Source: Bordetella sp. BOR01 | GTDB taxonomy: Bacteria; Pseudomonadota; Gammaproteobacteria; Burkholderiales; Burkholderiaceae_B | Reading direction: 5' to 3' | DNA: 64,000 nucleotides | NCBI RefSeq assembly: GCF_019218885.1 | Contig: NZ_JAHUWT010000005.1 | Span: 248,001-312,000, forward strand | Shown here: positions 1 through 64,000 of the stretch, one piece after another | Position numbering within the stretch: position 1 is the stretch's first letter | How the letters are laid out: every line of letters starts with the position of its first letter | Notes under the pieces: model-generated | The model's database searches: none | What the model was told of the DNA's origin: nothing | What the model saw: the letters and a program-made list of their open reading frames with translations, nothing else | Translations under genes and position numbers: made by a program

Positions 1-44
1 GCGAGCGCCGCGCAAGTTCAATCGCAGAATGGGGAAAACACGCG

Positions 45-941
45 ATGAGTTTCGATTTGGCCGACCTGAGGCTGATCAGGCAGTTGGTGGATGCAGGCAG
101 CCTGTCGGAAGCGGCCCGCCGCGTACAGAGTTCGCCGGCTGTCATGAGCCGCCGCCTGTCGGCCCTGGAGACCCGCCTGGGGACACGGCTGTTCCATCGC
201 TCATCGCGGCAATTCATGTTGACGCAGGAAGGCGCGATGCTGCACGAGCGCGCGCTGGCGGTGCTGGAATCGGTCGCGGAAATAGAAGCGGAGATCGCTG
301 CGGTGGGCACCGTGCCCCAGGGACTGCTGCGCATCGGGGCACCGATGCAGATCGGCCGGCGCCGGATTGCCCCGGTGGTGGGGGATTTCGCCCGGCAGTA
401 TCCGGAAGTCGCCATCCAGCTGATGCTTTCGGATACCGGTTTCAGTGTCATCGACGATGCGCTCGATGTGGCTGTCCGGGCAGGCCTGCCCGATGACCCG
501 GACATCGTCGTGCGCCGCCTGCTGAGCAGTCGCCGGCTGATTTGCGCCACCCCCGAATACCTGGCGCGCCACGGTACGCCCCGGGTGCCGGAAGACCTGC
601 TGCGGCACAACTGCATCCGGCTGATGCGCCGGCGCGGCGCGTTCGATCCGTGGCTGTTCAAGTACGCCAACGGTGAAATCAGGTCGGTGCAGGTCAGTGG
701 GCCGCTGATGGCGGCCAGCGGCGAGGTCATGTACGACTGGATCGTGCAAGGGCGTGGCATCGGACAGAAGGCACTATGGGATGTGGAAGAAGACTTGCGC
801 GTCGGCCGGCTGGTGGAGTGCCTGGCCGACTACGCGTGCCACGACATTTCCCTGTATGCCACCTGGCGCGCGCGCCCGCACTTGCCGCTGCGCCTGCGCA
901 AGTTCATCGACTACCTGGCACAGGCCTTCGAGGCGACCTAG
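45..941 (+). CDS. LysR-family transcriptional regulator
   Basis: 298 aa, the usual length for LysR regulators. Residues 1-60 form the winged helix-turn-helix (LSEAARRVQSSPAVMSRRLSAL region), followed by a linker helix and a substrate-binding-like effector domain to the C-terminus. The ATG follows AATGGGGAAAACACGCG, a weak purine-rich ribosome site. The gene ends 11 bp from the convergent amidohydrolase gene, so it is not co-transcribed with it. Its target is unknown and may lie to the left of the window. Family assignment is secure; effector and target are not visible. Confidence 0.93.
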   Translation: MSFDLADLRLIRQLVDAGSLSEAARRVQSSPAVMSRRLSALETRLGTRLFHRSSRQFMLTQEGAMLHERALAVLESVAEIEAEIAAVGTVPQGLLRIGAPMQIGRRRIAPVVGDFARQYPEVAIQLMLSDTGFSVIDDALDVAVRAGLPDDPDIVVRRLLSSRRLICATPEYLARHGTPRVPEDLLRHNCIRLMRRRGAFDPWLFKYANGEIRSVQVSGPLMAASGEVMYDWIVQGRGIGQKALWDVEEDLRVGRLVECLADYACHDISLYATWRARPHLPLRLRKFIDYLAQAFEAT

Positions 942-952
942 GCAATCGGCGC

Positions 953-2353
953 TCAGACAATCGGCACCTGCGAATCGCGCAGCAAGCGCTCGGCCGACGC
1001 CAGCACGGCAGGCCGCAATTGTTCCAGCTGATCGGCGCGGCACAGGGCGCCGTGATGCTTGACGATATTGCCGCCTATCATCACCATCGACACGTCGTTC
1101 GGCTGGGCATAGGACACCACCGCCTGCACCGGGTCTTGCGCCGAGAGAATATGCAGGCCGCGGCGCTCCAGCATGATCAGGTCTGCCTGCTTGCCGGGCG
1201 CGAGCGTGCCGATTCGATCGGACATGCCCAGCGCAGCGGCGTTACCCACGGTGGCCCATTCGAGTACGTCGCGCGTGCGCACGGCGGTCTTCTCGATGGG
1301 CGATCCGCCGGTGCCGATCGCCGCGCCCGCGGCAGGCCGGTTTTGCAGGGTCGCGTAAGCATCCTGGTTGGCATACATGCGTTCCACCAGCAGGGTCGTG
1401 CGCATCAAGTCGAACATGTCGCCCTTGTTTCCCACCTCGCTGTCGACGCCGATGGACGCCGCGCCGCCCAGGGCGCGGACGCGGCCGCTCAAGGGGCGCC
1501 GTACGTGGAACTGCATCTCGACGCCGGGCGTCGCGGTCACCGACGCGCCGTGGTCGAGCAGCACGCGCAGTTCATCGTCTTCGAAGTAGTTGCCATGCAC
1601 GACATTGTGCCGGCCCGCCAGCAGGCCCTCGGCCGCCAAGCTTCGATAGCCGCCCGGCACCAGCCGCCCTGGCCGGCCCCAGGCATGCGCGCTGCTGAGC
1701 AGGGCAAAGTCCATTGCCGCGCGGAAATCGTGCCGGCAGACTTCGAGCGTGGAATAGTCGGGCCCCAGGATCGCCATGGCCAGGGTCAACAGCGCCTGGT
1801 CATCGGACAGCGGGCCGTGGCGCAACCGGCGAATCTCGGCCACGGGGTGGGGGATTTCCGAAAAATGCCGCTCTCCAGGACGCGGGCGCGGCTTGACCGT
1901 GCCGTGCCCGAACACCGCCCGGATGCCGCTGGCACGCAAGGCATCGATTGCCGCATCGGTATGCGCCGGGGTCGAGTTGTTGTGGCACCAGTCGAAGATG
2001 GTCGTGACGCCGGCATCTATCTGGGCCAGCGCGCCGGCCAGGGTGCCCAGGTAAGTATCCTCTGGCGTATAGAGCGGTGCCAGCCGGCCGTGGAAATAGT
2101 TGAAATAGTCCAGGCCGGCCCAGTTGCCGCCTATGCCGCGCAGGGCGGTCTCCCAGGTGTGTACATGGGCGTTGATCAAGCCGGGCATGACGAGATTGCC
2201 GGCCGCGTCGATGCGCTGCGCCGCCGGCGCATCGATGCGCGGGGCAATCCGCGCGATACGCCCGTTCTGGACCAGAATGTCGGCCTGGGGCAGGTCGCCG
2301 ACGGCAGGGTCGAGCGACAGGATGTGGGCACGGGTGATCAGGATATCGGGCAT
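953..2353 (-). CDS. Amidohydrolase-superfamily enzyme (TrzN/AtzA/SsnA-like)
   Basis: 466 aa metal-dependent hydrolase with the composite amidohydrolase fold. Visible metal-site residues are the HxH pair H63/H65 (NAHVHTWE), H223, H253 (VVHGNYFEDDE) and D304 (IGVDSEVGN). The C-terminal segment LAPGKQADLIML is typical of this group. Where deaminase and chlorohydrolase relatives carry HxxE, this protein reads HAWG at 223-226, so the usual catalytic Glu seems to be absent. It lies 4 bp downstream of a Bug receptor gene on the same strand and is probably translated from the same mRNA. It likely hydrolyses or deaminates a small cyclic or aromatic nitrogen compound; the substrate is unknown. Confidence 0.85.
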   Translation of the reverse strand: MPDILITRAHILSLDPAVGDLPQADILVQNGRIARIAPRIDAPAAQRIDAAGNLVMPGLINAHVHTWETALRGIGGNWAGLDYFNYFHGRLAPLYTPEDTYLGTLAGALAQIDAGVTTIFDWCHNNSTPAHTDAAIDALRASGIRAVFGHGTVKPRPRPGERHFSEIPHPVAEIRRLRHGPLSDDQALLTLAMAILGPDYSTLEVCRHDFRAAMDFALLSSAHAWGRPGRLVPGGYRSLAAEGLLAGRHNVVHGNYFEDDELRVLLDHGASVTATPGVEMQFHVRRPLSGRVRALGGAASIGVDSEVGNKGDMFDLMRTTLLVERMYANQDAYATLQNRPAAGAAIGTGGSPIEKTAVRTRDVLEWATVGNAAALGMSDRIGTLAPGKQADLIMLERRGLHILSAQDPVQAVVSYAQPNDVSMVMIGGNIVKHHGALCRADQLEQLRPAVLASAERLLRDSQVPIV

Positions 2354-2357
2354 GGGG

Positions 2358-3317
2358 TTATTGGCTTTTCTTCAGGCCCAGCTTGTCCAGCGCGGTGGCG
2401 ATGACAGCATCTTCCTTGGCGATGGTCTGGTCGAATGCGGCGTGTTCCAGGAAGACCGGCTGAAAGCCATTCTGCAGGCCGCGGCGCTTGAAGTCCTCGC
2501 TTTCGACGGTGGCGCGGATGGCCTGCTCGAGCCTGGCCCGCACATCGTCGGGCAACCCTTTGGGTGCCGCGACACCGCGCCACATGTCCGCCTTGAAGTC
2601 GTAGCCCTGTTCGATGGCAGTGGGCACCTGGGGAAACGTCGGATCGCGTTGCGCGGCCAGCACGCCCAGTACCTTCAGCGTGCCGGCCGCCACATGCGGC
2701 GCCACCGAGCCGGGCAGGGTCATCGAGGCGTCGATATAGCCCCCCAGCAGATTGGTGATCGAGATGGAAGACGCGAACGGAATGTGAGCCACCTCGACGC
2801 GCTGCTGTTCAAAAAAGGATTCAGAGGCAATCTGCAAATGGCTGCCGACGCCGGAATTGCCCACTTTCAGATCGCCGGGATGCTGCCTGGCGTAGGCCAG
2901 CAACTCGACCAGGTTGCTATAGGGGGCGTCGGCCCGTGCCACCAGGATCGGCGATTCGATGCTTACCTGCGCGATCGGCGTGAAAGCATGGTAGTCAAAC
3001 GGCAAGGTGCCGGAATGATAGGCGGTCGAGATCGAGTTGGAATTCATGATCAGCGCGTAGCCGTCTGGCGGCTGGTTCGCCACATAGCGATAGGCGACCG
3101 CGCCACCGGCGCCGGGCTTGTTCACGGCCAGCACGGGCTGGCCCAACTGGCGCGCCATGCCTTCGCCGAGCGCGCGCCCGACGACATCGGGCGCCGTGCC
3201 TGCCGCCCAGAGTATGGTCAGTTCAATGGGCTTGGCTGGAAACGTCTGGGCCTGGGCTATGCCCACGCCCAGCACGGCGCAGAACGCTGCGCGCCAGGCT
3301 GCCGGTGCGATTTTCAT
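2358..3317 (-). CDS. Bug/TctC-type tripartite tricarboxylate receptor
   Basis: 319 aa periplasmic solute-binding protein. I chose the ATG at 3317 because AAGGGGAG precedes it and the protein then begins with a Sec signal peptide (MKIAPAAWRAAFCAVLGVG, cleavage after AQA); the open frame extends further upstream without signal character. The mature protein has the family marks FPAKPIELTI, a PDGYALIM segment and a C-terminal PKGLPDD region. No TctA/TctB transporter genes are adjacent. The gene is first in an operon with the amidohydrolase and diverges from the aldehyde dehydrogenase operon across a region holding two GTACGTAC-type palindromes. The ligand is unknown, probably a carboxylate or related molecule. 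Confidence 0.92.
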   Translation of the reverse strand: MKIAPAAWRAAFCAVLGVGIAQAQTFPAKPIELTILWAAGTAPDVVGRALGEGMARQLGQPVLAVNKPGAGGAVAYRYVANQPPDGYALIMNSNSISTAYHSGTLPFDYHAFTPIAQVSIESPILVARADAPYSNLVELLAYARQHPGDLKVGNSGVGSHLQIASESFFEQQRVEVAHIPFASSISITNLLGGYIDASMTLPGSVAPHVAAGTLKVLGVLAAQRDPTFPQVPTAIEQGYDFKADMWRGVAAPKGLPDDVRARLEQAIRATVESEDFKRRGLQNGFQPVFLEHAAFDQTIAKEDAVIATALDKLGLKKSQ

Positions 3318-3550
3318 GTGCTTGCTCCCCTTGATGTGCTGCCGCATCGCGACGCGTCGACCACGTCGACGCATGATGCGGGCTGGCTGGAATCTTAAGA
3401 AGGTGGGGGGCATCCAACAATGCACCCGCGGAGCAAGTCAGCTTTGTGTGATCGGTAAAGATTGCCGGGCGGCGCGGCCGCGGCTTGTTCCTCGGCGGAA
3501 CCTTCTTGGTCGAGCACCGAGGCGAACTCGCCGTGCCTGCGTACGACATT

Positions 3551-3562
3551 AAGTACGTACAA
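3551..3562. promoter_or_regulatory. GntR-type operator, copy 1 (AAGTACGTACAA)
   Basis: Twelve-base palindrome with core GTACGTAC, one of six similar copies in the window. It is about 85 bp upstream of copy 2 and may serve the leftward Bug-amidohydrolase operon or allow looping. Assignment to the GntR protein encoded at 10078-10893 is inference. Confidence 0.6.
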
Positions 3563-3613
3563 AAAAAACAATAAGAAAATCGGGATTTCAAGAAATATCC
3601 CGCTAATTTACCC

Positions 3614-3642
3614 TTGACATCGCGGTCTTGGCATTTTAGTCT
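3614..3642 (+). promoter_or_regulatory. Probable promoter of the aldehyde dehydrogenase operon
   Basis: TTGACA at 3614-3619, a 17-bp spacer and TAGTCT at 3637-3642. The -35 is perfect and the -10 is weak. The palindrome at 3647-3658 begins four bases after the -10, covering the expected transcription start, which suits repression. Confidence 0.55.
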
Positions 3643-3646
3643 AAAG

Positions 3647-3658
3647 TTGTACGAACAA
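3647..3658. promoter_or_regulatory. GntR-type operator, copy 2 (TTGTACGAACAA)
   Basis: Near-perfect palindrome immediately downstream of the -10 box of the aldehyde dehydrogenase operon. It differs from the perfect copy at 11064-11075 by one base. Confidence 0.62.
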
Positions 3659-3741
3659 ATAAACATGGGTGTACGGTTTTCGGCCATCCGCTGCCAGCGG
3701 GTTGGCGGTATCGATAACCGGGCCTATTCACCGAGACAACC

Positions 3742-5238
3742 ATGCACACTGACACGCCATCTTCCCGGGTCTTCGACAACTACGTGGCAGGCAGGCCGTT
3801 GCCATCGGCAACGGGCCGTTCGTTCGCCAGCATCAATCCGACTACCGGTCGCGAATGGGGCCGGTTTGTCGATTCCACCCGGGACGAAGTCGACGCGGCG
3901 GTGCAGGCCGCCGCCGCGGCTTTGTCGGGGCCATGGGGCGCGGCCTCGCCCACGCGCCGGGGCAGGTTGCTGATGGCCTGGGGGGAAAAGATCGCCGCCC
4001 ATGCCGAAGGCATTGCCCGGCTCGAGTCGGCGCAGAACGGCAAGCTGTTTGCCGAGATGAAGGCGCAGGCCAATGTCGTGAAGGAATGGCTGTACTACTT
4101 CGGCGGCCTGGCCGACAAGATCGAGGGCCGCGTCATTCCCGTGGAACGCCCCAGCGTGTTGAATTACACGCTGCGCGAGCCTATAGGCGTGGTCGGCGTG
4201 ATCGTGCCGTGGAATTCGCCCACCTTTCTGTCCATCATGAGTTGCGCCCCGGCCATGGCTGCCGGCAACACCATTGTGCTCAAGCCGTCAGAGGTGACTT
4301 CCGCTTCGGCATTCGAGCTGGTCCGGCTGGCCGAAGAAGCCGGCATCCCGCCGGGGGTGCTGAATGTGGTGACGGGCGCGCGCGAAGCCGGCGAGGCGCT
4401 GGTCGATCATGAGCAGGTTGGCAAGATCTGCTTCACCGGCAGCGATGCGGCCGGCCGTGCCATCGCCGCGCGCGCGGGCGCCAGGCTGGCCAGTTGCACC
4501 CTGGAGCTGGGCGGCAAGAGCCCCAATATCGTGTTCCCGGATGCCCCGGTCGAGAATGCCGTGGTTGGCGTGCTGTCGGGCATTTTCGCGGCCGCGGGGC
4601 AGACCTGCATTGCCGGTTCGCGGGCATACATCCATGAAAGCCTTTACGAGCAGGTCGTTGACCGCCTGGTGCAGCGGGCTCGCGCCATCAGGCTGGGCGA
4701 CCCGCTGTCTGCGGACACGCAAATGGGGCCCGCGGCCACGGCGGCGCAACTGCAGAAGAACCAGGCCATGGTGGCCAGGGCAGTCGATAACGGGGGCGAG
4801 ATCCTGTATGGCGGCCAGCGGGCCAGCGTGCCGGGCTTTGAAGAAGGTTTCTTTTTCCAGCCCACCATCTTGCACCGCTTGAAGGCGGACAACCCGATCA
4901 TGCAGGAAGAAGTGTTCGGGCCCGTGCTGGCCGTGACGTCATTCCGCGACGAAGACGAAGTCCTGGCGCTGGCCAACGGCACCAAGTTCGGCCTGGCCGC
5001 CGGCGTATGGACGCGCGACCTGCGCCGCGCACACGGCATCGCCAGGCGCCTGCAGGCGGGTACCGTCTGGATCAACACCTACCGTGCCATGGCATTCAAC
5101 TCGCCGTTCGGCGGCTACAAGCAGAGCGGGATCGGGCGGGTGAACGGCATGGAATCGGTGGACCAGTTCTTGCAGACCAAGAGCGTCTGGTGTGAAACCA
5201 GCGACGAGATCCAGGATCCGTTCGTGCTGAAGGTCTGA
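3742..5238 (+). CDS. NAD(P)-dependent aldehyde dehydrogenase
   Basis: 498 aa, full length for the superfamily. It oxidises an aldehyde to its acid. Visible catalytic elements are N158 in VPWNSP, E255 in LELGGKS and the nucleophile C289 in GQTCIAG; the EEVFGPV and SPFGGYKQSG segments are also present. It is the first gene of a five-gene operon, with the ThDP enzyme starting 10 bp later. In this context its substrate is plausibly the aldehyde made by that decarboxylase, as benzaldehyde dehydrogenase follows benzoylformate decarboxylase in mandelate pathways. Family certain; substrate inferred only from neighbours. Confidence 0.95.
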   Translation: MHTDTPSSRVFDNYVAGRPLPSATGRSFASINPTTGREWGRFVDSTRDEVDAAVQAAAAALSGPWGAASPTRRGRLLMAWGEKIAAHAEGIARLESAQNGKLFAEMKAQANVVKEWLYYFGGLADKIEGRVIPVERPSVLNYTLREPIGVVGVIVPWNSPTFLSIMSCAPAMAAGNTIVLKPSEVTSASAFELVRLAEEAGIPPGVLNVVTGAREAGEALVDHEQVGKICFTGSDAAGRAIAARAGARLASCTLELGGKSPNIVFPDAPVENAVVGVLSGIFAAAGQTCIAGSRAYIHESLYEQVVDRLVQRARAIRLGDPLSADTQMGPAATAAQLQKNQAMVARAVDNGGEILYGGQRASVPGFEEGFFFQPTILHRLKADNPIMQEEVFGPVLAVTSFRDEDEVLALANGTKFGLAAGVWTRDLRRAHGIARRLQAGTVWINTYRAMAFNSPFGGYKQSGIGRVNGMESVDQFLQTKSVWCETSDEIQDPFVLKV

Positions 5239-5248
5239 GGTAGCGATC

Positions 5249-6871
5249 GTGGAAAACACAACGGTGGCGGACGTGATCGCCCAGGCGTGCGCGGCACATG
5301 GCGTGCGGCGGGCTTTCGGCGTGCCGGGCGGGGGCAGCTCGCTGGACATGATCGAGGCCTTCGATCGGCATGGCATCGCGTTTCAGCTTTGCCGCACCGA
5401 GACGGGGGCGGCGCTGATGGCGGCGGCAGACGCCGAGATTCGCCATGCGTTCGGCGTGGTGGTCACTACGCAGGGGCCCGGCACGGCCAGTGCCATGAAC
5501 GGCATCGCGCATGCGGCGCTGGATCGTGCGCCCGTGCTGTTCATCAGCGACGGCTGGGCGCCGGCGCGCGCCGCGTACGATACGCACCAGGTGTTCGACC
5601 AGCGCCTGATGGCCTCGACGGTGGTGAAAGCCAGCACGCGGCTGGACACCGATGACCCCGCCCGCGAACTGGCGGACCTGATCGGCGCAATGCGTTCACC
5701 GCCCTGGGGGCCGGTGCACCTGGAGCTGACCAGCGAGGCGGCCAGGCGCACGGTAGCCGTACCAACGTGCGCGTGCGCGCCCGCGGCGGCCACGGCCAGT
5801 GCTGTCGCCTCGGCGGCCAGCCATGGCGATGCGGCGCAATTGCTGAAAGACGCCAGGCGCCCCGTGCTGCTGGTGGGCCTGGAGGCGCGCGATGCCGGCG
5901 CGGCCAGCCAGGTCATGGCGCTGGCCGAGCGCCTGCGCTGCCCGGTACTCACGACCTACAAGGCCAAGGGCCTGGTCAGCGACGAATGCGGTTGGCTGGT
6001 CGGGCATTTCACCGGTGGCGCCGCTGAGCGCGAATGTGTCGATGGCGCGGATTTGATCGTGCTGTGCGGCCTGGATCCCGTGGAGCTGATCGGCAAGCCA
6101 TGGCCTTACCGTGCGCCCGTGATCGACGTGGCGCTGGCTGCGCACCCGGTGCACTACCTGCGGCCCGCGGCGGGCGCGTACGGACCGGTCGCGGCGGGAT
6201 TGCAGGCCTTGCTGGCGGTGGATGCCGGATCTGCCTGGCCGCCCGCCGAGGTCGCCGCGCTGCGTGCCGGCATGCTGGCGCGGCTGGCCTATCCCGGCTC
6301 GGGGGCCGGATTGTCTCCCCAGGATGTGGTCGAGACCGCCATGCGCGTCGCGGGTCCGGCGCGCCCGGCCATGACGGTGGACGCCGGGGCGCATATGTTC
6401 TCGGCCATGGCGTTCTGGCAGGCCCGCGCACCCGGCGGCGCGCTGATCTCGAATGGGCTGGCCACCATGGGCTATGCGCTGCCCGCTGCCATTGCCCGCT
6501 CGCTGCATTGTCCCGACGAGCAGGTCATTGCCTTTACCGGCGATGGCGGGCTGATGATGTGCGCGGGCGAATTGGCCACCGCCGCGCAGGCCGCGGGCAA
6601 GCTCTGCGTGGTGGTCTTCAACGACGCGGCGCTGTCGCTCATTGCCTTGAAGCAGCATGACCGTGGCATGCGCGACGCCGGCGTGTCATGGCCGCAAGCC
6701 GATTTCGCCGCGGTGGCGCGCGGCTTTGGCATGTTGGCGCATCGCGCCCATACACAGGCCGAGTACGAAGCGGCGCTGCGCCAGGCATTTCAGTGCGCAA
6801 GGCCTTGCCTGATCGATGTCCGCGTCGACCCGTCAGGCTACGGCAGGCAGGCCAAGGCATTGCGGGGCTAG
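5249..6871 (+). CDS. Thiamine-diphosphate-dependent decarboxylase/synthase
   Basis: 540 aa with the three-domain architecture of acetolactate synthase and benzoylformate decarboxylase. E51 in RTETGAA is the ThDP-activating glutamate, and the cofactor motif runs from GDG at 431-433 to the FND about 26 residues later. The start is GTG, preceded by a GAGG stretch that overlaps the end of the aldehyde dehydrogenase gene. Between an FMN-dependent 2-hydroxyacid dehydrogenase and an aldehyde dehydrogenase, a 2-oxoacid decarboxylase role is likelier than biosynthetic acetolactate synthesis, and no regulatory subunit gene is adjacent. That choice is inference. Confidence 0.88.
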   Translation: MENTTVADVIAQACAAHGVRRAFGVPGGGSSLDMIEAFDRHGIAFQLCRTETGAALMAAADAEIRHAFGVVVTTQGPGTASAMNGIAHAALDRAPVLFISDGWAPARAAYDTHQVFDQRLMASTVVKASTRLDTDDPARELADLIGAMRSPPWGPVHLELTSEAARRTVAVPTCACAPAAATASAVASAASHGDAAQLLKDARRPVLLVGLEARDAGAASQVMALAERLRCPVLTTYKAKGLVSDECGWLVGHFTGGAAERECVDGADLIVLCGLDPVELIGKPWPYRAPVIDVALAAHPVHYLRPAAGAYGPVAAGLQALLAVDAGSAWPPAEVAALRAGMLARLAYPGSGAGLSPQDVVETAMRVAGPARPAMTVDAGAHMFSAMAFWQARAPGGALISNGLATMGYALPAAIARSLHCPDEQVIAFTGDGGLMMCAGELATAAQAAGKLCVVVFNDAALSLIALKQHDRGMRDAGVSWPQADFAAVARGFGMLAHRAHTQAEYEAALRQAFQCARPCLIDVRVDPSGYGRQAKALRG

Positions 6872-6970
6872 CCCTTGCTTTCCCGGTGGTACCCGGTGCC
6901 GGACACCCGCGGTGTCCGGTGCGCGTGGCAGTTCCGTAGTCAGAAGACAACAACAACCAAGGAGACACCC

Positions 6971-7936
6971 ATGCAGTCCGCATTCCGTCTGGCCGTAATG
7001 GCCTTGCTGGCCTTGAATATTTCTACCGCGCACGCCGAAGCCACCTGGCCGACGCGTGCCGTGCGATGGATCGTGCCGTTCGGGGCCGGCGGTACCGCCG
7101 ACGCCGCCGCGCGCCATATCACGCAGAAACTGAGCGAGCGCTGGGGGCAGCAGATCGTCATCGACAACCGGCCGGGGGCGAATACCGCCATTGCCGCGGC
7201 CGAGGCGGCGCGCGCCAAGCCAGATGGCTACACCTTGTTCCAGCCCATGAATTCGACCTTGACCGTCAATCCGTTCGCGTTCTCGAAGCTGTCGTACGAC
7301 CCCCGGCGCGACTTCACGCCGATCGGCGTCATTGCCTCCGTGCCGCTGATCGTCGTGGCCAATGACACCTTGCCGGCCAAGACGCTGCAAGAGTTCGTCG
7401 CGCAGGCGAAGCAGCAGCCCGGCCGCCTGACCATGGGCGGCGGCGATGTCGGGGTCCAGCTGGCCGCCGAACGCTTCTTGCGCGATGCCGGTGTCGATGT
7501 CCAGTACGTGCCATACAAGACCGGCGCCGACGTCATGCGCGGCCTGCTCTCGGGCGAGATTCAAACGGGCCTGGATGGCGTGCCGGCCTACCCGCCATTC
7601 CTGAAATCCGGCAAGTTGCGCGCATTGGCCACCAATAGCGCGCGGCGCATTCCCTCGCTGCCGGACGTCCCCACCATGGGGGAGCTGGGTTTCAAGAATT
7701 CGGCGGCCCCGATGTGGCATGCGCTGATGGCGCCCGCGGGCCTGCCCAGGGCGATCCAGGAAAAAATTGCCGCCGACTTGCAGGCCGTATTGGCGATGCC
7801 CGATTTACGGGCCCGGATGGAAGAACTGGGCCTGGACCCGACCTGGATCGGAACCGACGATTTCGTCAAGCTGATTGCCACCGAATCCGCCCAGATGGGC
7901 CCGTTGGTGAAAGAACTGGGTATCAAACTGAACTGA
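6971..7936 (+). CDS. Bug/TctC-type tripartite tricarboxylate receptor
   Basis: 321 aa. The ATG is preceded by AAGGAGACACCC, a strong ribosome site, and the protein starts with a Sec signal peptide ending at about HAEA. Family segments ATWPTRAVRWIVPFGAGG and PDGYTLFQPMN are present, as is the C-terminal APAGLPRAIQ region. It lies within the operon between the ThDP enzyme and the SMP-30 lactonase, so the presumed ligand is a precursor fed into that route. No membrane subunits are nearby. Confidence 0.93.
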   Translation: MQSAFRLAVMALLALNISTAHAEATWPTRAVRWIVPFGAGGTADAAARHITQKLSERWGQQIVIDNRPGANTAIAAAEAARAKPDGYTLFQPMNSTLTVNPFAFSKLSYDPRRDFTPIGVIASVPLIVVANDTLPAKTLQEFVAQAKQQPGRLTMGGGDVGVQLAAERFLRDAGVDVQYVPYKTGADVMRGLLSGEIQTGLDGVPAYPPFLKSGKLRALATNSARRIPSLPDVPTMGELGFKNSAAPMWHALMAPAGLPRAIQEKIAADLQAVLAMPDLRARMEELGLDPTWIGTDDFVKLIATESAQMGPLVKELGIKLN

Positions 7937-7946
7937 GCCGAACGCC

Positions 7947-8882
7947 ATGTACGCACCTCCTCCTCAAAAGAAGTTGGAAGTCTTCGCTTCCATTCCGCAG
8001 CGCTTTCACATCAGCGGCAGGAAATCGAACTGGATCGACGTGCAATTGCACGGCGCCGACACTCCCGCTTTCCTGGAAGGGCCGGCCTTCGACGCGCACG
8101 GCAACCTTTGGGTCGTGGACATTCCCTGGGGCCGGCTGTTCAAGATCGACCGCCAGGGCGAGATCAGTTGCGAACTGGAATACGATGGCGAGCCCAACGG
8201 CCTGGCGTTTCATGCCGATGGCCGCGCGTTCATTGCCGACAACAAGAACGGCCTGATGGTGTTCGACCCGGCCAGGGGGACTGTCGAACCGTTCCTGGAC
8301 CGCGCCCTGGTGCAGCGCTTCAAGGGGCCGAACGACCTGGTCTTCGCGGGCAATGGGGACCTGTACTTCACCGACCAGGGGCAGACGGGCCACCACGACC
8401 CGACCGGCCGGCTGTACCGCCTGGCGGCGGATGGCCGGTTGGATTGCCTGCTGAACAATGTGCCCAGCCCGAACGGGCTGGTGCTGAACCTGGCCGAAGA
8501 CACCGTCTACCTGGCGGTTACGCGTGCCAATGCAATCTGGCGCGTGCCATTGGTGAAGAAGCACGGCACGGTCACCAAGGTGGGTACCTATATCCAGATG
8601 TCGGGCGGCGGCGGACCGGATGGCATGGCGCTGGGCGCCCATGGCGGCGTGGCCGTCTGTCATGTGGGCCTGGGCGCGGTCTGGATATTCGACGAGGTGG
8701 GCCAGCCGGTGCTGCGCCTGGATGCGCCCGCCAGCCGCATGACGACCAATTGCGCTTACGGCGGATCGGATTTACGGCGCCTGTATGTCACCGCGGGCCG
8801 TGAGATCCTGGTGGCCGAGGCCGACATGGCTGGCGCGCCGACTTGGGCGCAGCGCAGCGCGTCACCGGCCGTCGGCAAGTAG
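7947..8882 (+). CDS. SMP-30/gluconolactonase-family lactonase
   Basis: 311 aa six-bladed beta-propeller hydrolase that opens lactones to hydroxyacids using one divalent metal ion. E44 in FLEGPAFD, the asparagine in KGPNDLVF, the SPNGLVLN segment and the aspartate in GPDGMALG match the metal and active-site positions of the family. There is no signal peptide, so it acts in the cytoplasm. It starts 10 bp after the Bug gene and ends 8 bp before the hydroxyacid dehydrogenase. The order suggests that lactone opening supplies the dehydrogenase substrate. Confidence 0.9.
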   Translation: MYAPPPQKKLEVFASIPQRFHISGRKSNWIDVQLHGADTPAFLEGPAFDAHGNLWVVDIPWGRLFKIDRQGEISCELEYDGEPNGLAFHADGRAFIADNKNGLMVFDPARGTVEPFLDRALVQRFKGPNDLVFAGNGDLYFTDQGQTGHHDPTGRLYRLAADGRLDCLLNNVPSPNGLVLNLAEDTVYLAVTRANAIWRVPLVKKHGTVTKVGTYIQMSGGGGPDGMALGAHGGVAVCHVGLGAVWIFDEVGQPVLRLDAPASRMTTNCAYGGSDLRRLYVTAGREILVAEADMAGAPTWAQRSASPAVGK

Positions 8883-8890
8883 GAGCAAAC

Positions 8891-10054
8891 ATGGCCGACA
8901 AGATCCAGCGGTGCCTAAGCATCAGCGACCTGCAAGCTCGCGCCCGGCGCTATTTGCCGCGCGTGATATACGACTATCTCGAGGGCGGCGCGGACGACGA
9001 GGAATGCCTGGCCGAGAACCCCGCGCGCCTGCGGCGGCACAAGCTGCGCCCGCGATGCCTGGTGGACATATCCGAGCGGTCGCAGCAGGTGTCGGTGTTC
9101 GGCCGCACGTATCGTTCGCCGTTCGGCATCAGCCCCATGGGCATGTTGGGCATGGTGCGGCAAGAAGGCGACCTGGCGCTGGCGAAGGTGGCGGCGCAGT
9201 CGGGCATCCCCTTTATCCTGTCGGGCGCCAGCAATGCATCGATCGAGTCGGTGGCGCGCCACGCGCCGGGAAGCTGGCTGCAGTTCTATCCGTGCAAGGA
9301 CTTGGCAATCGAGCGCGATATCCTGGCCCGGGCCGCAGGCGCGGGTATCGAGACCTTGGTCATCGCGGTCGATGTGCCGCTGCATTCCAAGCGTGAGCGT
9401 AATATCCGCAGCGGCTGGGTGCGGCCGTACAAGCCATCGCCCGCCGTCATCCTGGAAGCACTGCGGCATCCGCTGTGGGTGGCGCGCTACCTGCGCCATG
9501 GCATACCGGTGATGGAGAACTTCCTGCCTTATGCGCCCGCGGGCATCGGTGCGCGCGAGCTGACCGGGTTCTATGCATCGCAAGTGCCGGCGCCGCACCA
9601 GTGGTCCATGATCGAGCGCTTGCGGCGCCAATGGAAGGGCAGCCTGGTCCTGAAGGGCATCCTGGCCGCCGATGATGCGCGGCTGGCAGCCGCGGCCGGC
9701 ATCGACGGGGTGATCGTGTCGAACCACGGCGGGCGCCAGCTGGACCGCAGCGTGGCGGCCATCGACGCGCTGCCCGAGGTGGTAGATGAGGTGGGCGCGC
9801 ACATGACGGTGATGTTCGACAGCGGAATACGCCGCGGCTCGGATATCGCCGTGGCGCTCAGCCTGGGCGCCCGGCTGTGTTTCGCGGGCCGGGCCGCGGC
9901 GTATGGGCTGGCCGCCTTCGGTGCTGCCGGCGCCCAGCGGGCGGTGGATATTCTGTGCACCGAACTGGACCTGACCCTGGGGCAGATCGGATGCCCCGAC
10001 GTGAACGCGCTGGGCCTCAAGTTTCTTTGGCAGGCGCGCGCCGGGCTACCCTGA
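8891..10054 (+). CDS. FMN-dependent alpha-hydroxyacid dehydrogenase (LldD/MdlB family)
   Basis: 387 aa TIM-barrel flavoenzyme that oxidises an (S)-2-hydroxyacid to a 2-oxoacid. The active-site base is H279 in VSNHGGRQLD; FMN-binding segments PFGISPMGM and MFDSGIRRGSD are present. The ATG at 8891 follows AGGAGCAAAC, and the frame upstream overlaps the previous gene without family similarity. It is the last gene of the operon, 23 bp from the convergent gntR gene. Lactate, mandelate or glycolate-type substrates are all possible. With the ThDP and aldehyde dehydrogenase genes it resembles the mandelate pathway. Confidence 0.92.
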   Translation: MADKIQRCLSISDLQARARRYLPRVIYDYLEGGADDEECLAENPARLRRHKLRPRCLVDISERSQQVSVFGRTYRSPFGISPMGMLGMVRQEGDLALAKVAAQSGIPFILSGASNASIESVARHAPGSWLQFYPCKDLAIERDILARAAGAGIETLVIAVDVPLHSKRERNIRSGWVRPYKPSPAVILEALRHPLWVARYLRHGIPVMENFLPYAPAGIGARELTGFYASQVPAPHQWSMIERLRRQWKGSLVLKGILAADDARLAAAAGIDGVIVSNHGGRQLDRSVAAIDALPEVVDEVGAHMTVMFDSGIRRGSDIAVALSLGARLCFAGRAAAYGLAAFGAAGAQRAVDILCTELDLTLGQIGCPDVNALGLKFLWQARAGLP

Positions 10055-10077
10055 AAGAAGCCGCGTGCAAGCGGGTT

Positions 10078-10893
10078 CTATGCCCGCCGTAGCTTCATGT
10101 TGAAGCGGAATTTGTCAGCTGGATAGAGATTGACCGAGACTTCAGCGACCTTGTCCGAAGTGTTCTTGTACGTGCGCCGCACTTCGACCACGCTGGAGCC
10201 GGCTTCGACTTGCAGGCCATCGGCCAGTTCGTCGGGTACCGGCCGCACCCGCAGCATCTGTTCGACTTCTACCAGGCGTTCGCCGTATATGTCTTCGATC
10301 AGGCGCCAGATAGGGCCGCGTTGCCGCCCCATCATGCGTTCCACGCCGGCATACTCGGCGGCAACGAAGACCTCGGTCCAGCAAATGGGTGGGGAGGCGG
10401 GATCATTGCCAAGGCGGAAGCCCTGCAGGCGCAGCCAGCGTTGCCGAGGCGGCAATTCGGCTTCGTCGAACGTCACGTCTTCGCTATTGACGACATCGGT
10501 GCTGTCCACCGCATATTGGCTTTCGGTGGCATATGCGATCAGTTCGTCGATGGAGGCAACCCGGTGGACATTGAACGGCGTGCTGGGTTGCGGCGGCATC
10601 ACTGTGGTGCCCGAACCTTGCCGCGAAGAGACCAGGCCGTCGGCGCGCAGTTGCCGCAGGGCTTCGCGCACGGTGTGGCGGCTGACCGTGAAGCGCTCGG
10701 CCAGTTCTTCTTCGGTGGGCAATTGAGAGCCCACCGGGAATACGCCGCGGATGATGTCGCCGCGCAGGTGTTGAACCAGTTGTCGGTACAAGGGTTCGCC
10801 CGAGATGAACGGACGCGATGAAAGAGAGCGGGGGCGCCGCCCGGCCTTTGCAGGTGTGCGTGCAACTTGAACGGACTTCTTGGCTCCAGGCAT
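10078..10893 (-). CDS. GntR-family regulator, HutC/UTRA subfamily
   Basis: 271 aa. A basic N-terminal extension of about 30 residues precedes a GntR winged helix (AERFTVSRHTVREALRQL region, residues about 66-85), then a UTRA ligand-binding domain ending in NLYPADKFRFNMKLRR. It is transcribed away from the cupin operon. The shared intergenic region holds two copies of the GTACGTAC-type palindrome, which also occurs in two other control regions of the window. I infer that it represses the operons at 2358-3317, 3742-10054, 11132-14482, 14549-18059 and 18210-19466, and possibly itself. The UTRA ligand is probably a pathway intermediate. Confidence 0.93.
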   Translation of the reverse strand: MPGAKKSVQVARTPAKAGRRPRSLSSRPFISGEPLYRQLVQHLRGDIIRGVFPVGSQLPTEEELAERFTVSRHTVREALRQLRADGLVSSRQGSGTTVMPPQPSTPFNVHRVASIDELIAYATESQYAVDSTDVVNSEDVTFDEAELPPRQRWLRLQGFRLGNDPASPPICWTEVFVAAEYAGVERMMGRQRGPIWRLIEDIYGERLVEVEQMLRVRPVPDELADGLQVEAGSSVVEVRRTYKNTSDKVAEVSVNLYPADKFRFNMKLRRA

Positions 10894-10998
10894 GGCGTCG
10901 ATTCTACATCACGCCCCTGGGCCCGAACGCCCTGGCGGTTGGCGTGGCCGGCGGCCGCCAGCCGCGGCGACGTGCACCGCCAGGAGAAGAAATTAAAC

Positions 10999-11010
10999 AT
11001 GTTCGTACAA
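10999..11010. promoter_or_regulatory. GntR-type operator, copy 3 (ATGTTCGTACAA)
   Basis: Imperfect palindrome 106 bp upstream of the gntR start codon, on the gntR side of the divergent region. It may mediate autoregulation. Confidence 0.58.
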
Positions 11011-11063
11011 CTTATTGGTGATAACACTGATAGATAACAGGGATGATGGTGTTAGCATTATTG

Positions 11064-11075
11064 TTGTACGTACAA
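11064..11075. promoter_or_regulatory. GntR-type operator, copy 4 (TTGTACGTACAA)
   Basis: Perfect 12-base palindrome, the best of the six copies. It begins five bases after TAGCAT (11053-11058), a possible -10 box of the cupin operon; no good -35 is seen. The position over the transcription start fits repression. Confidence 0.68.
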
Positions 11076-11131
11076 GCGCAGAATAATACCGCCGCCGTCG
11101 AACCGGGACGGCCAACCAGGAGGAGATATCC

Positions 11132-11653
11132 GTGAGCAACCCTGCCGAAGTTCCTTCCGCCGCAGCCCGGCTGCGGTTCTCCATGCGCAACCTGCCCTTG
11201 CTGGAAGGCGGCGCCACCATGGACCTGCTGGGTTTGTCGCCCATGCTGTGGGCGCATTCCAAGGTCTATTCGTCGGGCGGCGAAAACGCGCTGCACAGCC
11301 ACGAAATCGAAGACCACGTCTTCCTGGTGCTTCAGGGCGTAGCCATCTTTCACTTTGAAGATGAAAGCACGACCACCGTGCGCGCATTCGAGGGTGTGAC
11401 CTTGCCGCGCGGCACGCGGTACCGGTTCAGGGCCGACGAAGCGCAGGGCAACCTGGTGATGTTCCGCGTCGGCGCCGCCGCCGTAAAGGATTCGACCGAT
11501 CTGCATCCGAAGTTCGGCATTCCGAACGAGGCCATGCAAAGCCGTTCCGACCCGCAGGGCCGCCACGCCGCCGGCGACGCCAGTAAAAACGGTGTTGCCG
11601 CGCAGCCCACCGTGTTCAAGACCGGCGCATTTTTTGCCCCCGACAGCGACTGA
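11132..11653 (+). CDS. Cupin-domain protein
   Basis: 173 aa small beta-barrel protein. The start is GTG, supported by the strong ribosome site AGGAGGAG just upstream; no ATG competes. The metal-binding cupin motif is H-S-H-E-I-E (ALHSHEIEDHVFLVLQG) with the second motif around FEGVTLPRGTRYRF. It heads a four-gene operon with Bug, amidohydrolase and Bug genes. Such proteins are isomerases, dioxygenases or ligand sensors; the enzymatic role cannot be decided here. The C-terminal 50 residues after the barrel are of low complexity and look disordered. Confidence 0.85.
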   Translation: MSNPAEVPSAAARLRFSMRNLPLLEGGATMDLLGLSPMLWAHSKVYSSGGENALHSHEIEDHVFLVLQGVAIFHFEDESTTTVRAFEGVTLPRGTRYRFRADEAQGNLVMFRVGAAAVKDSTDLHPKFGIPNEAMQSRSDPQGRHAAGDASKNGVAAQPTVFKTGAFFAPDSD

Positions 11654-11667
11654 TCACAGAGGCCACC

Positions 11668-12636
11668 ATGTTTCGTCGAACTTTCCTGCGCGCTTCCGCG
11701 GCTGCGCTTGCCGCGATGGCCGCGCGGCCATCCTTTGCGCAACCCTATCCTTCGCGCCCGCTGACCATGTGGGTTCCCTATGCCGTGGGCGGTAACGGCG
11801 ACCTTACCGCCAGGCTGTTCGCCGACGCGCTGGGCAAGGCGCTGGGGCAGACCGTCATCGTAGGCAACAAGCCCGGTGCCGGCGGCGCGATAGGCGCCAT
11901 GCACGTCATCGGGTCGGCGCCCGACGGCTATACCCTGCTGTTCTCGGCGCCCAGCGTGTTTTCCGTGACTCCGCACCTGGTCAAGGTCAGCTACGGCACC
12001 GGCAGCATCCAGCCCGTGTGCCTGGTCAGCAAGACACCGCTGGTGCTGGTGGTGAAGAAGGGCAGCCGCTTCAAGTCGCTGGCCGATGTCGTGCAGGCGG
12101 CCAAGGCGCAGCCGGGGGCGATATCCATGGGCTATAGCGGCCTGGGCACCCCCAACCACCTGGCCATGCTGGATCTCGAGGCAGTGGGGCAGGTGCGGTT
12201 CAACGGCATCGCGTACAAAGGCTCCAGCCCCATGCTGCAGGACATGCTGGCCGGGCAGATCGAAGTTGCCGCCGACCAGGTATCCACATCCAAGCCGTAT
12301 ATCGAATCGGGCACGCTGATTCCGCTGGCGGTGTTTGGGCCGTTGCAGGCTGCTTTGCCAGGTATTCCGTCGGTGTCGTCGCTGGGGCCCGAACCCTTCG
12401 ATGTGACGACCTACCTGGGGGTTTCGGGGCCGGACAAGATGCCCGGCAACGTCATGCAGACCTTGCAGCAGGCCGCCAGCGCCGCGATCGAGAACGGCCG
12501 CTTCGTCGAAGGCATGAAGGCGATGGGCTCGTTCGTGCAATGGGGCGCATCGCAGGATTACGCACGCATCATGCACAAGGAAGACGATTTCATGCGCACG
12601 ATGGTGGCGGCCGGCCGTATCAAGGCGGAGTCGTGA
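11668..12636 (+). CDS. Bug/TctC-type receptor with Tat-like signal
   Basis: 322 aa. The N-terminus MFRRTFLRASAAAL carries a twin-arginine motif (RRTFLRA) before a hydrophobic stretch and a cleavage site near SFAQ, so Tat export is possible. Family segments PYPSRPLTMWVPYAVGG and PDGYTLLFSAP follow. It starts 14 bp after the cupin gene and ends 2 bp before the amidohydrolase gene. A second Bug gene is last in the same operon. The two are diverged paralogues, so they may bind different compounds. Confidence 0.92.
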   Translation: MFRRTFLRASAAALAAMAARPSFAQPYPSRPLTMWVPYAVGGNGDLTARLFADALGKALGQTVIVGNKPGAGGAIGAMHVIGSAPDGYTLLFSAPSVFSVTPHLVKVSYGTGSIQPVCLVSKTPLVLVVKKGSRFKSLADVVQAAKAQPGAISMGYSGLGTPNHLAMLDLEAVGQVRFNGIAYKGSSPMLQDMLAGQIEVAADQVSTSKPYIESGTLIPLAVFGPLQAALPGIPSVSSLGPEPFDVTTYLGVSGPDKMPGNVMQTLQQAASAAIENGRFVEGMKAMGSFVQWGASQDYARIMHKEDDFMRTMVAAGRIKAES

Positions 12637-12638
12637 CC

Positions 12639-13529
12639 ATGCCGCATTCCAGTGGCCGCGACAGGCTGGAACCGGATCCCGCGCCAGACGATGCGCCGCA
12701 TCCGCCACGTAGCTACACCTTGCCGGCCGGCGCCGTGGATACGCATGCGCACGTCATCGGCACGCAGTGGATAGAGCATCGCAGCTACACCCCGCATCCC
12801 GCGCCGCCGGCTGCCTACCTGAGCATGCTGGACGCCACGGGCATGTCCTACGGTGTCCTGATCCAGGTCAGCGTGCATGGCACCGACAACAGCCTGTTGC
12901 GCGATACCGTCAAGGCCAATCTCGATCGGCTGCGGGGCATTGCGGTGATTCCGCACGACCTGGGCCAGGCCGACCTGCGGGACCTGAAAGACGCCGGCAT
13001 CGTGGGGCTGCGCCTGAACACCACGACCGGCGGCGGCGTGGGCGTGGACGCACTGGCGGATTACGAGGCCATTTGCCGCGAGATGGGCTGGCACCTGCAG
13101 TTCCTGGTCAATGCGGAACAGTTGCCGGCGCTGGCGCCACGCATTGCGCGGTTGCGCGTGCCGGCCGTGTTCGACCACATGGGGTATGTGTCGCCAGACC
13201 TGGCCGGCACCGAAGCCGGGCATACCTTGCTGCAACTGGTGCGCGACGGTGCGTGGGTCAAGTTGTCGGGCGGATTCCGCATTTCGCTGGCGGCGCCGCC
13301 GTACCCGGATGTGATTCCGTTTGCCCGCGCGCTGGCCGAGGCCGCGCCGACCCGGTGCGTGTGGGGGTCGGACTGGCCGCATGTCAGCTTTGGGAAAACC
13401 ATGCCCAACACCGGCGATTTGCTGGACTTGCTGGGGCACTGCGTGCCGGATGCCGCGTTGCGCGATGCGGTCCTGGCCAACAATCCGCAGCGGCTATATG
13501 GATTTGCCGCCACTGGGAGCTCGCATTGA
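12639..13529 (+). CDS. Amidohydrolase, 2-pyrone-4,6-dicarboxylate lactonase-like
   Basis: 296 aa TIM-barrel hydrolase of the LigI-like group (COG3618 type). Visible active-site residues are H36/H38 in VDTHAHVIG, the histidine in FDHMGYV and D245 in WGSDWPHV. Relatives hydrolyse lactones of carboxylated rings or related lactones. The ATG lies two bases after the preceding Bug stop codon, and its own stop overlaps the TTG start of the next Bug gene. A paralogue of equal length lies at 48492, also next to a Bug gene. Confidence 0.88.
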   Translation: MPHSSGRDRLEPDPAPDDAPHPPRSYTLPAGAVDTHAHVIGTQWIEHRSYTPHPAPPAAYLSMLDATGMSYGVLIQVSVHGTDNSLLRDTVKANLDRLRGIAVIPHDLGQADLRDLKDAGIVGLRLNTTTGGGVGVDALADYEAICREMGWHLQFLVNAEQLPALAPRIARLRVPAVFDHMGYVSPDLAGTEAGHTLLQLVRDGAWVKLSGGFRISLAAPPYPDVIPFARALAEAAPTRCVWGSDWPHVSFGKTMPNTGDLLDLLGHCVPDAALRDAVLANNPQRLYGFAATGSSH

Positions 13530-14482
13530 AGACACTCATGCACATGTTGCTGTGCGGCGCGCTGCTGCTGGCGGGCGGGGCGGCGCAAGCAGGCAGCTTT
13601 CCATCCCAACCCATCAAGATCATCGTGGCGTTCGGGCCCGGCAGTGGCGGCGACATCCTGGCCCGCTTGCTGGCGCAGTACCTGCAACCCGAACTGAACA
13701 CTCCCATCGTGGTGGAAAACAAGGTGGGCGCATTGGGGCAGATCGCAACCAGCGCACTGGCGCGCGCCCCGGCCGACGGCTACACCTTGGGCATGGGCAG
13801 TTCGTCCACGCACTCCACCGCAGTGTTCCTGACCAAGAACCTGTCCTATGACCCCATCAAGGACTTTGCCGCGGTGGGCGGCCTGAACAACTACACCTTC
13901 GTCCTGCTGGTGCCCGCGGCTTCCCCTGCCACGACGCCGCAGCAGTTGGTGGAACAATTGCGGGCCAAGAACCAGGCGTTCTATGGCTATGGCAACGCGT
14001 CGGGCCGGGTGGGCGCGGCGCATTTCAACCGGCTGGCCAAACTCAATGCAACCGAGGTGGCGTACAAGAGTTCGCCCGACGCGATGACCGACCTGTCCGC
14101 GGGGCGCGTGGACTTTGTGTTCAGCGACTGGGGGTCTGCCCGGTCGTTCGTGGAAGGAGGGCGGCTGCGCGCGATCGGCGTCATGGCCGACGAGCGTTCG
14201 CCGGTACTGCCGGACCTGCCCGCCGTGGGCGAGGCGTATCCCGGCTTCAACTTCGCCAACTGGGGTGGCCTGATGGCGCCGGCCGGAACGCCGCCGGCCG
14301 TGATCGACACCTTGAATGCTGCCCTGATCAAGGTGCTGAAACAGCCGGAAGTCCAGGAACGCATGGTATCGCTGGGGCTGGAGGTCAAGCCCGGCAGCGC
14401 GCAAGACCTGGCAAAGCTGGTCGCGGATCAGCAGCAGGCCTGGGGGGCGGCGATACGCGAGGCGGGCATACGACCCGACTGA
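13526..14482 (+). CDS. Bug/TctC-type tripartite tricarboxylate receptor
   Basis: 318 aa with a Sec signal peptide (hydrophobic LLCGALLLAGGAA, cleavage near QAG). I favour the TTG start at 13526, which overlaps the preceding stop as TTGA and has GGGAG six bases upstream. The ATG at 13538 would sit 18 bases from that site. Family segments SFPSQPIKIIVAFGPG and ADGYTLGMG are present. It is the last gene of the cupin operon. No transporter membrane genes are adjacent. Confidence 0.9.
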   Translation: MKTLMHMLLCGALLLAGGAAQAGSFPSQPIKIIVAFGPGSGGDILARLLAQYLQPELNTPIVVENKVGALGQIATSALARAPADGYTLGMGSSSTHSTAVFLTKNLSYDPIKDFAAVGGLNNYTFVLLVPAASPATTPQQLVEQLRAKNQAFYGYGNASGRVGAAHFNRLAKLNATEVAYKSSPDAMTDLSAGRVDFVFSDWGSARSFVEGGRLRAIGVMADERSPVLPDLPAVGEAYPGFNFANWGGLMAPAGTPPAVIDTLNAALIKVLKQPEVQERMVSLGLEVKPGSAQDLAKLVADQQQAWGAAIREAGIRPD

Positions 14483-14548
14483 CGAAGCTGCAGGCCAGGG
14501 GGGGGCCGGGCCAGGGGCGGCGCCAGGCCGCACCCGCCGGCCGTGCAT

Positions 14549-15667
14549 TCAGCGTGAAGCCGGCCCATCCAGCAAATCGCGATGCTGGTCCAGTGCCGGC
14601 GATTCCAGCCCGATAGCGGCCGGTTCATGCAGGAAGCGGATCGGGCTGCCGATATGCGGGCGGCCTTTCGCGTCGCGCAATACGATGCCGCGCGCCTGTA
14701 TCTGCGGGTCTTGCAGTGCCTGCGGCAGGGTGTTGACGCCGCCGAAGCACAGGTCCAGCGACTGCAGCCGGGTTTCCCATTCCGCGCGCGTGGCTTGCCG
14801 GAATGTGTCTTCAAGAAATTCCATCACCGGCGCCTGGTGGGGCCCCGGGCCCTGCAGGCACAGCGGTGCCAGGTCGGGGCGGTTCAATGCGCCCAGCAAG
14901 GCATGGACGAACTTGGGTTCCTGGCCCGCCAGCGCGATGTGGCCGCCATCGCGCGTTTGATAGATGCGGTAGAAGGCGCTGCCGCCTGTCGTCCTGTCCT
15001 GGCCGGGTTCGGGCGCCCGGCCCTGGGCAAAGGTGGAGCCCAGCACATTGCGCAGCGCCGCGACCATGCAGTCGGACATGGCGATATCGATGTAATCGCC
15101 CTTGCCGGTGGCCTGGCGGCGCAGCAGCGCCATCAATATGCCGGCCAGGCCTTGCAGCCCGCTCAACAGATCGGCGTAGGGCAGGTTGGGCATGGCGGGT
15201 TTCGCATCGGACCCTGTCGTGAGCATCAGCGCACCGGCCAGCGACTCGATGGCCAGGTCATGCGCGGGGCGATCGCGATACGGGCCATTCTGGCCGAATG
15301 CGCTGATAGAGCAGTACACCAGGCCGGCATTGCGCCGGGCCAGCGTCTGGTAGTCCACCCCCAGGCGCGCGGCGACCCCGGGCCGGAACGACTCGATGAA
15401 CACATCGGCGGAGTCCACCAGCCCCATCAGCGCCGCGCGGTCCGGTTCGCTTTTCAGATCCAGCGCAATGCTTTTTTTCCCGCGGTTGAGATTGCGGAAG
15501 AAGACGGTATGCGGGCCGTCCGACAGGCCGATGTGCCGGCCGGGGTCGCCCTCGCCGGGTTGTTCTATCTTGATGACCTCGGCGCCGTGATCGGCCAGTT
15601 CCAGCGATAGATACGGGCCCGGCAAGAAGTTCGACAGGTCCAGTACGCGCAGCCCCGATAATTTCAT
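14549..15667 (-). CDS. Class III (CaiB/BaiF) CoA-transferase, subunit or paralogue 1
   Basis: 372 aa. These enzymes move CoA between carboxylates through an aspartyl intermediate; the nucleophile is probably D137 in DRPAHDLAIES. The N-terminal GLRVLDLSNFLPGPY and the GKKSIALDLK segment are typical. Its ATG at 15667 overlaps the stop of the upstream CaiB-family gene (ATGA), so the pair is translationally coupled. The frame extends upstream inside that neighbour without family similarity. Adjacent CaiB pairs can form heteromers, as in benzylsuccinate and malate CoA-transferases; that is a possibility here. Confidence 0.92.
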   Translation of the reverse strand: MKLSGLRVLDLSNFLPGPYLSLELADHGAEVIKIEQPGEGDPGRHIGLSDGPHTVFFRNLNRGKKSIALDLKSEPDRAALMGLVDSADVFIESFRPGVAARLGVDYQTLARRNAGLVYCSISAFGQNGPYRDRPAHDLAIESLAGALMLTTGSDAKPAMPNLPYADLLSGLQGLAGILMALLRRQATGKGDYIDIAMSDCMVAALRNVLGSTFAQGRAPEPGQDRTTGGSAFYRIYQTRDGGHIALAGQEPKFVHALLGALNRPDLAPLCLQGPGPHQAPVMEFLEDTFRQATRAEWETRLQSLDLCFGGVNTLPQALQDPQIQARGIVLRDAKGRPHIGSPIRFLHEPAAIGLESPALDQHRDLLDGPASR

Positions 15668-16884
15668 CGCGGGTCCTCTTGGTCGGTGGCGATAAGGGCC
15701 GAAAGCCGGCCGTCTGTGTCGGCGCCCAGCGGTGAACACGCACGCAGCGCCGGACGGTGCCCGTTGAACTTCAAGGGGTTGGCCAGCACATGGAAATCGG
15801 GCTTGGCGGCGTGCTTGACGGTAGACAGCATGCCGCTTTCGTGGAAGAAGTCGGTCTGCAGCGCCTGGGCCAGCCCAAGCACCGGCGCAACCGGCAGCAC
15901 GCCTTCCAGCAACGATAGCCAGTGGCGGGTGGGGTGGCGCTTGAATTCGGCATCCAGCAGTTCGGTCAGGCGGTGGCGGTTCTGGTGGCGTGCCGCGGCG
16001 TCGGTGAATGCCGGCACGGTGGCCAGGTCTTGGCGTTGCAAGGCCTTCAGCAGTGCTTCCCAGAACTTCTGGGTCATGCACATGATGAAAATCCACCCGT
16101 CGGCGGTGGGAAAGGTCTGCACTGGTGTCAGCGAATAATGGCCGCTGCGCGGCTGGCGCTGCGAAAGATGCTTTTCATTGAGGAACCAGGTGGCCGTATA
16201 GCCGAGCTGGTGCAGGGTGACGTCATACAGGCTCGTGTCCACATCGCAGCCCTGGCCGGTCTCGCGCGCCCGCAACAGCGCGGAGAGCAGGCCGACGATC
16301 GACGTGATGCCGGTCATGTGGTCGACAATGGACGGCGCGCCGATACGGGCTGGCGGAGTATCGGGTTCGCCTGTCAGGTGCATGAGGCCGCTTTCGGCTT
16401 GCATCAGGTAGTCGTAGCCCGGCCACGAGGCGCGGCTATTGTCGCGGCCGTAAGCCGATATGTGCACGCAGACGATGGCGGGGTTTACCGCCGACAATGC
16501 GGCGTAGTCCAGCCCCAGCCTGGCGGGCTGGTCGCCGCGCAGGTTGTTCAGCACCACATCGGCTCCGCGCAGCAGTTCTTCGAAGGTGCGCCGGCCCTCG
16601 TCCGACTTGATATCCAGCGAGATGCTGTGCTTGTTGGTGTTCCAGCTCTGGAAATACTGGCTGTCGTCCTGGCCCAGCATGAAAGGCCCGGTTTGGCGCG
16701 AGGGGTCGCCGCGCGTGGCGGGGTTCTCGATCTTGAGGACTTCGGCGCCCAGGTGCGCCAGAAACATAGTGCCATATGGGCCGGCGCCGAACTGCTCGAC
16801 GGCGACGATGCGCACGCCCTGCAGCGGAAGATGGGCGGGGCGGGGCGCGGCTCGCGCGTCGGTATTGCCGCCTGCGGCGCTCAT
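15664..16884 (-). CDS. Class III (CaiB/BaiF) CoA-transferase, subunit or paralogue 2
   Basis: 406 aa, with about 20 extra N-terminal residues compared with its neighbour. The expected aspartate is D158 in WPGYDYLMQAESG. GVRIVAVEQFGAGPYG and KHSISLDIKSDEG match the family. The start at 16884 overlaps the acyl-CoA dehydrogenase stop as ATGA, making three coupled genes. It likely activates a carboxylic acid by CoA transfer so that the upstream dehydrogenase can act on it. Donor and acceptor are unknown. Confidence 0.92.
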   Translation of the reverse strand: MSAAGGNTDARAAPRPAHLPLQGVRIVAVEQFGAGPYGTMFLAHLGAEVLKIENPATRGDPSRQTGPFMLGQDDSQYFQSWNTNKHSISLDIKSDEGRRTFEELLRGADVVLNNLRGDQPARLGLDYAALSAVNPAIVCVHISAYGRDNSRASWPGYDYLMQAESGLMHLTGEPDTPPARIGAPSIVDHMTGITSIVGLLSALLRARETGQGCDVDTSLYDVTLHQLGYTATWFLNEKHLSQRQPRSGHYSLTPVQTFPTADGWIFIMCMTQKFWEALLKALQRQDLATVPAFTDAAARHQNRHRLTELLDAEFKRHPTRHWLSLLEGVLPVAPVLGLAQALQTDFFHESGMLSTVKHAAKPDFHVLANPLKFNGHRPALRACSPLGADTDGRLSALIATDQEDPR

Positions 16885-18059
16885 TGCGCAGGGTTCCTTT
16901 TTATCCATTGCTTCGAGATGATGATGCGCTGCATCTCGTTGGTGCCCTCGCCGATGCAAGTCAGGGGGGCGTCCCGGTAGAGCCGTTCGATGTCGTATTC
17001 CTTGGAATAGCCGTAGGCGCCGTGGATACGCATGGATTCCGTGCTGTTTTCCAGCGCCGCTTCCGAGGCGAAGTACTTTGCCATTCCGGCTTCCATGTCG
17101 CAGCGTTCGCCGCGGTCGAAGCTGGCGGCCGCATCGAGCGTGAGCAAGCGCGCGGCCCGCGCGCGGGTGGCCATCTCGCCCAGTTTCAGCGCAATGGCCT
17201 GGTGTTCGGCGATGGGCTTGCCGAAAGTCTTGCGCACTTGCGCGTATTCGGTGGCCAGTCGCAAGGCGCCTTCGGCGATGCCCACGCCGCGCGAGGCGAC
17301 GTTGATGCGGCCCAGTTCCAGGCCGCCCGTGGCCTGGTAAAAGCCCTGGCCCTCGACGCCGCCGATCAAGTGGTCGGCCGGCAAGCGGTAGTCGTCGGCG
17401 ACCAGCTCGCCGCTATCGATGGCTTTGTAGCCCAGTTTGGGCAGCTTGCGGCCGCTGGAGAAGCCGGGCCCCTTGGGGGCAATGAACAGGCTGATGCCTT
17501 TGTGGCGGGGTTGGGCCTGCGGGTCTGTCTTGACCAGAAGGGCAAAGCAAGAGCCTTCTACCGCATTGGTGATCCAGGTTTTCGTGCCATTGATGACGTA
17601 GTGGTCGCCATCGCGCCGCGCCGTCATGCGGATGCCTTGCAGGTCGGTGCCGGCGTCCGGTTCCGTGAGCGCCAGGCCGCCGCGGATTTCTCCGGACGCC
17701 AGACGGGGCAGCCATTGCTGTTTTTGTTGGCCGGTGCCGAATTTCTCGATGGCCAGTGCCAGCATCAGGTGGGAATTGAAGATGCCGGTGACTGCCATCC
17801 AGACCGATGAAATGCGCATCACGATCTTGGCATAGGTGCTGGCGGGCAGCCCCAGGCCTCCATAGTCAGTGCTGACCGTCGCGCCGAACAGGCCGAGCGC
17901 CTTCATTTCTTCGACGATATGCGCGGGGTAGCGATCGGCGTGGTCGAACTCTCGTACGACTTCGGGGGTGAGCGAGCGTTGGACCCAGCGGTCGATCGCC
18001 GAGAGAAGTTCACTTTCGTCCTGCGCCGAGATGGTGCGTGGCTGGCGGCCGGCTTCCAT
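16881..18059 (-). CDS. Acyl-CoA dehydrogenase
   Basis: 392 aa FAD enzyme that introduces a double bond into an acyl-CoA. The probable catalytic base is E371 in GEGTNEMQRIIIS; FAD/substrate segments ALTEPDAGTDLQ and KTWITNA are present. I chose the ATG at 18059 because GAGGTAAGAAA precedes it; a longer version would start at 18092 inside the operator palindrome. It is the first gene of the leftward operon with the two CaiB-type transferases. The promoter TTGACT-17-AATACT abuts operator copy 5. Glutaryl- or short-chain acyl-CoA-type substrates are possible. Confidence 0.93.
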   Translation of the reverse strand: MEAGRQPRTISAQDESELLSAIDRWVQRSLTPEVVREFDHADRYPAHIVEEMKALGLFGATVSTDYGGLGLPASTYAKIVMRISSVWMAVTGIFNSHLMLALAIEKFGTGQQKQQWLPRLASGEIRGGLALTEPDAGTDLQGIRMTARRDGDHYVINGTKTWITNAVEGSCFALLVKTDPQAQPRHKGISLFIAPKGPGFSSGRKLPKLGYKAIDSGELVADDYRLPADHLIGGVEGQGFYQATGGLELGRINVASRGVGIAEGALRLATEYAQVRKTFGKPIAEHQAIALKLGEMATRARAARLLTLDAAASFDRGERCDMEAGMAKYFASEAALENSTESMRIHGAYGYSKEYDIERLYRDAPLTCIGEGTNEMQRIIISKQWIKRNPAQ

Positions 18060-18080
18060 TTTCTTACCTCGATATTTAAT

Positions 18081-18092
18081 AAGTACGTACAA
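18081..18092. promoter_or_regulatory. GntR-type operator, copy 5 (AAGTACGTACAA)
   Basis: Palindrome 22 bp upstream of the acyl-CoA dehydrogenase start codon. On the minus strand it reads TTGTACGTACTT and begins at the end of the -10 box. Confidence 0.65.
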
Positions 18093-18120
18093 GTATTCCA
18101 GTAGTTTCCGGCAGAGTCAA
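18092..18120 (-). promoter_or_regulatory. Promoter of the acyl-CoA dehydrogenase operon
   Basis: On the minus strand, TTGACT (18120-18115), a 17-bp spacer and AATACT (18097-18092). Operator copy 5 follows directly, over the expected transcription start. Confidence 0.6.
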
Positions 18121-18165
18121 CAGCATATATTCGGGCTTTTTGGCGGTATTTTCTTATCTGATTGC

Positions 18166-18191
18166 TATACTTGAATTAAATATACGTACAA
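18166..18191 (+). promoter_or_regulatory. Promoter -10 and GntR-type operator, copy 6
   Basis: TATACT at 18166-18171 is a good -10 box, without a clear -35. ATATACGTACAA at 18180-18191 retains the right half of the palindrome found in the other copies. The GTG of the rightward CoA-transferase gene is at 18210. Confidence 0.55.
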
Positions 18192-18209
18192 CTTTCAAGG
18201 AACTTTTCC

Positions 18210-19466
18210 GTGAAGAAGCTGGCCCACCTGAGCGAATTCCTGGAAAATATCGGGCTGCGCGAATGCATCGCCGTCCATTCGGCTGCCGCGCATCCCACCG
18301 TCCTGGCCGGCCAACTCGCCGAGTCATCCCATCTGCTGCGCGGACGCGTGGTTCATTCGCTGCTGCCCTACGGCCCGGTGCCTTATGCACAGGTGCCCGC
18401 ACGCGATCACCTGGAACTATCGACGTTTCTACCCGGTGCGGGCCTGCGCGCCGCCCTGGATGCAGGCCGCCTGCATGTCATGCGCCAGCCGCTATCCGAA
18501 GCCCCGCACTCGTTCAACGAGGCGAATCCGGTCGGTGCCGTGCTGCTGCGGGTGTCGCCGCCGGATGACACAGGCAAAGTGAGCCTGGGCGTGGCGGTCG
18601 ATTACATGCCCGCCGCCTTGCAGGCCGCGCGGCGGGTCGTGGCCGAGATCGATCCCGCCATGCCCCGGACGGCCGGCGATGGCTGGCTGAGCGCCGCCCG
18701 CATCGACGCATTTGTCGATGCCGTGGACGGGCCCCACGAGGTTGCGCCGGGGCAGCCGGATGCGATCGACGAGGCGATCGCCAGCCACGTGGCGGGTTTA
18801 TTGACAGACGGGGCGGTGCTGCAACTGGGGGTGGGGTCGTTGCCCGACCAGGTGCTGGCCAAGCTGGGCCATTTGAAGCACCTGGGGCTGCACACCGGCA
18901 TCATCGGCGATGGGGCTCGCGCGCTGATCGAGCGCGGCATCATCGATAACAGCACCAAAGAGGTATGCCCGGGGGTGTGCGTGGCCACCATGGCCTTGGG
19001 CACCCGCGCTTTCTATGCATTCATGGACCGCAATCCGGCCATCGAACTGCATCCTTGCTCGATGACACATGGCAAGCAGGTGCTGCGGCGATTGGGGCGC
19101 CTGCACGCCATCAACGCGGCCTTGCAGGTGGATCTTCACGGGCGCGTCAACGCCGAATGGGCGGGGTCGCGGCAGGTTTCGGCACCCGGCGGCCTGCCGG
19201 ATTTCTCGCGCGCCGCCGCGGCACTTGCCGGCGGGCGCAGCATCATTGCCCTGCGCGCCCGCGACCGCAAGGGCGGCAGCGCCATCGTGCCCGAACTGCC
19301 GCCCGGGCGGCCATGTTCGCTGCAGCCCGCAGAGGTCGACTGCTACGTCACCGAGTATGGCGTAGCCGCCGTGCGCGGATGTTCTGCCGATGCCCGGCGC
19401 AAGGCGCTGATTGCCATTGCCCATCCCGGGCACCGGGATACGTTGATGCGCTGTGGCGGGACCTAG
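18210..19466 (+). CDS. Acetyl-CoA hydrolase/transferase-family protein (4-hydroxybutyrate CoA-transferase-like)
   Basis: 418 aa, starting with GTG after CAAGGAAC. It has the two-domain layout of the acetyl-CoA hydrolase/4-hydroxybutyrate CoA-transferase family, with LQLGVGSLPDQVLAKLG, HTGIIGDGARALIERG and the segment INAALQVDLHGRVNAEW near the catalytic region. It is divergent from the acyl-CoA dehydrogenase operon and shares its control region. Its role would be CoA exchange between acetyl-CoA (or another donor) and a pathway acid. Its stop overlaps the convergent alcohol dehydrogenase stop in CTAG. Confidence 0.88.
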   Translation: MKKLAHLSEFLENIGLRECIAVHSAAAHPTVLAGQLAESSHLLRGRVVHSLLPYGPVPYAQVPARDHLELSTFLPGAGLRAALDAGRLHVMRQPLSEAPHSFNEANPVGAVLLRVSPPDDTGKVSLGVAVDYMPAALQAARRVVAEIDPAMPRTAGDGWLSAARIDAFVDAVDGPHEVAPGQPDAIDEAIASHVAGLLTDGAVLQLGVGSLPDQVLAKLGHLKHLGLHTGIIGDGARALIERGIIDNSTKEVCPGVCVATMALGTRAFYAFMDRNPAIELHPCSMTHGKQVLRRLGRLHAINAALQVDLHGRVNAEWAGSRQVSAPGGLPDFSRAAAALAGGRSIIALRARDRKGGSAIVPELPPGRPCSLQPAEVDCYVTEYGVAAVRGCSADARRKALIAIAHPGHRDTLMRCGGT

Positions 19467-20473
19467 AAGCCTTCGACCACGATCTTGCCCCTGGCCGCAC
19501 CGGTTTCCACGCGCCGGTGCGCTTCGCGCATATTGGCGGCATTGATCGGCGAGAGCACGTCGGCCAGCGTGGTGCGGATGCGGCCCGCGTCGATCTCGCC
19601 GGCCACGAACGACAGCAGGCGATGCTGCTCGATCATGTCCGGCGTCTGGTGCATGGCGCGGGCAAACATGAATTCCCAGTGGAAGCTGGCCGACTTGGTC
19701 TTCATGCCGGCCATGGGCATGGGCAGGTCGGTGTCGTCGATGGACACGATCGCGCCCTGCGGGCGCACCAGTTCCACGGCGGCGTTCCAGTGGCGCATGT
19801 CGTTGAAGATGGCCACGTAGTCCACGTGCGCAAAGCCCGCGGCGCGCACCTGTTGCACCAGGTCTTCGCGATGGTTCACGACGTGGTCGGCGCCCAGTTC
19901 CCGTACCCAGGCGATGGTCTCGGGCCGCGAGGCGGTGGCGATGACAGACAGGCCGGCCCGCTTGGCGAGCTGGATGCCGATGGACCCGACGCCGCCGGCG
20001 CCGCCCACGATCAAGATGGCCTTGCCCCGGTCGGCGCCGTCGCGGTCGATGCGCAAGCGGTCGAAGAAGGCCTCGTAGGCAGTGATGGTGGTCAGCGGCA
20101 AGGCCGCCGCTTCGGCAAATGACAGGGTGCCGGGCTTGCGGCCGACGATGCGCTCGTCGACCAGGTGGAATTCCTGGTTCGTGCCGGCACGGGTGATGTC
20201 GCCGGCGTAATAGACCTCGTCGCCGACCTTGAACAATGAAGCTTGCGGGCCTACGGCCTCGACCACGCCGCTGGCGTCGTAGCCGATGACGCGGGGGGGC
20301 GTTTCCACCTTGTCCTTGGGCGCGCGCACCTTGACGTCCACCGGATTGACGGCAACCGCCTTCACGGCCACCAGGATGTCGCGGCCTTGCGGCACGGGCT
20401 TGGGCAAATCGACGTCCAGGAAGGCCTGGGGGTCGGAAACAGGCAGGTAGCGGGTCAGGGCAACGGCTTTCAT
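19463..20473 (-). CDS. Zinc-type alcohol dehydrogenase-like/quinone oxidoreductase (MDR)
   Basis: 336 aa medium-chain dehydrogenase/reductase. An N-terminal GroES-like domain (VIGYDASGVVEAVG) is followed by an NADPH-binding Rossmann fold with GGAGGVGSIG and the ending GAARGKIVVEGF typical of zeta-crystallin-like and YhdH/ZADH-like members. The cysteine cluster of zinc alcohol dehydrogenases is absent. It is divergent from a LysR gene 135 bp away, its probable regulator. Likely an NADPH-dependent quinone or enone reductase. Confidence 0.9.
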   Translation of the reverse strand: MKAVALTRYLPVSDPQAFLDVDLPKPVPQGRDILVAVKAVAVNPVDVKVRAPKDKVETPPRVIGYDASGVVEAVGPQASLFKVGDEVYYAGDITRAGTNQEFHLVDERIVGRKPGTLSFAEAAALPLTTITAYEAFFDRLRIDRDGADRGKAILIVGGAGGVGSIGIQLAKRAGLSVIATASRPETIAWVRELGADHVVNHREDLVQQVRAAGFAHVDYVAIFNDMRHWNAAVELVRPQGAIVSIDDTDLPMPMAGMKTKSASFHWEFMFARAMHQTPDMIEQHRLLSFVAGEIDAGRIRTTLADVLSPINAANMREAHRRVETGAARGKIVVEGF

Positions 20474-20608
20474 GATGCGGTCCTTCAGGCGAATAGGGGG
20501 AAAGGTGTCCGGGCTGGCTGTTCGACCGGGCTTGCCGCCAATGTAGCGCTTGCGGTATTTTTTGATAATTACCTTGAAATAAAAATCACACTTCGGAATT
20601 GCCGAAAA

Positions 20609-21490
20609 ATGCTTCTGGAAAATCTTGCGCTGTTCTTGCGCATCGCCGAAAAGGGCGGCATGGCTGCCGCCGGCCGCGAAATGGGCCTGTCGCCAGCCTC
20701 CGTGTCCGAACGCCTGGCGGCCCTGGAAAAATATTATGGCGCCGCGCTGATGGCGCGCACCACTCGCGCCATCAGCCTGACCGAAGAGGGCCGGCTGCTG
20801 GCCGACGGCGCCCGCCGCCTGCTGGCCGAGGCCGATGAGCTGGAAGCCCGCGTCAAGTTGGGTACGCAGAAGATTTCAGGCCCTATCCGTTTCAGCGCGC
20901 CTGAAGATTTGGGGCGCCGCCGCATCGTGCCCGTCGTCGACGCATTCCTGGATGCGCATCCCGAGGTCAGTATCGACCTGAACCTGACCGATGGCAATGT
21001 CGACCTGGTATCGCAGGGGCTGGACTTTGCCGTGCGCCACGGCGTGCTGGCCGACAGTTCGCTGCGGGCCAGGCCCCTGGGCGAGAACCGGCGCGTGGTG
21101 TGCGCCTCGCCCGATTACCTGGCCAGGCACGGCGTGCCGGCTCATCCCGATGAGCTGTCGCAGCGCGACTGTATCGTCATGCGCTTTGGCCAGGGCCTGG
21201 ACCGCGAATGGCTGTTCCAGGTCGACGGACGGCCGCACAAAGTGCTGGTGCGCGGCCGGCGCGTGGCCAACGACGGCGGCCTGGTGCGGCAATGGGCTTG
21301 CGCGGGGCACGGCATCGCGTTGAAGTCGATCCGCGATATCGATGCCGACCTGGCCAGCGGGGCGCTGGTGGAAGTGCTGCGGGACTATTCGATCGGCGCG
21401 ACGGCGCTGCAGATTGTCTACCCGCCCAGCGCTGTACAGCCGCGGCGGGTGCGGCTGCTGATGGAGTGCCTTGCGCAGGCCTTGGCGTAG
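20609..21490 (+). CDS. LysR-family transcriptional regulator
   Basis: 293 aa. I placed the start at the ATG at 20609, where the LysR helix-turn-helix begins (MLLENLALFLRIAEKGG); the open frame upstream has no family similarity and crosses the divergent gene. The effector-binding domain covers roughly residues 90-290. The AT-rich stretch at about 20555-20595 between it and the divergent oxidoreductase is the likely binding region, though no clean T-N11-A palindrome stands out. It probably controls the oxidoreductase gene. Confidence 0.92.
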   Translation: MLLENLALFLRIAEKGGMAAAGREMGLSPASVSERLAALEKYYGAALMARTTRAISLTEEGRLLADGARRLLAEADELEARVKLGTQKISGPIRFSAPEDLGRRRIVPVVDAFLDAHPEVSIDLNLTDGNVDLVSQGLDFAVRHGVLADSSLRARPLGENRRVVCASPDYLARHGVPAHPDELSQRDCIVMRFGQGLDREWLFQVDGRPHKVLVRGRRVANDGGLVRQWACAGHGIALKSIRDIDADLASGALVEVLRDYSIGATALQIVYPPSAVQPRRVRLLMECLAQALA

Positions 21491-21499
21491 GCGCGCGCC

Positions 21500-21853
21500 T
21501 TATACGTCCAGCACGGGTACGAAGCCCCCGAAGATCATGCGCTTGCCATCGAACGGCATGCTGTCGCCCATGGTTTTCATGCGCGGGTCGCTCATCATTT
21601 TCTGGTTGGCCGCGTCGCGCGCTTCTTTCGAGGGGTATTCGAACCACGAGAACACGACGACTTCGTCGTCTTTCGCCTTGACCGCGCCGCGAAAGTCGGT
21701 GACCTTGCCGTCGGGCACGTCATCGCCCCAGCATTCGACCATGCGGGTGACGCCGAATTCCTTGAACAGCGGCGCCGCGTCGGAAGCGTGCTTGATATAG
21801 GCCTCTTTATTGGCGGCCGGGACGGCGACGACAAAACCTTCTACGTACTTCAT
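21500..21853 (-). CDS. DUF1428-family protein
   Basis: 117 aa soluble protein. MKYVEGFVVAVPAANKEAYI, the central FSWFEYPSKEARD and PFDGKRMIFGGF are typical of DUF1428, a dimeric ferredoxin-like alpha-beta-barrel family of unknown function. It is divergent from a MarR gene 94 bp away, and a perfect GTTGATATCAAC palindrome lies between them, so it is a likely target of that regulator. Confidence 0.88.
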   Translation of the reverse strand: MKYVEGFVVAVPAANKEAYIKHASDAAPLFKEFGVTRMVECWGDDVPDGKVTDFRGAVKAKDDEVVVFSWFEYPSKEARDAANQKMMSDPRMKTMGDSMPFDGKRMIFGGFVPVLDV

Positions 21854-21922
21854 CGTTGTGCTCCTTGGAGACGGGCAGGGCGAGCACCTGCCAGGTGGTG
21901 AAGTGCTGGAGTTTGACTAACG

Positions 21923-21934
21923 TTGATATCAACA
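21923..21934. promoter_or_regulatory. MarR-type operator (GTTGATATCAAC)
   Basis: Perfect 12-base palindrome 13 bp upstream of the marR-family ATG at 21948, in the divergent region with the DUF1428 gene. The sequence is typical of MarR sites. Control by this regulator is inferred from position. Confidence 0.65.
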
Positions 21935-21947
21935 TAATAATGCGGCC

Positions 21948-22388
21948 ATGTCAAAAAGAATTCCGTTCGAGGCCACGCTGGAAGTCCGCGACGCCTGTCT
22001 GTGCCTGCACGTGCAGCGCGCGGCGCGTGCACTGGCGCGGCGTTTCGATGTGGCGCTGCGGCCGGTGGGGCTGACCAACGGCCAGTTTTCGCTGCTGATG
22101 GCGTTGAACCGGCCGCATGCGCCCACTTTGGGGCCGGTGGCGCAGGTGCTGGCCATGGATCGCACCACGCTGACGGCGGCCTTGAAGCCGCTGGAGCGCG
22201 ATGGCCTGGTGCGGGTGCGGGCCGACCCGGACGACCGCCGCAACCGGCTGCTGTGCCTGACGGCGCGCGGCCATGCGGTGCTGGCAGCGGCGCTGCCCAT
22301 CTGGCGCAGCCTGCATGCCGATATCGAGGCGGCTTTGCCGCCGCCCGGGGCGGATGCGTTGCGCGCAGGCCTGCGTACCCTGGGCTGA
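21948..22388 (+). CDS. MarR-family transcriptional regulator
   Basis: 146 aa winged-helix dimeric regulator. The recognition region is LAMDRTTLTAALKPLERDGL with the wing VRADPDDRRNRLLCLTARG. It likely represses itself and the divergent DUF1428 gene through the palindrome at 21923-21934. The ligand is unknown. Confidence 0.92.
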   Translation: MSKRIPFEATLEVRDACLCLHVQRAARALARRFDVALRPVGLTNGQFSLLMALNRPHAPTLGPVAQVLAMDRTTLTAALKPLERDGLVRVRADPDDRRNRLLCLTARGHAVLAAALPIWRSLHADIEAALPPPGADALRAGLRTLG

Positions 22389-22401
22389 TGCCGCGCGGCC
22401 G

Positions 22402-22869
22402 CTACAAGAACCCGATCCAGCGGCCGGCCACGATGGCGGCCAGCCACAGCAGGATCGACAGTGCCGCGTGCAGCCGCGCCACCGGCGGCACCGGGGCATC
22501 GGCCAGCAAGCGGCGCCACGACCTGCCGGCGTGCAGCCACAGGGCGTTCAGCGTACCCAGCGCTATCAGGGCCAGCTTGGCCAGGAACGCGGTGTTGCCC
22601 AAGTACTGCGCCGGCTGCACCGAAAACAGCCAGAAACCGGTCAGCACGGCCAGCAGCAGGCCGCTGGCCGCCATGCGGGCCAGGTAGGGCGCGGCCGACG
22701 ACAGCGGCAGCGCGCGGGCAGCGCCCAGCAGGCGCAGGTCCAGCGCGGCAATGGTGCCGAACAGCACGCCGATGGCGCAGATATGCGCGGCGTTCACCAG
22801 CAGGTAGGCCGTGTCCCAATGCCGCAGCAGCGTGGCATGCGGCAGGTCGGCCAGCCATTGCAGCGTCAT
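22402..22869 (-). CDS. Small integral membrane protein (DUF6644-like)
   Basis: 155 aa with about four hydrophobic segments, roughly residues 22-48, 62-85, 92-112 and 130-152. It resembles CopD-like/DUF6644 membrane proteins. It starts 4 bp after the DUF6152-like exported protein on the same strand, a pairing that suggests a joint cell-envelope function. I cannot assign a reaction. Confidence 0.72.
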   Translation of the reverse strand: MTLQWLADLPHATLLRHWDTAYLLVNAAHICAIGVLFGTIAALDLRLLGAARALPLSSAAPYLARMAASGLLLAVLTGFWLFSVQPAQYLGNTAFLAKLALIALGTLNALWLHAGRSWRRLLADAPVPPVARLHAALSILLWLAAIVAGRWIGFL

Positions 22870-22873
22870 GGTG

Positions 22874-23254
22874 CTATTTCTTGATGCGTTCCGGGTAGAT
22901 GTCGTAGGTCTTGCCGCCCACGGTGATCTGCACGGCTTTCATGCGCTTTTCGGCGTGGTCTTGCGCGCGGTTGCCGGTGGCGGCGATGCTGTCGCCGGGC
23001 TTGGCCGACCCTTCGACAAAGCCGGAGCGCTTGGTTTGCGAGGGGTTGCCCAGTTCGACGCGCCACAGGCCCTCTTGGGTTTCCACGTCGAGCCATGGGT
23101 GCGGCGGCGCAATTTGCACTTGCTTGATGGTGCCTTGCAATTGGATTTGTTCGGTATCCGCCCACGACCAACCGTGGTGCGCCGATGCGCTTGCCATGAA
23201 CAGGCCGGCAGCCGCCAGCCCCGTCAGATTTGCAGCGAGTGAGCGATAAGACAT
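22874..23254 (-). CDS. DUF6152-like exported protein
   Basis: 126 aa. The chosen ATG at 23254 begins a Sec signal peptide (LTGLAAAGLFMASASA, cleavage before HHGWSW); the upstream frame lacks signal character. The mature protein starts HHGW and contains LQGTIKQVQIAPPHPWLDVE, typical of DUF6152, a small periplasmic family often beside copper-related or CopD-like membrane proteins. The N-terminal His-His could bind a metal, but this is speculative. Confidence 0.75.
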   Translation of the reverse strand: MSYRSLAANLTGLAAAGLFMASASAHHGWSWADTEQIQLQGTIKQVQIAPPHPWLDVETQEGLWRVELGNPSQTKRSGFVEGSAKPGDSIAATGNRAQDHAEKRMKAVQITVGGKTYDIYPERIKK

Positions 23255-23386
23255 GATGACACCTTCCGCGAGATGTGTTCGATGTGCCCGCTGGCTCGCC
23301 GCGCAGGGGCGGCGGCTGGCAGTGCAACTCACTATAACGTTGCATGGCGTGCCGGCATAGCGCCGCGCAAGCGGGGGGCGCTGCGC

Positions 23387-24613
23387 TCAGTCTGGCGGGG
23401 CGCTGGCCTGGCCGCCATCCAGCATGGCCTGGATGCGGGCTTCGCCGTAGCCGATCTCGCGCAGGATGGCGCGCGTCTGTTCGCCGATGCGCGGGGCATG
23501 GTGGCGCAGCCCGGGCGAGTAGCCCGTCATGGATACCGGCACATTGATGTGCTTGACCGTGCCCTGGCTGGGGTGCCGCACCTGTTGCACCAGGCCCACC
23601 GCGCCGACGTGCGGGTCGTCGAGCAGGCTGTCGATAGTGTGGCAGGGCATGGCCGGGATATCGTGCCTGGCCAATACAGCTTGCCAGTGCGCCGTGTCGT
23701 GGCGGGCGATTTCGTCGGCGCGGATCTGGAAGAACTCGGCAATGTGGTCGATGCGGCTGACGGCCGTGTTGAAGCGGCTGTCGGCCTTCAGTTCCGGCCG
23801 ACCCAGGGCGTCGAACAGCGCCATCACCTGGGCATCGGTGTTGGTGGTGATGCAGATATGGCCGTCGCGCGTTTGCACCGGCCGCGCGTTGGGGTCGAGC
23901 AGGCGCCGGTCGCCGCTGGTGCCGATGGGCGGCTCGAAGGTCGCGCCGTACAGGTGTTCGCTGAGCACCAGCGCCGCATAGCTTTCGAACATGGGCACTT
24001 CGATCTGGCGGGCCTGGCGTGCGCGGCCCTGGGCCAGCAGCGCCACCAGGATGGCGTTGGCCACCATCAGCGCGGCGCTGCGGTCCACCACCACATACGG
24101 CACGTACCGGGGTGCGCCTTCGGTGGCCGCGAACAGGCTGGCCAGCCCGGTGCCGCCCTGCAAAATAGAGTCATAGGCGGGCCGGTCGGCATACGGCCCG
24201 GCCGAGCCGAAGCCGACGATGGCGCAATAGACGATGTGCGGATTGACGGCCCGCAGGTCGTCGAAAGTAAGCCCCAGCTTGCGGATGGCCGAAGACCGCA
24301 TGTTATGCACGAACACATCGCAGTGCCGCGCCAGTTCCAGCGCGGCCTGGCGCCCCGCGGCCGCCTTCAGGTCCAGCGCGATGCTGCGCTTGTTGCGGTT
24401 CATGTGCATGAACTTGCCCGACATGCCGGGTGTGGGCGAGCGGCCCGAGATCCAGCGGATGATGTCGCCCGAGGGCTGTTCCAGCTTGGTGACCTCGGCG
24501 CCGTAATCGGCCAATACCTGGGTGGCATAGGGGCCGACCACGGCCGAGCTCAGGTCCAGGACGCGCCAGCCCGCCAGGGGCAGGTGGGCGGCGGAATCGG
24601 TGGCGTGGTTCAT
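23387..24613 (-). CDS. Class III (CaiB/BaiF) CoA-transferase
   Basis: 408 aa. The presumed nucleophile is D148 in DRPAYDSILQGG; GWRVLDLSSAVVGPYA and KRSIALDLKAAAG are family segments. I took the ATG at 24613; an in-frame start at 24661 would overlap the preceding Bug gene. It lies 22 bp downstream of that gene, so both share the promoter in the divergent region 25608-25763. It probably moves CoA to an acid handled by the rightward CoA-thioester operon. Confidence 0.92.
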   Translation of the reverse strand: MNHATDSAAHLPLAGWRVLDLSSAVVGPYATQVLADYGAEVTKLEQPSGDIIRWISGRSPTPGMSGKFMHMNRNKRSIALDLKAAAGRQAALELARHCDVFVHNMRSSAIRKLGLTFDDLRAVNPHIVYCAIVGFGSAGPYADRPAYDSILQGGTGLASLFAATEGAPRYVPYVVVDRSAALMVANAILVALLAQGRARQARQIEVPMFESYAALVLSEHLYGATFEPPIGTSGDRRLLDPNARPVQTRDGHICITTNTDAQVMALFDALGRPELKADSRFNTAVSRIDHIAEFFQIRADEIARHDTAHWQAVLARHDIPAMPCHTIDSLLDDPHVGAVGLVQQVRHPSQGTVKHINVPVSMTGYSPGLRHHAPRIGEQTRAILREIGYGEARIQAMLDGGQASAPPD

Positions 24614-24635
24614 GCGGGGTACCGGGGCAGAGGGG

Positions 24636-25607
24636 TCAATCCAGGCGGACGCCGGTGGCATCGATCAGTGTCTCGTACTGCTGGGTTTCCCGGGCGACCA
24701 GCGCCGCCAGGTCTTCGGGCGAGCCGCCCAGCGCGATGTTGCCGCTTTGCCGGAAGCTGTCGAGCAATTCGGGATCTTGCAGGGCCTGCACCATGGCGGT
24801 GTTCAATCGGCGCACCACGGCCGGGTCGAGCCGGCGCGGGCCGAATACGGCGAACCAGTTGCTGGCCTCGAAACCCGGCATGCCGGCTTCGGCAAAAGTG
24901 GGTACGTCGGGCAGCATGGCTTCGCGGTGGGCCCCCGTGGTACCGAAGCTGGCGGCCGCGCGGGTCTTGACTTGCTGCATGACGGTGGGTACCGAGTCGA
25001 ACAGCAGGTCGATGGTGCCGCCCAGCAGGTCGTTCAGCGCGCCGGCAGTGCCCTTGTAGGGCACATGACGCAGCTCGATGCCGCTGCGCGACAAGAAAGA
25101 CAGGGCGACCAGGTGCGTGTTCGAGCCGACGCCTGCCGAGCCGATGGTCAGTTGGCCCGGGTGCGCCTTGGCATGGGCGACCAGGTCCTGCAGGCTGGCC
25201 ACGGGCAGGCCGGGGCGGCCCAGCAACACATAATCGAATCGCGACACCGCGCCGATGGGGGTGAAATCGCCTACCGGGTCGTAGCCCACGTCGCGGCGCA
25301 GGTAGGGATTGATGACAAAGGCGGCCGCACTGCCCAGCAACAAGGTATAGCCATCGGGCGGTTCGGCAGCCACGGCGCGGGTGGCGATCATGCCTCCCGC
25401 GCCCGGACGGTTTTCGACAACGACCGACTGTTGCAGCTGCTTGCCCAGCGCGCGAGCCAGGATGCGCGCCACCAGGTCGCTGCCGCCGCCCGCCGAGAAA
25501 CCGACCACCAGCTTGACCGGCCGGTCGGGATAGGCCTGGGCATGGGCGCCGGGCAATACGGCGGCATGGATGCAAAGGGCGGCGATGACGCGGCGCAGCA
25601 GTTTCAT
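24636..25607 (-). CDS. Bug/TctC-type tripartite tricarboxylate receptor
   Basis: 323 aa. The ATG at 25607 gives a clean Sec signal peptide (MKLLRRVIAALCIHAAVLPG, cleavage after AHAQ), whereas the frame start at 25646 would add 13 residues before it. Mature protein: AYPDRPVKLVVGFSAGG, PDGYTLLLG, and the C-terminal RETQQYETLIDATGVRLD. First gene of the leftward Bug-CaiB operon. Confidence 0.92.
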   Translation of the reverse strand: MKLLRRVIAALCIHAAVLPGAHAQAYPDRPVKLVVGFSAGGGSDLVARILARALGKQLQQSVVVENRPGAGGMIATRAVAAEPPDGYTLLLGSAAAFVINPYLRRDVGYDPVGDFTPIGAVSRFDYVLLGRPGLPVASLQDLVAHAKAHPGQLTIGSAGVGSNTHLVALSFLSRSGIELRHVPYKGTAGALNDLLGGTIDLLFDSVPTVMQQVKTRAAASFGTTGAHREAMLPDVPTFAEAGMPGFEASNWFAVFGPRRLDPAVVRRLNTAMVQALQDPELLDSFRQSGNIALGGSPEDLAALVARETQQYETLIDATGVRLD

Positions 25608-25633
25608 GACGGCCTGCGATGGTTGTAAAGTAA

Positions 25634-25714
25634 TTGATATCATCAACTATGAAGTTGATTTGTGCAACTTCATCGTGCGGGCTGGGTGTATTGAATATAG
25701 TGGATTTAATCAAC
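25634..25714. promoter_or_regulatory. Divergent control region with three GTTGAT-type boxes
   Basis: TTGATATCATCAAC at 25634-25647, GTTGATTTGTGCAAC at 25654-25668 and TGGATTTAATCAAC at 25701-25714 lie between the leftward Bug and rightward crotonase genes. The middle box also appears, with one to three changes, at 29758-29772 and 33814-33828. They are candidate sites for the MarR protein encoded at 29177-29719. Confidence 0.62.
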
Positions 25715-25763
25715 TAGTTATCGTATAGTGGCTGCCAGCGATCTCGCCATGTCAGGAGCCTGA

Positions 25764-26534
25764 ATGAGCGCCGTTTACGAAACCATTACCCTGGACATCG
25801 CCACGCATGTCGCCACATTGACGCTGAACCGGCCCGACAGCCGCAACGCATTGAGCCTGCGCATGTGCCATGAACTGGTATCCGCGCTGTCGGCGCTGGC
25901 TGCCGACGAACGCGCGCGCGTGGTCGTGATCCGCGGCGCGGGACCGGTGTTCTGCGCCGGGGCTGATTTGAAAGAGCGCAAGACCATGTCCGACCAGGAC
26001 ATGACCGCGCGGCGCGTGGCCGGCTTTGCCGCTTATGCCGCCATCGAGCGGCTGTCGCAGCCCGCAATTGCGATGGTGCACGGCGCGGCTTTTGGCTCGG
26101 GCTGCGAAATCGCCGCGGCGTGCGACTTCATCCTGGCGGCCGAAGGCACCCAGTTCTGCTACCCCGAAGTGGGGTGGGGCACCATAGGCGCCACCCAGCG
26201 GCTGCCGCGCGCGGTGGGGCCGCGCATGGCCAAGGAATTGCTGTACACCGGCCGCAGATTCGACGCGCACGAAGCGCGCGAGATCGGCCTGGTCAACCAT
26301 GTGTATGCGGCGGCCGGACTGCCGGCCCGGGTTGGCGACATGGCGGCCCGCATTGCGCAGGCCACGCCCCTGACGGTGCGGCTGACCAAGCGCAGCGTCG
26401 ACCAGGGCCTGGCCACGACGCGCGAAGGCGCCATGGCAGTGGAATTGCTGGCCATCGAAGAAAACCTGCGCGGCACCGACTGGAAGGGGGCGCTGGCGGG
26501 TTTCGGCAGCGCGGGGGCGGCAGATGCTGGCTGA
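25764..26534 (+). CDS. Enoyl-CoA hydratase/isomerase (crotonase) family protein
   Basis: 256 aa. Oxyanion-hole segments FCAGADLKERK and GAAFGSGCEIAAACDF and the acidic CYPEVGWGTIG segment are visible. It starts an operon of crotonase, acyl-CoA ligase and HMG-CoA-lyase-like genes, overlapping the ligase gene by 11 bp. It likely hydrates or isomerises the CoA thioester formed by the ligase. A second, different crotonase lies at 29814. Confidence 0.92.
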   Translation: MSAVYETITLDIATHVATLTLNRPDSRNALSLRMCHELVSALSALAADERARVVVIRGAGPVFCAGADLKERKTMSDQDMTARRVAGFAAYAAIERLSQPAIAMVHGAAFGSGCEIAAACDFILAAEGTQFCYPEVGWGTIGATQRLPRAVGPRMAKELLYTGRRFDAHEAREIGLVNHVYAAAGLPARVGDMAARIAQATPLTVRLTKRSVDQGLATTREGAMAVELLAIEENLRGTDWKGALAGFGSAGAADAG

Positions 26535-28146
26535 ACCCACCACCTTGCCGCGGTGCCTGGCGCGCACCGTGGCCGAACGCGGGCCGCAAGAGGCCTTCGT
26601 GGGGCCGGACGGCCGCTATCGCTGGCAAGACCTGGCCACCCGGGCGCGCGGTATTGCCGCTGCCTTGCATGCGCAAGGGGTGCGCCGCGGCGATCATGTC
26701 GGCGTCATGCTGGGCAACAGCGCATTATGGATCCAGGTGTTCTATGCCTGCGCCAGCCTGGGGGCCGTTACCGTGCCCGTCAATACGCGCTTCAAAAGCG
26801 AAGAGCTGCGCTTCTGCCTGAAGCAGGCCGATATCGGCCTGTTGATCCTGGCCGACGAGTTCCTGGGTATCGATTTCGTCGATCTGCTGCGCCAGGTCGA
26901 ACCCGCCGTCGATACGCGCTTGCCGGGCAGCGCATTGCCGATGCTGCGGCAGGTGGTGGTGGTGGGCCCCCGGGTGCCGGCGGGCGCGTTGGGCTACGAC
27001 CGGTTCCTCGCGCAGGGCGCGCCCGTACAAGGCGCCGAGCTGGATGCCCAGGCTGCGCAGGTGGCTCCCGACGACGTGCTGCTGATCCAGTACACATCGG
27101 GCACGACCTCGTTTCCCAAGGGCGTGATGCTGACTCACGCCAACATGCTTACCAACGCCTGGGCGGCCGCGCAGCGCATGGGGGTGACGGCCGGCGACCG
27201 GTACTTCAGTATCCGGCCATACTTCCACGTGGCGGGCACGACATTGTCGATCCTGGTCAGCCTGGTGACCGGCTGCTGCCTGCTGACCCTGCCGCGCTTC
27301 GACGTGGCCGAGGCCTTGCGTATCCTGGCTGCCGAGCGCTGCACCCTGACCTCGGGCAACGACACGATCTTCCTGATGCTGATGGGCCATCCCGATTTCG
27401 ATCCGGCGCGGCTGCATTTGCGCGGCGGCTGGGCGGCGGCGGGGCCGGAAGTGATGCAGAAGATCCGCGATGTGATGGGCGTACCGTCGATATGCAATGC
27501 GTATGGGCAATCAGAAGCCTCGCCGAATGTGATCATGTCGGCTTGCGACGATGACTTTTCCTTGCGTGCCATGGGCTGGGCCCTGCCGCACCCCGGCATG
27601 CAGGTGCGCATCATCGATCCGGCCACGAGCGCTGTCTTGCCGCCGGGCGAACGCGGCGAGATCCAGGCCAAGGGCTGGAGCATCATGAAGGGCTACTACA
27701 ACATGCCCGATGCCACGGCCCGCGCGCTCAGCGCCGACGGCTGGCTCAGCACCGGCGACCTGGGCGAGATGGACGGCGAGGGGCGCCTGCGCATGGTGGG
27801 GCGCCTGAAAGACATGTTCCGGGTCGGCGGCGAGAACGTGGCGCCGCTGGAAATCGAAGAGATCCTGCACGCGCATCCCGCCGTGCAGATGGCCCAGGTG
27901 GTGGGTGTGCCCGACGCGCGGCTGGGCGAAGTGCCGGCGGCCTTCGTGCTGCTGAAAGCGGGGCGCACGGCCCAGCCCGGCGAACTGGTGGCGTGGTGCA
28001 AGGCGCGCTGCGCCAATTTCAAGGTGCCGCGCTACCTGGACGTGGTCGATACTTTCGAGCACATCGGCATGACGGGCAGTTCGAAGGTGCAGAAGAACAA
28101 GCTGCGCGACTATGCCCTGCGGCGCTTCGGCCTGGAACAATCATGA
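26524..28146 (+). CDS. AMP-forming acyl-CoA synthetase
   Basis: 540 aa ANL-family ligase. The ATP-binding loop begins at Y190 (YTSGTTSFPKG), the adenylate region includes NAYGQSEASPN, and the hinge is GRLKDMFRVGGENVAPLE. The C-terminal lysine lies in TGSSKVQKNKLRD. It activates a carboxylic acid to acyl-CoA with ATP in the cytoplasm. Gene overlaps on both sides (11 bp with the crotonase, ATGA with the next) indicate tight coupling. Substrate unknown. Confidence 0.93.
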   Translation: MLAEPTTLPRCLARTVAERGPQEAFVGPDGRYRWQDLATRARGIAAALHAQGVRRGDHVGVMLGNSALWIQVFYACASLGAVTVPVNTRFKSEELRFCLKQADIGLLILADEFLGIDFVDLLRQVEPAVDTRLPGSALPMLRQVVVVGPRVPAGALGYDRFLAQGAPVQGAELDAQAAQVAPDDVLLIQYTSGTTSFPKGVMLTHANMLTNAWAAAQRMGVTAGDRYFSIRPYFHVAGTTLSILVSLVTGCCLLTLPRFDVAEALRILAAERCTLTSGNDTIFLMLMGHPDFDPARLHLRGGWAAAGPEVMQKIRDVMGVPSICNAYGQSEASPNVIMSACDDDFSLRAMGWALPHPGMQVRIIDPATSAVLPPGERGEIQAKGWSIMKGYYNMPDATARALSADGWLSTGDLGEMDGEGRLRMVGRLKDMFRVGGENVAPLEIEEILHAHPAVQMAQVVGVPDARLGEVPAAFVLLKAGRTAQPGELVAWCKARCANFKVPRYLDVVDTFEHIGMTGSSKVQKNKLRDYALRRFGLEQS

Positions 28147-29084
28147 CGCGCGATGTGATCCTGTGCGAATGCTACGCGCGCGACGGCCTGCAGCACGAGC
28201 CGCAGTTCATTGCCACGCCGGTCAAGGCCGGCCTGATACAGCGTTTTGCCGATCTGGGTTTCGAGCGGGTCGAGGCCACCTCGTATTCCAACCCCAAGGT
28301 CGTGCCGCAATTCGCCGACGCCAGCGTACTGCTGGCCATGCTGCCCCGCCGCGCAGGGGTCTGGTACAAGGCGACCTGCGCCAACGTGCGCGCGGTGGAA
28401 CGGGCGCTGCACGACCTGGACGCCGGGTACGGCGCCAATGAGATCAGCCTGCTGGTCTCGGCCAGCGAATCGCATTCGCAGCGCAACCTGAAGCGTTCCC
28501 GGCAAGACCAATGGGACAACATCGCCGCCATGGCAGGCCGCGCCGCCGGCCGCTTTCGCATGGTGGGCACCATTTCGGTGGCCTTCGGCTGCCCGTTCGA
28601 GGGCGCCGTGGACGCCGGCCGCGTGCTGGACGACGCCCGTCGCTTTGCCGGGCTGGGCGTCGACGTGGTGACGCTTGGCGACACCACCGGCATGGCGGCC
28701 CCTGCGGCCGTGCGCAGCCTGTACCGGCAACTGCGGCAGGAATTCCCGCAGCTGGCTCTGGTGGCCCATTTCCACGACACGCGCGGCACCGGGCTGGTCA
28801 ACTACGTTGCCGCCCTGGAGGCCGGAGTGCGCCATTTCGACAGTGCTTTCGGCGGCGTGGGGGGCCATCCCGACAAGGTCAAGTACGGCGGCGGGCACAC
28901 GGGCAACGTGGCCACGGAAGACCTGGTCAGCCTGTTCGAGTCGATGGGCGTGCGCACCGGGCTGGACCTGGCCGCGCTGCTGGATGTGTCGCGGCTGTGC
29001 CGGGACACGCTGGGCCGCGAGCTGCACAGCCGCGTGGCGGCCAGCGGCCTGAACCCGCTGGCCGGCCAGCGGGCGCAGCCATGA
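28143..29084 (+). CDS. HMG-CoA lyase-like protein with altered active-site loop
   Basis: 313 aa TIM barrel of the HMGL-like family. CECYARDGLQHEP and the metal-binding AHFHDTRGTG are conserved, as is GNVATEDLVSLFESMG. In the signature loop the lyases read GLGGCPY, but here the sequence is GGVGGHPDK: the catalytic cysteine position holds H242. The enzyme therefore probably performs a different retro-aldol or aldol cleavage on a CoA thioester or oxoacid. Its ATG overlaps the ligase stop (ATGA). It is the last gene of that unit, 92 bp before the marR gene. Confidence 0.85.
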   Translation: MTRDVILCECYARDGLQHEPQFIATPVKAGLIQRFADLGFERVEATSYSNPKVVPQFADASVLLAMLPRRAGVWYKATCANVRAVERALHDLDAGYGANEISLLVSASESHSQRNLKRSRQDQWDNIAAMAGRAAGRFRMVGTISVAFGCPFEGAVDAGRVLDDARRFAGLGVDVVTLGDTTGMAAPAAVRSLYRQLRQEFPQLALVAHFHDTRGTGLVNYVAALEAGVRHFDSAFGGVGGHPDKVKYGGGHTGNVATEDLVSLFESMGVRTGLDLAALLDVSRLCRDTLGRELHSRVAASGLNPLAGQRAQP

Positions 29085-29176
29085 GCCGCCTGGCCGCCGC
29101 CCCGGTTGTTTATCATGTGCGCGTTTGCACGCGGCCGGCCCGGCGCGTGCGCCTTCAGTCTGGATACTAGGACATC

Positions 29177-29719
29177 ATGGCCACTCGACCCGCACGCAAT
29201 ACCGCTGCCGCCACCGCGGCCCGCGCTGCTCCCTCCCAGCTGAAAGAGCTGTTCTCGTATCGCCTGAACCGGCTGGCGCATGTCTCCAGCCGCATTGCGG
29301 CCGGCCTGAATGAAAGCCGCTATGGCGTGGGGCCGCGCGAATGGCGCATCATCGCGCTGCTGGGCGCGGCGGCGCCGATGTCGCTGAATGCCTTGGCGCG
29401 CGAATCCAACGTCGACAAAAGCCAGGCCAGCCGCGCGGTGTCGGAACTGATCGAAAGGAAACTGATCCGGCGCAGCGCCGATGCCGAGGATGGGCGGGGC
29501 ATCAGCCTGGACCTGACCGCGGCCGGCCGGCGCCTGTACCAGGAAATGTTCCCGGCGGCGGTGATGCGCAACGAATCGCTGCTGCAGGTGCTGAGCCCGG
29601 CCGAACGCGACACGGTCGAACGGGCGCTGGACAAGCTGATCGAGCGCGCGCTCGAGATGTTCCACGACGCCAAAGCCGAAATCCCCACCCGCCGCGGCCG
29701 CAACGCGGGACCGCGCTAG
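29177..29719 (+). CDS. MarR-family transcriptional regulator
   Basis: 180 aa. An Ala/Arg-rich N-terminal tail precedes the winged helix (SLNALARESNVDKSQASRAV, then RRSADAEDGRGISLDLTAAG). It lies in the middle of the CoA-thioester cluster, between two rightward operons. GTTGATTT-type boxes occur before the Bug/crotonase pair, before the second crotonase and before the nitronate monooxygenase gene, so it is the best candidate regulator for all three. MarR proteins next to hydroxycinnamate or benzoate genes often respond to acyl-CoA; that is only an analogy here. Confidence 0.92.
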   Translation: MATRPARNTAAATAARAAPSQLKELFSYRLNRLAHVSSRIAAGLNESRYGVGPREWRIIALLGAAAPMSLNALARESNVDKSQASRAVSELIERKLIRRSADAEDGRGISLDLTAAGRRLYQEMFPAAVMRNESLLQVLSPAERDTVERALDKLIERALEMFHDAKAEIPTRRGRNAGPR

Positions 29720-29757
29720 GGGGGCGGGCGCCAGTGTGGTTTTGGCGCGCCCATATA

Positions 29758-29772
29758 GTTGATTTATGCAAT
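29758..29772. promoter_or_regulatory. GTTGAT-type box (GTTGATTTATGCAAT)
   Basis: Located 42 bp upstream of the second crotonase ATG. It matches the box at 25654-25668 at all but two positions. Candidate MarR operator. Confidence 0.6.
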
Positions 29773-29813
29773 TAGTTGGCGTTTGCCCGCAGGCGCCCTG
29801 ACAAGGAACCTTC

Positions 29814-30545
29814 ATGACCGAACTGCTGATCGAAGACCTGGATGCCGTACGCGTGCTGCGCATGAACCGGCCAGACAAGCACAACGCGCTGAACACTATC
29901 TTGACCCAGGGGCTGCTGGACGCGTTGCACGATGCCGACCGCAATGGCGCGGTGCGTGCGATCGTGCTGGCGGGCAACGGCAAGTCGTTCTGCGCCGGCG
30001 CCGACACCAGGGAATTCGCCGGCCTGACCGCGCAGCACGCCGATGCGGTGCTGCAGCGCGCGGAACTGACCACGGCATTGCACCTGGCGTTCTCGCACAT
30101 CGGCAAGCCCGTGGTGTCGGCCGTGCAGGGCAATGCGCTGGGCGGTGGGGCGGGGCTGGCGCTGGCCTGCGACATGGCGGTCATGGCCGACGACGTGCGC
30201 TTCGGCTATCCCGAGCTGCGGCACGGCATTGTGGCGGCGGTGGTGATGGCCAACCTGGTCAGGCAAGTGGGCCGCAAGCAGGCCTTCGAACTGGTGGCCA
30301 TGGCCGAGCCCATCGATGGGGCGCGTGCCCTGGCGCTGGGCCTGGCCAACCGCGTGGTGCCACCCGCCCAGGTGCTGGAGGCCGCGCTGGGCCTGGCACA
30401 GCGCATGGCCGGCTGGGAACCGGCCGCCATGAAGCTGACCAAGCGGTCGTTCCACCGGTCGGCCGACCTGGCGTTGGCCGAGGCGCTGGCGGTGGGGCGC
30501 GATGCCAACACCATCATGCGCAGCTTCGGCGGAGGTGGGCAATGA
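29814..30545 (+). CDS. Enoyl-CoA hydratase/isomerase (crotonase) family protein
   Basis: 243 aa. It contains FCAGADTREFAG and QGNALGGGAGLALACD for the oxyanion hole, and GYPELRHGIVAAVV with the acidic residue. It is the first gene of a crotonase-CaiB-Bug operon, overlapping the CaiB gene by ATGA. It is clearly diverged from the crotonase at 25764, so the two probably catalyse different steps or use different substrates. Confidence 0.92.
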   Translation: MTELLIEDLDAVRVLRMNRPDKHNALNTILTQGLLDALHDADRNGAVRAIVLAGNGKSFCAGADTREFAGLTAQHADAVLQRAELTTALHLAFSHIGKPVVSAVQGNALGGGAGLALACDMAVMADDVRFGYPELRHGIVAAVVMANLVRQVGRKQAFELVAMAEPIDGARALALGLANRVVPPAQVLEAALGLAQRMAGWEPAAMKLTKRSFHRSADLALAEALAVGRDANTIMRSFGGGGQ

Positions 30546-31738
30546 GACCGTTGGACGGCATCACCATACTGGATCTTTCGCGCGTGCTGGCGTGTCCCTT
30601 TGCCTCGATGATCCTGGCCGAGCTGGGCGCCACCGTCATCAAGGTCGAGCAGCCCGGCGGCGGCGACGAGACGCGCGGTTTCGAGCCGCGCGTGCAGGGG
30701 CCCAACGGCACCGAATCGGCCTACTACCTGGCATTCAATCGCAGCAAGCAGTCGATCACGGTGAATTTCCGGCATCCCGACGGCCAGGCCCTGATCCGCC
30801 GGCTGGCCGAGCAGGCCGACGTGGTGGTCGAGAATTTCCCGGTGGGCACGTTGCAGAAATACGGCCTGGACCGCGAGCACATTGCGCCGGGCAATCCCGA
30901 CCTGGTGTATTGCTCGTGCACGGGCTTCGGGCTGACCGGCCCCTACGCCGGCCGCAAGGGCTACGACACGGTGTTCCAGGCCATGGGCGGCATCATGAGC
31001 CTGACCGGCGAGCGCGGCGGCGGCCCGGTCAAGCCGGGCCTGCCGGTGGCCGACCTGACCTCGGGCCTGTGGGTGGCCATCGGCATCCTGGCCACGCTGC
31101 TGGGCCGAGAACGCACGGGCCGGGGCTGCCACCTGGATTTCTCGATGCTCGATGGCCAGGTGGGCCTGCTGTCGCTGGCCGCGGCGCGCTATTTCGCCTT
31201 GGGCGAGGTGCCGCAGCGCCTGGGTACCGAGCATCCGGGGCGGGTGCCTTCGGCGGCTTTCGAGTGCCGCGACGGCAGATGGGTGCAGATCACCGGCAGC
31301 GACCAGCACTGGCAACCCCTGTGCGAACTGCTGGGCCTGGCCGATTGGCGCGATGACCCGGTGCTGGCCCGCAATGCCGCGCGCGTGGCGCGCCGCGACG
31401 AGGTCATGCAAGGACTGGCGGCGGCCATCGCCACGCTCGACCGCGACGAGCTGTGCGCGCGCTGCGACGCGGCCGGCGTGCCGGCCGGGCCGATCCTGTC
31501 GGTCGACGAGATCCTGGCCGATGCCCATGTGCGCGCGCGCGGCATGGTGAGTGAATACGAACATCCCCAGCTGGGGCGGTTTGGGGCCGTGCCGGTGCCG
31601 TTCAAGTTCGACGGCTACGACGACCCCAGCCTGGACCGGCCGCCGCTGCTGGGAGAGCACACGCAGCAAGTGCTCAGTGAACGCCTGGGTCTGGACGACC
31701 AGGCCATGGCGGTCCTGCGCGACAAAGGGGCGATATGA
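30542..31738 (+). CDS. Class III (CaiB/BaiF) CoA-transferase
   Basis: 398 aa. The presumed nucleophile is D142 in GRKGYDTVFQAMGG, with GITILDLSRVLACPFA at the N-terminus and KQSITVNFRHPDG in the Rossmann part. It is translationally coupled to the preceding crotonase and lies 68 bp before a Bug gene. It is the fourth CaiB-family gene of the window. Confidence 0.92.
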   Translation: MRPLDGITILDLSRVLACPFASMILAELGATVIKVEQPGGGDETRGFEPRVQGPNGTESAYYLAFNRSKQSITVNFRHPDGQALIRRLAEQADVVVENFPVGTLQKYGLDREHIAPGNPDLVYCSCTGFGLTGPYAGRKGYDTVFQAMGGIMSLTGERGGGPVKPGLPVADLTSGLWVAIGILATLLGRERTGRGCHLDFSMLDGQVGLLSLAAARYFALGEVPQRLGTEHPGRVPSAAFECRDGRWVQITGSDQHWQPLCELLGLADWRDDPVLARNAARVARRDEVMQGLAAAIATLDRDELCARCDAAGVPAGPILSVDEILADAHVRARGMVSEYEHPQLGRFGAVPVPFKFDGYDDPSLDRPPLLGEHTQQVLSERLGLDDQAMAVLRDKGAI

Positions 31739-31806
31739 CACCTGCCGGGGCCTGAGCGGCCATCGGCGCCGCATTTCCATTCCCGTAAAAACACCAGGAG
31801 ACACAT

Positions 31807-32775
31807 ATGCAAGCGATCAGGAAGTTCATGGTGGGCGCCGCGGCGGCCACGATGTGCGCGGCCGTCTGGGCGGCGCAGCCGTATCCCTCCCAGCCCATCA
31901 CGCTGGTCAATCCCTATGCGGCGGGTGGCCCGGCCGATACGCTGGGCCGCGCCCTGGCGCGCGAACTGGAAAAGCAACTGGGCCAGCCCGTGGTGGTGGA
32001 AAACAAGGGCGGCGGCGGCGCCGCCATCGGCACGCAGATCGTGGCGCGCGCCAGGCCCGATGGCTATACGCTGCTGCTGGGTACCGCGGCCGCGCATATC
32101 GTGACCCCCTTGATGCAGCACACGCCGTATGACGGGATCAAGGATTTCCGCTTCATCGGCATCGCAGGCAACCAGCCCAATATGCTGGTGGTGCATCCGA
32201 AGCTGGGGGTGAAGTCCGTGCAAGAGCTGATCGCGCTGGCGCGCAAGGATCCGGGCAAGCTGAACTACGGTTCGGCCGGGCCGGGCAGTTCGCCGCACCT
32301 GGGCGCCGAGTTGTTTCGCCAGCAAGCCGGCATCGAGCTCGTGCATATTCCGTACAAGGGGGCGGCGCCCGCCATCAATGACCTGGTGGGCGGGCAAGTG
32401 GATATGGCCGTGCTGAACCTGGCGGCCAGCCTGCAGTTCATCAAGGACGGCCGTTTGGTGCCCCTGGCGTATGCCGCCAAAGAACGCTCGCCGCTGCTGC
32501 CGGATGTGCCCACGATGGCGCAGGCAGGCATCAAGGATGCCGAGTCGGCGTCCTGGTACAGCCTGGCGGCGCCGGCAGGTACGCCCGATGCCATCATCGA
32601 TCGCTTGAACAAGGCGGTCAACGCGGTGAACCGGGATGCGGCCTATCGCGACCAGATGACTTCGCAAGGCGTGGAACTGTGGAGCATGACGCCGCAGCAA
32701 GCCACGGATTTCGTGCGCAAAGACCAGCAGGTGCTGACCGGACTGGTCAAGGGGGCGGGGCTGGTCAAGCAATGA
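31807..32775 (+). CDS. Bug/TctC-type tripartite tricarboxylate receptor
   Basis: 322 aa with a Sec signal peptide (VGAAAATMCAAVWA region). Family segments PYPSQPITLVNPYAAGG and PDGYTLLLG are present. The ATG follows CAGGAGACACAT. It ends the rightward operon and is convergent with the nitronate monooxygenase gene. The ligand is probably taken up for this CoA-dependent cluster. Confidence 0.93.
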   Translation: MQAIRKFMVGAAAATMCAAVWAAQPYPSQPITLVNPYAAGGPADTLGRALARELEKQLGQPVVVENKGGGGAAIGTQIVARARPDGYTLLLGTAAAHIVTPLMQHTPYDGIKDFRFIGIAGNQPNMLVVHPKLGVKSVQELIALARKDPGKLNYGSAGPGSSPHLGAELFRQQAGIELVHIPYKGAAPAINDLVGGQVDMAVLNLAASLQFIKDGRLVPLAYAAKERSPLLPDVPTMAQAGIKDAESASWYSLAAPAGTPDAIIDRLNKAVNAVNRDAAYRDQMTSQGVELWSMTPQQATDFVRKDQQVLTGLVKGAGLVKQ

Positions 32776-32806
32776 CGCGGCAGGGGCCGGCGCCGGGCCC
32801 TGCCGG

Positions 32807-33763
32807 TCAGGCCGCCAGCAATTCCGAGCCGCGCGCCAGGGCCTGGCGCGCTTCGCGCACCAGGTCGGCGACCACCTCGCCGGCTGGCTGCAGGGCATCG
32901 ATCAGGCCGGCGCTTTGTCCGGCTTCGACCTTGCCCGCTTCCACGTCGCCATCCTTGGCCGACTGCTTCAGCGATCGTTCCGAGAACAATGCGTCCAGGT
33001 CGGCGTCCGAAGCGCCGGCGCGTTCGATGGCGGCATATTCGCGCGCGAAGGCATTGCGCAGCAGGCGCACCGGCGAGCGTCCGCGCCCGACTAGCGTGGT
33101 GTCGGCCACGCCCGCGGCCAGCACTGCCTGCTTGTAGGCGGCGTGCAGGCCGGCTTCGGGTGTCAGCAGGAAGCGCGTGCCCAACTGGGCGCCATCGGCG
33201 CCCAGGCACAGCGCCGCGGCCAGGCCCGCGCCATCGGCGATGCCGCCGGCAATGGCGAAGGGGATCTCGACCGCGCGCGCCACCGCCCGCGCCAACACCA
33301 GCGTGCCGACTTCGTCGGGGCCGGGGTGGCCGCCGGCTTCCAGGCCCACTGCGATGACGGCATCCACGCCGGCTGCCTGCGCCTTCTGCGCATGCATCGG
33401 GCTGGCCACTACCTGCAGCCACTTGATGCCCGCCTCGCGGGCGCGCGGCAAGTGTTTCTGGGGCCCGCCCTGCGATGCAATGATGACCGGCACGCGCTCG
33501 GCCACGGCGATGTCCATGTGCTCTTGCGCCCGCTTGTTGTACAGCGGGATATTGACCGCGAACGGCGCGTCGGTACCCGCACGCACCGCCTGGATGGCGG
33601 CCAGCAGGTCGTGCGGATACATGGGCCCCGATGCGATGGTGCCCAGGCCGCCCGCGCGGGATACCGCCAGCGCCAGTGCGGCGTTTGACGAGGCCCAGCT
33701 CATGCCCCCCTGGATGATGGGGTAGCGGATGCCGAGCAGGCGGGTCAGGCGGGTCTGGAGCAT
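32807..33763 (-). CDS. Nitronate monooxygenase/NPD-family flavoprotein
   Basis: 318 aa FMN-dependent TIM barrel of the 2-nitropropane dioxygenase family. The N-terminus GIRYPIIQGGMSWASS and AVGLEAGGHPGPDEVGT are characteristic, and GADGAQLGTRFL closes the phosphate-binding site. Members oxidise nitronates or act as enoyl reductases. A GTTGATTT-type box lies 51 bp upstream, linking it to the putative MarR regulon. Confidence 0.9.
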   Translation of the reverse strand: MLQTRLTRLLGIRYPIIQGGMSWASSNAALALAVSRAGGLGTIASGPMYPHDLLAAIQAVRAGTDAPFAVNIPLYNKRAQEHMDIAVAERVPVIIASQGGPQKHLPRAREAGIKWLQVVASPMHAQKAQAAGVDAVIAVGLEAGGHPGPDEVGTLVLARAVARAVEIPFAIAGGIADGAGLAAALCLGADGAQLGTRFLLTPEAGLHAAYKQAVLAAGVADTTLVGRGRSPVRLLRNAFAREYAAIERAGASDADLDALFSERSLKQSAKDGDVEAGKVEAGQSAGLIDALQPAGEVVADLVREARQALARGSELLAA

Positions 33764-33813
33764 GGCAGGCGTGGGTCAGGTGGGTGATTCAGGCTGCCAT
33801 TCTTGCCGATATC

Positions 33814-33828
33814 GTTGATTTTAGCAAC
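33814..33828. promoter_or_regulatory. GTTGAT-type box (GTTGATTTTAGCAAC)
   Basis: Third copy of the MarR-type box, upstream of the leftward nitronate monooxygenase gene. Both half sites GTTG and CAAC are intact. Confidence 0.6.
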
Positions 33829-33872
33829 TATATTGGGAGAGGTGATCCCATCCGTGGCAGCCCGCGCTGCCG

Positions 33873-33903
33873 GTGCCGGGCCGCGCAATGCACGGCCCGG
33901 CAC
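33873..33903 (-). terminator. Strong hairpin downstream of the Old Yellow Enzyme gene
   Basis: Perfect 11-bp inverted repeat (33873-33883 and 33893-33903) around a 9-base loop, eight bases past the stop codon at 33911. It has no U-tract on the minus strand, so intrinsic termination would be weak; it may instead protect the mRNA end. Confidence 0.45.
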
Positions 33904-33910
33904 GGCGCCA

Positions 33911-35023
33911 TCAGGCCAGCGCCGGGTAGTCGATATAGCCTTGCGCGCCGCCGCCGTAGAACGTGGCCTTGTCGGGCTGGTTCAGCGGGGCTTTTTCGCG
34001 CAGCCGGCGCACCAGGTCGGGGTTGGCGATGAACGGCTTGCCGAAAGCGATCAGGTCGGCCTGGCCTGTTTCCACCGCCCGTTCAGCCAGGGCGAAGTCA
34101 TAGTCGTTATTGGCCATCCAGGCGCCCCGGCCGCCGGCCTGGTGATAGGCCTGGCGCAGCGCGGCGTAGTCGAACGGCTGTTCGCCTTGCTGGAAGTCGC
34201 GCGCGCCGCCGGTGGCGCCTTCGATGATGTGCACATAGGCCAGGCCATGGCCGGCCAGCTTGCGCACGACATAGTCGAACAGCGGCTGGGGTTGCGGGTC
34301 GCTGGCGTCGTTGGCCGGCGTAACCGGAGAGATGCGGATGCCGGTGCGGCCCGCGCCGATCTCGGCCGTGACCGCATCCATCACCTGCACCAAGAGGCGT
34401 GCGCGATTCTCGATGCTGCCGCCGTAGTCGTCGGTGCGCTGGTTGCTGCCCGAGCGCAGGAACTGGTCAAGCAGGTAGCCGTTGGCGGCATGGACTTCCA
34501 CGCCGTCGAAGCCGATCTCGATGGCGGCACGCGCGGCGCGGCGATAGTCTTCGACGATGCCGGGCAGCTCATCCTGTTGCAGCGCGCGCGGTTCCGAGGT
34601 GGGCACGAATTCGCCGGAGCCGTCTTCGCGCACCAGGTAGGTCTTGGAATTGGCGCGTACTGCCGAGGGGGCTACCGGCGCGCCGTTGCCGGGCTGCAGC
34701 GAGTCGTGCGAGATGCGTCCCACATGCCACAGCTGCACGACGATCTTGCCGCCGGCGGCGTGCACGGCATCGACGATGCGCTTCCAGCCCGCCAGTTGTT
34801 CGGCCGAATACAGGCCGGGCACCTGGGCATAACCCTGGCCCTGGTGGGTGATGGCGGTGGCTTCGGTGATGATCAGGCCGGCCGTGGCGCGCTGCGAGTA
34901 GTAGGTGACCATCATGTCGGTGGGCACGGCGCCGGGCGCGCGGTTGCGGGTCAGGGGCGCCATGACGACGCGGTTGGACAATTGCAGGTCGCCGGCGGCG
35001 ATGGGATCGAATAACGTGGGCAT
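33911..35023 (-). CDS. Old Yellow Enzyme family NADH:flavin oxidoreductase (NemA-like)
   Basis: 370 aa FMN TIM barrel that reduces activated alkenes, quinones or nitro compounds. NRVVMAPLTRNRA, the QLWHVGR segment, EVHAANGYLLDQF and NQRTDDYGGSIENR are conserved. I chose the ATG at 35023; the longer frame runs into the upstream arsR-type gene. It is 38 bp downstream of that gene and probably co-transcribed with it, giving a sensor-enzyme pair for electrophile detoxification. Confidence 0.94.
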   Translation of the reverse strand: MPTLFDPIAAGDLQLSNRVVMAPLTRNRAPGAVPTDMMVTYYSQRATAGLIITEATAITHQGQGYAQVPGLYSAEQLAGWKRIVDAVHAAGGKIVVQLWHVGRISHDSLQPGNGAPVAPSAVRANSKTYLVREDGSGEFVPTSEPRALQQDELPGIVEDYRRAARAAIEIGFDGVEVHAANGYLLDQFLRSGSNQRTDDYGGSIENRARLLVQVMDAVTAEIGAGRTGIRISPVTPANDASDPQPQPLFDYVVRKLAGHGLAYVHIIEGATGGARDFQQGEQPFDYAALRQAYHQAGGRGAWMANNDYDFALAERAVETGQADLIAFGKPFIANPDLVRRLREKAPLNQPDKATFYGGGAQGYIDYPALA

Positions 35024-35061
35024 GGTGAAGGCTTTGCGTGGGGGAAGGGAAAAGGATTGGA

Positions 35062-35355
35062 CTAGAGTTCCTGGCCGAGCGTGCGCACGAAGGCCGCGAT
35101 GGTGGCTTCGTTGCGCTTGTAGAAAATCCACTGGCCGATGCGGCGCGTGGTGACCAGGTCGGCGCGCTGCAATACCGCCAGGTGCGTGGACATGGTCGAC
35201 TGCGACAGCCCGCAGCGTTCGAACTGGCCGGCGCATACGCCGACTTCCAACGGGTGTTCCTGGGTGGAGAAATGCTTTTCGGGCTCTTTGAGCCACTGCA
35301 AAATGTCGCGGCGCACCGGGTTGGCCAGTGCCTTGATGATCAGATCGATGTCCAT
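35062..35355 (-). CDS. ArsR-family regulator
   Basis: 97 aa winged-helix repressor with recognition region LSQSTMSTHLAVLQRADLV. Two cysteines, C41 and C48, lie just before the recognition helix and could serve as thiol sensors. The usual ELCVCDL metal motif is not seen. It is encoded directly upstream of the Old Yellow Enzyme gene. The AT-rich direct repeat at 35391-35418 is the likely operator. Confidence 0.9.
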   Translation of the reverse strand: MDIDLIIKALANPVRRDILQWLKEPEKHFSTQEHPLEVGVCAGQFERCGLSQSTMSTHLAVLQRADLVTTRRIGQWIFYKRNEATIAAFVRTLGQEL

Positions 35356-35390
35356 GCGGGCAGGGTAGTAGATCGAATGTTCTCGAATTA

Positions 35391-35418
35391 TATATCTATA
35401 AATCTAGATATATCTATA
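35391..35418. promoter_or_regulatory. AT-rich operator region of the arsR-OYE operon
   Basis: TATATCTATA occurs twice as a direct repeat (35391-35400 and 35409-35418) flanking ATCTAGAT. It lies 36 bp upstream of the arsR-type start. The stretch is strikingly AT-rich in this genome. Confidence 0.55.
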
Positions 35419-35459
35419 TTAGCAATGGCGGGGTCAGGGACTGGGTAAGGAAAATCAGC

Positions 35460-36269
35460 CTAGGTCTGACGCAGGCGCAAATAAGCCTGCGGCGGCATTC
35501 CCAGCGCCCGCCGGAACATGGCGCTGAACGCGCTGGGGCTGCGGTAGCCCAGTTCGGCGGCCACCCGCGCCACCGGCTGGCCCAGCGCCAGCCGGCGCAG
35601 TGCGTCATCCAGGCGTACCTGCTGCACCCATTGCCGGTAGTTCAGGCCCAGTTCGGCCTGGAACAGGCGGATCAGGGTACGGCCGCTGGCGCCCACTTCG
35701 TCGCCCCAGTCATGCACGGTGCGGGTCAGGCTGGGCTGGGCCAGGATGGCCCGGCATACGGTCTGAAGGCGGCGGTCGTGCGGCCAGGGAATCTGGATGG
35801 GAATCACCGGCGCGGCCTGTAGCTCGGTCAGCAACAAGGCGACGATCTGCCCGCCGCGCCCCTCCAGCGGGTACTCGATGGGTTCGGCCGCCAGCGCCAG
35901 GATCAGCTCGCGCAGCAGGCCCGATACCTCGACCACCTGGCAGCGGTCCCACAGCGCGCCCGCCGCGTTGGGATGCACATACAAGGTGCGCATCAGCACC
36001 TTGCCCACCATCTGGATGCCGTGGATGGTGCCGGGCGGCACCCATAGCGCGCGCAGCGGCGGCAAGGTCCAGAAGCCGTCGGGGGTGCTGACGCGCATCA
36101 CGCCTGCGATGGCGTATACGAGCTGGCCGCGCGGGTGGCTGTGCGGGCCGGTGGTGTCGCTGGGCACGAAATCCTTGGCCATGGCCGTGACCAGGCGCGG
36201 CACGTGCTGGTAGTCGTCGGCAACACGGCTGCGCGTGGGATCGGCGGGCAAGGTCGGGCGGCGTGGCAT
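35460..36269 (-). CDS. AraC-family regulator (cupin + HTH, NimR-like)
   Basis: 269 aa. An N-terminal cupin domain (TGPHSHPRGQLVYAIAGVM, then WVPPGTIHGIQMVG) precedes the AraC DNA-binding domain, in which GASGRTLIRLFQAELGLNYRQW is visible over two stretches. This architecture resembles NimR, which controls an adjacent MFS exporter. A divergent MFS gene begins 143 bp away. The likely role is therefore control of that exporter. Confidence 0.92.
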   Translation of the reverse strand: MPRRPTLPADPTRSRVADDYQHVPRLVTAMAKDFVPSDTTGPHSHPRGQLVYAIAGVMRVSTPDGFWTLPPLRALWVPPGTIHGIQMVGKVLMRTLYVHPNAAGALWDRCQVVEVSGLLRELILALAAEPIEYPLEGRGGQIVALLLTELQAAPVIPIQIPWPHDRRLQTVCRAILAQPSLTRTVHDWGDEVGASGRTLIRLFQAELGLNYRQWVQQVRLDDALRRLALGQPVARVAAELGYRSPSAFSAMFRRALGMPPQAYLRLRQT

Positions 36270-36412
36270 GGACAGGATAAAGCCAGTATGGTTATGTCAT
36301 TTTGGCGACGAAAGTTGGCACTTCCGCGCCTTCGGCACTTTATACACTGATTGTCTTGCGCGCTGCGGCGCGCGCCTGGGTTCGCTTGCCGACTCATTTC
36401 CGCTGCTACGCC

Positions 36413-37684
36413 ATGACTTCTGCATCTTCTGCCGGCCCGGCGCCGGCTGCCGCTTCTGCCACTGCTTTCAAGGTATTGGGCGCCATCAGCGTGGCCCACA
36501 TGATGAACGACATGATCCAGTCGATCTTGTTGGCCATCTATCCCATGCTGAAGGATTCGTTCAGCCTCAGCTTCGGCCAGATCGGCCTGATCACGCTTAC
36601 CTACCAGATTGCCGCGTCGCTGCTGCAGCCCTGGATCGGCCTGTACACCGACAAGCGGCCCACCACGTATTCGCTGCCGATCGGCATGGGCTTCACGCTG
36701 GTGGGCCTGCTGATGCTGGCTTTCGCGCCTTCGCTGCCTTATCTGCTGGTGGCGGCGGCGCTGGTCGGTACCGGGTCGTCGGTGTTCCACCCCGAATCGT
36801 CGCGGGTGGCGCGCATGGCCTCGGGCGGACGCCACGGCCTGGCGCAATCGCTCTTCCAGGTGGGCGGCAACGTGGGCTCGGCCCTGGGGCCGCTGCTGGC
36901 CGCGCTGTTCATCATTCCGCATGGGCAGACCAGCGTGGCCTGGTTCTCGCTGGCGGCCTTGTTCGGCATCGTTGTCCTGGTGGGCATCGGCCGCTGGTAT
37001 GGCGCCAACCGCGCGCTGCTCAAGCCCAAGCCCCGCGCCGCCGGCGATGCCGACGCCCCGAGCCGGGCCAAGGTGGTGTGGGCCCTGAGCATCCTGGGCG
37101 TGCTGATTTTTTCCAAGTACTTCTACCTGGCCAGCCTGAACAGCTATTTCACTTTTTACTTGATGGACAAGTTCGACTTGTCGGTGCGTTCGGCGCAGTT
37201 GTACCTGTTCCTGTTCCTGGCTGCCGTGGCCTTCGGCACTGTGGCGGGCGGCCCGGTGGGCGATCGCATCGGCCGCAAGATCGTGATCTGGGTATCCATC
37301 CTGGGCGTGGCCCCATTCACCCTGATGCTGCCGCACGCCAACCTGTTCTGGACGGGCGTGCTGGTGGTGGTGATAGGGGTGGTGCTGGCATCGGCCTTTT
37401 CGGCCATCGTCGTGTATGCCCAGGAACTGGTGCCCGGCAAGGTGGGCATGATCGCCGGACTGTTCTTCGGCTTTGCCTTCGGCATGGGCGGGCTGGGCGC
37501 GGCGGCGCTGGGCCACTTGGCCGACGTGACCAGCATCGCCTTCGTGTACGAGGTCTGCGCCTATCTGCCGCTGCTGGGTATCGTTGCCTTCCTGTTGCCC
37601 GATATCGAGCGCAAGAAGCGGCGCCCGGCCGGGCTGGCCTTGAGCCCGCAGATGGGCGGCACCGAAACCAGGCTGGACAAGTAG
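36413..37684 (+). CDS. MFS efflux transporter, fosmidomycin-resistance (Fsr) type
   Basis: 423 aa with about 12 predicted membrane segments. SVAHMMNDMIQSILLAIYP, the conserved SVFHPESSRVAR loop and GQSLF-type LAQSLFQVGGNVG mark the Fsr subgroup. I chose the ATG at 36413, giving a short cytoplasmic N-terminus; the open frame begins at 36302. The NimR-like regulator is divergent. Substrate unknown; it acts in the inner membrane. Its 3' end carries the promoter of the tRNA-Arg gene. Confidence 0.92.
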   Translation: MTSASSAGPAPAAASATAFKVLGAISVAHMMNDMIQSILLAIYPMLKDSFSLSFGQIGLITLTYQIAASLLQPWIGLYTDKRPTTYSLPIGMGFTLVGLLMLAFAPSLPYLLVAAALVGTGSSVFHPESSRVARMASGGRHGLAQSLFQVGGNVGSALGPLLAALFIIPHGQTSVAWFSLAALFGIVVLVGIGRWYGANRALLKPKPRAAGDADAPSRAKVVWALSILGVLIFSKYFYLASLNSYFTFYLMDKFDLSVRSAQLYLFLFLAAVAFGTVAGGPVGDRIGRKIVIWVSILGVAPFTLMLPHANLFWTGVLVVVIGVVLASAFSAIVVYAQELVPGKVGMIAGLFFGFAFGMGGLGAAALGHLADVTSIAFVYEVCAYLPLLGIVAFLLPDIERKKRRPAGLALSPQMGGTETRLDK

Positions 37685-37701
37685 GATTTTTCGGCTATAA
37701 T
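37674..37701 (+). promoter_or_regulatory. Promoter of tRNA-Arg
   Basis: TGGACA at 37674-37679, a 16-bp spacer and a perfect TATAAT at 37696-37701. The -35 box lies inside the last codons of the MFS gene. Confidence 0.7.
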
Positions 37702-37716
37702 TTCGCCTCTTTACCA

Positions 37717-37793
37717 GCGCCCGTAGCTCAGTTGGATAGAGTACTTGGCTACGAACCAAGGGGTCGTGGGTTCGAATCCTGCCGGGCGCACCA
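37717..37793 (+). tRNA. tRNA-Arg (anticodon ACG)
   Basis: 77 nt cloverleaf including the encoded CCA. The acceptor stem pairs GCGCCCG with CGGGCGC, the anticodon stem CTTGG/CCAAG encloses loop CTACGAA with anticodon ACG at 37751-37753, and the T loop is TTCGAAT. It would read CGN arginine codons after A34 is converted to inosine. Confidence 0.97.
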
Positions 37794-37800
37794 AATTTAA

Positions 37801-37830
37801 AAGGGTCTCCATTGCGAGGCCCTTTTTCTT
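37801..37830 (+). terminator. Intrinsic terminator of tRNA-Arg
   Basis: Stem AAGGGTCTC/GAGGCCCTT with one T-G wobble, loop CATTGC, followed by TTTTTCTTT. It begins eight bases after the CCA end. Confidence 0.85.
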
Positions 37831-38036
37831 TGGGTTGCGGGTTCTGCGCATCGATGCAACTTGTGCATTTGCGCCCATGCCCACGGGCGGACCCGGTTGC
37901 TGGCGTCCCGCTCGTGCTCCGCCGTGGCCAGTGCGGCAGCCTTGGCCGATGCCGGCCAGATCAATCAACGAATTCAAATACCTGCGATCTGGAACGCCTT
38001 CCAGGCACATAGACGCCTGCCTGTTCCCCTCGTGTA

Positions 38037-38066
38037 ATTCGTATAATCGTATACAATTATACGAAT
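38037..38066. promoter_or_regulatory. Near-perfect 30-bp palindrome centred on GTATAC
   Basis: The two outer 11-base arms (ATTCGTATAAT and ATTATACGAAT) are exact inverted repeats, and only one base pair of the whole palindrome is mismatched. The centre TCGTATACAA fits the GT-N2-AC pattern of FadR-type GntR regulators. It lies about 95 bp upstream of the Bug gene at 38162. Confidence 0.65.
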
Positions 38067-38161
38067 GGGGCGGCACGAAACCTTGGCCCAGCCCCGTTGC
38101 TTATCGCGTGGCCCCTGGCGCCACGGTTTTTCATCACATCCGTTCAACGGAGGAGACAACC

Positions 38162-39139
38162 ATGCATCGCCGTTCATTCCTGCTGGGGGCGGGCGCAACC
38201 GCCATTGCCCTGCCTTCCATGTCGTACGCGCGTGCGGGTTATCCGCAGCGCCCCATCACATACATTGTTCCCGTGGCGCCGGGCGGCGGCAGCGACTACG
38301 TGGGCCGCACCGTGACCAATGCCTGGGCCGATGTGCTGGGCACGCAGTTCATCGTCGAGAACCAGGGCGGTGGCGGCGGCGTCATTGCCTGCCAGCGCGC
38401 CATGCGCGCCGACCCCGACGGCTACACGCTGATGCAGGGCTATGTGGCCACGCTGGCCACCAGCCCGGCCACGCGCAAAGTGCCCTATGACCCGGTGCGC
38501 GACTTCACGCAGGTCGGCATGATAGGCGGCACGCCCAATGTGCTGGTGGTCAACGCCAAATTGCCGGTAAAGAATTTCCAGGAATTCGTGGCCTATGCCA
38601 AGCAGCGAGGCGACGCCATGAACTACGGATCGGCCGGCGCCGGTTCGCTGACCCATTTGTTGATGGAGCTGATGCAGCAGCACGCTGGCACGAAGATGGT
38701 GCACATTGCATATAAAGGCATCTCGCCCGCGTTCACGGACCTGATCGCCCAGCAGACCCAGGCCATGTTTCCGGGCCTGGCGGCGGCGGTACCGCACTTG
38801 CGTTCGGGCACCGTGCGCGCCCTGGCGCTGACTGGCGAGCACCGCAATCCGGGCTTCCCGGACGTGCCCACCTTCAAGGAGCTGGGCGTGTCCGGCTTCG
38901 ATGACGTACTGCAATGGTATGGCGTGTCGGGCCCGGCCGGCGTGGATGCCGGCGTGGTGCAGGTGCTGAACGACAGCTTGAACAAGGCGCTGGCGCGGCC
39001 CGAACTGCGCAAGCAGCTGGACATCGAGGCCATCGATCCCATGCCGATGAGCCCCGCCCAGTTCGCCGACTATGCCAAGCGCGATTTCGAGCGCTGGGCC
39101 CGCCTGGCGAAAGAGCAAGGCATCAAGCTGGATGCCTGA
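38162..39139 (+). CDS. Bug/TctC-type receptor with Tat-like signal
   Basis: 325 aa. The N-terminus MHRRSFLLGAGATAIALPS has a twin-arginine motif (RRSFLL) and a cleavage site near SYARA. YPQRPITYIVPVAPGGG and PDGYTLMQG follow. The ATG is preceded by ACGGAGGAGACAACC, a strong ribosome site. It heads an operon with MmgE/PrpD and 2-hydroxyacid dehydrogenase genes, downstream of the large palindrome. Confidence 0.92.
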   Translation: MHRRSFLLGAGATAIALPSMSYARAGYPQRPITYIVPVAPGGGSDYVGRTVTNAWADVLGTQFIVENQGGGGGVIACQRAMRADPDGYTLMQGYVATLATSPATRKVPYDPVRDFTQVGMIGGTPNVLVVNAKLPVKNFQEFVAYAKQRGDAMNYGSAGAGSLTHLLMELMQQHAGTKMVHIAYKGISPAFTDLIAQQTQAMFPGLAAAVPHLRSGTVRALALTGEHRNPGFPDVPTFKELGVSGFDDVLQWYGVSGPAGVDAGVVQVLNDSLNKALARPELRKQLDIEAIDPMPMSPAQFADYAKRDFERWARLAKEQGIKLDA

Positions 39140-39178
39140 TTCCATTCCTTTCACTTTCTTTGAGACGCAGAAACACTC

Positions 39179-40561
39179 ATGGCTTTGAATACTCAGGTCG
39201 ATGCCGACCGCAATGCACCGCCCGTCACCCGCATCCTGGCCGAATACGTCGTCAACCATCCGTCCCGCGGCTGGAGCGACGAGGTCGAACACGAGGCTCA
39301 CCGTACTTTCATGAACTGGCTGGGTTGCGCCGTGGGCGCGGCGCGCCACGAAGCCGCCGATGCCGCGCTGCAGGCCGTGCAGGTGCTGCAGCCGGCGCCC
39401 CAGGCCACGGTACTGGGCCGGGCCGAACGCGTGGACATCGGCAGCGCGGCGCTGGTCAACGGCATCACGTCGCATACCTTCGATTTCGACGATACCCACC
39501 TGAAAACCATCATCCATCCGGCCGGCCCGGTGTGCTCGGCCGTGCTGGCCCTGGCCGAACACACCGGCGCCAGCGGCCGCCAGATCATCGATGCCATCGT
39601 GCTGGGCATCGATGTGTCATGCCGCGTGGGCAACACGATCTATCCCCATCACTACGATCGCGGCTGGCATATCACCGGCACCACCGGCGGGCTGGGCGCG
39701 GCGGCCGCGTGCGCGCGGCTGCTGGGCCTGGATGTGCAGCAGACCACCATGGCGCTGGGCATCGCGGCATCGCAGCCGGTGGGCCTGCGCGAACAGTTCG
39801 GCACCATGACCAAGCCGTTCCACCCGGGCGCGGCGGCCCAGGCCGGCCTGATGTCGGCCTTGCTGGCGCGTGCCGGCTTCACCGCCAGCCCGCGCGCCAT
39901 CGAAGCGCCGCGCGGCTTCGCCCAGGTGGTTTCGACCAAGTACGACTGGAACGAAATCACCGACGAGCTGGGCCAGCGTTTCGAGATCTCGTTCAACGCC
40001 TACAAGCCGTTTGCCTGCGGCATTGTCATCCATCCCAGCATCGACGCATGCGTGCAACTGCGCCAGCAGGGCGTCACGCCGCAGAACCTGGAACGCATCG
40101 ACCTGAAGGTGCATTCGCTGGTGCTGGAACTGACCGGCAAGAAAGAGCCGGCAGACGGCCTGCAGGGCAAGTTCAGCGTCTACCACGGCTGCGCCGCCGG
40201 CCTGATTTTCGGGCGCGCGTCCGAAGATGAATACGCCGACGACATCGTCAACCGTCCCGACGTGGTCGAAGTCCGCAGCAAAGTGCAGGCCACCATCGAT
40301 GACACCATCGGCGAGGCCAGCGTGATCGCCGAGGCGATACTGACCGATGGCCGTACCGTGCGGGTGCATGTCGAGCACGCCATCGGTTCGCTGCAGCACC
40401 CCATGACCGATGCCGACCTTGAGGCCAAGTTCCGCGGCATGGCCGATGCCATCCTGGGTGCCGACCAGGCCCGGCAGCTGATCGCCGCTTGCTGGCAACT
40501 GGGCCAGGCCGCCGACGCCGGCCTGGTGGCCAGGCTGGCCCGCGCGGGCGACGCGGCATGA
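39179..40561 (+). CDS. MmgE/PrpD-family protein
   Basis: 460 aa, full length for the family, which includes 2-methylcitrate dehydratase, cis-aconitate decarboxylase and iminodisuccinate epimerase. VNGITSHTFDFDDTHLKTIIHP is the characteristic active-site region (split here around DFDDTH), and the C-terminal domain contains SVYHGCAAGLIFGRA. It probably dehydrates, decarboxylates or epimerises a di- or tricarboxylate, which suits an adjacent Bug receptor. It overlaps the next gene by ATGA. Confidence 0.9.
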   Translation: MALNTQVDADRNAPPVTRILAEYVVNHPSRGWSDEVEHEAHRTFMNWLGCAVGAARHEAADAALQAVQVLQPAPQATVLGRAERVDIGSAALVNGITSHTFDFDDTHLKTIIHPAGPVCSAVLALAEHTGASGRQIIDAIVLGIDVSCRVGNTIYPHHYDRGWHITGTTGGLGAAAACARLLGLDVQQTTMALGIAASQPVGLREQFGTMTKPFHPGAAAQAGLMSALLARAGFTASPRAIEAPRGFAQVVSTKYDWNEITDELGQRFEISFNAYKPFACGIVIHPSIDACVQLRQQGVTPQNLERIDLKVHSLVLELTGKKEPADGLQGKFSVYHGCAAGLIFGRASEDEYADDIVNRPDVVEVRSKVQATIDDTIGEASVIAEAILTDGRTVRVHVEHAIGSLQHPMTDADLEAKFRGMADAILGADQARQLIAACWQLGQAADAGLVARLARAGDAA

Positions 40562-41544
40562 GCGGCAAGCCGCGCATCGTCGTGCTCGACGATTGGGAGA
40601 ACGGCCTGCGCACGCTGGTGGACTGGTCCGCCATCGGCCTGCAGGCCGAGCTCGATATCCATGCCCGGGCGCTGACGGGCGCGGACTTGCTGGCCGCGCT
40701 GCGCCCGGCCACCTGCGTGGTGCTGATGCGCGACCGCACGCCCATGACGGGCGAGTTGATGCGGCAGTTGCCCGGCCTGCGCCATATCGTGTTCACCGGC
40801 ACGCGCAACAAGAAGCTCGACCTGCAGACGGCGGCCGACCTGGGCATCCAGGTCAGTCATACCGACTGGGGGCCGTCCAAGGCCAGCACTTGCGAGATGA
40901 CCTGGGCCCTGATCCTGGCGGCGGTGCGGCATCTGCCGTCGATCGCGCTGACGCCGGCGCGCACGCTGTGGCGCGATGCCGGCGCCACGCCGCTGCTGCC
41001 CGCCGTGCTGCAGGGCGAGCGCCTGGGCCTGATCGGGCTGGGCCAGATCGGTGCGCGCGTGGCGGCGGTGGGCAAGGCGCTGGGAATGGAAGTCGTGGCC
41101 TGGAGCCCGCACATGACCATGGAGCGGGCCGCCCAGCATGGCGTGCAGGCCGTGGCTTTGGACGAGCTGCTGTCCACCTCGCGCGTGGTCAGCCTGCACC
41201 TGGTGCCGGCCGACGGCACGCGCGGCCTGCTCGACCGCGAGCGCCTGGCGCTGATGCGCGCCGACAGCCTGCTGGTGAATACTTCGCGCGCCGAACTGGT
41301 CGACATGGACGCCGTCGTGCAGGCGCTGCGGGCAGGGCGCCCGGGCTTCGGGGCTTTTGATGTGTACGACACCGAGCCACTGCCTGCCGGGCACGCCCTG
41401 CTGTCGTTGCCCAATGTATTGCTGACGCCGCACTATGGCTTTGTCAGCGCGCCGGTGTATCGCGAATTCGCGATGGGTGTGCAGCGCAACCTGCTGGCCT
41501 GGCTGGCGGGCGAGGCGGTGCCGAATACGCTGGCCGCGGCCTGA
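40558..41544 (+). CDS. D-isomer-specific 2-hydroxyacid dehydrogenase
   Basis: 328 aa. The NAD-binding motif G160-L-G-Q-I-G165 and the catalytic residues R244 (NTSRAELVD), E273 (DTEPL) and H292 (LTPHYGF) are all present. The ATG overlaps the MmgE/PrpD stop as ATGA; a longer frame start at 40489 lies inside that gene. It interconverts a 2-oxoacid and a D-2-hydroxyacid. As the third gene after receptor and MmgE/PrpD, it would handle their product. Confidence 0.94.
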   Translation: MSGKPRIVVLDDWENGLRTLVDWSAIGLQAELDIHARALTGADLLAALRPATCVVLMRDRTPMTGELMRQLPGLRHIVFTGTRNKKLDLQTAADLGIQVSHTDWGPSKASTCEMTWALILAAVRHLPSIALTPARTLWRDAGATPLLPAVLQGERLGLIGLGQIGARVAAVGKALGMEVVAWSPHMTMERAAQHGVQAVALDELLSTSRVVSLHLVPADGTRGLLDRERLALMRADSLLVNTSRAELVDMDAVVQALRAGRPGFGAFDVYDTEPLPAGHALLSLPNVLLTPHYGFVSAPVYREFAMGVQRNLLAWLAGEAVPNTLAAA

Positions 41545-41569
41545 ATGCCCGGGCGCCGCGGCTTGGCGT

Positions 41570-42034
41570 TCAGGGTTCGATGACAGTGTCGATGACCGTG
41601 CGCACCGAGTTGGCGATAAAGCACTGCGCGTGCGCTTCGTGGTGCAATGCCTGCTCGGTGGCGGCGTCCGGCGCGGTGTCGCGATAGGCCACGCGCGGAT
41701 GCAGGGTGACGCGGCTGATGTATAGCTGGCCCTGCTGGTTTTTTTCCATCAGCCCTTGTGCGCGGTCGCGGTAGCTGTCGACCGCGTAGCCGCGCTTGGC
41801 CGCTATGAACAGGAAGACCAGCATGTGGCAACTGGACAACGAGGCCACGTAGGCTTCTTCCGGATCGACATGCGCGGCCACCGAGTACGGCAGCGGCACG
41901 ATATGGGGCGAAGATGACGCCGCCACGTCGGCGCCGCCGTCGAAATGCCAGGTATGCGCGCGGCTGTAGCGCTGGTCGGTGAAGGTTTCGTGTGCCTGGC
42001 GCGACCAGGAAACCGTGGCCTCGATATCGATCAT
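41570..42034 (-). CDS. OsmC/Ohr-family peroxiredoxin-like protein
   Basis: 154 aa. The ATG at 42034 begins the OsmC fold (MIDIEATVSW); the frame further upstream lies in the gntR gene. Two conserved cysteines, C69 (SSCHML) and C138 (AQCFIANS), match the thiol pair that reduces organic hydroperoxides. It lies 7 bp downstream of the gntR gene and is probably co-transcribed. Why a GntR regulator is paired with OsmC is not evident. Confidence 0.9.
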   Translation of the reverse strand: MIDIEATVSWSRQAHETFTDQRYSRAHTWHFDGGADVAASSSPHIVPLPYSVAAHVDPEEAYVASLSSCHMLVFLFIAAKRGYAVDSYRDRAQGLMEKNQQGQLYISRVTLHPRVAYRDTAPDAATEQALHHEAHAQCFIANSVRTVIDTVIEP

Positions 42035-42041
42035 GGGGTTC

Positions 42042-42785
42042 TCACAGCTTGCTGCGGGTGTAGATTTCGGAATATCCCAGCTTGATGACTTCGGTGATCT
42101 GGTCCTGGCGGCGCGCGATATGCGATTCCAGCAAGGTGACCAGCGCGGCTTCATCGCGCGCTTTCAGTGCCTCGATGATGCTGATGTGCTCGGCCTGGGT
42201 GTAGGGCCGCCTGCCATTGCGCATGTCGATCCAGCGCACGTACTGGATGCGCGCATTCACATTGGCCAGCGCACGCACGAATTCTTCGTTGCGGCCAAGG
42301 CGTGCCAGCCGCATGTGGAAATCTTCGTCCAGCGCCAGCAGTTCGGCCGAATCGGAATCGTCGGGGATCGAGGTATCGCGCAGCGTGATCGCCTCGAGGT
42401 CGTTGATTTCTGCGTCGGTGGCGCGCTTGCAGGCCAGGCGTGCAATGGCGGTCTCCAATCCCAGCCTGTACTCGTACAGGTCGAACACCTGCTTGGCATC
42501 CAGGGGGCGGCTGGTGAAGCCCTTGTTGGCGGTACGTTCCAGGAAGCCCTCGACCATGAGTTGGTTCAGCACTTCGCGCAGCGGTGTGCGGCTGACTTCC
42601 AGCCGCTTGGACAATTCGATCTCGTTGATGCGCTCGCCCGGCTTGAACTCATAGGTGGCAGCCATGTTCTTGATGCGTTCATAGATGGCCGACGAACTGA
42701 GCGAGGTGCGCTTGCGCGGCGCCGGCGCGTCGGGATCGAGTGCGTCGTCGGGGGCGAGCGCGGCGCGGGTACCTGCCTGGGTCAT
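42042..42785 (-). CDS. GntR-family regulator, FadR/FCD subfamily
   Basis: 247 aa. The N-terminal winged helix (INEIELSKRLEVSRTPLREV) is followed by an all-helical FCD domain with the metal-ligand histidines of the family (DEDFHMRLARLGRN and LLESHIARR). It lies between two metabolic operons: Bug-MmgE-dehydrogenase to the left and ALDH-PhyH-MHS to the right. GT-N2-AC palindromes occur before all three transcription units, so it may regulate both. Confidence 0.92.
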   Translation of the reverse strand: MTQAGTRAALAPDDALDPDAPAPRKRTSLSSSAIYERIKNMAATYEFKPGERINEIELSKRLEVSRTPLREVLNQLMVEGFLERTANKGFTSRPLDAKQVFDLYEYRLGLETAIARLACKRATDAEINDLEAITLRDTSIPDDSDSAELLALDEDFHMRLARLGRNEEFVRALANVNARIQYVRWIDMRNGRRPYTQAEHISIIEALKARDEAALVTLLESHIARRQDQITEVIKLGYSEIYTRSKL

Positions 42786-42800
42786 TGTGAGTCCGATAAT

Positions 42801-42820
42801 GTGTATACCGAACTGTATTA
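42801..42820. promoter_or_regulatory. GTATAC-containing site before the gntR-osmC operon
   Basis: GTGTATACC followed by AACTGTATTA, 16-35 bp upstream of the gntR start. It shares the GTATAC core with the palindrome at 38037-38066. A candidate autoregulatory site. Confidence 0.42.
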
Positions 42821-42878
42821 TATCCAGGCCCTTCAGGTACCCGCCGGCAGGGGCCGGGCCGCGCGGCGCCGCAAGGCT

Positions 42879-44486
42879 TTATCGGTCGAGTTTCCAACCC
42901 CGGGTCTCGGGCAACAGGAAGGCGGTTACCAGAATCGAGATGACTGCCACGACGATAGGGTAGTACAGGCCGGCGTAGATATCGCCGGTAGTCGTGGAAA
43001 TCAGCGTGGCGAAGTACAGCGCGAAGCCGCCGAAATAGCCGGTGCCGATATGGTAGGCCATCGACATGCTGGAATAGCGCACCCGGGTGGGAAACAGTTC
43101 GACCAGGTAGGCGCCGTTCGGCCCGTACACCACGCACCCTATCACCACCAGCAGCCAGATCAGCACCACCACCATGGGGCGGTTGATCTCGGCCTCGTCC
43201 GCCTTCGCCGGGTAGCCGGCTTCACGCAAGAGGCGGGTGATGGCGGCCGGGTCGGCACCATCGACGCCGGCGCCCGCGGCCTGGACCGTGGCGCCTGGCG
43301 CCGATGCAGGCACCAGTGTATAGGGCACGCCGGCCGTGTTCAGTTGTTCGCGGGCTCGTTCGCAGGCGTTGTCGGGCGCCGAGAACATGCGCAGGCGGCA
43401 TTCCGACGAAACCAGGGTGACGGGGGCGGCGGCGATGGCCCGGTCCAGCGCGGGGTTGGCGAAGTGCGTCAGGCCTTTGAATATCGGCATCACGGCCAGC
43501 ACGCCTACGATGAAGCCGCCGATGATCACGCGCTTGCGGCCCCAGCGATCCGACATCCAGCCCGCCACCACGAAGAACGGGGCGCCCAGCAGCAAGGCCA
43601 GCGCCACCAGGGTGTAGGCGGTGGTCGGATCGACCTTCAGCCACTTCATCAGGAAAATGAGCGCGAAGAACTGGCCCGTGTACCAGAGCACGGTAACGCC
43701 GGCGACCGTACCGAACAGGGCCAGCAGCACGAACTTCAGGTTGGCCCAATTGCCGAACGCGTCGCGGATGGGTTGCCGCGACGTCTTGCCTTCGGCTTTC
43801 ATCTGCAGGAAGACCGGGGATTCATTCAGCTTGGCGCGAATGTAGATCGAGACGCCCAGCAAGAACACCGAGAACAGGAAGGGAAGGCGCCAGCCCCAGT
43901 CGGTGAATTGTTCGGGCGTGGTGGCGCTGCGGGTCAGCGTCACCACCAGCAGCGACAGCAGGAAGCCCGCCGTCGCGGTGAGCTGGATCCAGCTGGTGTA
44001 CAGGCCGCGCTTGCTGTCCTCGGCATGCTCGGCCACGTAGGTGGCCGCTCCGCCATATTCGCCTCCCAGTGCCAGGCCTTGTATGCAGCGCAACAGCACC
44101 AGCAAGGCGGGGGCCCAGGCGCCGGCGGTAGCGTAGGTGGGCAGCAGCCCCACCCCGATGGTGGAAATGCCCATCATCACAATGGTGATCAGGAAGGTGT
44201 ACTTGCGGCCTACCAGGTCGCCCAGCCTGCCGAACACCAGCGAGCCGAACGGCCGAAGTACCAGTCCAACCCCAAAGGTGGCCAGGCTGGCCAGGAACGC
44301 CGCCGTCTGGCCCATGCTGGGCGGAAAGAACAGGGGCGCCAGCACGGCCGCCAGCGCGCCATAGATGAAGAAGTCGTACCACTCGAAGGCGGTGCCCAGC
44401 GAGGCGCCCCAGATGACCTTGCGCATTTCTCCCGCGCGTTCGCCCTCTGCGGGCCGATTGTTCAGACTGCCTGCCAGCGTTTCCAT
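42879..44486 (-). CDS. MHS-family MFS transporter with large loop insertion
   Basis: 535 aa, longer than the roughly 430 aa usual for metabolite:H+ symporters (ShiA/ProP type). MRKVIWGASLGTAFEWYDFF and the GGEYGGAATYVAEHA segment are diagnostic. About 100 extra hydrophilic residues lie near residues 330-435, between late membrane segments, with two cysteines. I chose the ATG at 44486, preceded by CTGGGGAAAAC; the open frame runs back to 45011 inside the dioxygenase gene. It probably imports the substrate of the PhyH/ALDH operon. Confidence 0.92.
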   Translation of the reverse strand: METLAGSLNNRPAEGERAGEMRKVIWGASLGTAFEWYDFFIYGALAAVLAPLFFPPSMGQTAAFLASLATFGVGLVLRPFGSLVFGRLGDLVGRKYTFLITIVMMGISTIGVGLLPTYATAGAWAPALLVLLRCIQGLALGGEYGGAATYVAEHAEDSKRGLYTSWIQLTATAGFLLSLLVVTLTRSATTPEQFTDWGWRLPFLFSVFLLGVSIYIRAKLNESPVFLQMKAEGKTSRQPIRDAFGNWANLKFVLLALFGTVAGVTVLWYTGQFFALIFLMKWLKVDPTTAYTLVALALLLGAPFFVVAGWMSDRWGRKRVIIGGFIVGVLAVMPIFKGLTHFANPALDRAIAAAPVTLVSSECRLRMFSAPDNACERAREQLNTAGVPYTLVPASAPGATVQAAGAGVDGADPAAITRLLREAGYPAKADEAEINRPMVVVLIWLLVVIGCVVYGPNGAYLVELFPTRVRYSSMSMAYHIGTGYFGGFALYFATLISTTTGDIYAGLYYPIVVAVISILVTAFLLPETRGWKLDR

Positions 44487-44518
44487 GTTTTCCCCAGGTT
44501 CTGGTCGTGACGATGCTT

Positions 44519-45337
44519 TCAGGCGGGCAACAGGCCGCGCGCATAATCGGCCAGGCTGTTGTCGTTGATTTCCTGCAGCAGGTAGGGCGCCGGGTTCATG
44601 ATGTAGGCGTTCTTGTGCTGCCGGGTGGCCTTGCCGGAGGGACGATTGCCGTCGCGACTGTAAGCGAAATAAAGGTTGCGCCGCCCTTGCGTGGAATGGT
44701 TTTCCTTGGAGCTGTGCACCAGGTTGCCGCAGAACAGCACCACCGTGCCGGCCGGGAAAGTGCATTCGTAGACCGGAGTCTGCGCAAAATGCGCTTCCAT
44801 GTATTCGTCCGGCACGATGTGCAGCGGATAGCTGGTGGTGGTGGTGTCGTAGAAGGCCTGGATCAGCCCATGCTTGTGCGAACCGGGCACGAAGCGCAGC
44901 GGGCCGTTGTCGGGCGTCGAGTCGTCCAGGGTGATCAGCGCGGTCAACATGTCGCGGTGTCCGCCGTACGGCAGGCCATCGTGCACCCAGCTCGCGTAGT
45001 CCTGGTGCCACTGGAAGATGTCGCCCTTGCCGGCAGCCTTGTAGTTCAGGCGCGACTGGTGCAGGTAGGTGGGCCCAAGCAGTTGCTGGATGGCGCCCAG
45101 CAGGCGGGGCAGCCGATAAGCGCGCCCGCAGGCCTCGGAGTCGAGCTCGACGGCCCAGGCGGCCCGCACGGTGGTGCCGTCTTTCTCCAGCACGTTCGCT
45201 TCGGGATGGCCGCGCTGGTCGCTGTGCAGGATCAGTGCGTCTTCCTGCAGGGCGCCCAGTTCGGCGGGTGTGAACAAGTCGCGCAGTACCAGAAAGCCGT
45301 TTTCGTCGTAGAAGTGGATTTGTTCAGCGGTCAACAT
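44519..45337 (-). CDS. Phytanoyl-CoA dioxygenase (PhyH)-family protein
   Basis: 272 aa Fe(II)/2-oxoglutarate dioxygenase. The metal facial triad is H111 and D113 (WHQDYASW) plus the distal histidine in NLVHSSKEN; RNLYFAYSRDG supplies the 2-oxoglutarate arginine region. It hydroxylates an unknown substrate in the cytoplasm. It lies between the ALDH and MHS transporter genes, with gaps of 57 and 32 bp, so all three are likely one operon. Confidence 0.91.
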   Translation of the reverse strand: MLTAEQIHFYDENGFLVLRDLFTPAELGALQEDALILHSDQRGHPEANVLEKDGTTVRAAWAVELDSEACGRAYRLPRLLGAIQQLLGPTYLHQSRLNYKAAGKGDIFQWHQDYASWVHDGLPYGGHRDMLTALITLDDSTPDNGPLRFVPGSHKHGLIQAFYDTTTTSYPLHIVPDEYMEAHFAQTPVYECTFPAGTVVLFCGNLVHSSKENHSTQGRRNLYFAYSRDGNRPSGKATRQHKNAYIMNPAPYLLQEINDNSLADYARGLLPA

Positions 45338-45394
45338 GACAAGCGTCCTTGAAAAAGAGGGGTGAAAGGGCTGCAGCCGTGTGGATCTGGCCGC

Positions 45395-46906
45395 CTATAA
45401 AGCCCCGATGGTGATCTGCTTGGTTTCCAGGAATTCATCGATGCCGTGGTGTGCGCCTTCGCGCCCGATGCCGGACTGTTTCACGCCGCCGATGGGTACC
45501 GCCTCGGATGAGATGACGGCTTCATTGATGCCTACCGCGCCCAGTTCCAGGCGTTCTGCCATGCGCAGCGCCCGGGCCAGGTCCCGCGTATAAAAATATC
45601 CCGCCAGTCCGTAGCTGGAATCATTGGCCAGCGCCAATGCTTCCTCTTCGGTGTCGAACGCCAGCAGCGGCGCGACCGGGCCGAAGGTTTCTTCGTGGCA
45701 GATGCGCATGTGCGGCTTCACATCCAGCAGTACCGTGGGCTGGAAGAACAGCCCGCCGCGCTCGTCCGGTGCGCCGCCCACCACTGCGCGCGCGCCCTTG
45801 GCCAGGGCGTCGGCCACATGCTCGGATACTTTGTCGACGGCCTTGCTGTTGATCAGCGGCCCCTGCGTTACGTCCGGCTGCAGGCCCGGCCCGACCTGCA
45901 GGCTGCGTACCCGCTCGATCAACTTGGCCGCGAAGGCGTCGTACACGGTGCGTTGCACCAGGATGCGGTTCGCGCAGGTGCAAGTCTGGCCCATGTTGCG
46001 GAATTTGCTGGCCAGGGCGCCATCGGCGGCCCGGTCCAGGTCGGCGTCTTCGAACACGATCAACGGCGCGTTGCCGCCCAGCTCCAGGCTGACTTTCAGC
46101 ACGTTGTCCGCCGCAAGCCTCATCAGTTGCTTGCCGGTGCTGGTGGAGCCGGTGAACGACAGTTTCCGCACACGGCTGTCCGCCAGCAGCGCACGGCCTG
46201 TGTCGGCCACGTTGTCACGCGTGCACAGCACCAGGTTGATCACGCCATCAGGTATGCCGGCCCGCTGGGCAAGCACGCACAGGGCGATGGCCGACAACGG
46301 GGTTTCTTCAGAAGGCTTGAGCACGATGCTGCAGCCGGCTGCCAATGCGGGCGCGCACTTGCGCGTGATCATGGCGCTGGGAAAGTTCCACGGCGTAATG
46401 GCGACCACCACTCCCACCGGCTGGCGCAAGGTCAGTACGCGCCGGTCGGCACTGTAGGTTTGCAGGACTTCGCCGTGAATGCGCTTGGCTTCTTCCGCAT
46501 ACCAGGCCACGAAGCTGGCGCCGAACAGCACCTCGCCGCGCGCCTCGGCCAAGGGCTTGCCTTGCTCGCGTGTCATCAGCAAAGCCAGGTCATCGACGTG
46601 GGCCAGGATCTGGGCGTGCCAGGCCATCAGGCGCGTCGCGCGTTCCTTGGCGGGCAGGGCGGCCCAGGCCGGCTGTGCCCGGCTGGCGGCCTGTACCGCT
46701 TTCCGCACCCCCGGCCCGGACGTGGCGGCCAGGCTGGTCAGCCGTTCGCCCGTAGCAGGGTCGGCCACATGCAAGAGAGGGCCCGCGTCAGGGCATTCCC
46801 ACTGCCCGTCGATGAAGCCGCCGGCGCGCAGCAGTTCCGGGTCTTTCAATTGATCGGTCAGCGGTGATTGCGCCAGGGGGGCAGGCGGGGCTTCTACGGT
46901 ATTCAT
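45395..46906 (-). CDS. NAD(P)-dependent aldehyde dehydrogenase, succinate-semialdehyde dehydrogenase-like
   Basis: 503 aa. E275 (LELGGNA) and the nucleophile C309 (GQTCTCANR) are present, as are TPWNFPSAMI and GVKQSGIGREG. The CTC arrangement after GQT and the overall pattern resemble GabD-type semialdehyde dehydrogenases. First gene of the ALDH-PhyH-MHS operon. The aldehyde could be produced when the PhyH enzyme hydroxylates and splits a substrate; that is inference. Confidence 0.93.
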   Translation of the reverse strand: MNTVEAPPAPLAQSPLTDQLKDPELLRAGGFIDGQWECPDAGPLLHVADPATGERLTSLAATSGPGVRKAVQAASRAQPAWAALPAKERATRLMAWHAQILAHVDDLALLMTREQGKPLAEARGEVLFGASFVAWYAEEAKRIHGEVLQTYSADRRVLTLRQPVGVVVAITPWNFPSAMITRKCAPALAAGCSIVLKPSEETPLSAIALCVLAQRAGIPDGVINLVLCTRDNVADTGRALLADSRVRKLSFTGSTSTGKQLMRLAADNVLKVSLELGGNAPLIVFEDADLDRAADGALASKFRNMGQTCTCANRILVQRTVYDAFAAKLIERVRSLQVGPGLQPDVTQGPLINSKAVDKVSEHVADALAKGARAVVGGAPDERGGLFFQPTVLLDVKPHMRICHEETFGPVAPLLAFDTEEEALALANDSSYGLAGYFYTRDLARALRMAERLELGAVGINEAVISSEAVPIGGVKQSGIGREGAHHGIDEFLETKQITIGAL

Positions 46907-47204
46907 CAGTTCCAGGCTCCAGTCAGAAGTGCATCATGTAGTGAATAATATTCTGTGTACAGTTTGACTCAATCCGGGATAACCCGCATGCGAACGCACC
47001 GGCGCGGATCGACGCGTGGGCGCGATTGCAGGCAAGACGTGGATTGGCGAGGGGATCGGAGCGGTGGGGCGGCCCGCGGCATATAGCCCCGCGCAGGGGG
47101 CCGAAGGGGCTTTGCTCAGTAGAAGCAGGGGAGCGGGCAGCCTGGTGCCAGCCGGCAGCCACCGGAGCGGCAGCATGCGGCGACGGGGCGTGCCGGACTG
47201 AATG
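46907..47204. other. Intergenic region, 298 bp, no gene
   Basis: The left third holds the promoter of the ALDH operon. I see no gene or structure from about 46980 to 47204. Confidence 0.6.
46945..46972 (-). promoter_or_regulatory. Promoter and embedded palindrome of the ALDH-PhyH-MHS operon
   Basis: On the minus strand TTGAGT (46972-46967), a 16-bp spacer and TATTAT (46950-46945). The spacer contains CTGTGTACAG (46953-46962), an imperfect GT-N2-AC palindrome that could block polymerase when bound by a GntR protein. Confidence 0.55.
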
Positions 47205-47900
47205 TCAGCCGGCGGGCGCCTTGGCCAGCACGGTCATGACGTTACGGCCGGTGCGCTCGAGGTGGCGGGTCAGTATCTGGGCGGCCAGCGTCTCGTCGCG
47301 TGCCATGGCGGCCTCGAAGATGGCCTGGTGTTCGGCGGGCACGTTGGCGTCGGGCGCATGGCGCGCCAGGAACAGGCGGCGGTAGCGGTCGCTCAGGTCA
47401 TGCAGGCTGCCGCAGAAGCGCAGCAGCAGCGGCATGTCGCAGGCCGAGAACAATGTCAGGTGAAAGGCCCGGTGGGCTTTTTCCCAGCCTTCGGCGCGCT
47501 GCCCATCGCTTTCCAGGCGATGCAGCCGGTGGTAGGCCGCCACCAGGGCGTCTTCCCAGGCATCGTCGCCGCGCCGCAGCGATTCTTTCAGCGCGGTGAT
47601 TTCCAGCTGGGTGCGCAGCACCGTGACTTCGCGCAGGTTTTCGGCCGACACCGGCGTGACCTGGTAGCCGCGCTGGTCGGTGATCTGCACCAGGTCTTCG
47701 GCCGCCAGCCGCGTCAGCGCTTCGCGCAGCGGGCTGAGGCTGACATCGTAGGCGCGGCGCAGCTCATCCAGGCGCAGGCGCGTGCCGGGCGGATAGGTGC
47801 CGTCCAGGATCGCGGCCCGGATCTGGATGGCGACCGATGCCGTCAGGGACGGGCTGGCCGGGGGCTTGGGCGCGCCGGAAGAAGCCGGGGTGTTTTTCAT
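47205..47900 (-). CDS. GntR-family regulator, FCD subfamily
   Basis: 231 aa with the ATG at 47900; an in-frame start at 47945 would overlap the proposed operators. A Pro/Ala-rich tail precedes the winged helix (LDELRRAYDVSLSPLREALT) and the helical FCD domain (EHQAIFEAAMARDETLAAQI). It is divergent from a small catabolic operon across 144 bp that contain two ATCGAT-centred palindromes, its likely binding sites. Confidence 0.92.
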   Translation of the reverse strand: MKNTPASSGAPKPPASPSLTASVAIQIRAAILDGTYPPGTRLRLDELRRAYDVSLSPLREALTRLAAEDLVQITDQRGYQVTPVSAENLREVTVLRTQLEITALKESLRRGDDAWEDALVAAYHRLHRLESDGQRAEGWEKAHRAFHLTLFSACDMPLLLRFCGSLHDLSDRYRRLFLARHAPDANVPAEHQAIFEAAMARDETLAAQILTRHLERTGRNVMTVLAKAPAG

Positions 47901-47927
47901 GCGGCGTATTGTAGCGCCTGGCCTAAA

Positions 47928-47957
47928 TAATCGATTACAAACCATAAAATCGATTTT
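47928..47957. promoter_or_regulatory. Tandem ATCGAT palindromes, probable GntR operators
   Basis: TAATCGATTA (47928-47937) and AAAATCGATTTT (47946-47957) are perfect palindromes with centres 19 bp apart. They lie in the AT-rich divergent region upstream of both the gntR gene and the rightward operon. Confidence 0.65.
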
Positions 47958-48044
47958 TTATTGACTTTACGAACTGCTTCGTCAACCATACGCAGGCTGC
48001 GCGGCATTTCGCCGGCGCGGTGCGACTTGAAGAAGGAATCCCGC

Positions 48045-48482
48045 ATGTCCGCATCCCGCATTGATGCCGGCGTTGCCGCCCAGGCCATGGGCACGCCGCG
48101 CGACACCGCCGCCCTGCAACGCCAGGCCGACAGCTATCGCCAGTTGCTGGGCTATCTGCCGCCGCGGGTCGAGGCCCGCTTGCTGGTCACCGGCGCGCTC
48201 GATCCCGCCTTGGTGGAAATGCAGGAACAAGTGCGCGCGCATGCGATGAATCCGTCGTGCTTCGATGCCAAGACGGCGCAGTTGATGATCTTCGGCATGC
48301 TCATGGTCGAACTGAGCGACGCGGCGGTCATTCACGGCATCGCCGCGCGCCGGGCCGGCGCCAGCTGGGAAGAGATGCAGGCGGTGATCAGCATGGCGTA
48401 TCTGTTTCGCGGCGTGTCGGCCGCGAACCGCGGCGCCGATGTGCTGGCCCGCATCGCCGAACGCGAAGCGCAAGACAGCTGA
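48045..48482 (+). CDS. Carboxymuconolactone-decarboxylase-family protein
   Basis: 145 aa all-helical protein of the CMD/AhpD-like fold. The ATG at 48045 has AGAAGGAA eight bases upstream and is preferred over earlier frame starts. The family CxxC thiol pair is absent; only one cysteine occurs (NPSCFDA), so a peroxidase role is unlikely. It heads an operon with an amidohydrolase and a Bug gene and may decarboxylate or isomerise a ring-derived lactone. Confidence 0.8.
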   Translation: MSASRIDAGVAAQAMGTPRDTAALQRQADSYRQLLGYLPPRVEARLLVTGALDPALVEMQEQVRAHAMNPSCFDAKTAQLMIFGMLMVELSDAAVIHGIAARRAGASWEEMQAVISMAYLFRGVSAANRGADVLARIAEREAQDS

Positions 48483-48491
48483 GGCGCCGCC

Positions 48492-49382
48492 ATGCACGCG
48501 TGCCCCGGCCCCGACCGCCATACCCGCCCGCCGCGCTTTCGCATGCCTGCCGGCGCCTGCGATTGCCACGCGCACATTTTCGGGCCCCAGGCGCGGTTCC
48601 CCTATTCGCCCGAACGCAGCTATACGCCGCAAGACTGCACGGTGGACGATTACGTGCAACTGCTGGCCACGCTGGGCATCGACCGCGCCGTCATCGTGCA
48701 TGGCGGCGCCCATGGCACTGACAACGCCGCCACGCTGGACGCACTGCAGCGCATGGGCGCGCGCGCCCGCGGGGTGGCGGTCATGCCGCCGGGCCGCCCG
48801 CGGGCCGAGCGCCAGCATATGCATGCGCTGGGCATGCGCGGCTACCGCCTGTCTACCGTGGTGGGCGGCGGCGTCGGCTTCGACCAGCTAGAGGCGCTGG
48901 CTGCCGAGGCGCAAGAACTGGGTTGGCACCTGGTGCTGCACTTCAAGCATGCCGATGAACTGGTGGCGCTGCTGCCCCGCCTGCAGGCGCTGCCTGTCGA
49001 TATCGTGCTGGACCACATGGCGCGCATACGCGGCGATGAAGGGGTGGACAGCCCGCCGTTCGCCGCGCTGGCGCGGCTGATGGACACGGGCCGGGCCTGG
49101 GTCAAGCTGGCCAGCCTGTACCGGCTTTCGGCGCAGCCATACCCGCATGCCGACATGCTGCCCATGATCCATCGCGTGGCCGCAGGCTGGCCCGACCGCA
49201 TTATCTGGGGCAGCAACTGGCCGCACCCCATTTGCGATGTTTCCATGCCCAACGATGGCGACCTGGTCGACCTGATTCCCTTGTGGGTGCCCGACCCGGC
49301 CGTGCAGCAAAAGTTGCTGGTGGACAACCCGGCAGCGCTGTACGGGTTCCAGCGAGCCATCGGCTCCATACAACAGCCATAA
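48492..49382 (+). CDS. Amidohydrolase, 2-pyrone-4,6-dicarboxylate lactonase-like, with Asp-to-Asn change
   Basis: 296 aa, paralogous to the protein at 12639. H26/H28 (CDCHAHIFG) and the LDHMARI histidine are present. Where the paralogue has D245 in WGSDWPH, this one has N242 in WGSNWPH, at the position of the catalytic aspartate of the superfamily. Activity may be altered, or another acid may substitute. It starts 9 bp after the carboxymuconolactone-decarboxylase-like gene and precedes a Bug gene. Confidence 0.87.
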   Translation: MHACPGPDRHTRPPRFRMPAGACDCHAHIFGPQARFPYSPERSYTPQDCTVDDYVQLLATLGIDRAVIVHGGAHGTDNAATLDALQRMGARARGVAVMPPGRPRAERQHMHALGMRGYRLSTVVGGGVGFDQLEALAAEAQELGWHLVLHFKHADELVALLPRLQALPVDIVLDHMARIRGDEGVDSPPFAALARLMDTGRAWVKLASLYRLSAQPYPHADMLPMIHRVAAGWPDRIIWGSNWPHPICDVSMPNDGDLVDLIPLWVPDPAVQQKLLVDNPAALYGFQRAIGSIQQP

Positions 49383-49417
49383 CCATAACCAGAAGCAGGA
49401 AAACACGGAGACAAACC

Positions 49418-50389
49418 ATGTACAAGCAAGCCTTGCGCGCGCTGGCCGGCCTATTGCTGGCCAGCATCGTGCCCGTTGCGGCGCAGGCCGCGGCTTATCC
49501 CGAGCGCGCGGTGACGATCATCGTGCCGTTCCCGCCGGGTGGCACCACCGATGTGGTGGCTCGCGTGCTGGCGGAAAAACTGTCGGCCCTATTCAAGCAA
49601 TCGGTCATCGTCGAGAACCGGCAGGGGGCCGGGGGCAACATCGGCGCGGCCTACGTGGCGCGCGCCAAGCCCGACGGCTATACCTTGCTGGTATCCAGCG
49701 CGGGCCCGCTCAGCATCAACCAGCAGTTGTATGCCGATCCTGGCTACGATCCCATCCGCGATTTCGCTCCCGTGTCGCTTTTGGCGTCGGTGCCCATCAT
49801 GCTGGCGGCCAATCCGAAGGCGCCTTTTGGCTCGGTGGCGGAACTGATCGACTATGCCAAACAACATCCGGGCGGCATCGCATACGGCTCGCAAGGCAGC
49901 GGCACCACCAGCCACCTGACGATGGAACTGCTCAAGCTGGAAGCCGGCATCGACCTGCAGCACATTCCCTATCGCGGCAGCGCGCCGGCGGCCACCGACC
50001 TGATCGGCGGACAGATCCAGGTCATGTTCGACAACTCGCCCACCACGTATCCGCAGGTGCAGGCCGGCACGATGCGGGCCCTGGGCGTGGCATCGGCCCA
50101 ACGGGTCGACAGCATGAAAGGCATTCCCGCCATTGCCGAGACGGTGCCGGGGTTCGAGTCAGAAGCCTGGTTCGGACTGGTGGCGCCGGCCGGCACGCCC
50201 GACGAGGTGGTGCGCGACCTGAACGCCGCGGTGCGCCAGGTGCTGGCCGATCCGGCCGTGGTCCGGCGCTTCGATGAAGTGGGGGTGAAACTGGTGGGCG
50301 ACACGCCGCAGGCCTTCGGCTTGTTCATCCGGGCCGAGATGGAGAAGTGGGGCAAGATCATCAAGGCCACGGGCCTGCGGCTGGGGTAG
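49418..50389 (+). CDS. Bug/TctC-type tripartite tricarboxylate receptor
   Basis: 323 aa. The ATG at 49418 starts a Sec signal peptide (ALRALAGLLLASIVPVAAQA, cleavage near AQA); the longer frame is antisense-like sequence inside the preceding gene. AAYPERAVTIIVPFPPGG and PDGYTLLVS are family segments. It ends the three-gene operon, so its ligand is probably the lactone or carboxylate degraded by the two preceding enzymes. Confidence 0.93.
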   Translation: MYKQALRALAGLLLASIVPVAAQAAAYPERAVTIIVPFPPGGTTDVVARVLAEKLSALFKQSVIVENRQGAGGNIGAAYVARAKPDGYTLLVSSAGPLSINQQLYADPGYDPIRDFAPVSLLASVPIMLAANPKAPFGSVAELIDYAKQHPGGIAYGSQGSGTTSHLTMELLKLEAGIDLQHIPYRGSAPAATDLIGGQIQVMFDNSPTTYPQVQAGTMRALGVASAQRVDSMKGIPAIAETVPGFESEAWFGLVAPAGTPDEVVRDLNAAVRQVLADPAVVRRFDEVGVKLVGDTPQAFGLFIRAEMEKWGKIIKATGLRLG

Positions 50390-50506
50390 GGCGCCGGTCC
50401 GGGCCGCAACTGGCCTGGCCGCGCGGGCGGCGCGCCCGCAGTGACATCTTTGCATCACATATATCGTCTACAACCTGCAGTTGGGCCTCTACGGACGAAC
50501 TGCACG

Positions 50507-51127
50507 ATGTACTACGGCGAGCGATTCAACAGCACGAGTCATTTGGCAGGCTTGGTATTGGCGCTTGCCAGCGCCAGCCTGCTGATACCTCATGTCGTCG
50601 CCCGCTCGGACGACGGCTGGCATATTGTCAGTTGCGCGATTTTCACGGTGGCCGTCGTATGCGTCTACGCCACCTCGGTGGCGTATCACTGCGCGCGCGG
50701 CCCCGGCAAGGCGGTCTGGGAAAAACTGGACCATTGCATGATCTACCTGCTGATCGCAGCGACCTACACGTCGCTGGGCCTGATACCGCTCAGGCAGGAG
50801 TGGGGATGGCCCCTCACGGCTGCGGCGTGGACATTGGCACTGGCGGGAATAGCACGAGAAATCGTGGGCTGGCGCCGTCCAACCCGGCCCGCCGTGCCGC
50901 TGTATGTCGCCATGGGATGGCTGGGGTTGGCGGCCGCGGTGCCAATTGCCGATAGCCTTGCGCCGGCGAGCCTGGCGTGGCTGGTCGCGGGTGCCCTGTG
51001 CTATAGCGTCGGGCTGGTGTTCTATCGCCAGACAGGCCGCTGGGCGCACGCCCACGGCATCTGGCATCTGTTCGTGCTGGGTGGCACGGCCTGCCATGTC
51101 TTGATGGTATGGAGCTTTCTGAACTGA
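50507..51127 (+). CDS. Hemolysin III-family (PAQR-like) membrane protein
   Basis: 206 aa with about seven hydrophobic segments. Conserved elements are STSHLAGL, H61 after TSVAY, LDHCMIYLLIAATYTSLG around residues 74-91, and the C-terminal HGIWHLFVLGG with H187 and H197. These histidines and D75 match the metal-binding site of the family. The biological role is poorly known. The ATG at 50507 is chosen because conserved sequence starts there. It stands alone and ends at a strong terminator. Confidence 0.88.
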   Translation: MYYGERFNSTSHLAGLVLALASASLLIPHVVARSDDGWHIVSCAIFTVAVVCVYATSVAYHCARGPGKAVWEKLDHCMIYLLIAATYTSLGLIPLRQEWGWPLTAAAWTLALAGIAREIVGWRRPTRPAVPLYVAMGWLGLAAAVPIADSLAPASLAWLVAGALCYSVGLVFYRQTGRWAHAHGIWHLFVLGGTACHVLMVWSFLN

Positions 51128-51142
51128 AGCCGCGCCCTGGCG

Positions 51143-51173
51143 TGCCCGGCCCCGCGGCCGGGCATCGTTTTTC
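51143..51173 (+). terminator. Intrinsic terminator after the hemolysin III gene
   Basis: Perfect 9-bp stem TGCCCGGCC/GGCCGGGCA with loop CCGC, then TCGTTTTTC. It starts 16 bases past the stop codon and lies in the convergent gap with the TonB receptor gene. Confidence 0.85.
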
Positions 51174-51180
51174 TGTTGCT

Positions 51181-53292
51181 TCAGAACCGGTACGCCGCGC
51201 TCAGCATCACGGTGCGGCGCTGGCCGTAGAAGCAATCGCCGCGCCGCAGGCACGTGACCTCGTAGGTCTTGTCGGCAATGTTGTTGACGTTCAGCGCATA
51301 GCGCCAGGTGCCGCTGTCGTAGGCCAGCATGGCATCGAACAGCGTGACCGCAGGCGTCTCGGGCGCGCCGCCGTCGGTAAAGGCGCCCAGGTAGCGCACG
51401 CCGGCGCCAGCCGAGAAGCCCTGCATCCCGGCCACGGCGTAGCGGTACTTGCCCCATAGCGAAGCCATGTGCTTGGGCACGCCTTCCAGGGCAGGGTCGA
51501 TGTCGGTGTAGATGTAGTTGGCGATCACGTCGATCTGCTTGGTCACGCGGCCGCGGAACTCCAGTTCTACACCGCGCGTCTCGGTCTTGCCGGCCTGCAC
51601 CTGGTTATTGGGGTTGGACGGGTCCGGAGTCTGGCGGTTCTTCTCGCGCAGGTCGTACACGGCCGCGGTGAATTCCAGGTCCTGGTTGGGCGGCATGTAT
51701 TTCAGGCCCAGTTCCCATTGCTTGCCGCGCATGGGTTTCCAGCGGCTGCTGTACACATCGGTGCCGGCGATGGGGGTGAACGATTCGCTGTAGCTCAGGT
51801 AGGGCGACAGGCCGTTATCGGCGGCATACAGCAGGCCGAAGCGCTTGGTGGTGGCGTTGTCGGTTTCGCGGTCGCTGCCTTGCACATCAGTCTGGGCACG
51901 GTCGTGGCGGATGCCTGCCAGGAAGATCCAGTTGCGATAGCGGATCTGGTCCTGGGCATAAAAGCCCAGCTGCTGCTGCGTGGTCTTGGGCGTATCGCTG
52001 GTCTCGTAGTCGGGAATATTGCCGTAGACAGGATGGTAGACGTTCAGCGGGCTGCCCATGCCGGAGCCTTCCTCGCCGGTTTCGCGGTAGCGGCTGTAGT
52101 CGGCCCCGAACAGCACGGTGTGCTCGGTGGCGCCCCAGTTCAGCTTGCCTTCCAGGTTCTGGTCGGCCAGCAGCGTGCGCATGCGCGGCTTGTGGACATA
52201 CCAGTAACGGTTGAGCGTGGTCTGTTCGGGATCGATATACGGATTCTCGGTGTCCGAGTACGCATCAGGGTACATCGACTTGTAGTCGACCTTGCTGATG
52301 GTATTGCGGAAATTCTGGCGCACCGTCCAGCGATCGTTGAACTTGTGCTCGAACAGCCAGCCCAGGCTGAATTGTTCCGTGTCATAGGCATCGAAGCCCG
52401 GCTCGCTGACGAAGCGGCGCGTGGGCACCCGGCCGTTGGGGTTGTAGCTGACCGAGCCGTTCCATGGCAAGAATGATTGAGTGGTGCCGGCCTTGTCTTT
52501 CTGGAAATAGCCCTGCAGGGTCAGCGACGTGGCGGCGCTGGGCTGCCAGGTCAGCGACGGCGCCAGCATCAGGCGGTCGTCGGGCGCATATTGCACCTGC
52601 GTATCGCTGTCGCGGGCCACCGCCACCACGCGGTATAGCCACTGGCCGTCTTCGGTCACCGGTCCGGTCAGGTCGGCCTGTACTTCCTTGCGGTTGTTGT
52701 TGCCCACGATCACGCCGATTTCGTGCTGTGCCTCGGGCTGCGGACGCTTGCTGACCAGGTTGAGCACGCCGCCGGTACTGCCCTGGCCGTACAGCATGGA
52801 AGAGGGCCCGCGCAGCACCTCGATGCGTTCCAGCGCATAGATGTCGGTGCGCGGATTGTTGTAGCTGAAGAACTGGCGCAGGCCGTCCAGGTATTGCACC
52901 GGCTCGACGCCGCGCACGCGCACGTAGTCGGCGCGGTTGTCCACGCCGTAGGCATTGGGGCGCACGCCGGCCGCATAATTCAGCGCGTCCTGCACATTCT
53001 GCGCGCCCTGGTCGACGATCTGTTCGCGCGGGATCACCGTAATGGCCTGCGGGGTCTCGCGCAGCGCAGTGTCGGTCTTGGTACCGGTGGCGCTGCGTCG
53101 GGCCACATAGCCCGTGACCGGGCTGGTGGCGGTTTCCTGGCTGCCGGTGACCTGCACGGCAGGCAAGGTGGCAGCGGTGTCGGCCGTGGCGTCCTGCGCG
53201 CGGGCGCCGCAGGCGGCCAGGCTGGCGGCCAGCATGGCCAGGGTAAGAGTTGGCGCCTTGCGGGCGGACACTGCGCGCAAACGAGTTTTCAA
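51181..53292 (-). CDS. TonB-dependent siderophore receptor
   Basis: 703 aa outer-membrane receptor. A signal peptide (to about residue 33) is followed by the plug domain with RETPQAITVIPREQIVDQG and VRGVEPVQYLDG, then the 22-strand barrel ending RRTVMLSAAYRF with a terminal aromatic. These marks are typical of hydroxamate/ferrichrome-type receptors. The signal region contains LAAC (C28), a possible lipobox, though a signal-peptidase-I site (ARAQ) also fits. A Fur-like inverted repeat precedes the gene. No biosynthesis, TonB or ABC genes are adjacent. Confidence 0.95.
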   Translation of the reverse strand: MKTRLRAVSARKAPTLTLAMLAASLAACGARAQDATADTAATLPAVQVTGSQETATSPVTGYVARRSATGTKTDTALRETPQAITVIPREQIVDQGAQNVQDALNYAAGVRPNAYGVDNRADYVRVRGVEPVQYLDGLRQFFSYNNPRTDIYALERIEVLRGPSSMLYGQGSTGGVLNLVSKRPQPEAQHEIGVIVGNNNRKEVQADLTGPVTEDGQWLYRVVAVARDSDTQVQYAPDDRLMLAPSLTWQPSAATSLTLQGYFQKDKAGTTQSFLPWNGSVSYNPNGRVPTRRFVSEPGFDAYDTEQFSLGWLFEHKFNDRWTVRQNFRNTISKVDYKSMYPDAYSDTENPYIDPEQTTLNRYWYVHKPRMRTLLADQNLEGKLNWGATEHTVLFGADYSRYRETGEEGSGMGSPLNVYHPVYGNIPDYETSDTPKTTQQQLGFYAQDQIRYRNWIFLAGIRHDRAQTDVQGSDRETDNATTKRFGLLYAADNGLSPYLSYSESFTPIAGTDVYSSRWKPMRGKQWELGLKYMPPNQDLEFTAAVYDLREKNRQTPDPSNPNNQVQAGKTETRGVELEFRGRVTKQIDVIANYIYTDIDPALEGVPKHMASLWGKYRYAVAGMQGFSAGAGVRYLGAFTDGGAPETPAVTLFDAMLAYDSGTWRYALNVNNIADKTYEVTCLRRGDCFYGQRRTVMLSAAYRF

Positions 53293-53330
53293 GAAATCCC
53301 CGCGACGGTAGAAGATGATGACTTTGGTTT

Positions 53331-53351
53331 CAAGAATAAGAACGATTCTTG
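53331..53351. promoter_or_regulatory. Fur-box-like inverted repeat
   Basis: CAAGAAT and ATTCTTG form perfect 7-bp arms around AAGAACG, 39 bp upstream of the TonB-receptor start codon. The centre resembles Fur sites of the GATAATGAGAATCATTATC type. This suggests iron-repressed expression. Confidence 0.7.
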
Positions 53352-53450
53352 ATCAAGTCGCGAATTATAGGGGATGACGCAGCGTCGTGGCAGGCCGTTG
53401 CGTAACGGCGGCTTGCCCACGGCCTGCCAGGGGCGAATGGCGCCCCGGCG

Positions 53451-53987
53451 CTAGGCCTGCGGCGGCCTGGGCGGCTGCCGGCGTGTGCCGCCCTGGCGCC
53501 TGCTGGCCTTGTCGACCACGACATTTTCGGTGGCCATGCGTGCGCCGCGCTGCGCCACCACTTGCAGCAGGCGCAGCAGCTGGCGTCCTTCGTCCGGGGT
53601 CAGGTCGGTCATCAGCAAGTCATTCAGGCGCGCGATTTCCGGCAGCATGGCCTGGTACAACGCCTGCCCGGCCGGGGTGGCCATGACATTCATGATGCGT
53701 TTGTCGTCCGCATCGCGCACCCGTTCGGCCCAGCCTTTTTCGCACAGCGTGCCCAGGGCACGCGAGGTGCGCACCAGGTCCAGCCGGGCCGTTGCCGCCA
53801 GTTCGGCCGAGGTCAGCGGGCCGTACTCGACCGCGGCGGCCAGCACGCGCCATTCGCGCCGGGTAATGCCGAATCGTCCTTCGCACAGCCGCACGAATAC
53901 CGGGCTGGCCTGCGACCAGGCCTGGTACAGGCAATACATGGGCATATCCGCCAGGTGGGCGGGAGGTGGTGCGGGCATGCGGGGCAT
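53451..53987 (-). CDS. MarR-family transcriptional regulator
   Basis: 178 aa. The winged helix includes TSAELAATARLDLVRTSRAL and the wing RDADDKRIMNVMATPAG. The C-terminus after about residue 150 is basic and Pro/Gln-rich, longer than usual. It is divergent from the Bug-sulfatase operon, and a GTTGAT-type sequence lies between them, so it is probably the operon's regulator. Confidence 0.91.
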   Translation of the reverse strand: MPRMPAPPPAHLADMPMYCLYQAWSQASPVFVRLCEGRFGITRREWRVLAAAVEYGPLTSAELAATARLDLVRTSRALGTLCEKGWAERVRDADDKRIMNVMATPAGQALYQAMLPEIARLNDLLMTDLTPDEGRQLLRLLQVVAQRGARMATENVVVDKASRRQGGTRRQPPRPPQA

Positions 53988-54030
53988 CGGGGTCTCCTGC
54001 CTGGGTTCTGTGCGTTTGTTTATGCCGATA

Positions 54031-54045
54031 TTGGATTAGATCAAC
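54031..54045. promoter_or_regulatory. GTTGAT-type site in the marR/Bug divergent region
   Basis: On the minus strand GTTGATCTAATCCAA. The left half equals the boxes of the 25-34 kb cluster, and the whole closely matches 25714-25701 read on the minus strand. Candidate MarR operator. Confidence 0.5.
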
Positions 54046-54117
54046 AAATCGCTCCATTGCTACAGTCTTTTACCTAGCCAACAACTCAGTAGAAAACTCA
54101 GGACAGGAGAGGACGAC

Positions 54118-55080
54118 ATGATCAAACGGATATCGGCCGCCTTGGCGGCATGCGTGGTGGCCGCTACGGCCTGGGCGGCCGCGCCGCTGGACGGCCCCTT
54201 GACGATCGTGGTGGGCTATCCGCCTGGCGGCAGCTCGGACCGTATCGCCCGGCTGGTGGCCGAGCGTCTGAAAGACCGGGTGGGCGTCTCGGTGATCGTC
54301 GAGAACAAGACCGGTGCCGGCGGCCGTATTTCCGCGCAGTTGCTGCGCAATGCCGAGGCGGGCCAGAATGTGCTGTTGCTGGGCAACCCCGCGGTGATGG
54401 TAGTAGCCCCGCTGGTCTACGCCGACCCTGGCTACGACGCTCAGCGCGATTTCAAGCCGGTGTCGCTGGTCAGCAACTACAAGTTCGCCCTGGCCGTATC
54501 GGCCGATTCGCCCCGCAAGGACATGAAAGCGCTGCGGGCCTGGCTGAAGGACAATCCCGACCGTTTCACCGTAGGCGTGCCGGCCACCGGCAGCCTGCCG
54601 CACTTCTTTGCGTTGATGCTGGGCGACGAAATCGGCCAGCAGGCCGAAGTGGTGGGATATCGCGGTTCAGGGCCGCTGATCAGCGAACTGATCGGCGGCA
54701 TCCTGCCGCAGGCGATCGATACGCTGGACACCTTGTTGCCGCAGCACCAGGGCGGGCGTGTGCGCATCCTGGCCACCTCGGGCACCGAACGTGAAGCGAC
54801 GCTGGCCGATGTGCCGACTTTCCGCGAAGCCGGTATCGACCTGGCGGCCGATGGCTGGAACGCATTCTTTGCGCCGGCGGCCATGCCGCAAGACAAGGTA
54901 GAGCGCCTGGCGCGCGACATCGCCGCGGTGATGCGCGAGCCCGCCATGCAAGAGGCGGTGCGTGCGGCCAGCCTGGAACCGGTGTCGGCCGATGCGGCGC
55001 AAACGGCGCAGGCCCTGGCGGCCTATCGCAAACAATGGGAACCCGTGGTGCGCGAATCCGGTTTCAAGGCAACCCAATAG
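54118..55080 (+). CDS. Bug/TctC-type tripartite tricarboxylate receptor
   Basis: 320 aa, with a Sec signal peptide (ISAALAACVVAATAWA). The ATG follows GGACAGGAGAGGACGAC. The family pattern is present but diverged (PLDGPLTIVVGYPPGGSSD); the usual PDGYTL segment is replaced by AEAGQNVLLLG. It is 16 bp upstream of a sulfatase gene in one operon, so it may bind a sulfated or phosphonate compound or its hydrolysis product. Confidence 0.9.
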   Translation: MIKRISAALAACVVAATAWAAAPLDGPLTIVVGYPPGGSSDRIARLVAERLKDRVGVSVIVENKTGAGGRISAQLLRNAEAGQNVLLLGNPAVMVVAPLVYADPGYDAQRDFKPVSLVSNYKFALAVSADSPRKDMKALRAWLKDNPDRFTVGVPATGSLPHFFALMLGDEIGQQAEVVGYRGSGPLISELIGGILPQAIDTLDTLLPQHQGGRVRILATSGTEREATLADVPTFREAGIDLAADGWNAFFAPAAMPQDKVERLARDIAAVMREPAMQEAVRAASLEPVSADAAQTAQALAAYRKQWEPVVRESGFKATQ

Positions 55081-55096
55081 CACGGAGCGGCATATC

Positions 55097-56665
55097 ATGA
55101 GCCAGATCCAGAACGTGCTGTTCATCATGGCCGACCAACTGCGGGCCGACCATCTGGGCAGCTATGGACATCCCTATCTGCGCACGCCCAACCTGGATGC
55201 GCTGGCCTCGCGCGGCGTGCGCTTCGAGCGGGCATTCGTGAACTCCGGCGTGTGCGGGCCGTCGCGCATGAGCTATTACACCGGGCGCTATCCGTCCAGC
55301 CATGGCACCACCTGGAACCGCGTGCCGCTGTCGGTGGGCGAGGTGACGCTGGGCGAATACCTGGCGGGCCGCGATCGCGACCTGGTGCTGGTCGGCAAGA
55401 GTCATGTCATCCCCGACCAGGCCGGCCTGCAGCGGTTGGCCATCGACGGCGAATCGGAACTGGGTACGCTGCTGGCACGCGGCAGTTTTCGCGAGGCCGA
55501 GCGCTACGACGGCCATCACGAACCGGGCGACGAAAGCGGGTATCCGGCATTCTTGCGCCGCCATGGCTACGATTCGGCCGACCCGTGGTCCGACTACGTG
55601 ATCTCGGCGGTGGACGCCAGCGGACAGGTGGTCAGCGGATGGCAGATGCGCAATACGCACCTGCCGTCGCGCGTGCGCGAGCCGCATTCCGAAACGGCGT
55701 ACACCACTGACTGCGCCCTGGATTTCATGCGCAAGCGCGGCTCGCAGCCCTGGGCGCTGCACCTGAGCTATGTAAAGCCGCATTGGCCCTACATGGCGCC
55801 CGATCCCTACCATCGCATGTATCGCAGCGACCAGTGCCTGCCGGTGGTGCGTAACCAGCAAGAGCTGGCCGGCGCGCATCCGGTACTGCGGGCCTATCGC
55901 CAGCACGAGGAAAGCCAGAGCTTCGCGCGCGAAGAATGCGTGCGCACCGTGCGGCCCGTGTACCAGGGCTTGATCAGCCAGCTGGATACGCACCTGGGCC
56001 GCTTGTTCGACTACATGGAAGGTGCCGGGCTGATGCGCAACACGCTGGTCGTGTTCACGTCCGACCACGGCGATTTCCTGGGCGATCATTGGCTGGGCGA
56101 GAAAGAGCTGTTCTACGACGCCGTGCAGCGGGTGCCGCTGATCGTGATGGACCCCAGCGCCGCCGCCGATGCCACGCGCGGCCAGGTGCGGCAGCAACTG
56201 GTCGAAAGTGTGGATATCGTGCCGACCATCCTGCAGGCACTGGCCGTGCCGCAGGCCAGCCATCGGCTGGAAGGCCGCGCCTTGCAGCCCTTGCTGCATG
56301 GCGAGGCGGCCGGCACGCCTTGGCGCGATGCGGCGGTGTCGGAACTGGACTACAGCTTCCGCCAGGCGCGGCTGGCGCTGGGCAAGACGCCGCAGCAATG
56401 CCGCGCGTGGTCCGTGCGCACCGGGCGGTGGCGCTATGTGTGCTGGGGCGACGAACCCGAGCAGTTGTTCGACCTGGCCGACGACCCCGATGAATTCCAG
56501 GACCTGGGCACCAGCGATGCCCACGCGGCGGTGCGGGCCGAGATGCGGCAGCATTTACTGGAGTGGTCATTGCGCGCCAAGCGGCGCACCACCATGTCGG
56601 ATGAGCAGGTGGAACGGTCCACCCATGCGCACAAGCGGGCGGGGATTTATTTCGGGCAGTGGTAA
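55097..56665 (+). CDS. Sulfatase-family hydrolase (arylsulfatase/phosphonate monoester hydrolase-like)
   Basis: 522 aa. The formylglycine precursor is C53 in GVCGPSRMSYYTGR, the C-x-P-S-R signature. D13 (MADQ) and the SDHGDFLGDH segment supply calcium or manganese ligands. The ATG at 55097 follows CGGAGCGGCATATC; the longer frame overlaps the Bug gene. No signal peptide is visible, so it is cytoplasmic. Which ester it cleaves is unknown. Maturation of the cysteine needs a formylglycine-generating enzyme, not encoded here. Confidence 0.92.
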   Translation: MSQIQNVLFIMADQLRADHLGSYGHPYLRTPNLDALASRGVRFERAFVNSGVCGPSRMSYYTGRYPSSHGTTWNRVPLSVGEVTLGEYLAGRDRDLVLVGKSHVIPDQAGLQRLAIDGESELGTLLARGSFREAERYDGHHEPGDESGYPAFLRRHGYDSADPWSDYVISAVDASGQVVSGWQMRNTHLPSRVREPHSETAYTTDCALDFMRKRGSQPWALHLSYVKPHWPYMAPDPYHRMYRSDQCLPVVRNQQELAGAHPVLRAYRQHEESQSFAREECVRTVRPVYQGLISQLDTHLGRLFDYMEGAGLMRNTLVVFTSDHGDFLGDHWLGEKELFYDAVQRVPLIVMDPSAAADATRGQVRQQLVESVDIVPTILQALAVPQASHRLEGRALQPLLHGEAAGTPWRDAAVSELDYSFRQARLALGKTPQQCRAWSVRTGRWRYVCWGDEPEQLFDLADDPDEFQDLGTSDAHAAVRAEMRQHLLEWSLRAKRRTTMSDEQVERSTHAHKRAGIYFGQW

Positions 56666-56700
56666 GGCCCACGCCCACCTGGCAAACGATTTACGCACGG

Positions 56701-58779
56701 CTACCGCACTATCACCACCCCATCAGCCGCCTTCACCCCTTGCCCCGCCGGCATCACGAACAACGGGTTGATCTCGGCTTCGTCCAGTTGCGCGTCCAGT
56801 TCGGCCGCCATCGTGGCAAAGGCCATGATGGCGTCGACCAGCGCGGGGACGTCGGCCCGTGGCCGCCCGCGGTAGCCGTCGAGCAGGGGCCAGGTCTTCA
56901 GGCTGCGTACCATGTCTTCGGCATCGGCGCGGGTCAGCGGCAGCAGGCGCAGTTCCGTATCGTTGAACAACTCCGCCGCCACGCCCCCCATGCCCAGCAG
57001 TATGGATGGGCCCAGTTGCGGGTCGCGGTGAAAGCCCAGGATCATTTCGGTGCCGCCGGCCACCATTTCTTGTACCAGCAGGCCTTCAAGCGGCGCAGCG
57101 GTGGCGGCCTGCACGGTTTGCAGCATGGCCTGGCCGCGCGCGGCCACGTCGGCCGCCGGCACGCCGACCGCCACGCCGCCGATGTCGCTCTTGTGCGCCA
57201 GGTGCCGCGACAGTACCTTCAGCACGACCCTGTCGCCCAGCGCGGGCGCGGCTGCGGCGGCCGCAGCGGAGGTGGCCGCCACGGTCTCGCGCACCGAGGC
57301 GATGCCGAACGACGCGAACAAGGCCTTGCTGTCGGCTTCGTTCAAGGGGCCGGCCGGCAAGGCGCGCGCGTCGTCGCGTACGGCCTGGGGCGTGGCGGCG
57401 GGTTGCGCCTGGGCTGCTGCTTCCTGCGCCAGCATGGCCGAGAAGGCCGCCGCGCAGCTTTCGGGAGCGGCGAAGGCGGGTATGCCCTGGCGATTCAGGT
57501 CGGCCAGAATGTGCGGCGCGTGCGGGCTGACATACACCAGCACGGGCTTGCCGCTCTTTTTCAGGCAATCGCCCACCGCGGAAGAGACCAGGGTGGGATG
57601 CTGCAATGACGAAGAACCGGCAACCACCACGGCGCCGTCATAAGATGGGCTGGCCAGCAGCGTGTCGATGGCGCCGCGCAGCAGGTCGGGCTTCAGGCCC
57701 GCCAGGGTCAGGTCGATGGGGTTGCGGCTCAGCACGGCCTCGTCGCCGCTTTGCAGCGCATCCAGGCGCGCGGCCGTATCGGCATCGGGGGCGGGCGTGT
57801 CCAGCCCGGCCAGGCCGCAGCTATCGGCCACCAGCGTACCCGCGCCGCCGGTCGAGGTCAGGATGGCGATGCGCTTGCCGGCCAGGCGCCGGCCGGTGCA
57901 CAGCGCGGCCGGGATATCGAGCAGGTCGGCAAAGGTTTGTGCGCGGATGACGCCGCACTGGGCAAACAGCGCGTCGTACAGCCGGTCGGCGCCCGCCAGG
58001 GCTCCGGTGTGCGATACCGCCGAGCGTGCGCCCGATTCTGAACGGCCCACCTTGAACGCCACCAGCGGCTTGCCCAGCTGCGCGGCGCGCTGCGCGGCCG
58101 CGCGGAAGGCGGCCGGCTTGCGCAAGCCTTCAATGTACAGCGCGATGACCGACGTCGCGGGATCGTCGAGCAGGATGTCGATGAAATCCGCCACGTCCAG
58201 GTCGGCTTCATTGCCGGTGGACACCAGCTTCGAGAAACCGATGCCGCGGCTGGCGGCGCGCGACAGCATGGCGCCCAGCACGCCTCCGCTTTGCGACACC
58301 ACGGCGATCGAGCCGGTGCGCAGGTCATCCATTTCCAGCGCGCCGGTGGCCGACAGGGTGATGCCGTCGGTCAGGTTGACCAGGCCGATGGTATTGGGCC
58401 CCAGCAAAGGCATGCTGCCAGCCGCCTCGCGCAAGGCCTGCTGGCGGCCCGCCCCCGCGGCGCCGGTTTCCTGGAAGCCGCTGGCCAGCACGATGGCGGC
58501 GCCCGCGCCGCGCTGCGCGAGCTCGCCGACCGCCTGCACGGCGCGGCTGGCGCCCAGCAGCACCAGGCCCACATCCGGCGCATCCGGCAGCGCGGCGATA
58601 TCGGAATAACAGGGCAGCCCGGCGATGGTGTCATTGCGCGGGTTCACCGGATAGATGCGGCCGGTGTAGCCGTGCTTCTGCAGGTAGGCGATAGGGCGGC
58701 CGGCGGTCTTGGCCGCATCGGACGAGGCGCCAATGACGGCAACGCTGCGCGGGCGCAGCAGGCGATCGAGCTGGCGCAT
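56701..58779 (-). CDS. ADP-forming (NDP-forming) acyl-CoA synthetase, fused subunits
   Basis: 692 aa. Residues 1-130 form a CoA-binding domain (RSVAVIGASSDAAKTAGRP), then succinyl-CoA-ligase-like domains with a SHTGALAG segment holding the probable phosphohistidine, and an ATP-grasp domain from about residue 480. It converts acid, CoA and ATP to acyl-CoA, ADP and phosphate. It ends an operon after a Bug and a crotonase gene, 3 bp from the latter. FerA-type feruloyl-CoA synthetases belong to this superfamily, so an aromatic acid substrate is one option. Confidence 0.92.
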   Translation of the reverse strand: MRQLDRLLRPRSVAVIGASSDAAKTAGRPIAYLQKHGYTGRIYPVNPRNDTIAGLPCYSDIAALPDAPDVGLVLLGASRAVQAVGELAQRGAGAAIVLASGFQETGAAGAGRQQALREAAGSMPLLGPNTIGLVNLTDGITLSATGALEMDDLRTGSIAVVSQSGGVLGAMLSRAASRGIGFSKLVSTGNEADLDVADFIDILLDDPATSVIALYIEGLRKPAAFRAAAQRAAQLGKPLVAFKVGRSESGARSAVSHTGALAGADRLYDALFAQCGVIRAQTFADLLDIPAALCTGRRLAGKRIAILTSTGGAGTLVADSCGLAGLDTPAPDADTAARLDALQSGDEAVLSRNPIDLTLAGLKPDLLRGAIDTLLASPSYDGAVVVAGSSSLQHPTLVSSAVGDCLKKSGKPVLVYVSPHAPHILADLNRQGIPAFAAPESCAAAFSAMLAQEAAAQAQPAATPQAVRDDARALPAGPLNEADSKALFASFGIASVRETVAATSAAAAAAAPALGDRVVLKVLSRHLAHKSDIGGVAVGVPAADVAARGQAMLQTVQAATAAPLEGLLVQEMVAGGTEMILGFHRDPQLGPSILLGMGGVAAELFNDTELRLLPLTRADAEDMVRSLKTWPLLDGYRGRPRADVPALVDAIMAFATMAAELDAQLDEAEINPLFVMPAGQGVKAADGVVIVR

Positions 58780-58782
58780 GTG

Positions 58783-59595
58783 CTACCCCTTGGACGCGGT
58801 CTTGGCCAGGAACGCCGCCACCGAGGCGCGGTGTTCCGCCGTGCTGTAGCACATGGCCTGGGCCTGGCTGCTCATGGCGAACGACTGTTCGGCGCTGAGT
58901 TCGTAGGTCTGGTTCAACTGGGTCTTGGCCAATGCCAGCGCGGCGGCCGATCCATGCGACAGTTCCGCCGCCCAGGCGCGCGCCTGCACCAGCAGGGCCT
59001 CGGGTGCGGCGACGCGGTCGATCATGCCTATCGCCAAGGCTTCGTCGGCCGCCACGCGGCGGCCCGAGAAGATCAGTTCCTTGGCGCGCGCCAGGCCTAC
59101 GCGGCGCGGCAGGAAATACATGCCGCCGCCATCCGGGATCAGGCCGCGATGGATGTAGGTCATCGACAATGGCGCGTTATCGGCGGCGATGACAAAGTCG
59201 CACGACAGCGCCATGTCGCAACCCAGGCCGGCCGCCGCGCCGTTGACCGCGGCGATGGTGGGCTTGGGCAGCTTGAACAGCGCGGTGAGCGCATGATGGG
59301 TGCGTTGCTGGCGGGTCCAGCCATTGAACGCTACATCGCCCGCCGGCGCGTCCAGGCGGGCTTTCATGCCCTTGATATCGCCGCCGGCGCAGAAGGCCTT
59401 GCCGGCGCCCGTGACGACCAGGGCGCGTATGGCGGGGTCGCGCGCGGCGCGGTCCAGCGCATCCAGCAATTCGGTGCGCATGGCGTCGTCGATGGCGTTG
59501 CGCACGGCGGGGCGGTTCAACGTCAGCACGCCGATACCATCTTGCACGTCAAGCAGGATGGCGGTGGGCAAAGAGGAAGTATCAGTCGATGTCAT
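58783..59595 (-). CDS. Enoyl-CoA hydratase/isomerase (crotonase) family protein, PaaG-like
   Basis: 270 aa. FCAGGDIKGMKAR and NGAAAGLGCDMALSCDF build the oxyanion hole; the acidic segment reads GLIPDGGGMYFLPRRVG with Asp, as in PaaG/isomerase-type crotonases. I chose the ATG at 59595; the frame upstream is the tail of the Bug gene in another phase. It lies between the Bug and ADP-forming synthetase genes and probably acts on the CoA ester made by the latter. Confidence 0.91.
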   Translation of the reverse strand: MTSTDTSSLPTAILLDVQDGIGVLTLNRPAVRNAIDDAMRTELLDALDRAARDPAIRALVVTGAGKAFCAGGDIKGMKARLDAPAGDVAFNGWTRQQRTHHALTALFKLPKPTIAAVNGAAAGLGCDMALSCDFVIAADNAPLSMTYIHRGLIPDGGGMYFLPRRVGLARAKELIFSGRRVAADEALAIGMIDRVAAPEALLVQARAWAAELSHGSAAALALAKTQLNQTYELSAEQSFAMSSQAQAMCYSTAEHRASVAAFLAKTASKG

Positions 59596-59626
59596 GGTCG
59601 ATGGCAGGTAAGGGGCAACAAGGGTT

Positions 59627-60625
59627 TCAGTTCTGCTGCAGGTGGGCGTCGCGCACGACCTGGCTCCAGCGCTTTTCTTCGGCATCGACGTAGCGCGCAA
59701 GTTGGTCGGGCTGGCCCACGTCGACCATCAGGCCCTCGTCGGCCACCCGCTGCTGGAAAGCGGGCGATTGCACGGCCTTGGCCACCGATGCGTTCAGGCG
59801 CTGCACGACCGCGTCCGGGGTATTGGCCGGCGCATACAGGCCGTACCAGCTTTCTGCCTGGTAGCCCGGCACGCCGGCTTCGGCCACGGTGGGCAGATCG
59901 GGAAAGGCCGGCGAGCGCGTGGCCGACGTTACCGCCAGGGCGCGCAGCGTGCCGTTCTTGATGTGCGACGCAACACTGGCCACGGTGGTGAACATCAGGT
60001 CGATCTGGCCGCCGATCAGGTCGTTCAGTGCCGGCGCGCTGCCTTTGTAGGGCACATGCACCAGGTCGACCTTGGCCAGGGACTTGAACAGTTCGCCCGC
60101 CAGATGCGCCGAGGTGCCGTTGCCGAACGAGCCATAGTTCAGCTTGCCCGGATTGGCGCGCGCGTAGTCCAGCAGTTGCTGGACGTTCTTGAAAGGCGTC
60201 TTGGGGTTGACCACCAGCACATTGGGCGAATGCGCCACCAGGGCTACCGGGGCGAACGCGCGCTTGGTGTCGAACGGCAGGTCTTTGTGCAGCGACGGGT
60301 TCACGGCATGCGCGAAGGTGGCCATGACCAGGGTGTAGCCGTCGGGCTCGCTGCGGGCCACGAACTGCGTGCCGATGACGGTGCCGGCACCCGGGCGGTT
60401 CTCGACGATGACGGTCTGGCCCAGGTCTTTGCCCATGCCTTCGGCCAGCGTGCGTGCAATGTTGTCAGTGCCGCCGCCGGGGGCAAAGGGCACGACCAGC
60501 GTCACCGGCCGTTCGGGGAAAGCGGCGTGGGCGGGCGCGGCCCCCATGGCCAGCGCGGCGGCCAGCCCCAGCGTCAACAGGCTGCGTGCGGCGCGGGCAT
60601 GCGCCAGGATAGATGAAGCGGACAT
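59627..60625 (-). CDS. Bug/TctC-type tripartite tricarboxylate receptor
   Basis: 332 aa. The ATG at 60625 opens a Sec signal peptide (LLTLGLAAALAMGAAPAHA); earlier frame codons lack signal character. AFPERPVTLVVPFAPGG and PDGYTLVMA follow. It is the first gene of the Bug-crotonase-synthetase operon, 114 bp downstream of a LysR gene on the same strand, which may regulate it. Confidence 0.93.
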   Translation of the reverse strand: MSASSILAHARAARSLLTLGLAAALAMGAAPAHAAFPERPVTLVVPFAPGGGTDNIARTLAEGMGKDLGQTVIVENRPGAGTVIGTQFVARSEPDGYTLVMATFAHAVNPSLHKDLPFDTKRAFAPVALVAHSPNVLVVNPKTPFKNVQQLLDYARANPGKLNYGSFGNGTSAHLAGELFKSLAKVDLVHVPYKGSAPALNDLIGGQIDLMFTTVASVASHIKNGTLRALAVTSATRSPAFPDLPTVAEAGVPGYQAESWYGLYAPANTPDAVVQRLNASVAKAVQSPAFQQRVADEGLMVDVGQPDQLARYVDAEEKRWSQVVRDAHLQQN

Positions 60626-60733
60626 GATGGCTGTCTCCGGTTTTCTCGTTGGGTTCCATCTCAAAGGTGGAACTGCAGCGAAATTGTGGGACAGCGGGGC
60701 CAGGACGGACAATCAACAATTTATCCACCCTAG

Positions 60734-60750
60734 CCCAACTTATTGTTGGG
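60734..60750. repeat. Short inverted repeat CCCAAC/GTTGGG
   Basis: Six-base arms around TTATT overlap the last codons and stop of the LysR gene, about 110 bp upstream of the Bug gene. It could be a weak hairpin or a LysR-type binding site; neither is certain. Confidence 0.35.
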
Positions 60751-61648
60751 CATCGACCGTCGGGTGGGACAAAATGTCCAGCAGCCACGCGCGGAAGATG
60801 CGCAAGGCCGGCGATTCGGGACGGCCCTTGGGGCGCACCAGGTAATAGCCGTCCTGCAGGGTGTGAGTCAGCGCGAAAGGCGCCACCAGGGCGCCCGATG
60901 CCAGGTAGCGTCCCACCAGCGCGCGGATGCCGATGGCACAGCCCACGCCCTGGATGGCAGCCTCGTAGGCCATGGCGGAGTTCTCGAACTTCAGCACTCG
61001 CAAGCCCACGGTATCGTCATGCCCGGCCGCATACAGCCAGGCGGCCCAGTCGTCGGGCCGGGCCAGCGAATGCAGCAGGGTGATGCGGCGCAGGTCGCCG
61101 GCACGGCGCAGGCCACCCGCCGATTTCAGCAGGCGCGGGCTGATCACCGGCAGCAATTCGATGGGTGCCAGGAAGTCGCTTTCATAATCGGGCCAGCGGC
61201 CGGCGCCCGAACGAATGGCGGCATCCAGGTCTTGGTGGTCGAAGTCCACGGCCTGGGTCGAAGCCGACAGGCGCACCTCGATACCGGGGTATTTTTCATG
61301 AAAGTGCGACAACAGCGGGATCAGGCCATGCTGCGCGAAGGTGGTGTAGGCCTGGATGGCCAGCACGTCGGGGCGATTGCGCCGGCTGACCAGCGCGGCG
61401 GCATGCGATATTTCATCGAAGGCGCGGCCCACCGACGGATATAGCCGCGCGCCCGCGTCGGTCAGCTGGATAGAGCGTGGCCCGCGCGCGAACAGTTCGA
61501 CGCCCAGGTAGTCTTCCAGCACGCGGACCTGGCGGCTGATCGCAACCTGCGTGACACTGAGTTCTTCGGCGGCCAGCGTAAAGCTGAGCAGCCGCGCAGA
61601 AGCCTCGAAGGCTCGCAGCGGATTCAGGGGGACGGGGACGCGTTTCAT
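60740..61648 (-). CDS. LysR-family regulator, GcvA-like
   Basis: 302 aa. The N-terminus VPLNPLRAFEASARLLSFTL and the recognition helix VTQVAISRQVRVLEDYLGV match the GcvA-like subgroup. The effector domain follows to the C-terminus. It lies upstream of, and in the same direction as, the Bug-crotonase-synthetase operon, its most likely target. The FadD-like gene upstream is 72 bp away on the same strand. Confidence 0.92.
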   Translation of the reverse strand: MKRVPVPLNPLRAFEASARLLSFTLAAEELSVTQVAISRQVRVLEDYLGVELFARGPRSIQLTDAGARLYPSVGRAFDEISHAAALVSRRNRPDVLAIQAYTTFAQHGLIPLLSHFHEKYPGIEVRLSASTQAVDFDHQDLDAAIRSGAGRWPDYESDFLAPIELLPVISPRLLKSAGGLRRAGDLRRITLLHSLARPDDWAAWLYAAGHDDTVGLRVLKFENSAMAYEAAIQGVGCAIGIRALVGRYLASGALVAPFALTHTLQDGYYLVRPKGRPESPALRIFRAWLLDILSHPTVDAQQ

Positions 61649-61720
61649 CTGCGAGACAGCGAGGGGGGAATAAGCATATTAAGCCGCGAAGGTGCATCCT
61701 AGCCAGGACCCTTGCGCGCC

Positions 61721-63388
61721 TCAGGATGCCGGCGGGGTTCTGAGTTCGCGGCGCAGGATCTTGCCGACCGGCGTACGGGGCAGGTCTTCCCGGAATTCCA
61801 CGTGGCGGGGCACTTTGTATCCGGTCAGGTGCTGGCGGCAATGGGCGATCAGGGTCTGGGCATCCAGGGTGGGGTCGCGGCGTATGACGAACAGCTTCAC
61901 GGCTTCGCCGGACCGCTCGTCGGGTACGCCTATCGCCGCCACCTCGCGCACCCCCGGGTGCAGGGCGGCGGCATCTTCGACTTCGTTGGGGTAGACGTTG
62001 AAGCCGGACACCAGGATCAGGTCTTTCTTGCGGTCTACCAGGAACACATAGCCGCGTTCGTCCACGTAGCCCATGTCGCCGGTGCGCAGGAAGCCGTCGG
62101 GGTGGAACACCAGCGCCGTTTCATCGGGCCGGTTCCAGTAGCCCGACATCACTTGCGGGCCGCGTACACAAAGTTCGCCTGTTTCGCCCAGGGGCAGCTC
62201 GCGGCCGTCATCGTCGCGTACCGATAGATCGGTCGATGGCACGGGCAGGCCGATCGACCCGGTGAACGTCTCGACATCCAGGGGATTGATGGTGACCGCC
62301 GGCGCGGTTTCGGTCAGCCCGTAGGCCTGCGCCAGCGCTATGCCGGTGACCTCGCGCCAGCGCTGCGCGACGGCACGCTGCACTGCCATGCCGCCGCCCA
62401 TGGTCAGGCGCAGCCGGGAAAAATCCAGCTTGGCGAAGTCGGGATGGTTGAGCAGGGCGCAGAACAGCGTATTCACGCCCGTGATGGCGCTGAAGGGTGT
62501 CTTGCGCATGGCCTTGATGAAGGCAGGCAGGTCGCGTGGATCGAGAATCAGCAGGTTGCGCGCGCCCAGCTTCAGGAAGGTCAGGCAATTGGCGGTCAGG
62601 GCGAACACATGATAAAGCGGCAGCGCGGTGACCACGCATTCTTCGCCTTCGCGCACCAGCCCGCGCACCCAGGCGTGCGCCTGGCACAGGTTGGCGAGCA
62701 TGTTGCCGTGCGTCAGCACCGCGGCCTTGGCAACGCCGGTGGTGCCACCGGTGTACTGCAGGAAGGCCGGGTCGGCGCGCGTCAGCGCGGGCGCCTGCAG
62801 CGGCATGCCATGGCCCGTATCCAGTGCATGGCGCAGGCGCACCGAGCCGGGCAGCGACCAGGCCGGCACCTTGCGCTTCACATGGCGTACCGCGAAATCG
62901 ATGGCACGCCCTTTCAGCGGCCCCAGCAGTTCGCCCACCGAGGTGGCCACGATATGCCGCAGCGCCGTGCGCGGCAGGGCCCGCTGCAGGGTATGGGCGA
63001 AGTTCTCGGCGATGACGATGGCCTGCGCACCCGAATCGGCCAACTGGTGGGCCAGTTCGTGCGCGGTGTAGAGCGGATTGCAGCTGACCACCGCGCAGCC
63101 GGCGCGCAAGGCGCCGAACAGGCACACCGGGTACTGCAGCAAGTTGGGCAGCATCAGCGCGACCCTGTCGCCTTGCCGCAGGCCGCGCGATTGCAGCCAG
63201 GCCGCGAAGTCGCGCGACAGGCGGTCCAATTGCGCATAGGTGATGGTGGTGCCCAGGCTGGTGTAGGCCGGCCGGTCGGCGAAGCGCCGGCAACTATCGT
63301 CAAGGACATCCAGCAGCGAGCTGTAGGGCGAAATATCGATGTCGGCCGGGATGCCGGGGGGATAGCTGTCGAGCCAGATGCGTTCCAT
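61721..63388 (-). CDS. Long-chain fatty-acid-CoA ligase (FadD-like)
   Basis: 555 aa AMP-forming ligase. The ATP loop starts at Y212 (YTGGTTGVAKAAVLTHG), QAYGLTETAPAV and VDRKKDLILVSGFNVYPNE are present, and the C-terminal catalytic lysine is in RTPVGKILRRELR. I chose the ATG at 63388, where FadD similarity begins (MERIWLDSYPPGIP). It is 22 bp downstream of a thioesterase-like gene and possibly part of a beta-oxidation operon reaching beyond the window. Confidence 0.93.
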   Translation of the reverse strand: MERIWLDSYPPGIPADIDISPYSSLLDVLDDSCRRFADRPAYTSLGTTITYAQLDRLSRDFAAWLQSRGLRQGDRVALMLPNLLQYPVCLFGALRAGCAVVSCNPLYTAHELAHQLADSGAQAIVIAENFAHTLQRALPRTALRHIVATSVGELLGPLKGRAIDFAVRHVKRKVPAWSLPGSVRLRHALDTGHGMPLQAPALTRADPAFLQYTGGTTGVAKAAVLTHGNMLANLCQAHAWVRGLVREGEECVVTALPLYHVFALTANCLTFLKLGARNLLILDPRDLPAFIKAMRKTPFSAITGVNTLFCALLNHPDFAKLDFSRLRLTMGGGMAVQRAVAQRWREVTGIALAQAYGLTETAPAVTINPLDVETFTGSIGLPVPSTDLSVRDDDGRELPLGETGELCVRGPQVMSGYWNRPDETALVFHPDGFLRTGDMGYVDERGYVFLVDRKKDLILVSGFNVYPNEVEDAAALHPGVREVAAIGVPDERSGEAVKLFVIRRDPTLDAQTLIAHCRQHLTGYKVPRHVEFREDLPRTPVGKILRRELRTPPAS

Positions 63389-63410
63389 ATCGTCGTCCAC
63401 GCTGGCCCGT

Positions 63411-63962
63411 TCAGGCGTCGGGCGTTGCGCCGCCATCTGCACGGGCATCGTCCGGCACGCTGCCGCGGGCCTTGGTTTTGTAGAACTGCTTGTCGGCGAT
63501 ATACACCGTGCGCTCGACCACGGCGTACACCACGCCATTGTCGTCCTTGAGTTCCACCACATACACCCGGATGGTTTCATGCTGGCGCGCCAGCTCGGCC
63601 CGGATGGCCGCGATATCGGCGCGGTCGATGCGGAAGTCGGCGTACAGCGTTCCGTAGGCCGGCTTGCGGTAGCGGATGGTGGCCGCCTTGTCCCACACGA
63701 TGGTATCGGCCCCCAAGGCCGACATCAACAGGGTGGGGTGGGCGCCATCGGTAACGGCAAACAGCGATCCGCCGTACATCGACCCGACGATGTTGCGCGT
63801 GCGCCTGACTAGCGGCAACCGGATGCGCAGGTGCAGGAAGTCGGGCGACAGGTGCGTGACCCGCCCGCCGGTGGCCCGGAAGGCGGGGTGCAGGTTGAAA
63901 CCCATCCTCATCAACCGGGCCCGCCACGCCGGCGGCAGGTTCTTGAACCAGTACGGCTTCAC
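63411..63962 (-). CDS. DUF4442-family thioesterase-like protein
   Basis: 183 aa predicted hotdog-fold protein. PYWFKNLPPAWRARLMRMGF, NIVGSMYGGSLFAVTDGAHP and WDKAATIRYRKPAYGTLYAD are typical of DUF4442 proteins, which are thought to be acyl-CoA thioesterases. The GSLFAVTDGAHP segment is the probable active-site helix. It lies just upstream of the FadD-like gene, so balancing acyl-CoA formation and hydrolysis is plausible. The last 20 residues are low complexity. Confidence 0.85.
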   Translation of the reverse strand: MKPYWFKNLPPAWRARLMRMGFNLHPAFRATGGRVTHLSPDFLHLRIRLPLVRRTRNIVGSMYGGSLFAVTDGAHPTLLMSALGADTIVWDKAATIRYRKPAYGTLYADFRIDRADIAAIRAELARQHETIRVYVVELKDDNGVVYAVVERTVYIADKQFYKTKARGSVPDDARADGGATPDA

Positions 63963-63972
63963 GGCGCGGGCG

Positions 63973-64000
63973 CTACAGCGCCTCGAAGATGCCGGCCGCG
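63973..64000 (-). CDS. C-terminal end of a gene running off the right edge
   Basis: On the minus strand the last codons read AAGIFEAL and then TAG, ten bases before the DUF4442 start codon. A terminal GIFEAL is seen in some thiolase-like or fatty-acid oxidation proteins, which would fit a beta-oxidation operon, but eight residues cannot establish a family. Confidence 0.4.

Follow-up and report, generated by a model that had tools for sequence, protein, structure and literature searches.

Six palindromes around a UTRA-type gntR gene as predicted operators of a GntR regulon in Bordetella sp. BOR01

The window analysed here, a 64,000-nucleotide stretch of Bordetella sp. BOR01 DNA, carries a gntR gene (R1) surrounded by enzyme and Bug-type genes and by six copies of a 12-bp palindrome (Table 1). 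Bug1 is presumably a tctC-like periplasmic binding protein of the Bug family, to which we take Bug2, Bug3 and Bug4 to belong as well. We rejected a mandelate pathway, as FMNdh is nearest to (S)-mandelate dehydrogenase but the ThDP enzyme is nearer to acetolactate synthases and the two CaiB genes do not fit. Also rejected was CaiB2 as a benzylsuccinate CoA-transferase, since the 9fn0 subunits (100.4 and 92.8 bits) score below formyl-CoA-type transferases (up to 182.6).

Table 1 Genes, candidate promoters and candidate operators of the cluster, with the paralogous regulator R2.
Feature	Position	Strand	Remark
Amidohydrolase (Amidohydro_1)	953..2353	-	perhaps co-transcribed with Bug1, to judge by spacing; weak candidate for the regulon
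Bug1	2358..3317	-	ORF and translation
Operator copy 1, AAGTACGTACAA	3551..3562		between Bug1 and ALDH; 1 mismatch to WTGTWCGWACAA
ALDH promoter, TTGACA-N17-TAGTCT	3614..3642	+	4 bp before operator 3647
Operator copy 2, TTGTACGAACAA	3647..3658		4 bp past -10 box; exact WTGTWCGWACAA match
Aldehyde dehydrogenase (ALDH)	3742..5238	+	PF00171; leads predicted operon
ThDP-dependent enzyme, acetolactate synthase/2-oxoacid decarboxylase type	5249..6871	+	
Bug2	6971..7936	+	ORF and translation
SMP-30/gluconolactonase-like lactonase	7947..8882	+	PF08450
FMN-dependent 2-hydroxyacid dehydrogenase (FMNdh)	8891..10054	+	best PDB match (S)-mandelate dehydrogenase 6bfg
gntR (R1)	10078..10893	-	N-terminal GntR winged helix, C-terminal UTRA; helix SRHTVR
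Operator copy 3, ATGTTCGTACAA	10999..11010		105 bp ahead of gntR start codon; exact WTGTWCGWACAA match
Operator copy 4, TTGTACGTACAA	11064..11075		perfect palindrome; 56 bp ahead of cupin start codon; exact WTGTWCGWACAA match
Cupin protein	11132..11653	+	PF07883; leads second predicted + operon
Bug3	11668..12636	+	ORF and translation
Amidohydro_2 lactonase-like hydrolase	12639..13529	+	sole NCBIfam match 4-sulfomuconolactone hydrolase, below cut-off
Bug4	13538..14482	+	ORF and translation
CaiB1, family III CoA-transferase type	14549..15667	-	
CaiB2, family III CoA-transferase type	15664..16884	-	
Acyl-CoA dehydrogenase (AcDH)	16881..18059	-	most conserved enzyme of the predicted regulon
Operator copy 5, AAGTACGTACAA	18081..18092		one-base overlap with AcDH promoter -10 box; 1 mismatch to WTGTWCGWACAA
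AcDH promoter, TTGACT-N17-AATACT	18092..18120	-	overlaps operator 18081 by one base
Operator copy 6, ATATACGTACAA	18180..18191		18 bp ahead of AcCoA hydrolase/transferase start codon; 1 mismatch to WTGTWCGWACAA
Acetyl-CoA (AcCoA) hydrolase/transferase family protein	18210..19466	+	not found in G053; remnant in G171
R2, UTRA paralogue of R1	C23:567760-568560		helix SRHTVR

R1 is comprised of an N-terminal GntR winged-helix domain (PF00392, 84.5 bits, cut-off 27) and a C-terminal UTRA domain (PF07702, 38.2 bits, cut-off 23.8, profile positions 47-141 of 141), in agreement with the first-pass annotation of a HutC/UTRA-type gntR gene beside the sites. All six copies listed in that annotation are present, three as exact and three as one-mismatch matches to WTGTWCGWACAA, and the exact 8-mer GTACGTAC recurs in three of them (3553, 11066 and 18083; 0.16 expected). 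GT-N4-AC is found in five of the six candidate sites, 18180 reading AT-N4-AC. Allowing up to two mismatches to WTGTWCGWACAA, the window holds 23 oriented matches against 6.14 ± 3.13 after shuffling (maximum 16). When the 64 kb are scored with a matrix built from the six copies, only these six reach their own lowest score (19.0) and the reversed window contributes none; copies left out of the matrix score 17.2-21.2. The next-best scores, at 21839 (14.5), 38035 (13.7) and 10780 (12.2, within gntR), are background because the reversed window reaches 15.8, and the earlier remark that no comparable copies occur elsewhere in the window holds. The near-copy at 10780 was rejected as an operator in view of its score and of the different positions of near-copies inside gntR in G156 and G053 (+28 versus +102).

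The -35 and -10 boxes and the operator are conserved together at two promoters. The ALDH promoter is present in all three aligned genomes with an invariant -35 box, a TARTCT -10 box that lies under the threshold of the automatic -10 scan, and an invariant operator 3647; at the AcDH promoter, TTGAC, AATACT and the operator core GTACGTACAA are kept in 4/4 aligned rows. Elsewhere the boxes are less clear: 11064 has weak boxes nearby (8 of 12), a TATACT eight bases by eye from 18180 occurs in two of the four aligned rows and was not picked up by a scan requiring a paired -35, and site 3551 has only weak 8-of-12 candidates, with one on the + strand at a distance of 4 bp and others on the Bug1 strand at 31-70 bp. 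No gntR-strand promoter turned up in the scan, near 3551 or overall. The proposed proximity to -10 boxes is partly borne out, most clearly at 3647 and 18081, where the operator adjoins or overlaps a conserved box as a repressor site would.

Related genomes retain these sites. All six are kept in G171 and G156, and four in G053, which is without the ALDH operon. Site 10999 is an identical 12-mer in the three genomes and lies ahead of Bug3 in G070; site 11064 reads TTGTACGTACAA in G171 and G156 and TTGTACGGACAA in G053; and at site 18180, ATACGTACAACTT is invariant in 4/4, including the two genomes in which the adjoining gene is a remnant or was not found. Site 3551 is retained in G171 (as TAGTACGTACAA) and G156, with different genes beyond it in both. 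In G070 and Variovorax L032 the operons are rearranged and the sites have moved with them. In Pseudomonas insulae L033, and also in L034 and L036-L041, sites with at most two mismatches lie close to gntR or AcDH; R1 is 45-49% identical there. The linkage is visible in the gene order of relatives too, contrary to the earlier view that gene order alone would not show it. Over 361 kb surrounding the R1 relatives G171, G156, G053, G070, G176 and L032-L041, the matrix finds 21 matches; it finds none in 364 kb around 19 partial relatives, mostly of HTH-only likeness (L044-L062), with none in either reversed set.

The six palindromes around the repressor gene are probably on/off switches of the neighbouring acid-degrading genes, and judging from sequence we hold with good confidence that they are the operators of R1, a UTRA/HutC-type repressor placing several operons under one switch. 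With no inducer, an R1 dimer on the palindromes would block RNA polymerase, given that the operator adjoins or overlies the -10 box or the transcription start, and an organic-acid effector bound in the UTRA domain would release it. The predicted units are the ALDH-TPP-Bug2-SMP30-FMNdh operon, the cupin-Bug3-amidohydrolase-Bug4 operon, the AcDH-CaiB2-CaiB1 operon, the AcCoA hydrolase/transferase gene, gntR itself through autoregulation and, less surely, Bug1-amidohydrolase. The notion of several transcription units sharing one word is upheld by conservation in relatives except for Bug1-amidohydrolase, where candidate promoters are weak, the Bug1 start codon is 233 bp from operator 3551 and the genes differ in G171 and G156. 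This arrangement turns separate annotations (four Bug-like, two lactonase-like, mandelate-dehydrogenase-like, ThDP, two CaiB) into one testable co-regulated unit.

R1 resembles two known regulator systems, and our comparisons draw on PMC4494728, PMC12290011, PMC4218819 and PMC6449761. Like R1, members of the HutC (UTRA) subfamily combine a GntR winged helix with UTRA, have GT and AC 4 nt apart, as described for most HutC sites, and show double sites in divergons; the R1 candidate operators differ in having a CG centre (GTACGTAC) instead of the TA centre of the HutC consensus, NyGTMTAKACNy. AraR of Bacillus subtilis (DNA-binding domain 4EGY) aligns with R1 over 65 ungapped residues with 27 identities, and its residues listed with base-specific DNA contacts (Arg-63, His-64, Gln-83 and Gly-84) are identical in R1 at 4/4 positions and in R2 at 3/4. 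The published AraR operator consensus, At(T/A)tGTaCGTAcaa(A/T)T, has the same core, tGTaCGTAcaa, as the R1 candidate operators. AraR, which is described as responding to arabinose, is unlike R1 in effector domain and targets. Since the C-terminal domain of R1 is UTRA, we do not assign R1 to the AraR family. That family has a sugar-binding C-terminal domain.

Helix and operator go together across regulators. Among 53 of them, which are related to one another so that the P value is overstated, a site with at most two mismatches lies within 1.5 kb of 26 of the 31 with the helix SRHT[VI]R (three chance matches among the 31 in the reversed control) and of 1 of the 22 without it; the count leaves out the duplicates L035, L042, L091, L098 and a second R2 copy, and also L044-L062, L030 and L031. 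The five helix-bearing regulators without a site at this setting are L032, whose sites are about 4 kb away, G176, L027, L029 and L110. Within the BOR01 genome, R1 and R2 alone among 19 UTRA matches possess SRHT[VI]R, and they alone have a site with at most one mismatch within 1.5 kb. This suggests a simple rule for UTRA regulators, in which the helix SRHT[VI]R predicts the operator TTGTACGTACAA.

Might the six copies be unrelated palindromes, or products of chance, in intergenic DNA rich in A+T? A loose genome-wide search (TTGTACGWACAA, two mismatches) would allow it, with no excess over the reversed control (275 versus 283 oriented matches), and this part of the proposed whole-genome scan is uninformative. 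The strict covering pattern WWRTWCGTACAW, however, occurs at 11 distinct places in the 6.18-Mb genome, six of them in this cluster (reversed control 1), and conservation at orthologous promoters, where the footprints already contradict chance, makes this reading barely credible. Of the other places, C11:242111 and C23:1077426 fall within ORFs of a mechanical list, and C11:313008 lies between AMP-ligase-like and Bug-like ORFs (named by eye), with a UTRA gene of helix ARSTVR downstream of the ligase-like ORF. The operator word nevertheless has other users or chance copies, because the strict pattern does not always exceed its reversed control (oriented counts of 3 versus 6 in G053, 8 versus 8 in G070 and 3 versus 4 in G141) and G103, with no R1 or R2 match at the thresholds used, has nine distinct strict-pattern places. 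A further question is whether paired sites cooperate on one promoter, by looping the DNA or by binding dimers side by side, rather than serving one divergent promoter each, in which case 3551 would assist the ALDH promoter as an auxiliary operator. Near-constant spacings (for the ALDH pair 96, 97 and 97 bp across three genomes; for the gntR-cupin pair 65 bp in 4/4) agree with this, as do the constant-spacing cooperative pairs in HutC divergons described by Suvorova 2015. Beside site 11200 of G156, moreover, the sole divergent candidate is a 125-aa ORF (10781-11158) of uncertain reality. That ORF may be real, though, the AcDH and AcCoA hydrolase sites each lie 18-21 bp from the start codon of their own gene, and G070 has a single site (at most two mismatches) between these two genes; we think cooperation rather unlikely.

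Our preferred reading, in which R1 acts on the six sites, must also accommodate R2, encoded in a CaiB-CitE-R2-HMGL-CaiB cluster. R1 is not the sole owner of the word: R2, with the same SRHTVR helix, has the operator too, as have most of its relatives. R2 may itself bind the six sites, joining both clusters in a two-regulator network. Its helix is identical to that of R1. With a score of 21.1, the sites at the R2 locus itself (ATGTACGTACAA, at C23:567661 and 570801) rank higher in the R1 matrix than do five of the six R1 sites. Of the 12 R2 matches scanned, the BOR01 genome included, 11 have a site with at most two mismatches in their locus. Against this, R2 carries Pro in place of the Gln that R1 and AraR share at one of the listed base-contact positions, R1 and R2 fall into separate groups in a tree, and G053 has R1 and its sites with no R2 at the threshold used; shared control appears doubtful to us. 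The case serves as a warning that one operator word may serve two regulators in the same cell.

As to function, the core of the cluster probably represents a dicarboxylate route of C5 type (methylsuccinate-like) or a paralogous route. Itaconate/methylsuccinate degradation clusters, given as ich-mcd-msi-ict-ccl in Goenner 2025 (PMC12290011), share with the window an acyl-CoA dehydrogenase and a CaiB-type CoA-transferase. In several relatives, the AcDH and CaiB core lies beside itaconate/methylsuccinate-type genes: MaoC joins it in eight R1-relative loci (L032, L033, L034, L036-L039 and G070), PrpD also in L034, L036 and L039, and CitE in L032. The window cluster differs in its two CaiB genes and in that no MaoC, PrpD or CitE was found within its 17 kb; tblastn of MaoC and CitE queries against the window (1e-8) gave no match, and MaoC was not found in L040, G171, G156, G053 or G176 either. 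The earlier claim that the gene groups form one pathway is not supported as stated, and the order we infer would run from a lactone or 2-hydroxyacid via 2-oxoacid, aldehyde, acid and acyl-CoA to enoyl-CoA. Tentatively, and with more doubt than confidence, we suggest that a proteobacterial SRHT[VI]R UTRA group shares the CG-centred word TTGTACGTACAA through AraR-like reading, that R1 and R2 are cross-wired over two CoA-transferase clusters in the genomes with both paralogues (this one, G171 and G156), and that R1 adds a front end, running from 2-hydroxyacid through 2-oxoacid and aldehyde to acid, to a methylsuccinate-like, paralogous route that acts on an undescribed substrate. Titles and abstract openings of the papers searched contained no description of this regulon, which is no proof of its absence from print; the full operator string does occur in one paper, on a Geobacillus expression toolbox. 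Separately, the BOR01 genome has a full-type gene set at C11:280-293k that includes a UTRA gene of its own, and in a comparison confined to this genome the AcDH of that set is 65% identical to the window AcDH.

The regulon, ordinary in kind and useful in detail, is well supported by computation, and the observation of six palindromes is confirmed, with the six positions given in the first-pass annotation correct. The wording of the palindrome, WTGTWCGWACAA, is exact in three of the six and off by one mismatch in the other three, and the title 8-mer, GTACGTAC, is likewise exact in only three; each of the six retains one intact CGTACAA half or both. Searching the 64-kb window with a matrix derived from them gives exactly six places that score as high as the weakest copy or higher, and the reversed window gives none. 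The further PrpD-like, CaiB-like and HMGL-like regions of the window carry no site at the matrix threshold.

Locations of candidate operators and associated features (window coordinates unless a contig or locus is named; G000, own genome).
Feature	Location	Remark
Candidate operator	3551	between Bug1 (periplasmic binding protein) and ALDH
Candidate operator	3647	ALDH (aldehyde dehydrogenase)
Candidate operators	10999, 11064	gntR-cupin gap
Candidate operator	18081	AcDH (acyl-CoA dehydrogenase)
Candidate operator	18180	AcCoA hydrolase/transferase
R1, gntR gene	10078-10893	
PrpD-, CaiB-, HMGL-like matches	39224-40516, 30503-31735, 28155-29000, 23411-24598	
R2, paralogous UTRA gntR	C23:567760-568560	
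R2 cluster, L078	G000:C23:561000-577000, about 4425-9813	two candidate ATGTACGTACAA operators
Full-type itaconate/methylsuccinate-like set, L119	G000:C11:277000-293000 (genes C11:280-293k)	MaoC, TRAP-type transporter (by eye), PrpD, AcDH, CaiB, CitE
TTGTCCAGACAA	L119:3262	
WWRTWCGTACAW place	C11:313008	intergenic, near another UTRA gene
Perfect palindrome ATGTTCGAACAT	L094:2308 (G000:C22, near 450314)	near UTRA gene with helix SRYCVR

The proposal that operators lie beside -10 boxes holds at the ALDH and AcDH sites, with weak -10 evidence at 11064 and 18180. At the ALDH promoter, three genomes share the -35 TTGACA, the -10 TARTCT and TCTAAAGTTGTACGAACAAATAA around a diverged spacer, and at the AcDH promoter TTGAC and AATACTTGTACGTAC (gene-strand reading) are invariant in four. 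Site 3551 has weak promoter candidates only, and the promoter scan gave none on the gntR strand. A predicted operator at or just past the -10 box would fit a repressor.

Relatives of the regulator were drawn from Bordetella petrii MY10 and BT 1 9.2, Bordetella genomosp. 7, Variovorax, Pseudomonas insulae, alphaproteobacteria and others. Within the window's genus, all six sites recur in G171 and in G156, and G053 keeps four, the ALDH site pair being absent and the ALDH operon not found beside gntR. Orthologues of site 18180-18191 are retained though the AcCoA hydrolase/transferase gene was not found (G053) or is a remnant (G171). Operons are rearranged in G070 and Variovorax L032, where sites precede Bug4/ALDH, Bug3 or cupin, CitE and AcDH units. 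Loci L033, L034 and L036-L041 (R1 identity 45-49%) each have a site of at most two mismatches near gntR or AcDH; in G176 (48%) such sites lie only about 6 kb from gntR. Matrix matches number 21 in 361 kb of R1-relative neighbourhoods and 0 in 364 kb around 19 partial relatives (L044-L062), with 0 in both reversed controls.

As annotated, R1 combines a GntR winged helix with a UTRA domain. Its DNA-binding domain aligns gap-free with that of Bacillus subtilis AraR (PDB 4EGY), whose four residues with base-specific contacts in the published table are all identical in R1 and whose published operator consensus has the core tGTaCGTAcaa. Among 53 regulators (R1, R2, relatives of both and the own genome's other UTRA matches, duplicates dropped), a site of at most two mismatches lies within 1.5 kb of 26 of the 31 with helix SRHT[VI]R versus 1 of the 22 others (reversed control, 3/31 versus 0/22; P = 4e-9, which overstates independence because the rows are related by descent); at one mismatch or fewer the counts are 22/31 and 0/22. 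L032 misses through distance alone. Both this helix and a site of at most one mismatch are confined, among the own genome's 19 UTRA matches, to R1 and R2. The L094 palindrome is perhaps a variant operator word.

That R1 is the exclusive reader of these sites is not borne out. A whole-genome scan places the covering pattern WWRTWCGTACAW at 11 distinct positions in 6.18 Mb (reversed control 1): six in the window cluster and five elsewhere, namely two in the R2 cluster, one at C11 and two inside ORFs from a mechanical list. A looser search shows no excess, so the signal is confined to near-perfect copies. R2, flanked by CaiB, CitE, HMGL-like and CaiB genes, has two sites, one ahead of its own gene and the other at the beginning of a CaiB gene. 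Of the 12 R2 matches scanned, which include that of the own genome, 11 have a site of at most two mismatches. Similarly spaced pairs also occur in G171, G156 and G015. The tree places R1 and R2 in different groups, and R2 retains three of the four AraR contact residues, with Gln replaced by Pro at the fourth; given these residues and the shared site type, cross-binding is plausible from sequence. Counts of WWRTWCGTACAW elsewhere (distinct places; reversed controls as oriented counts) are, with R1, G171 11 (6 in cluster; control 5), G156 11 (6; 4), G053 3 (2; 6) and G070 8 (2; 8), and, in genus genomes lacking an R1 match, G081 1 (control 1), G123 2 (1), G141 3 (4), G015 7 (2; R2 present) and G103 9 (4). 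The whole pattern does not exceed its control in G053, G070 or G141, and the nine places in G103 speak against assigning the word simply to one regulator.

Among the predicted targets, conservation is strongest for AcDH and CaiB2, together with CaiB1 (both CaiB proteins of the family III CoA-transferase type). MaoC joins AcDH/CaiB in eight R1-relative loci (L032, L033, L034, L036-L039 and G070) and was not found in the window, in L040, or in G171, G156, G053 and G176 (L035 and L041 lay outside this check); PrpD is present in L034, L036 and L039. Together, the MaoC, PrpD, CitE, AcDH and CaiB of these loci make up the set of components reported for the itaconate/methylsuccinate cluster in Goenner et al. 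2025 (PMC12290011). The L033 MaoC, the sole one scored against NCBIfam, is nearest RipB/Ich (238.4 bits, below the cut-off of 340), and Variovorax CitE is nearest RipC/Ccl (155.5 bits, below 375). A separate full-type set, accompanied by another UTRA gene, is present in the own genome, and its AcDH shares 65% identity with the AcDH of the window. We therefore favour reading the window cluster as a specialised paralogous relative. The L119 UTRA gene has helix SRFTVR, and TTGTCCAGACAA is the locus's sole GT..AC site within three mismatches of TTGTACGTACAA. The claim of a single pathway is not borne out; we infer the order of the front-end reactions, in which lactonase-like proteins, an FMN 2-hydroxyacid dehydrogenase, a ThDP enzyme and ALDH could produce the acid.
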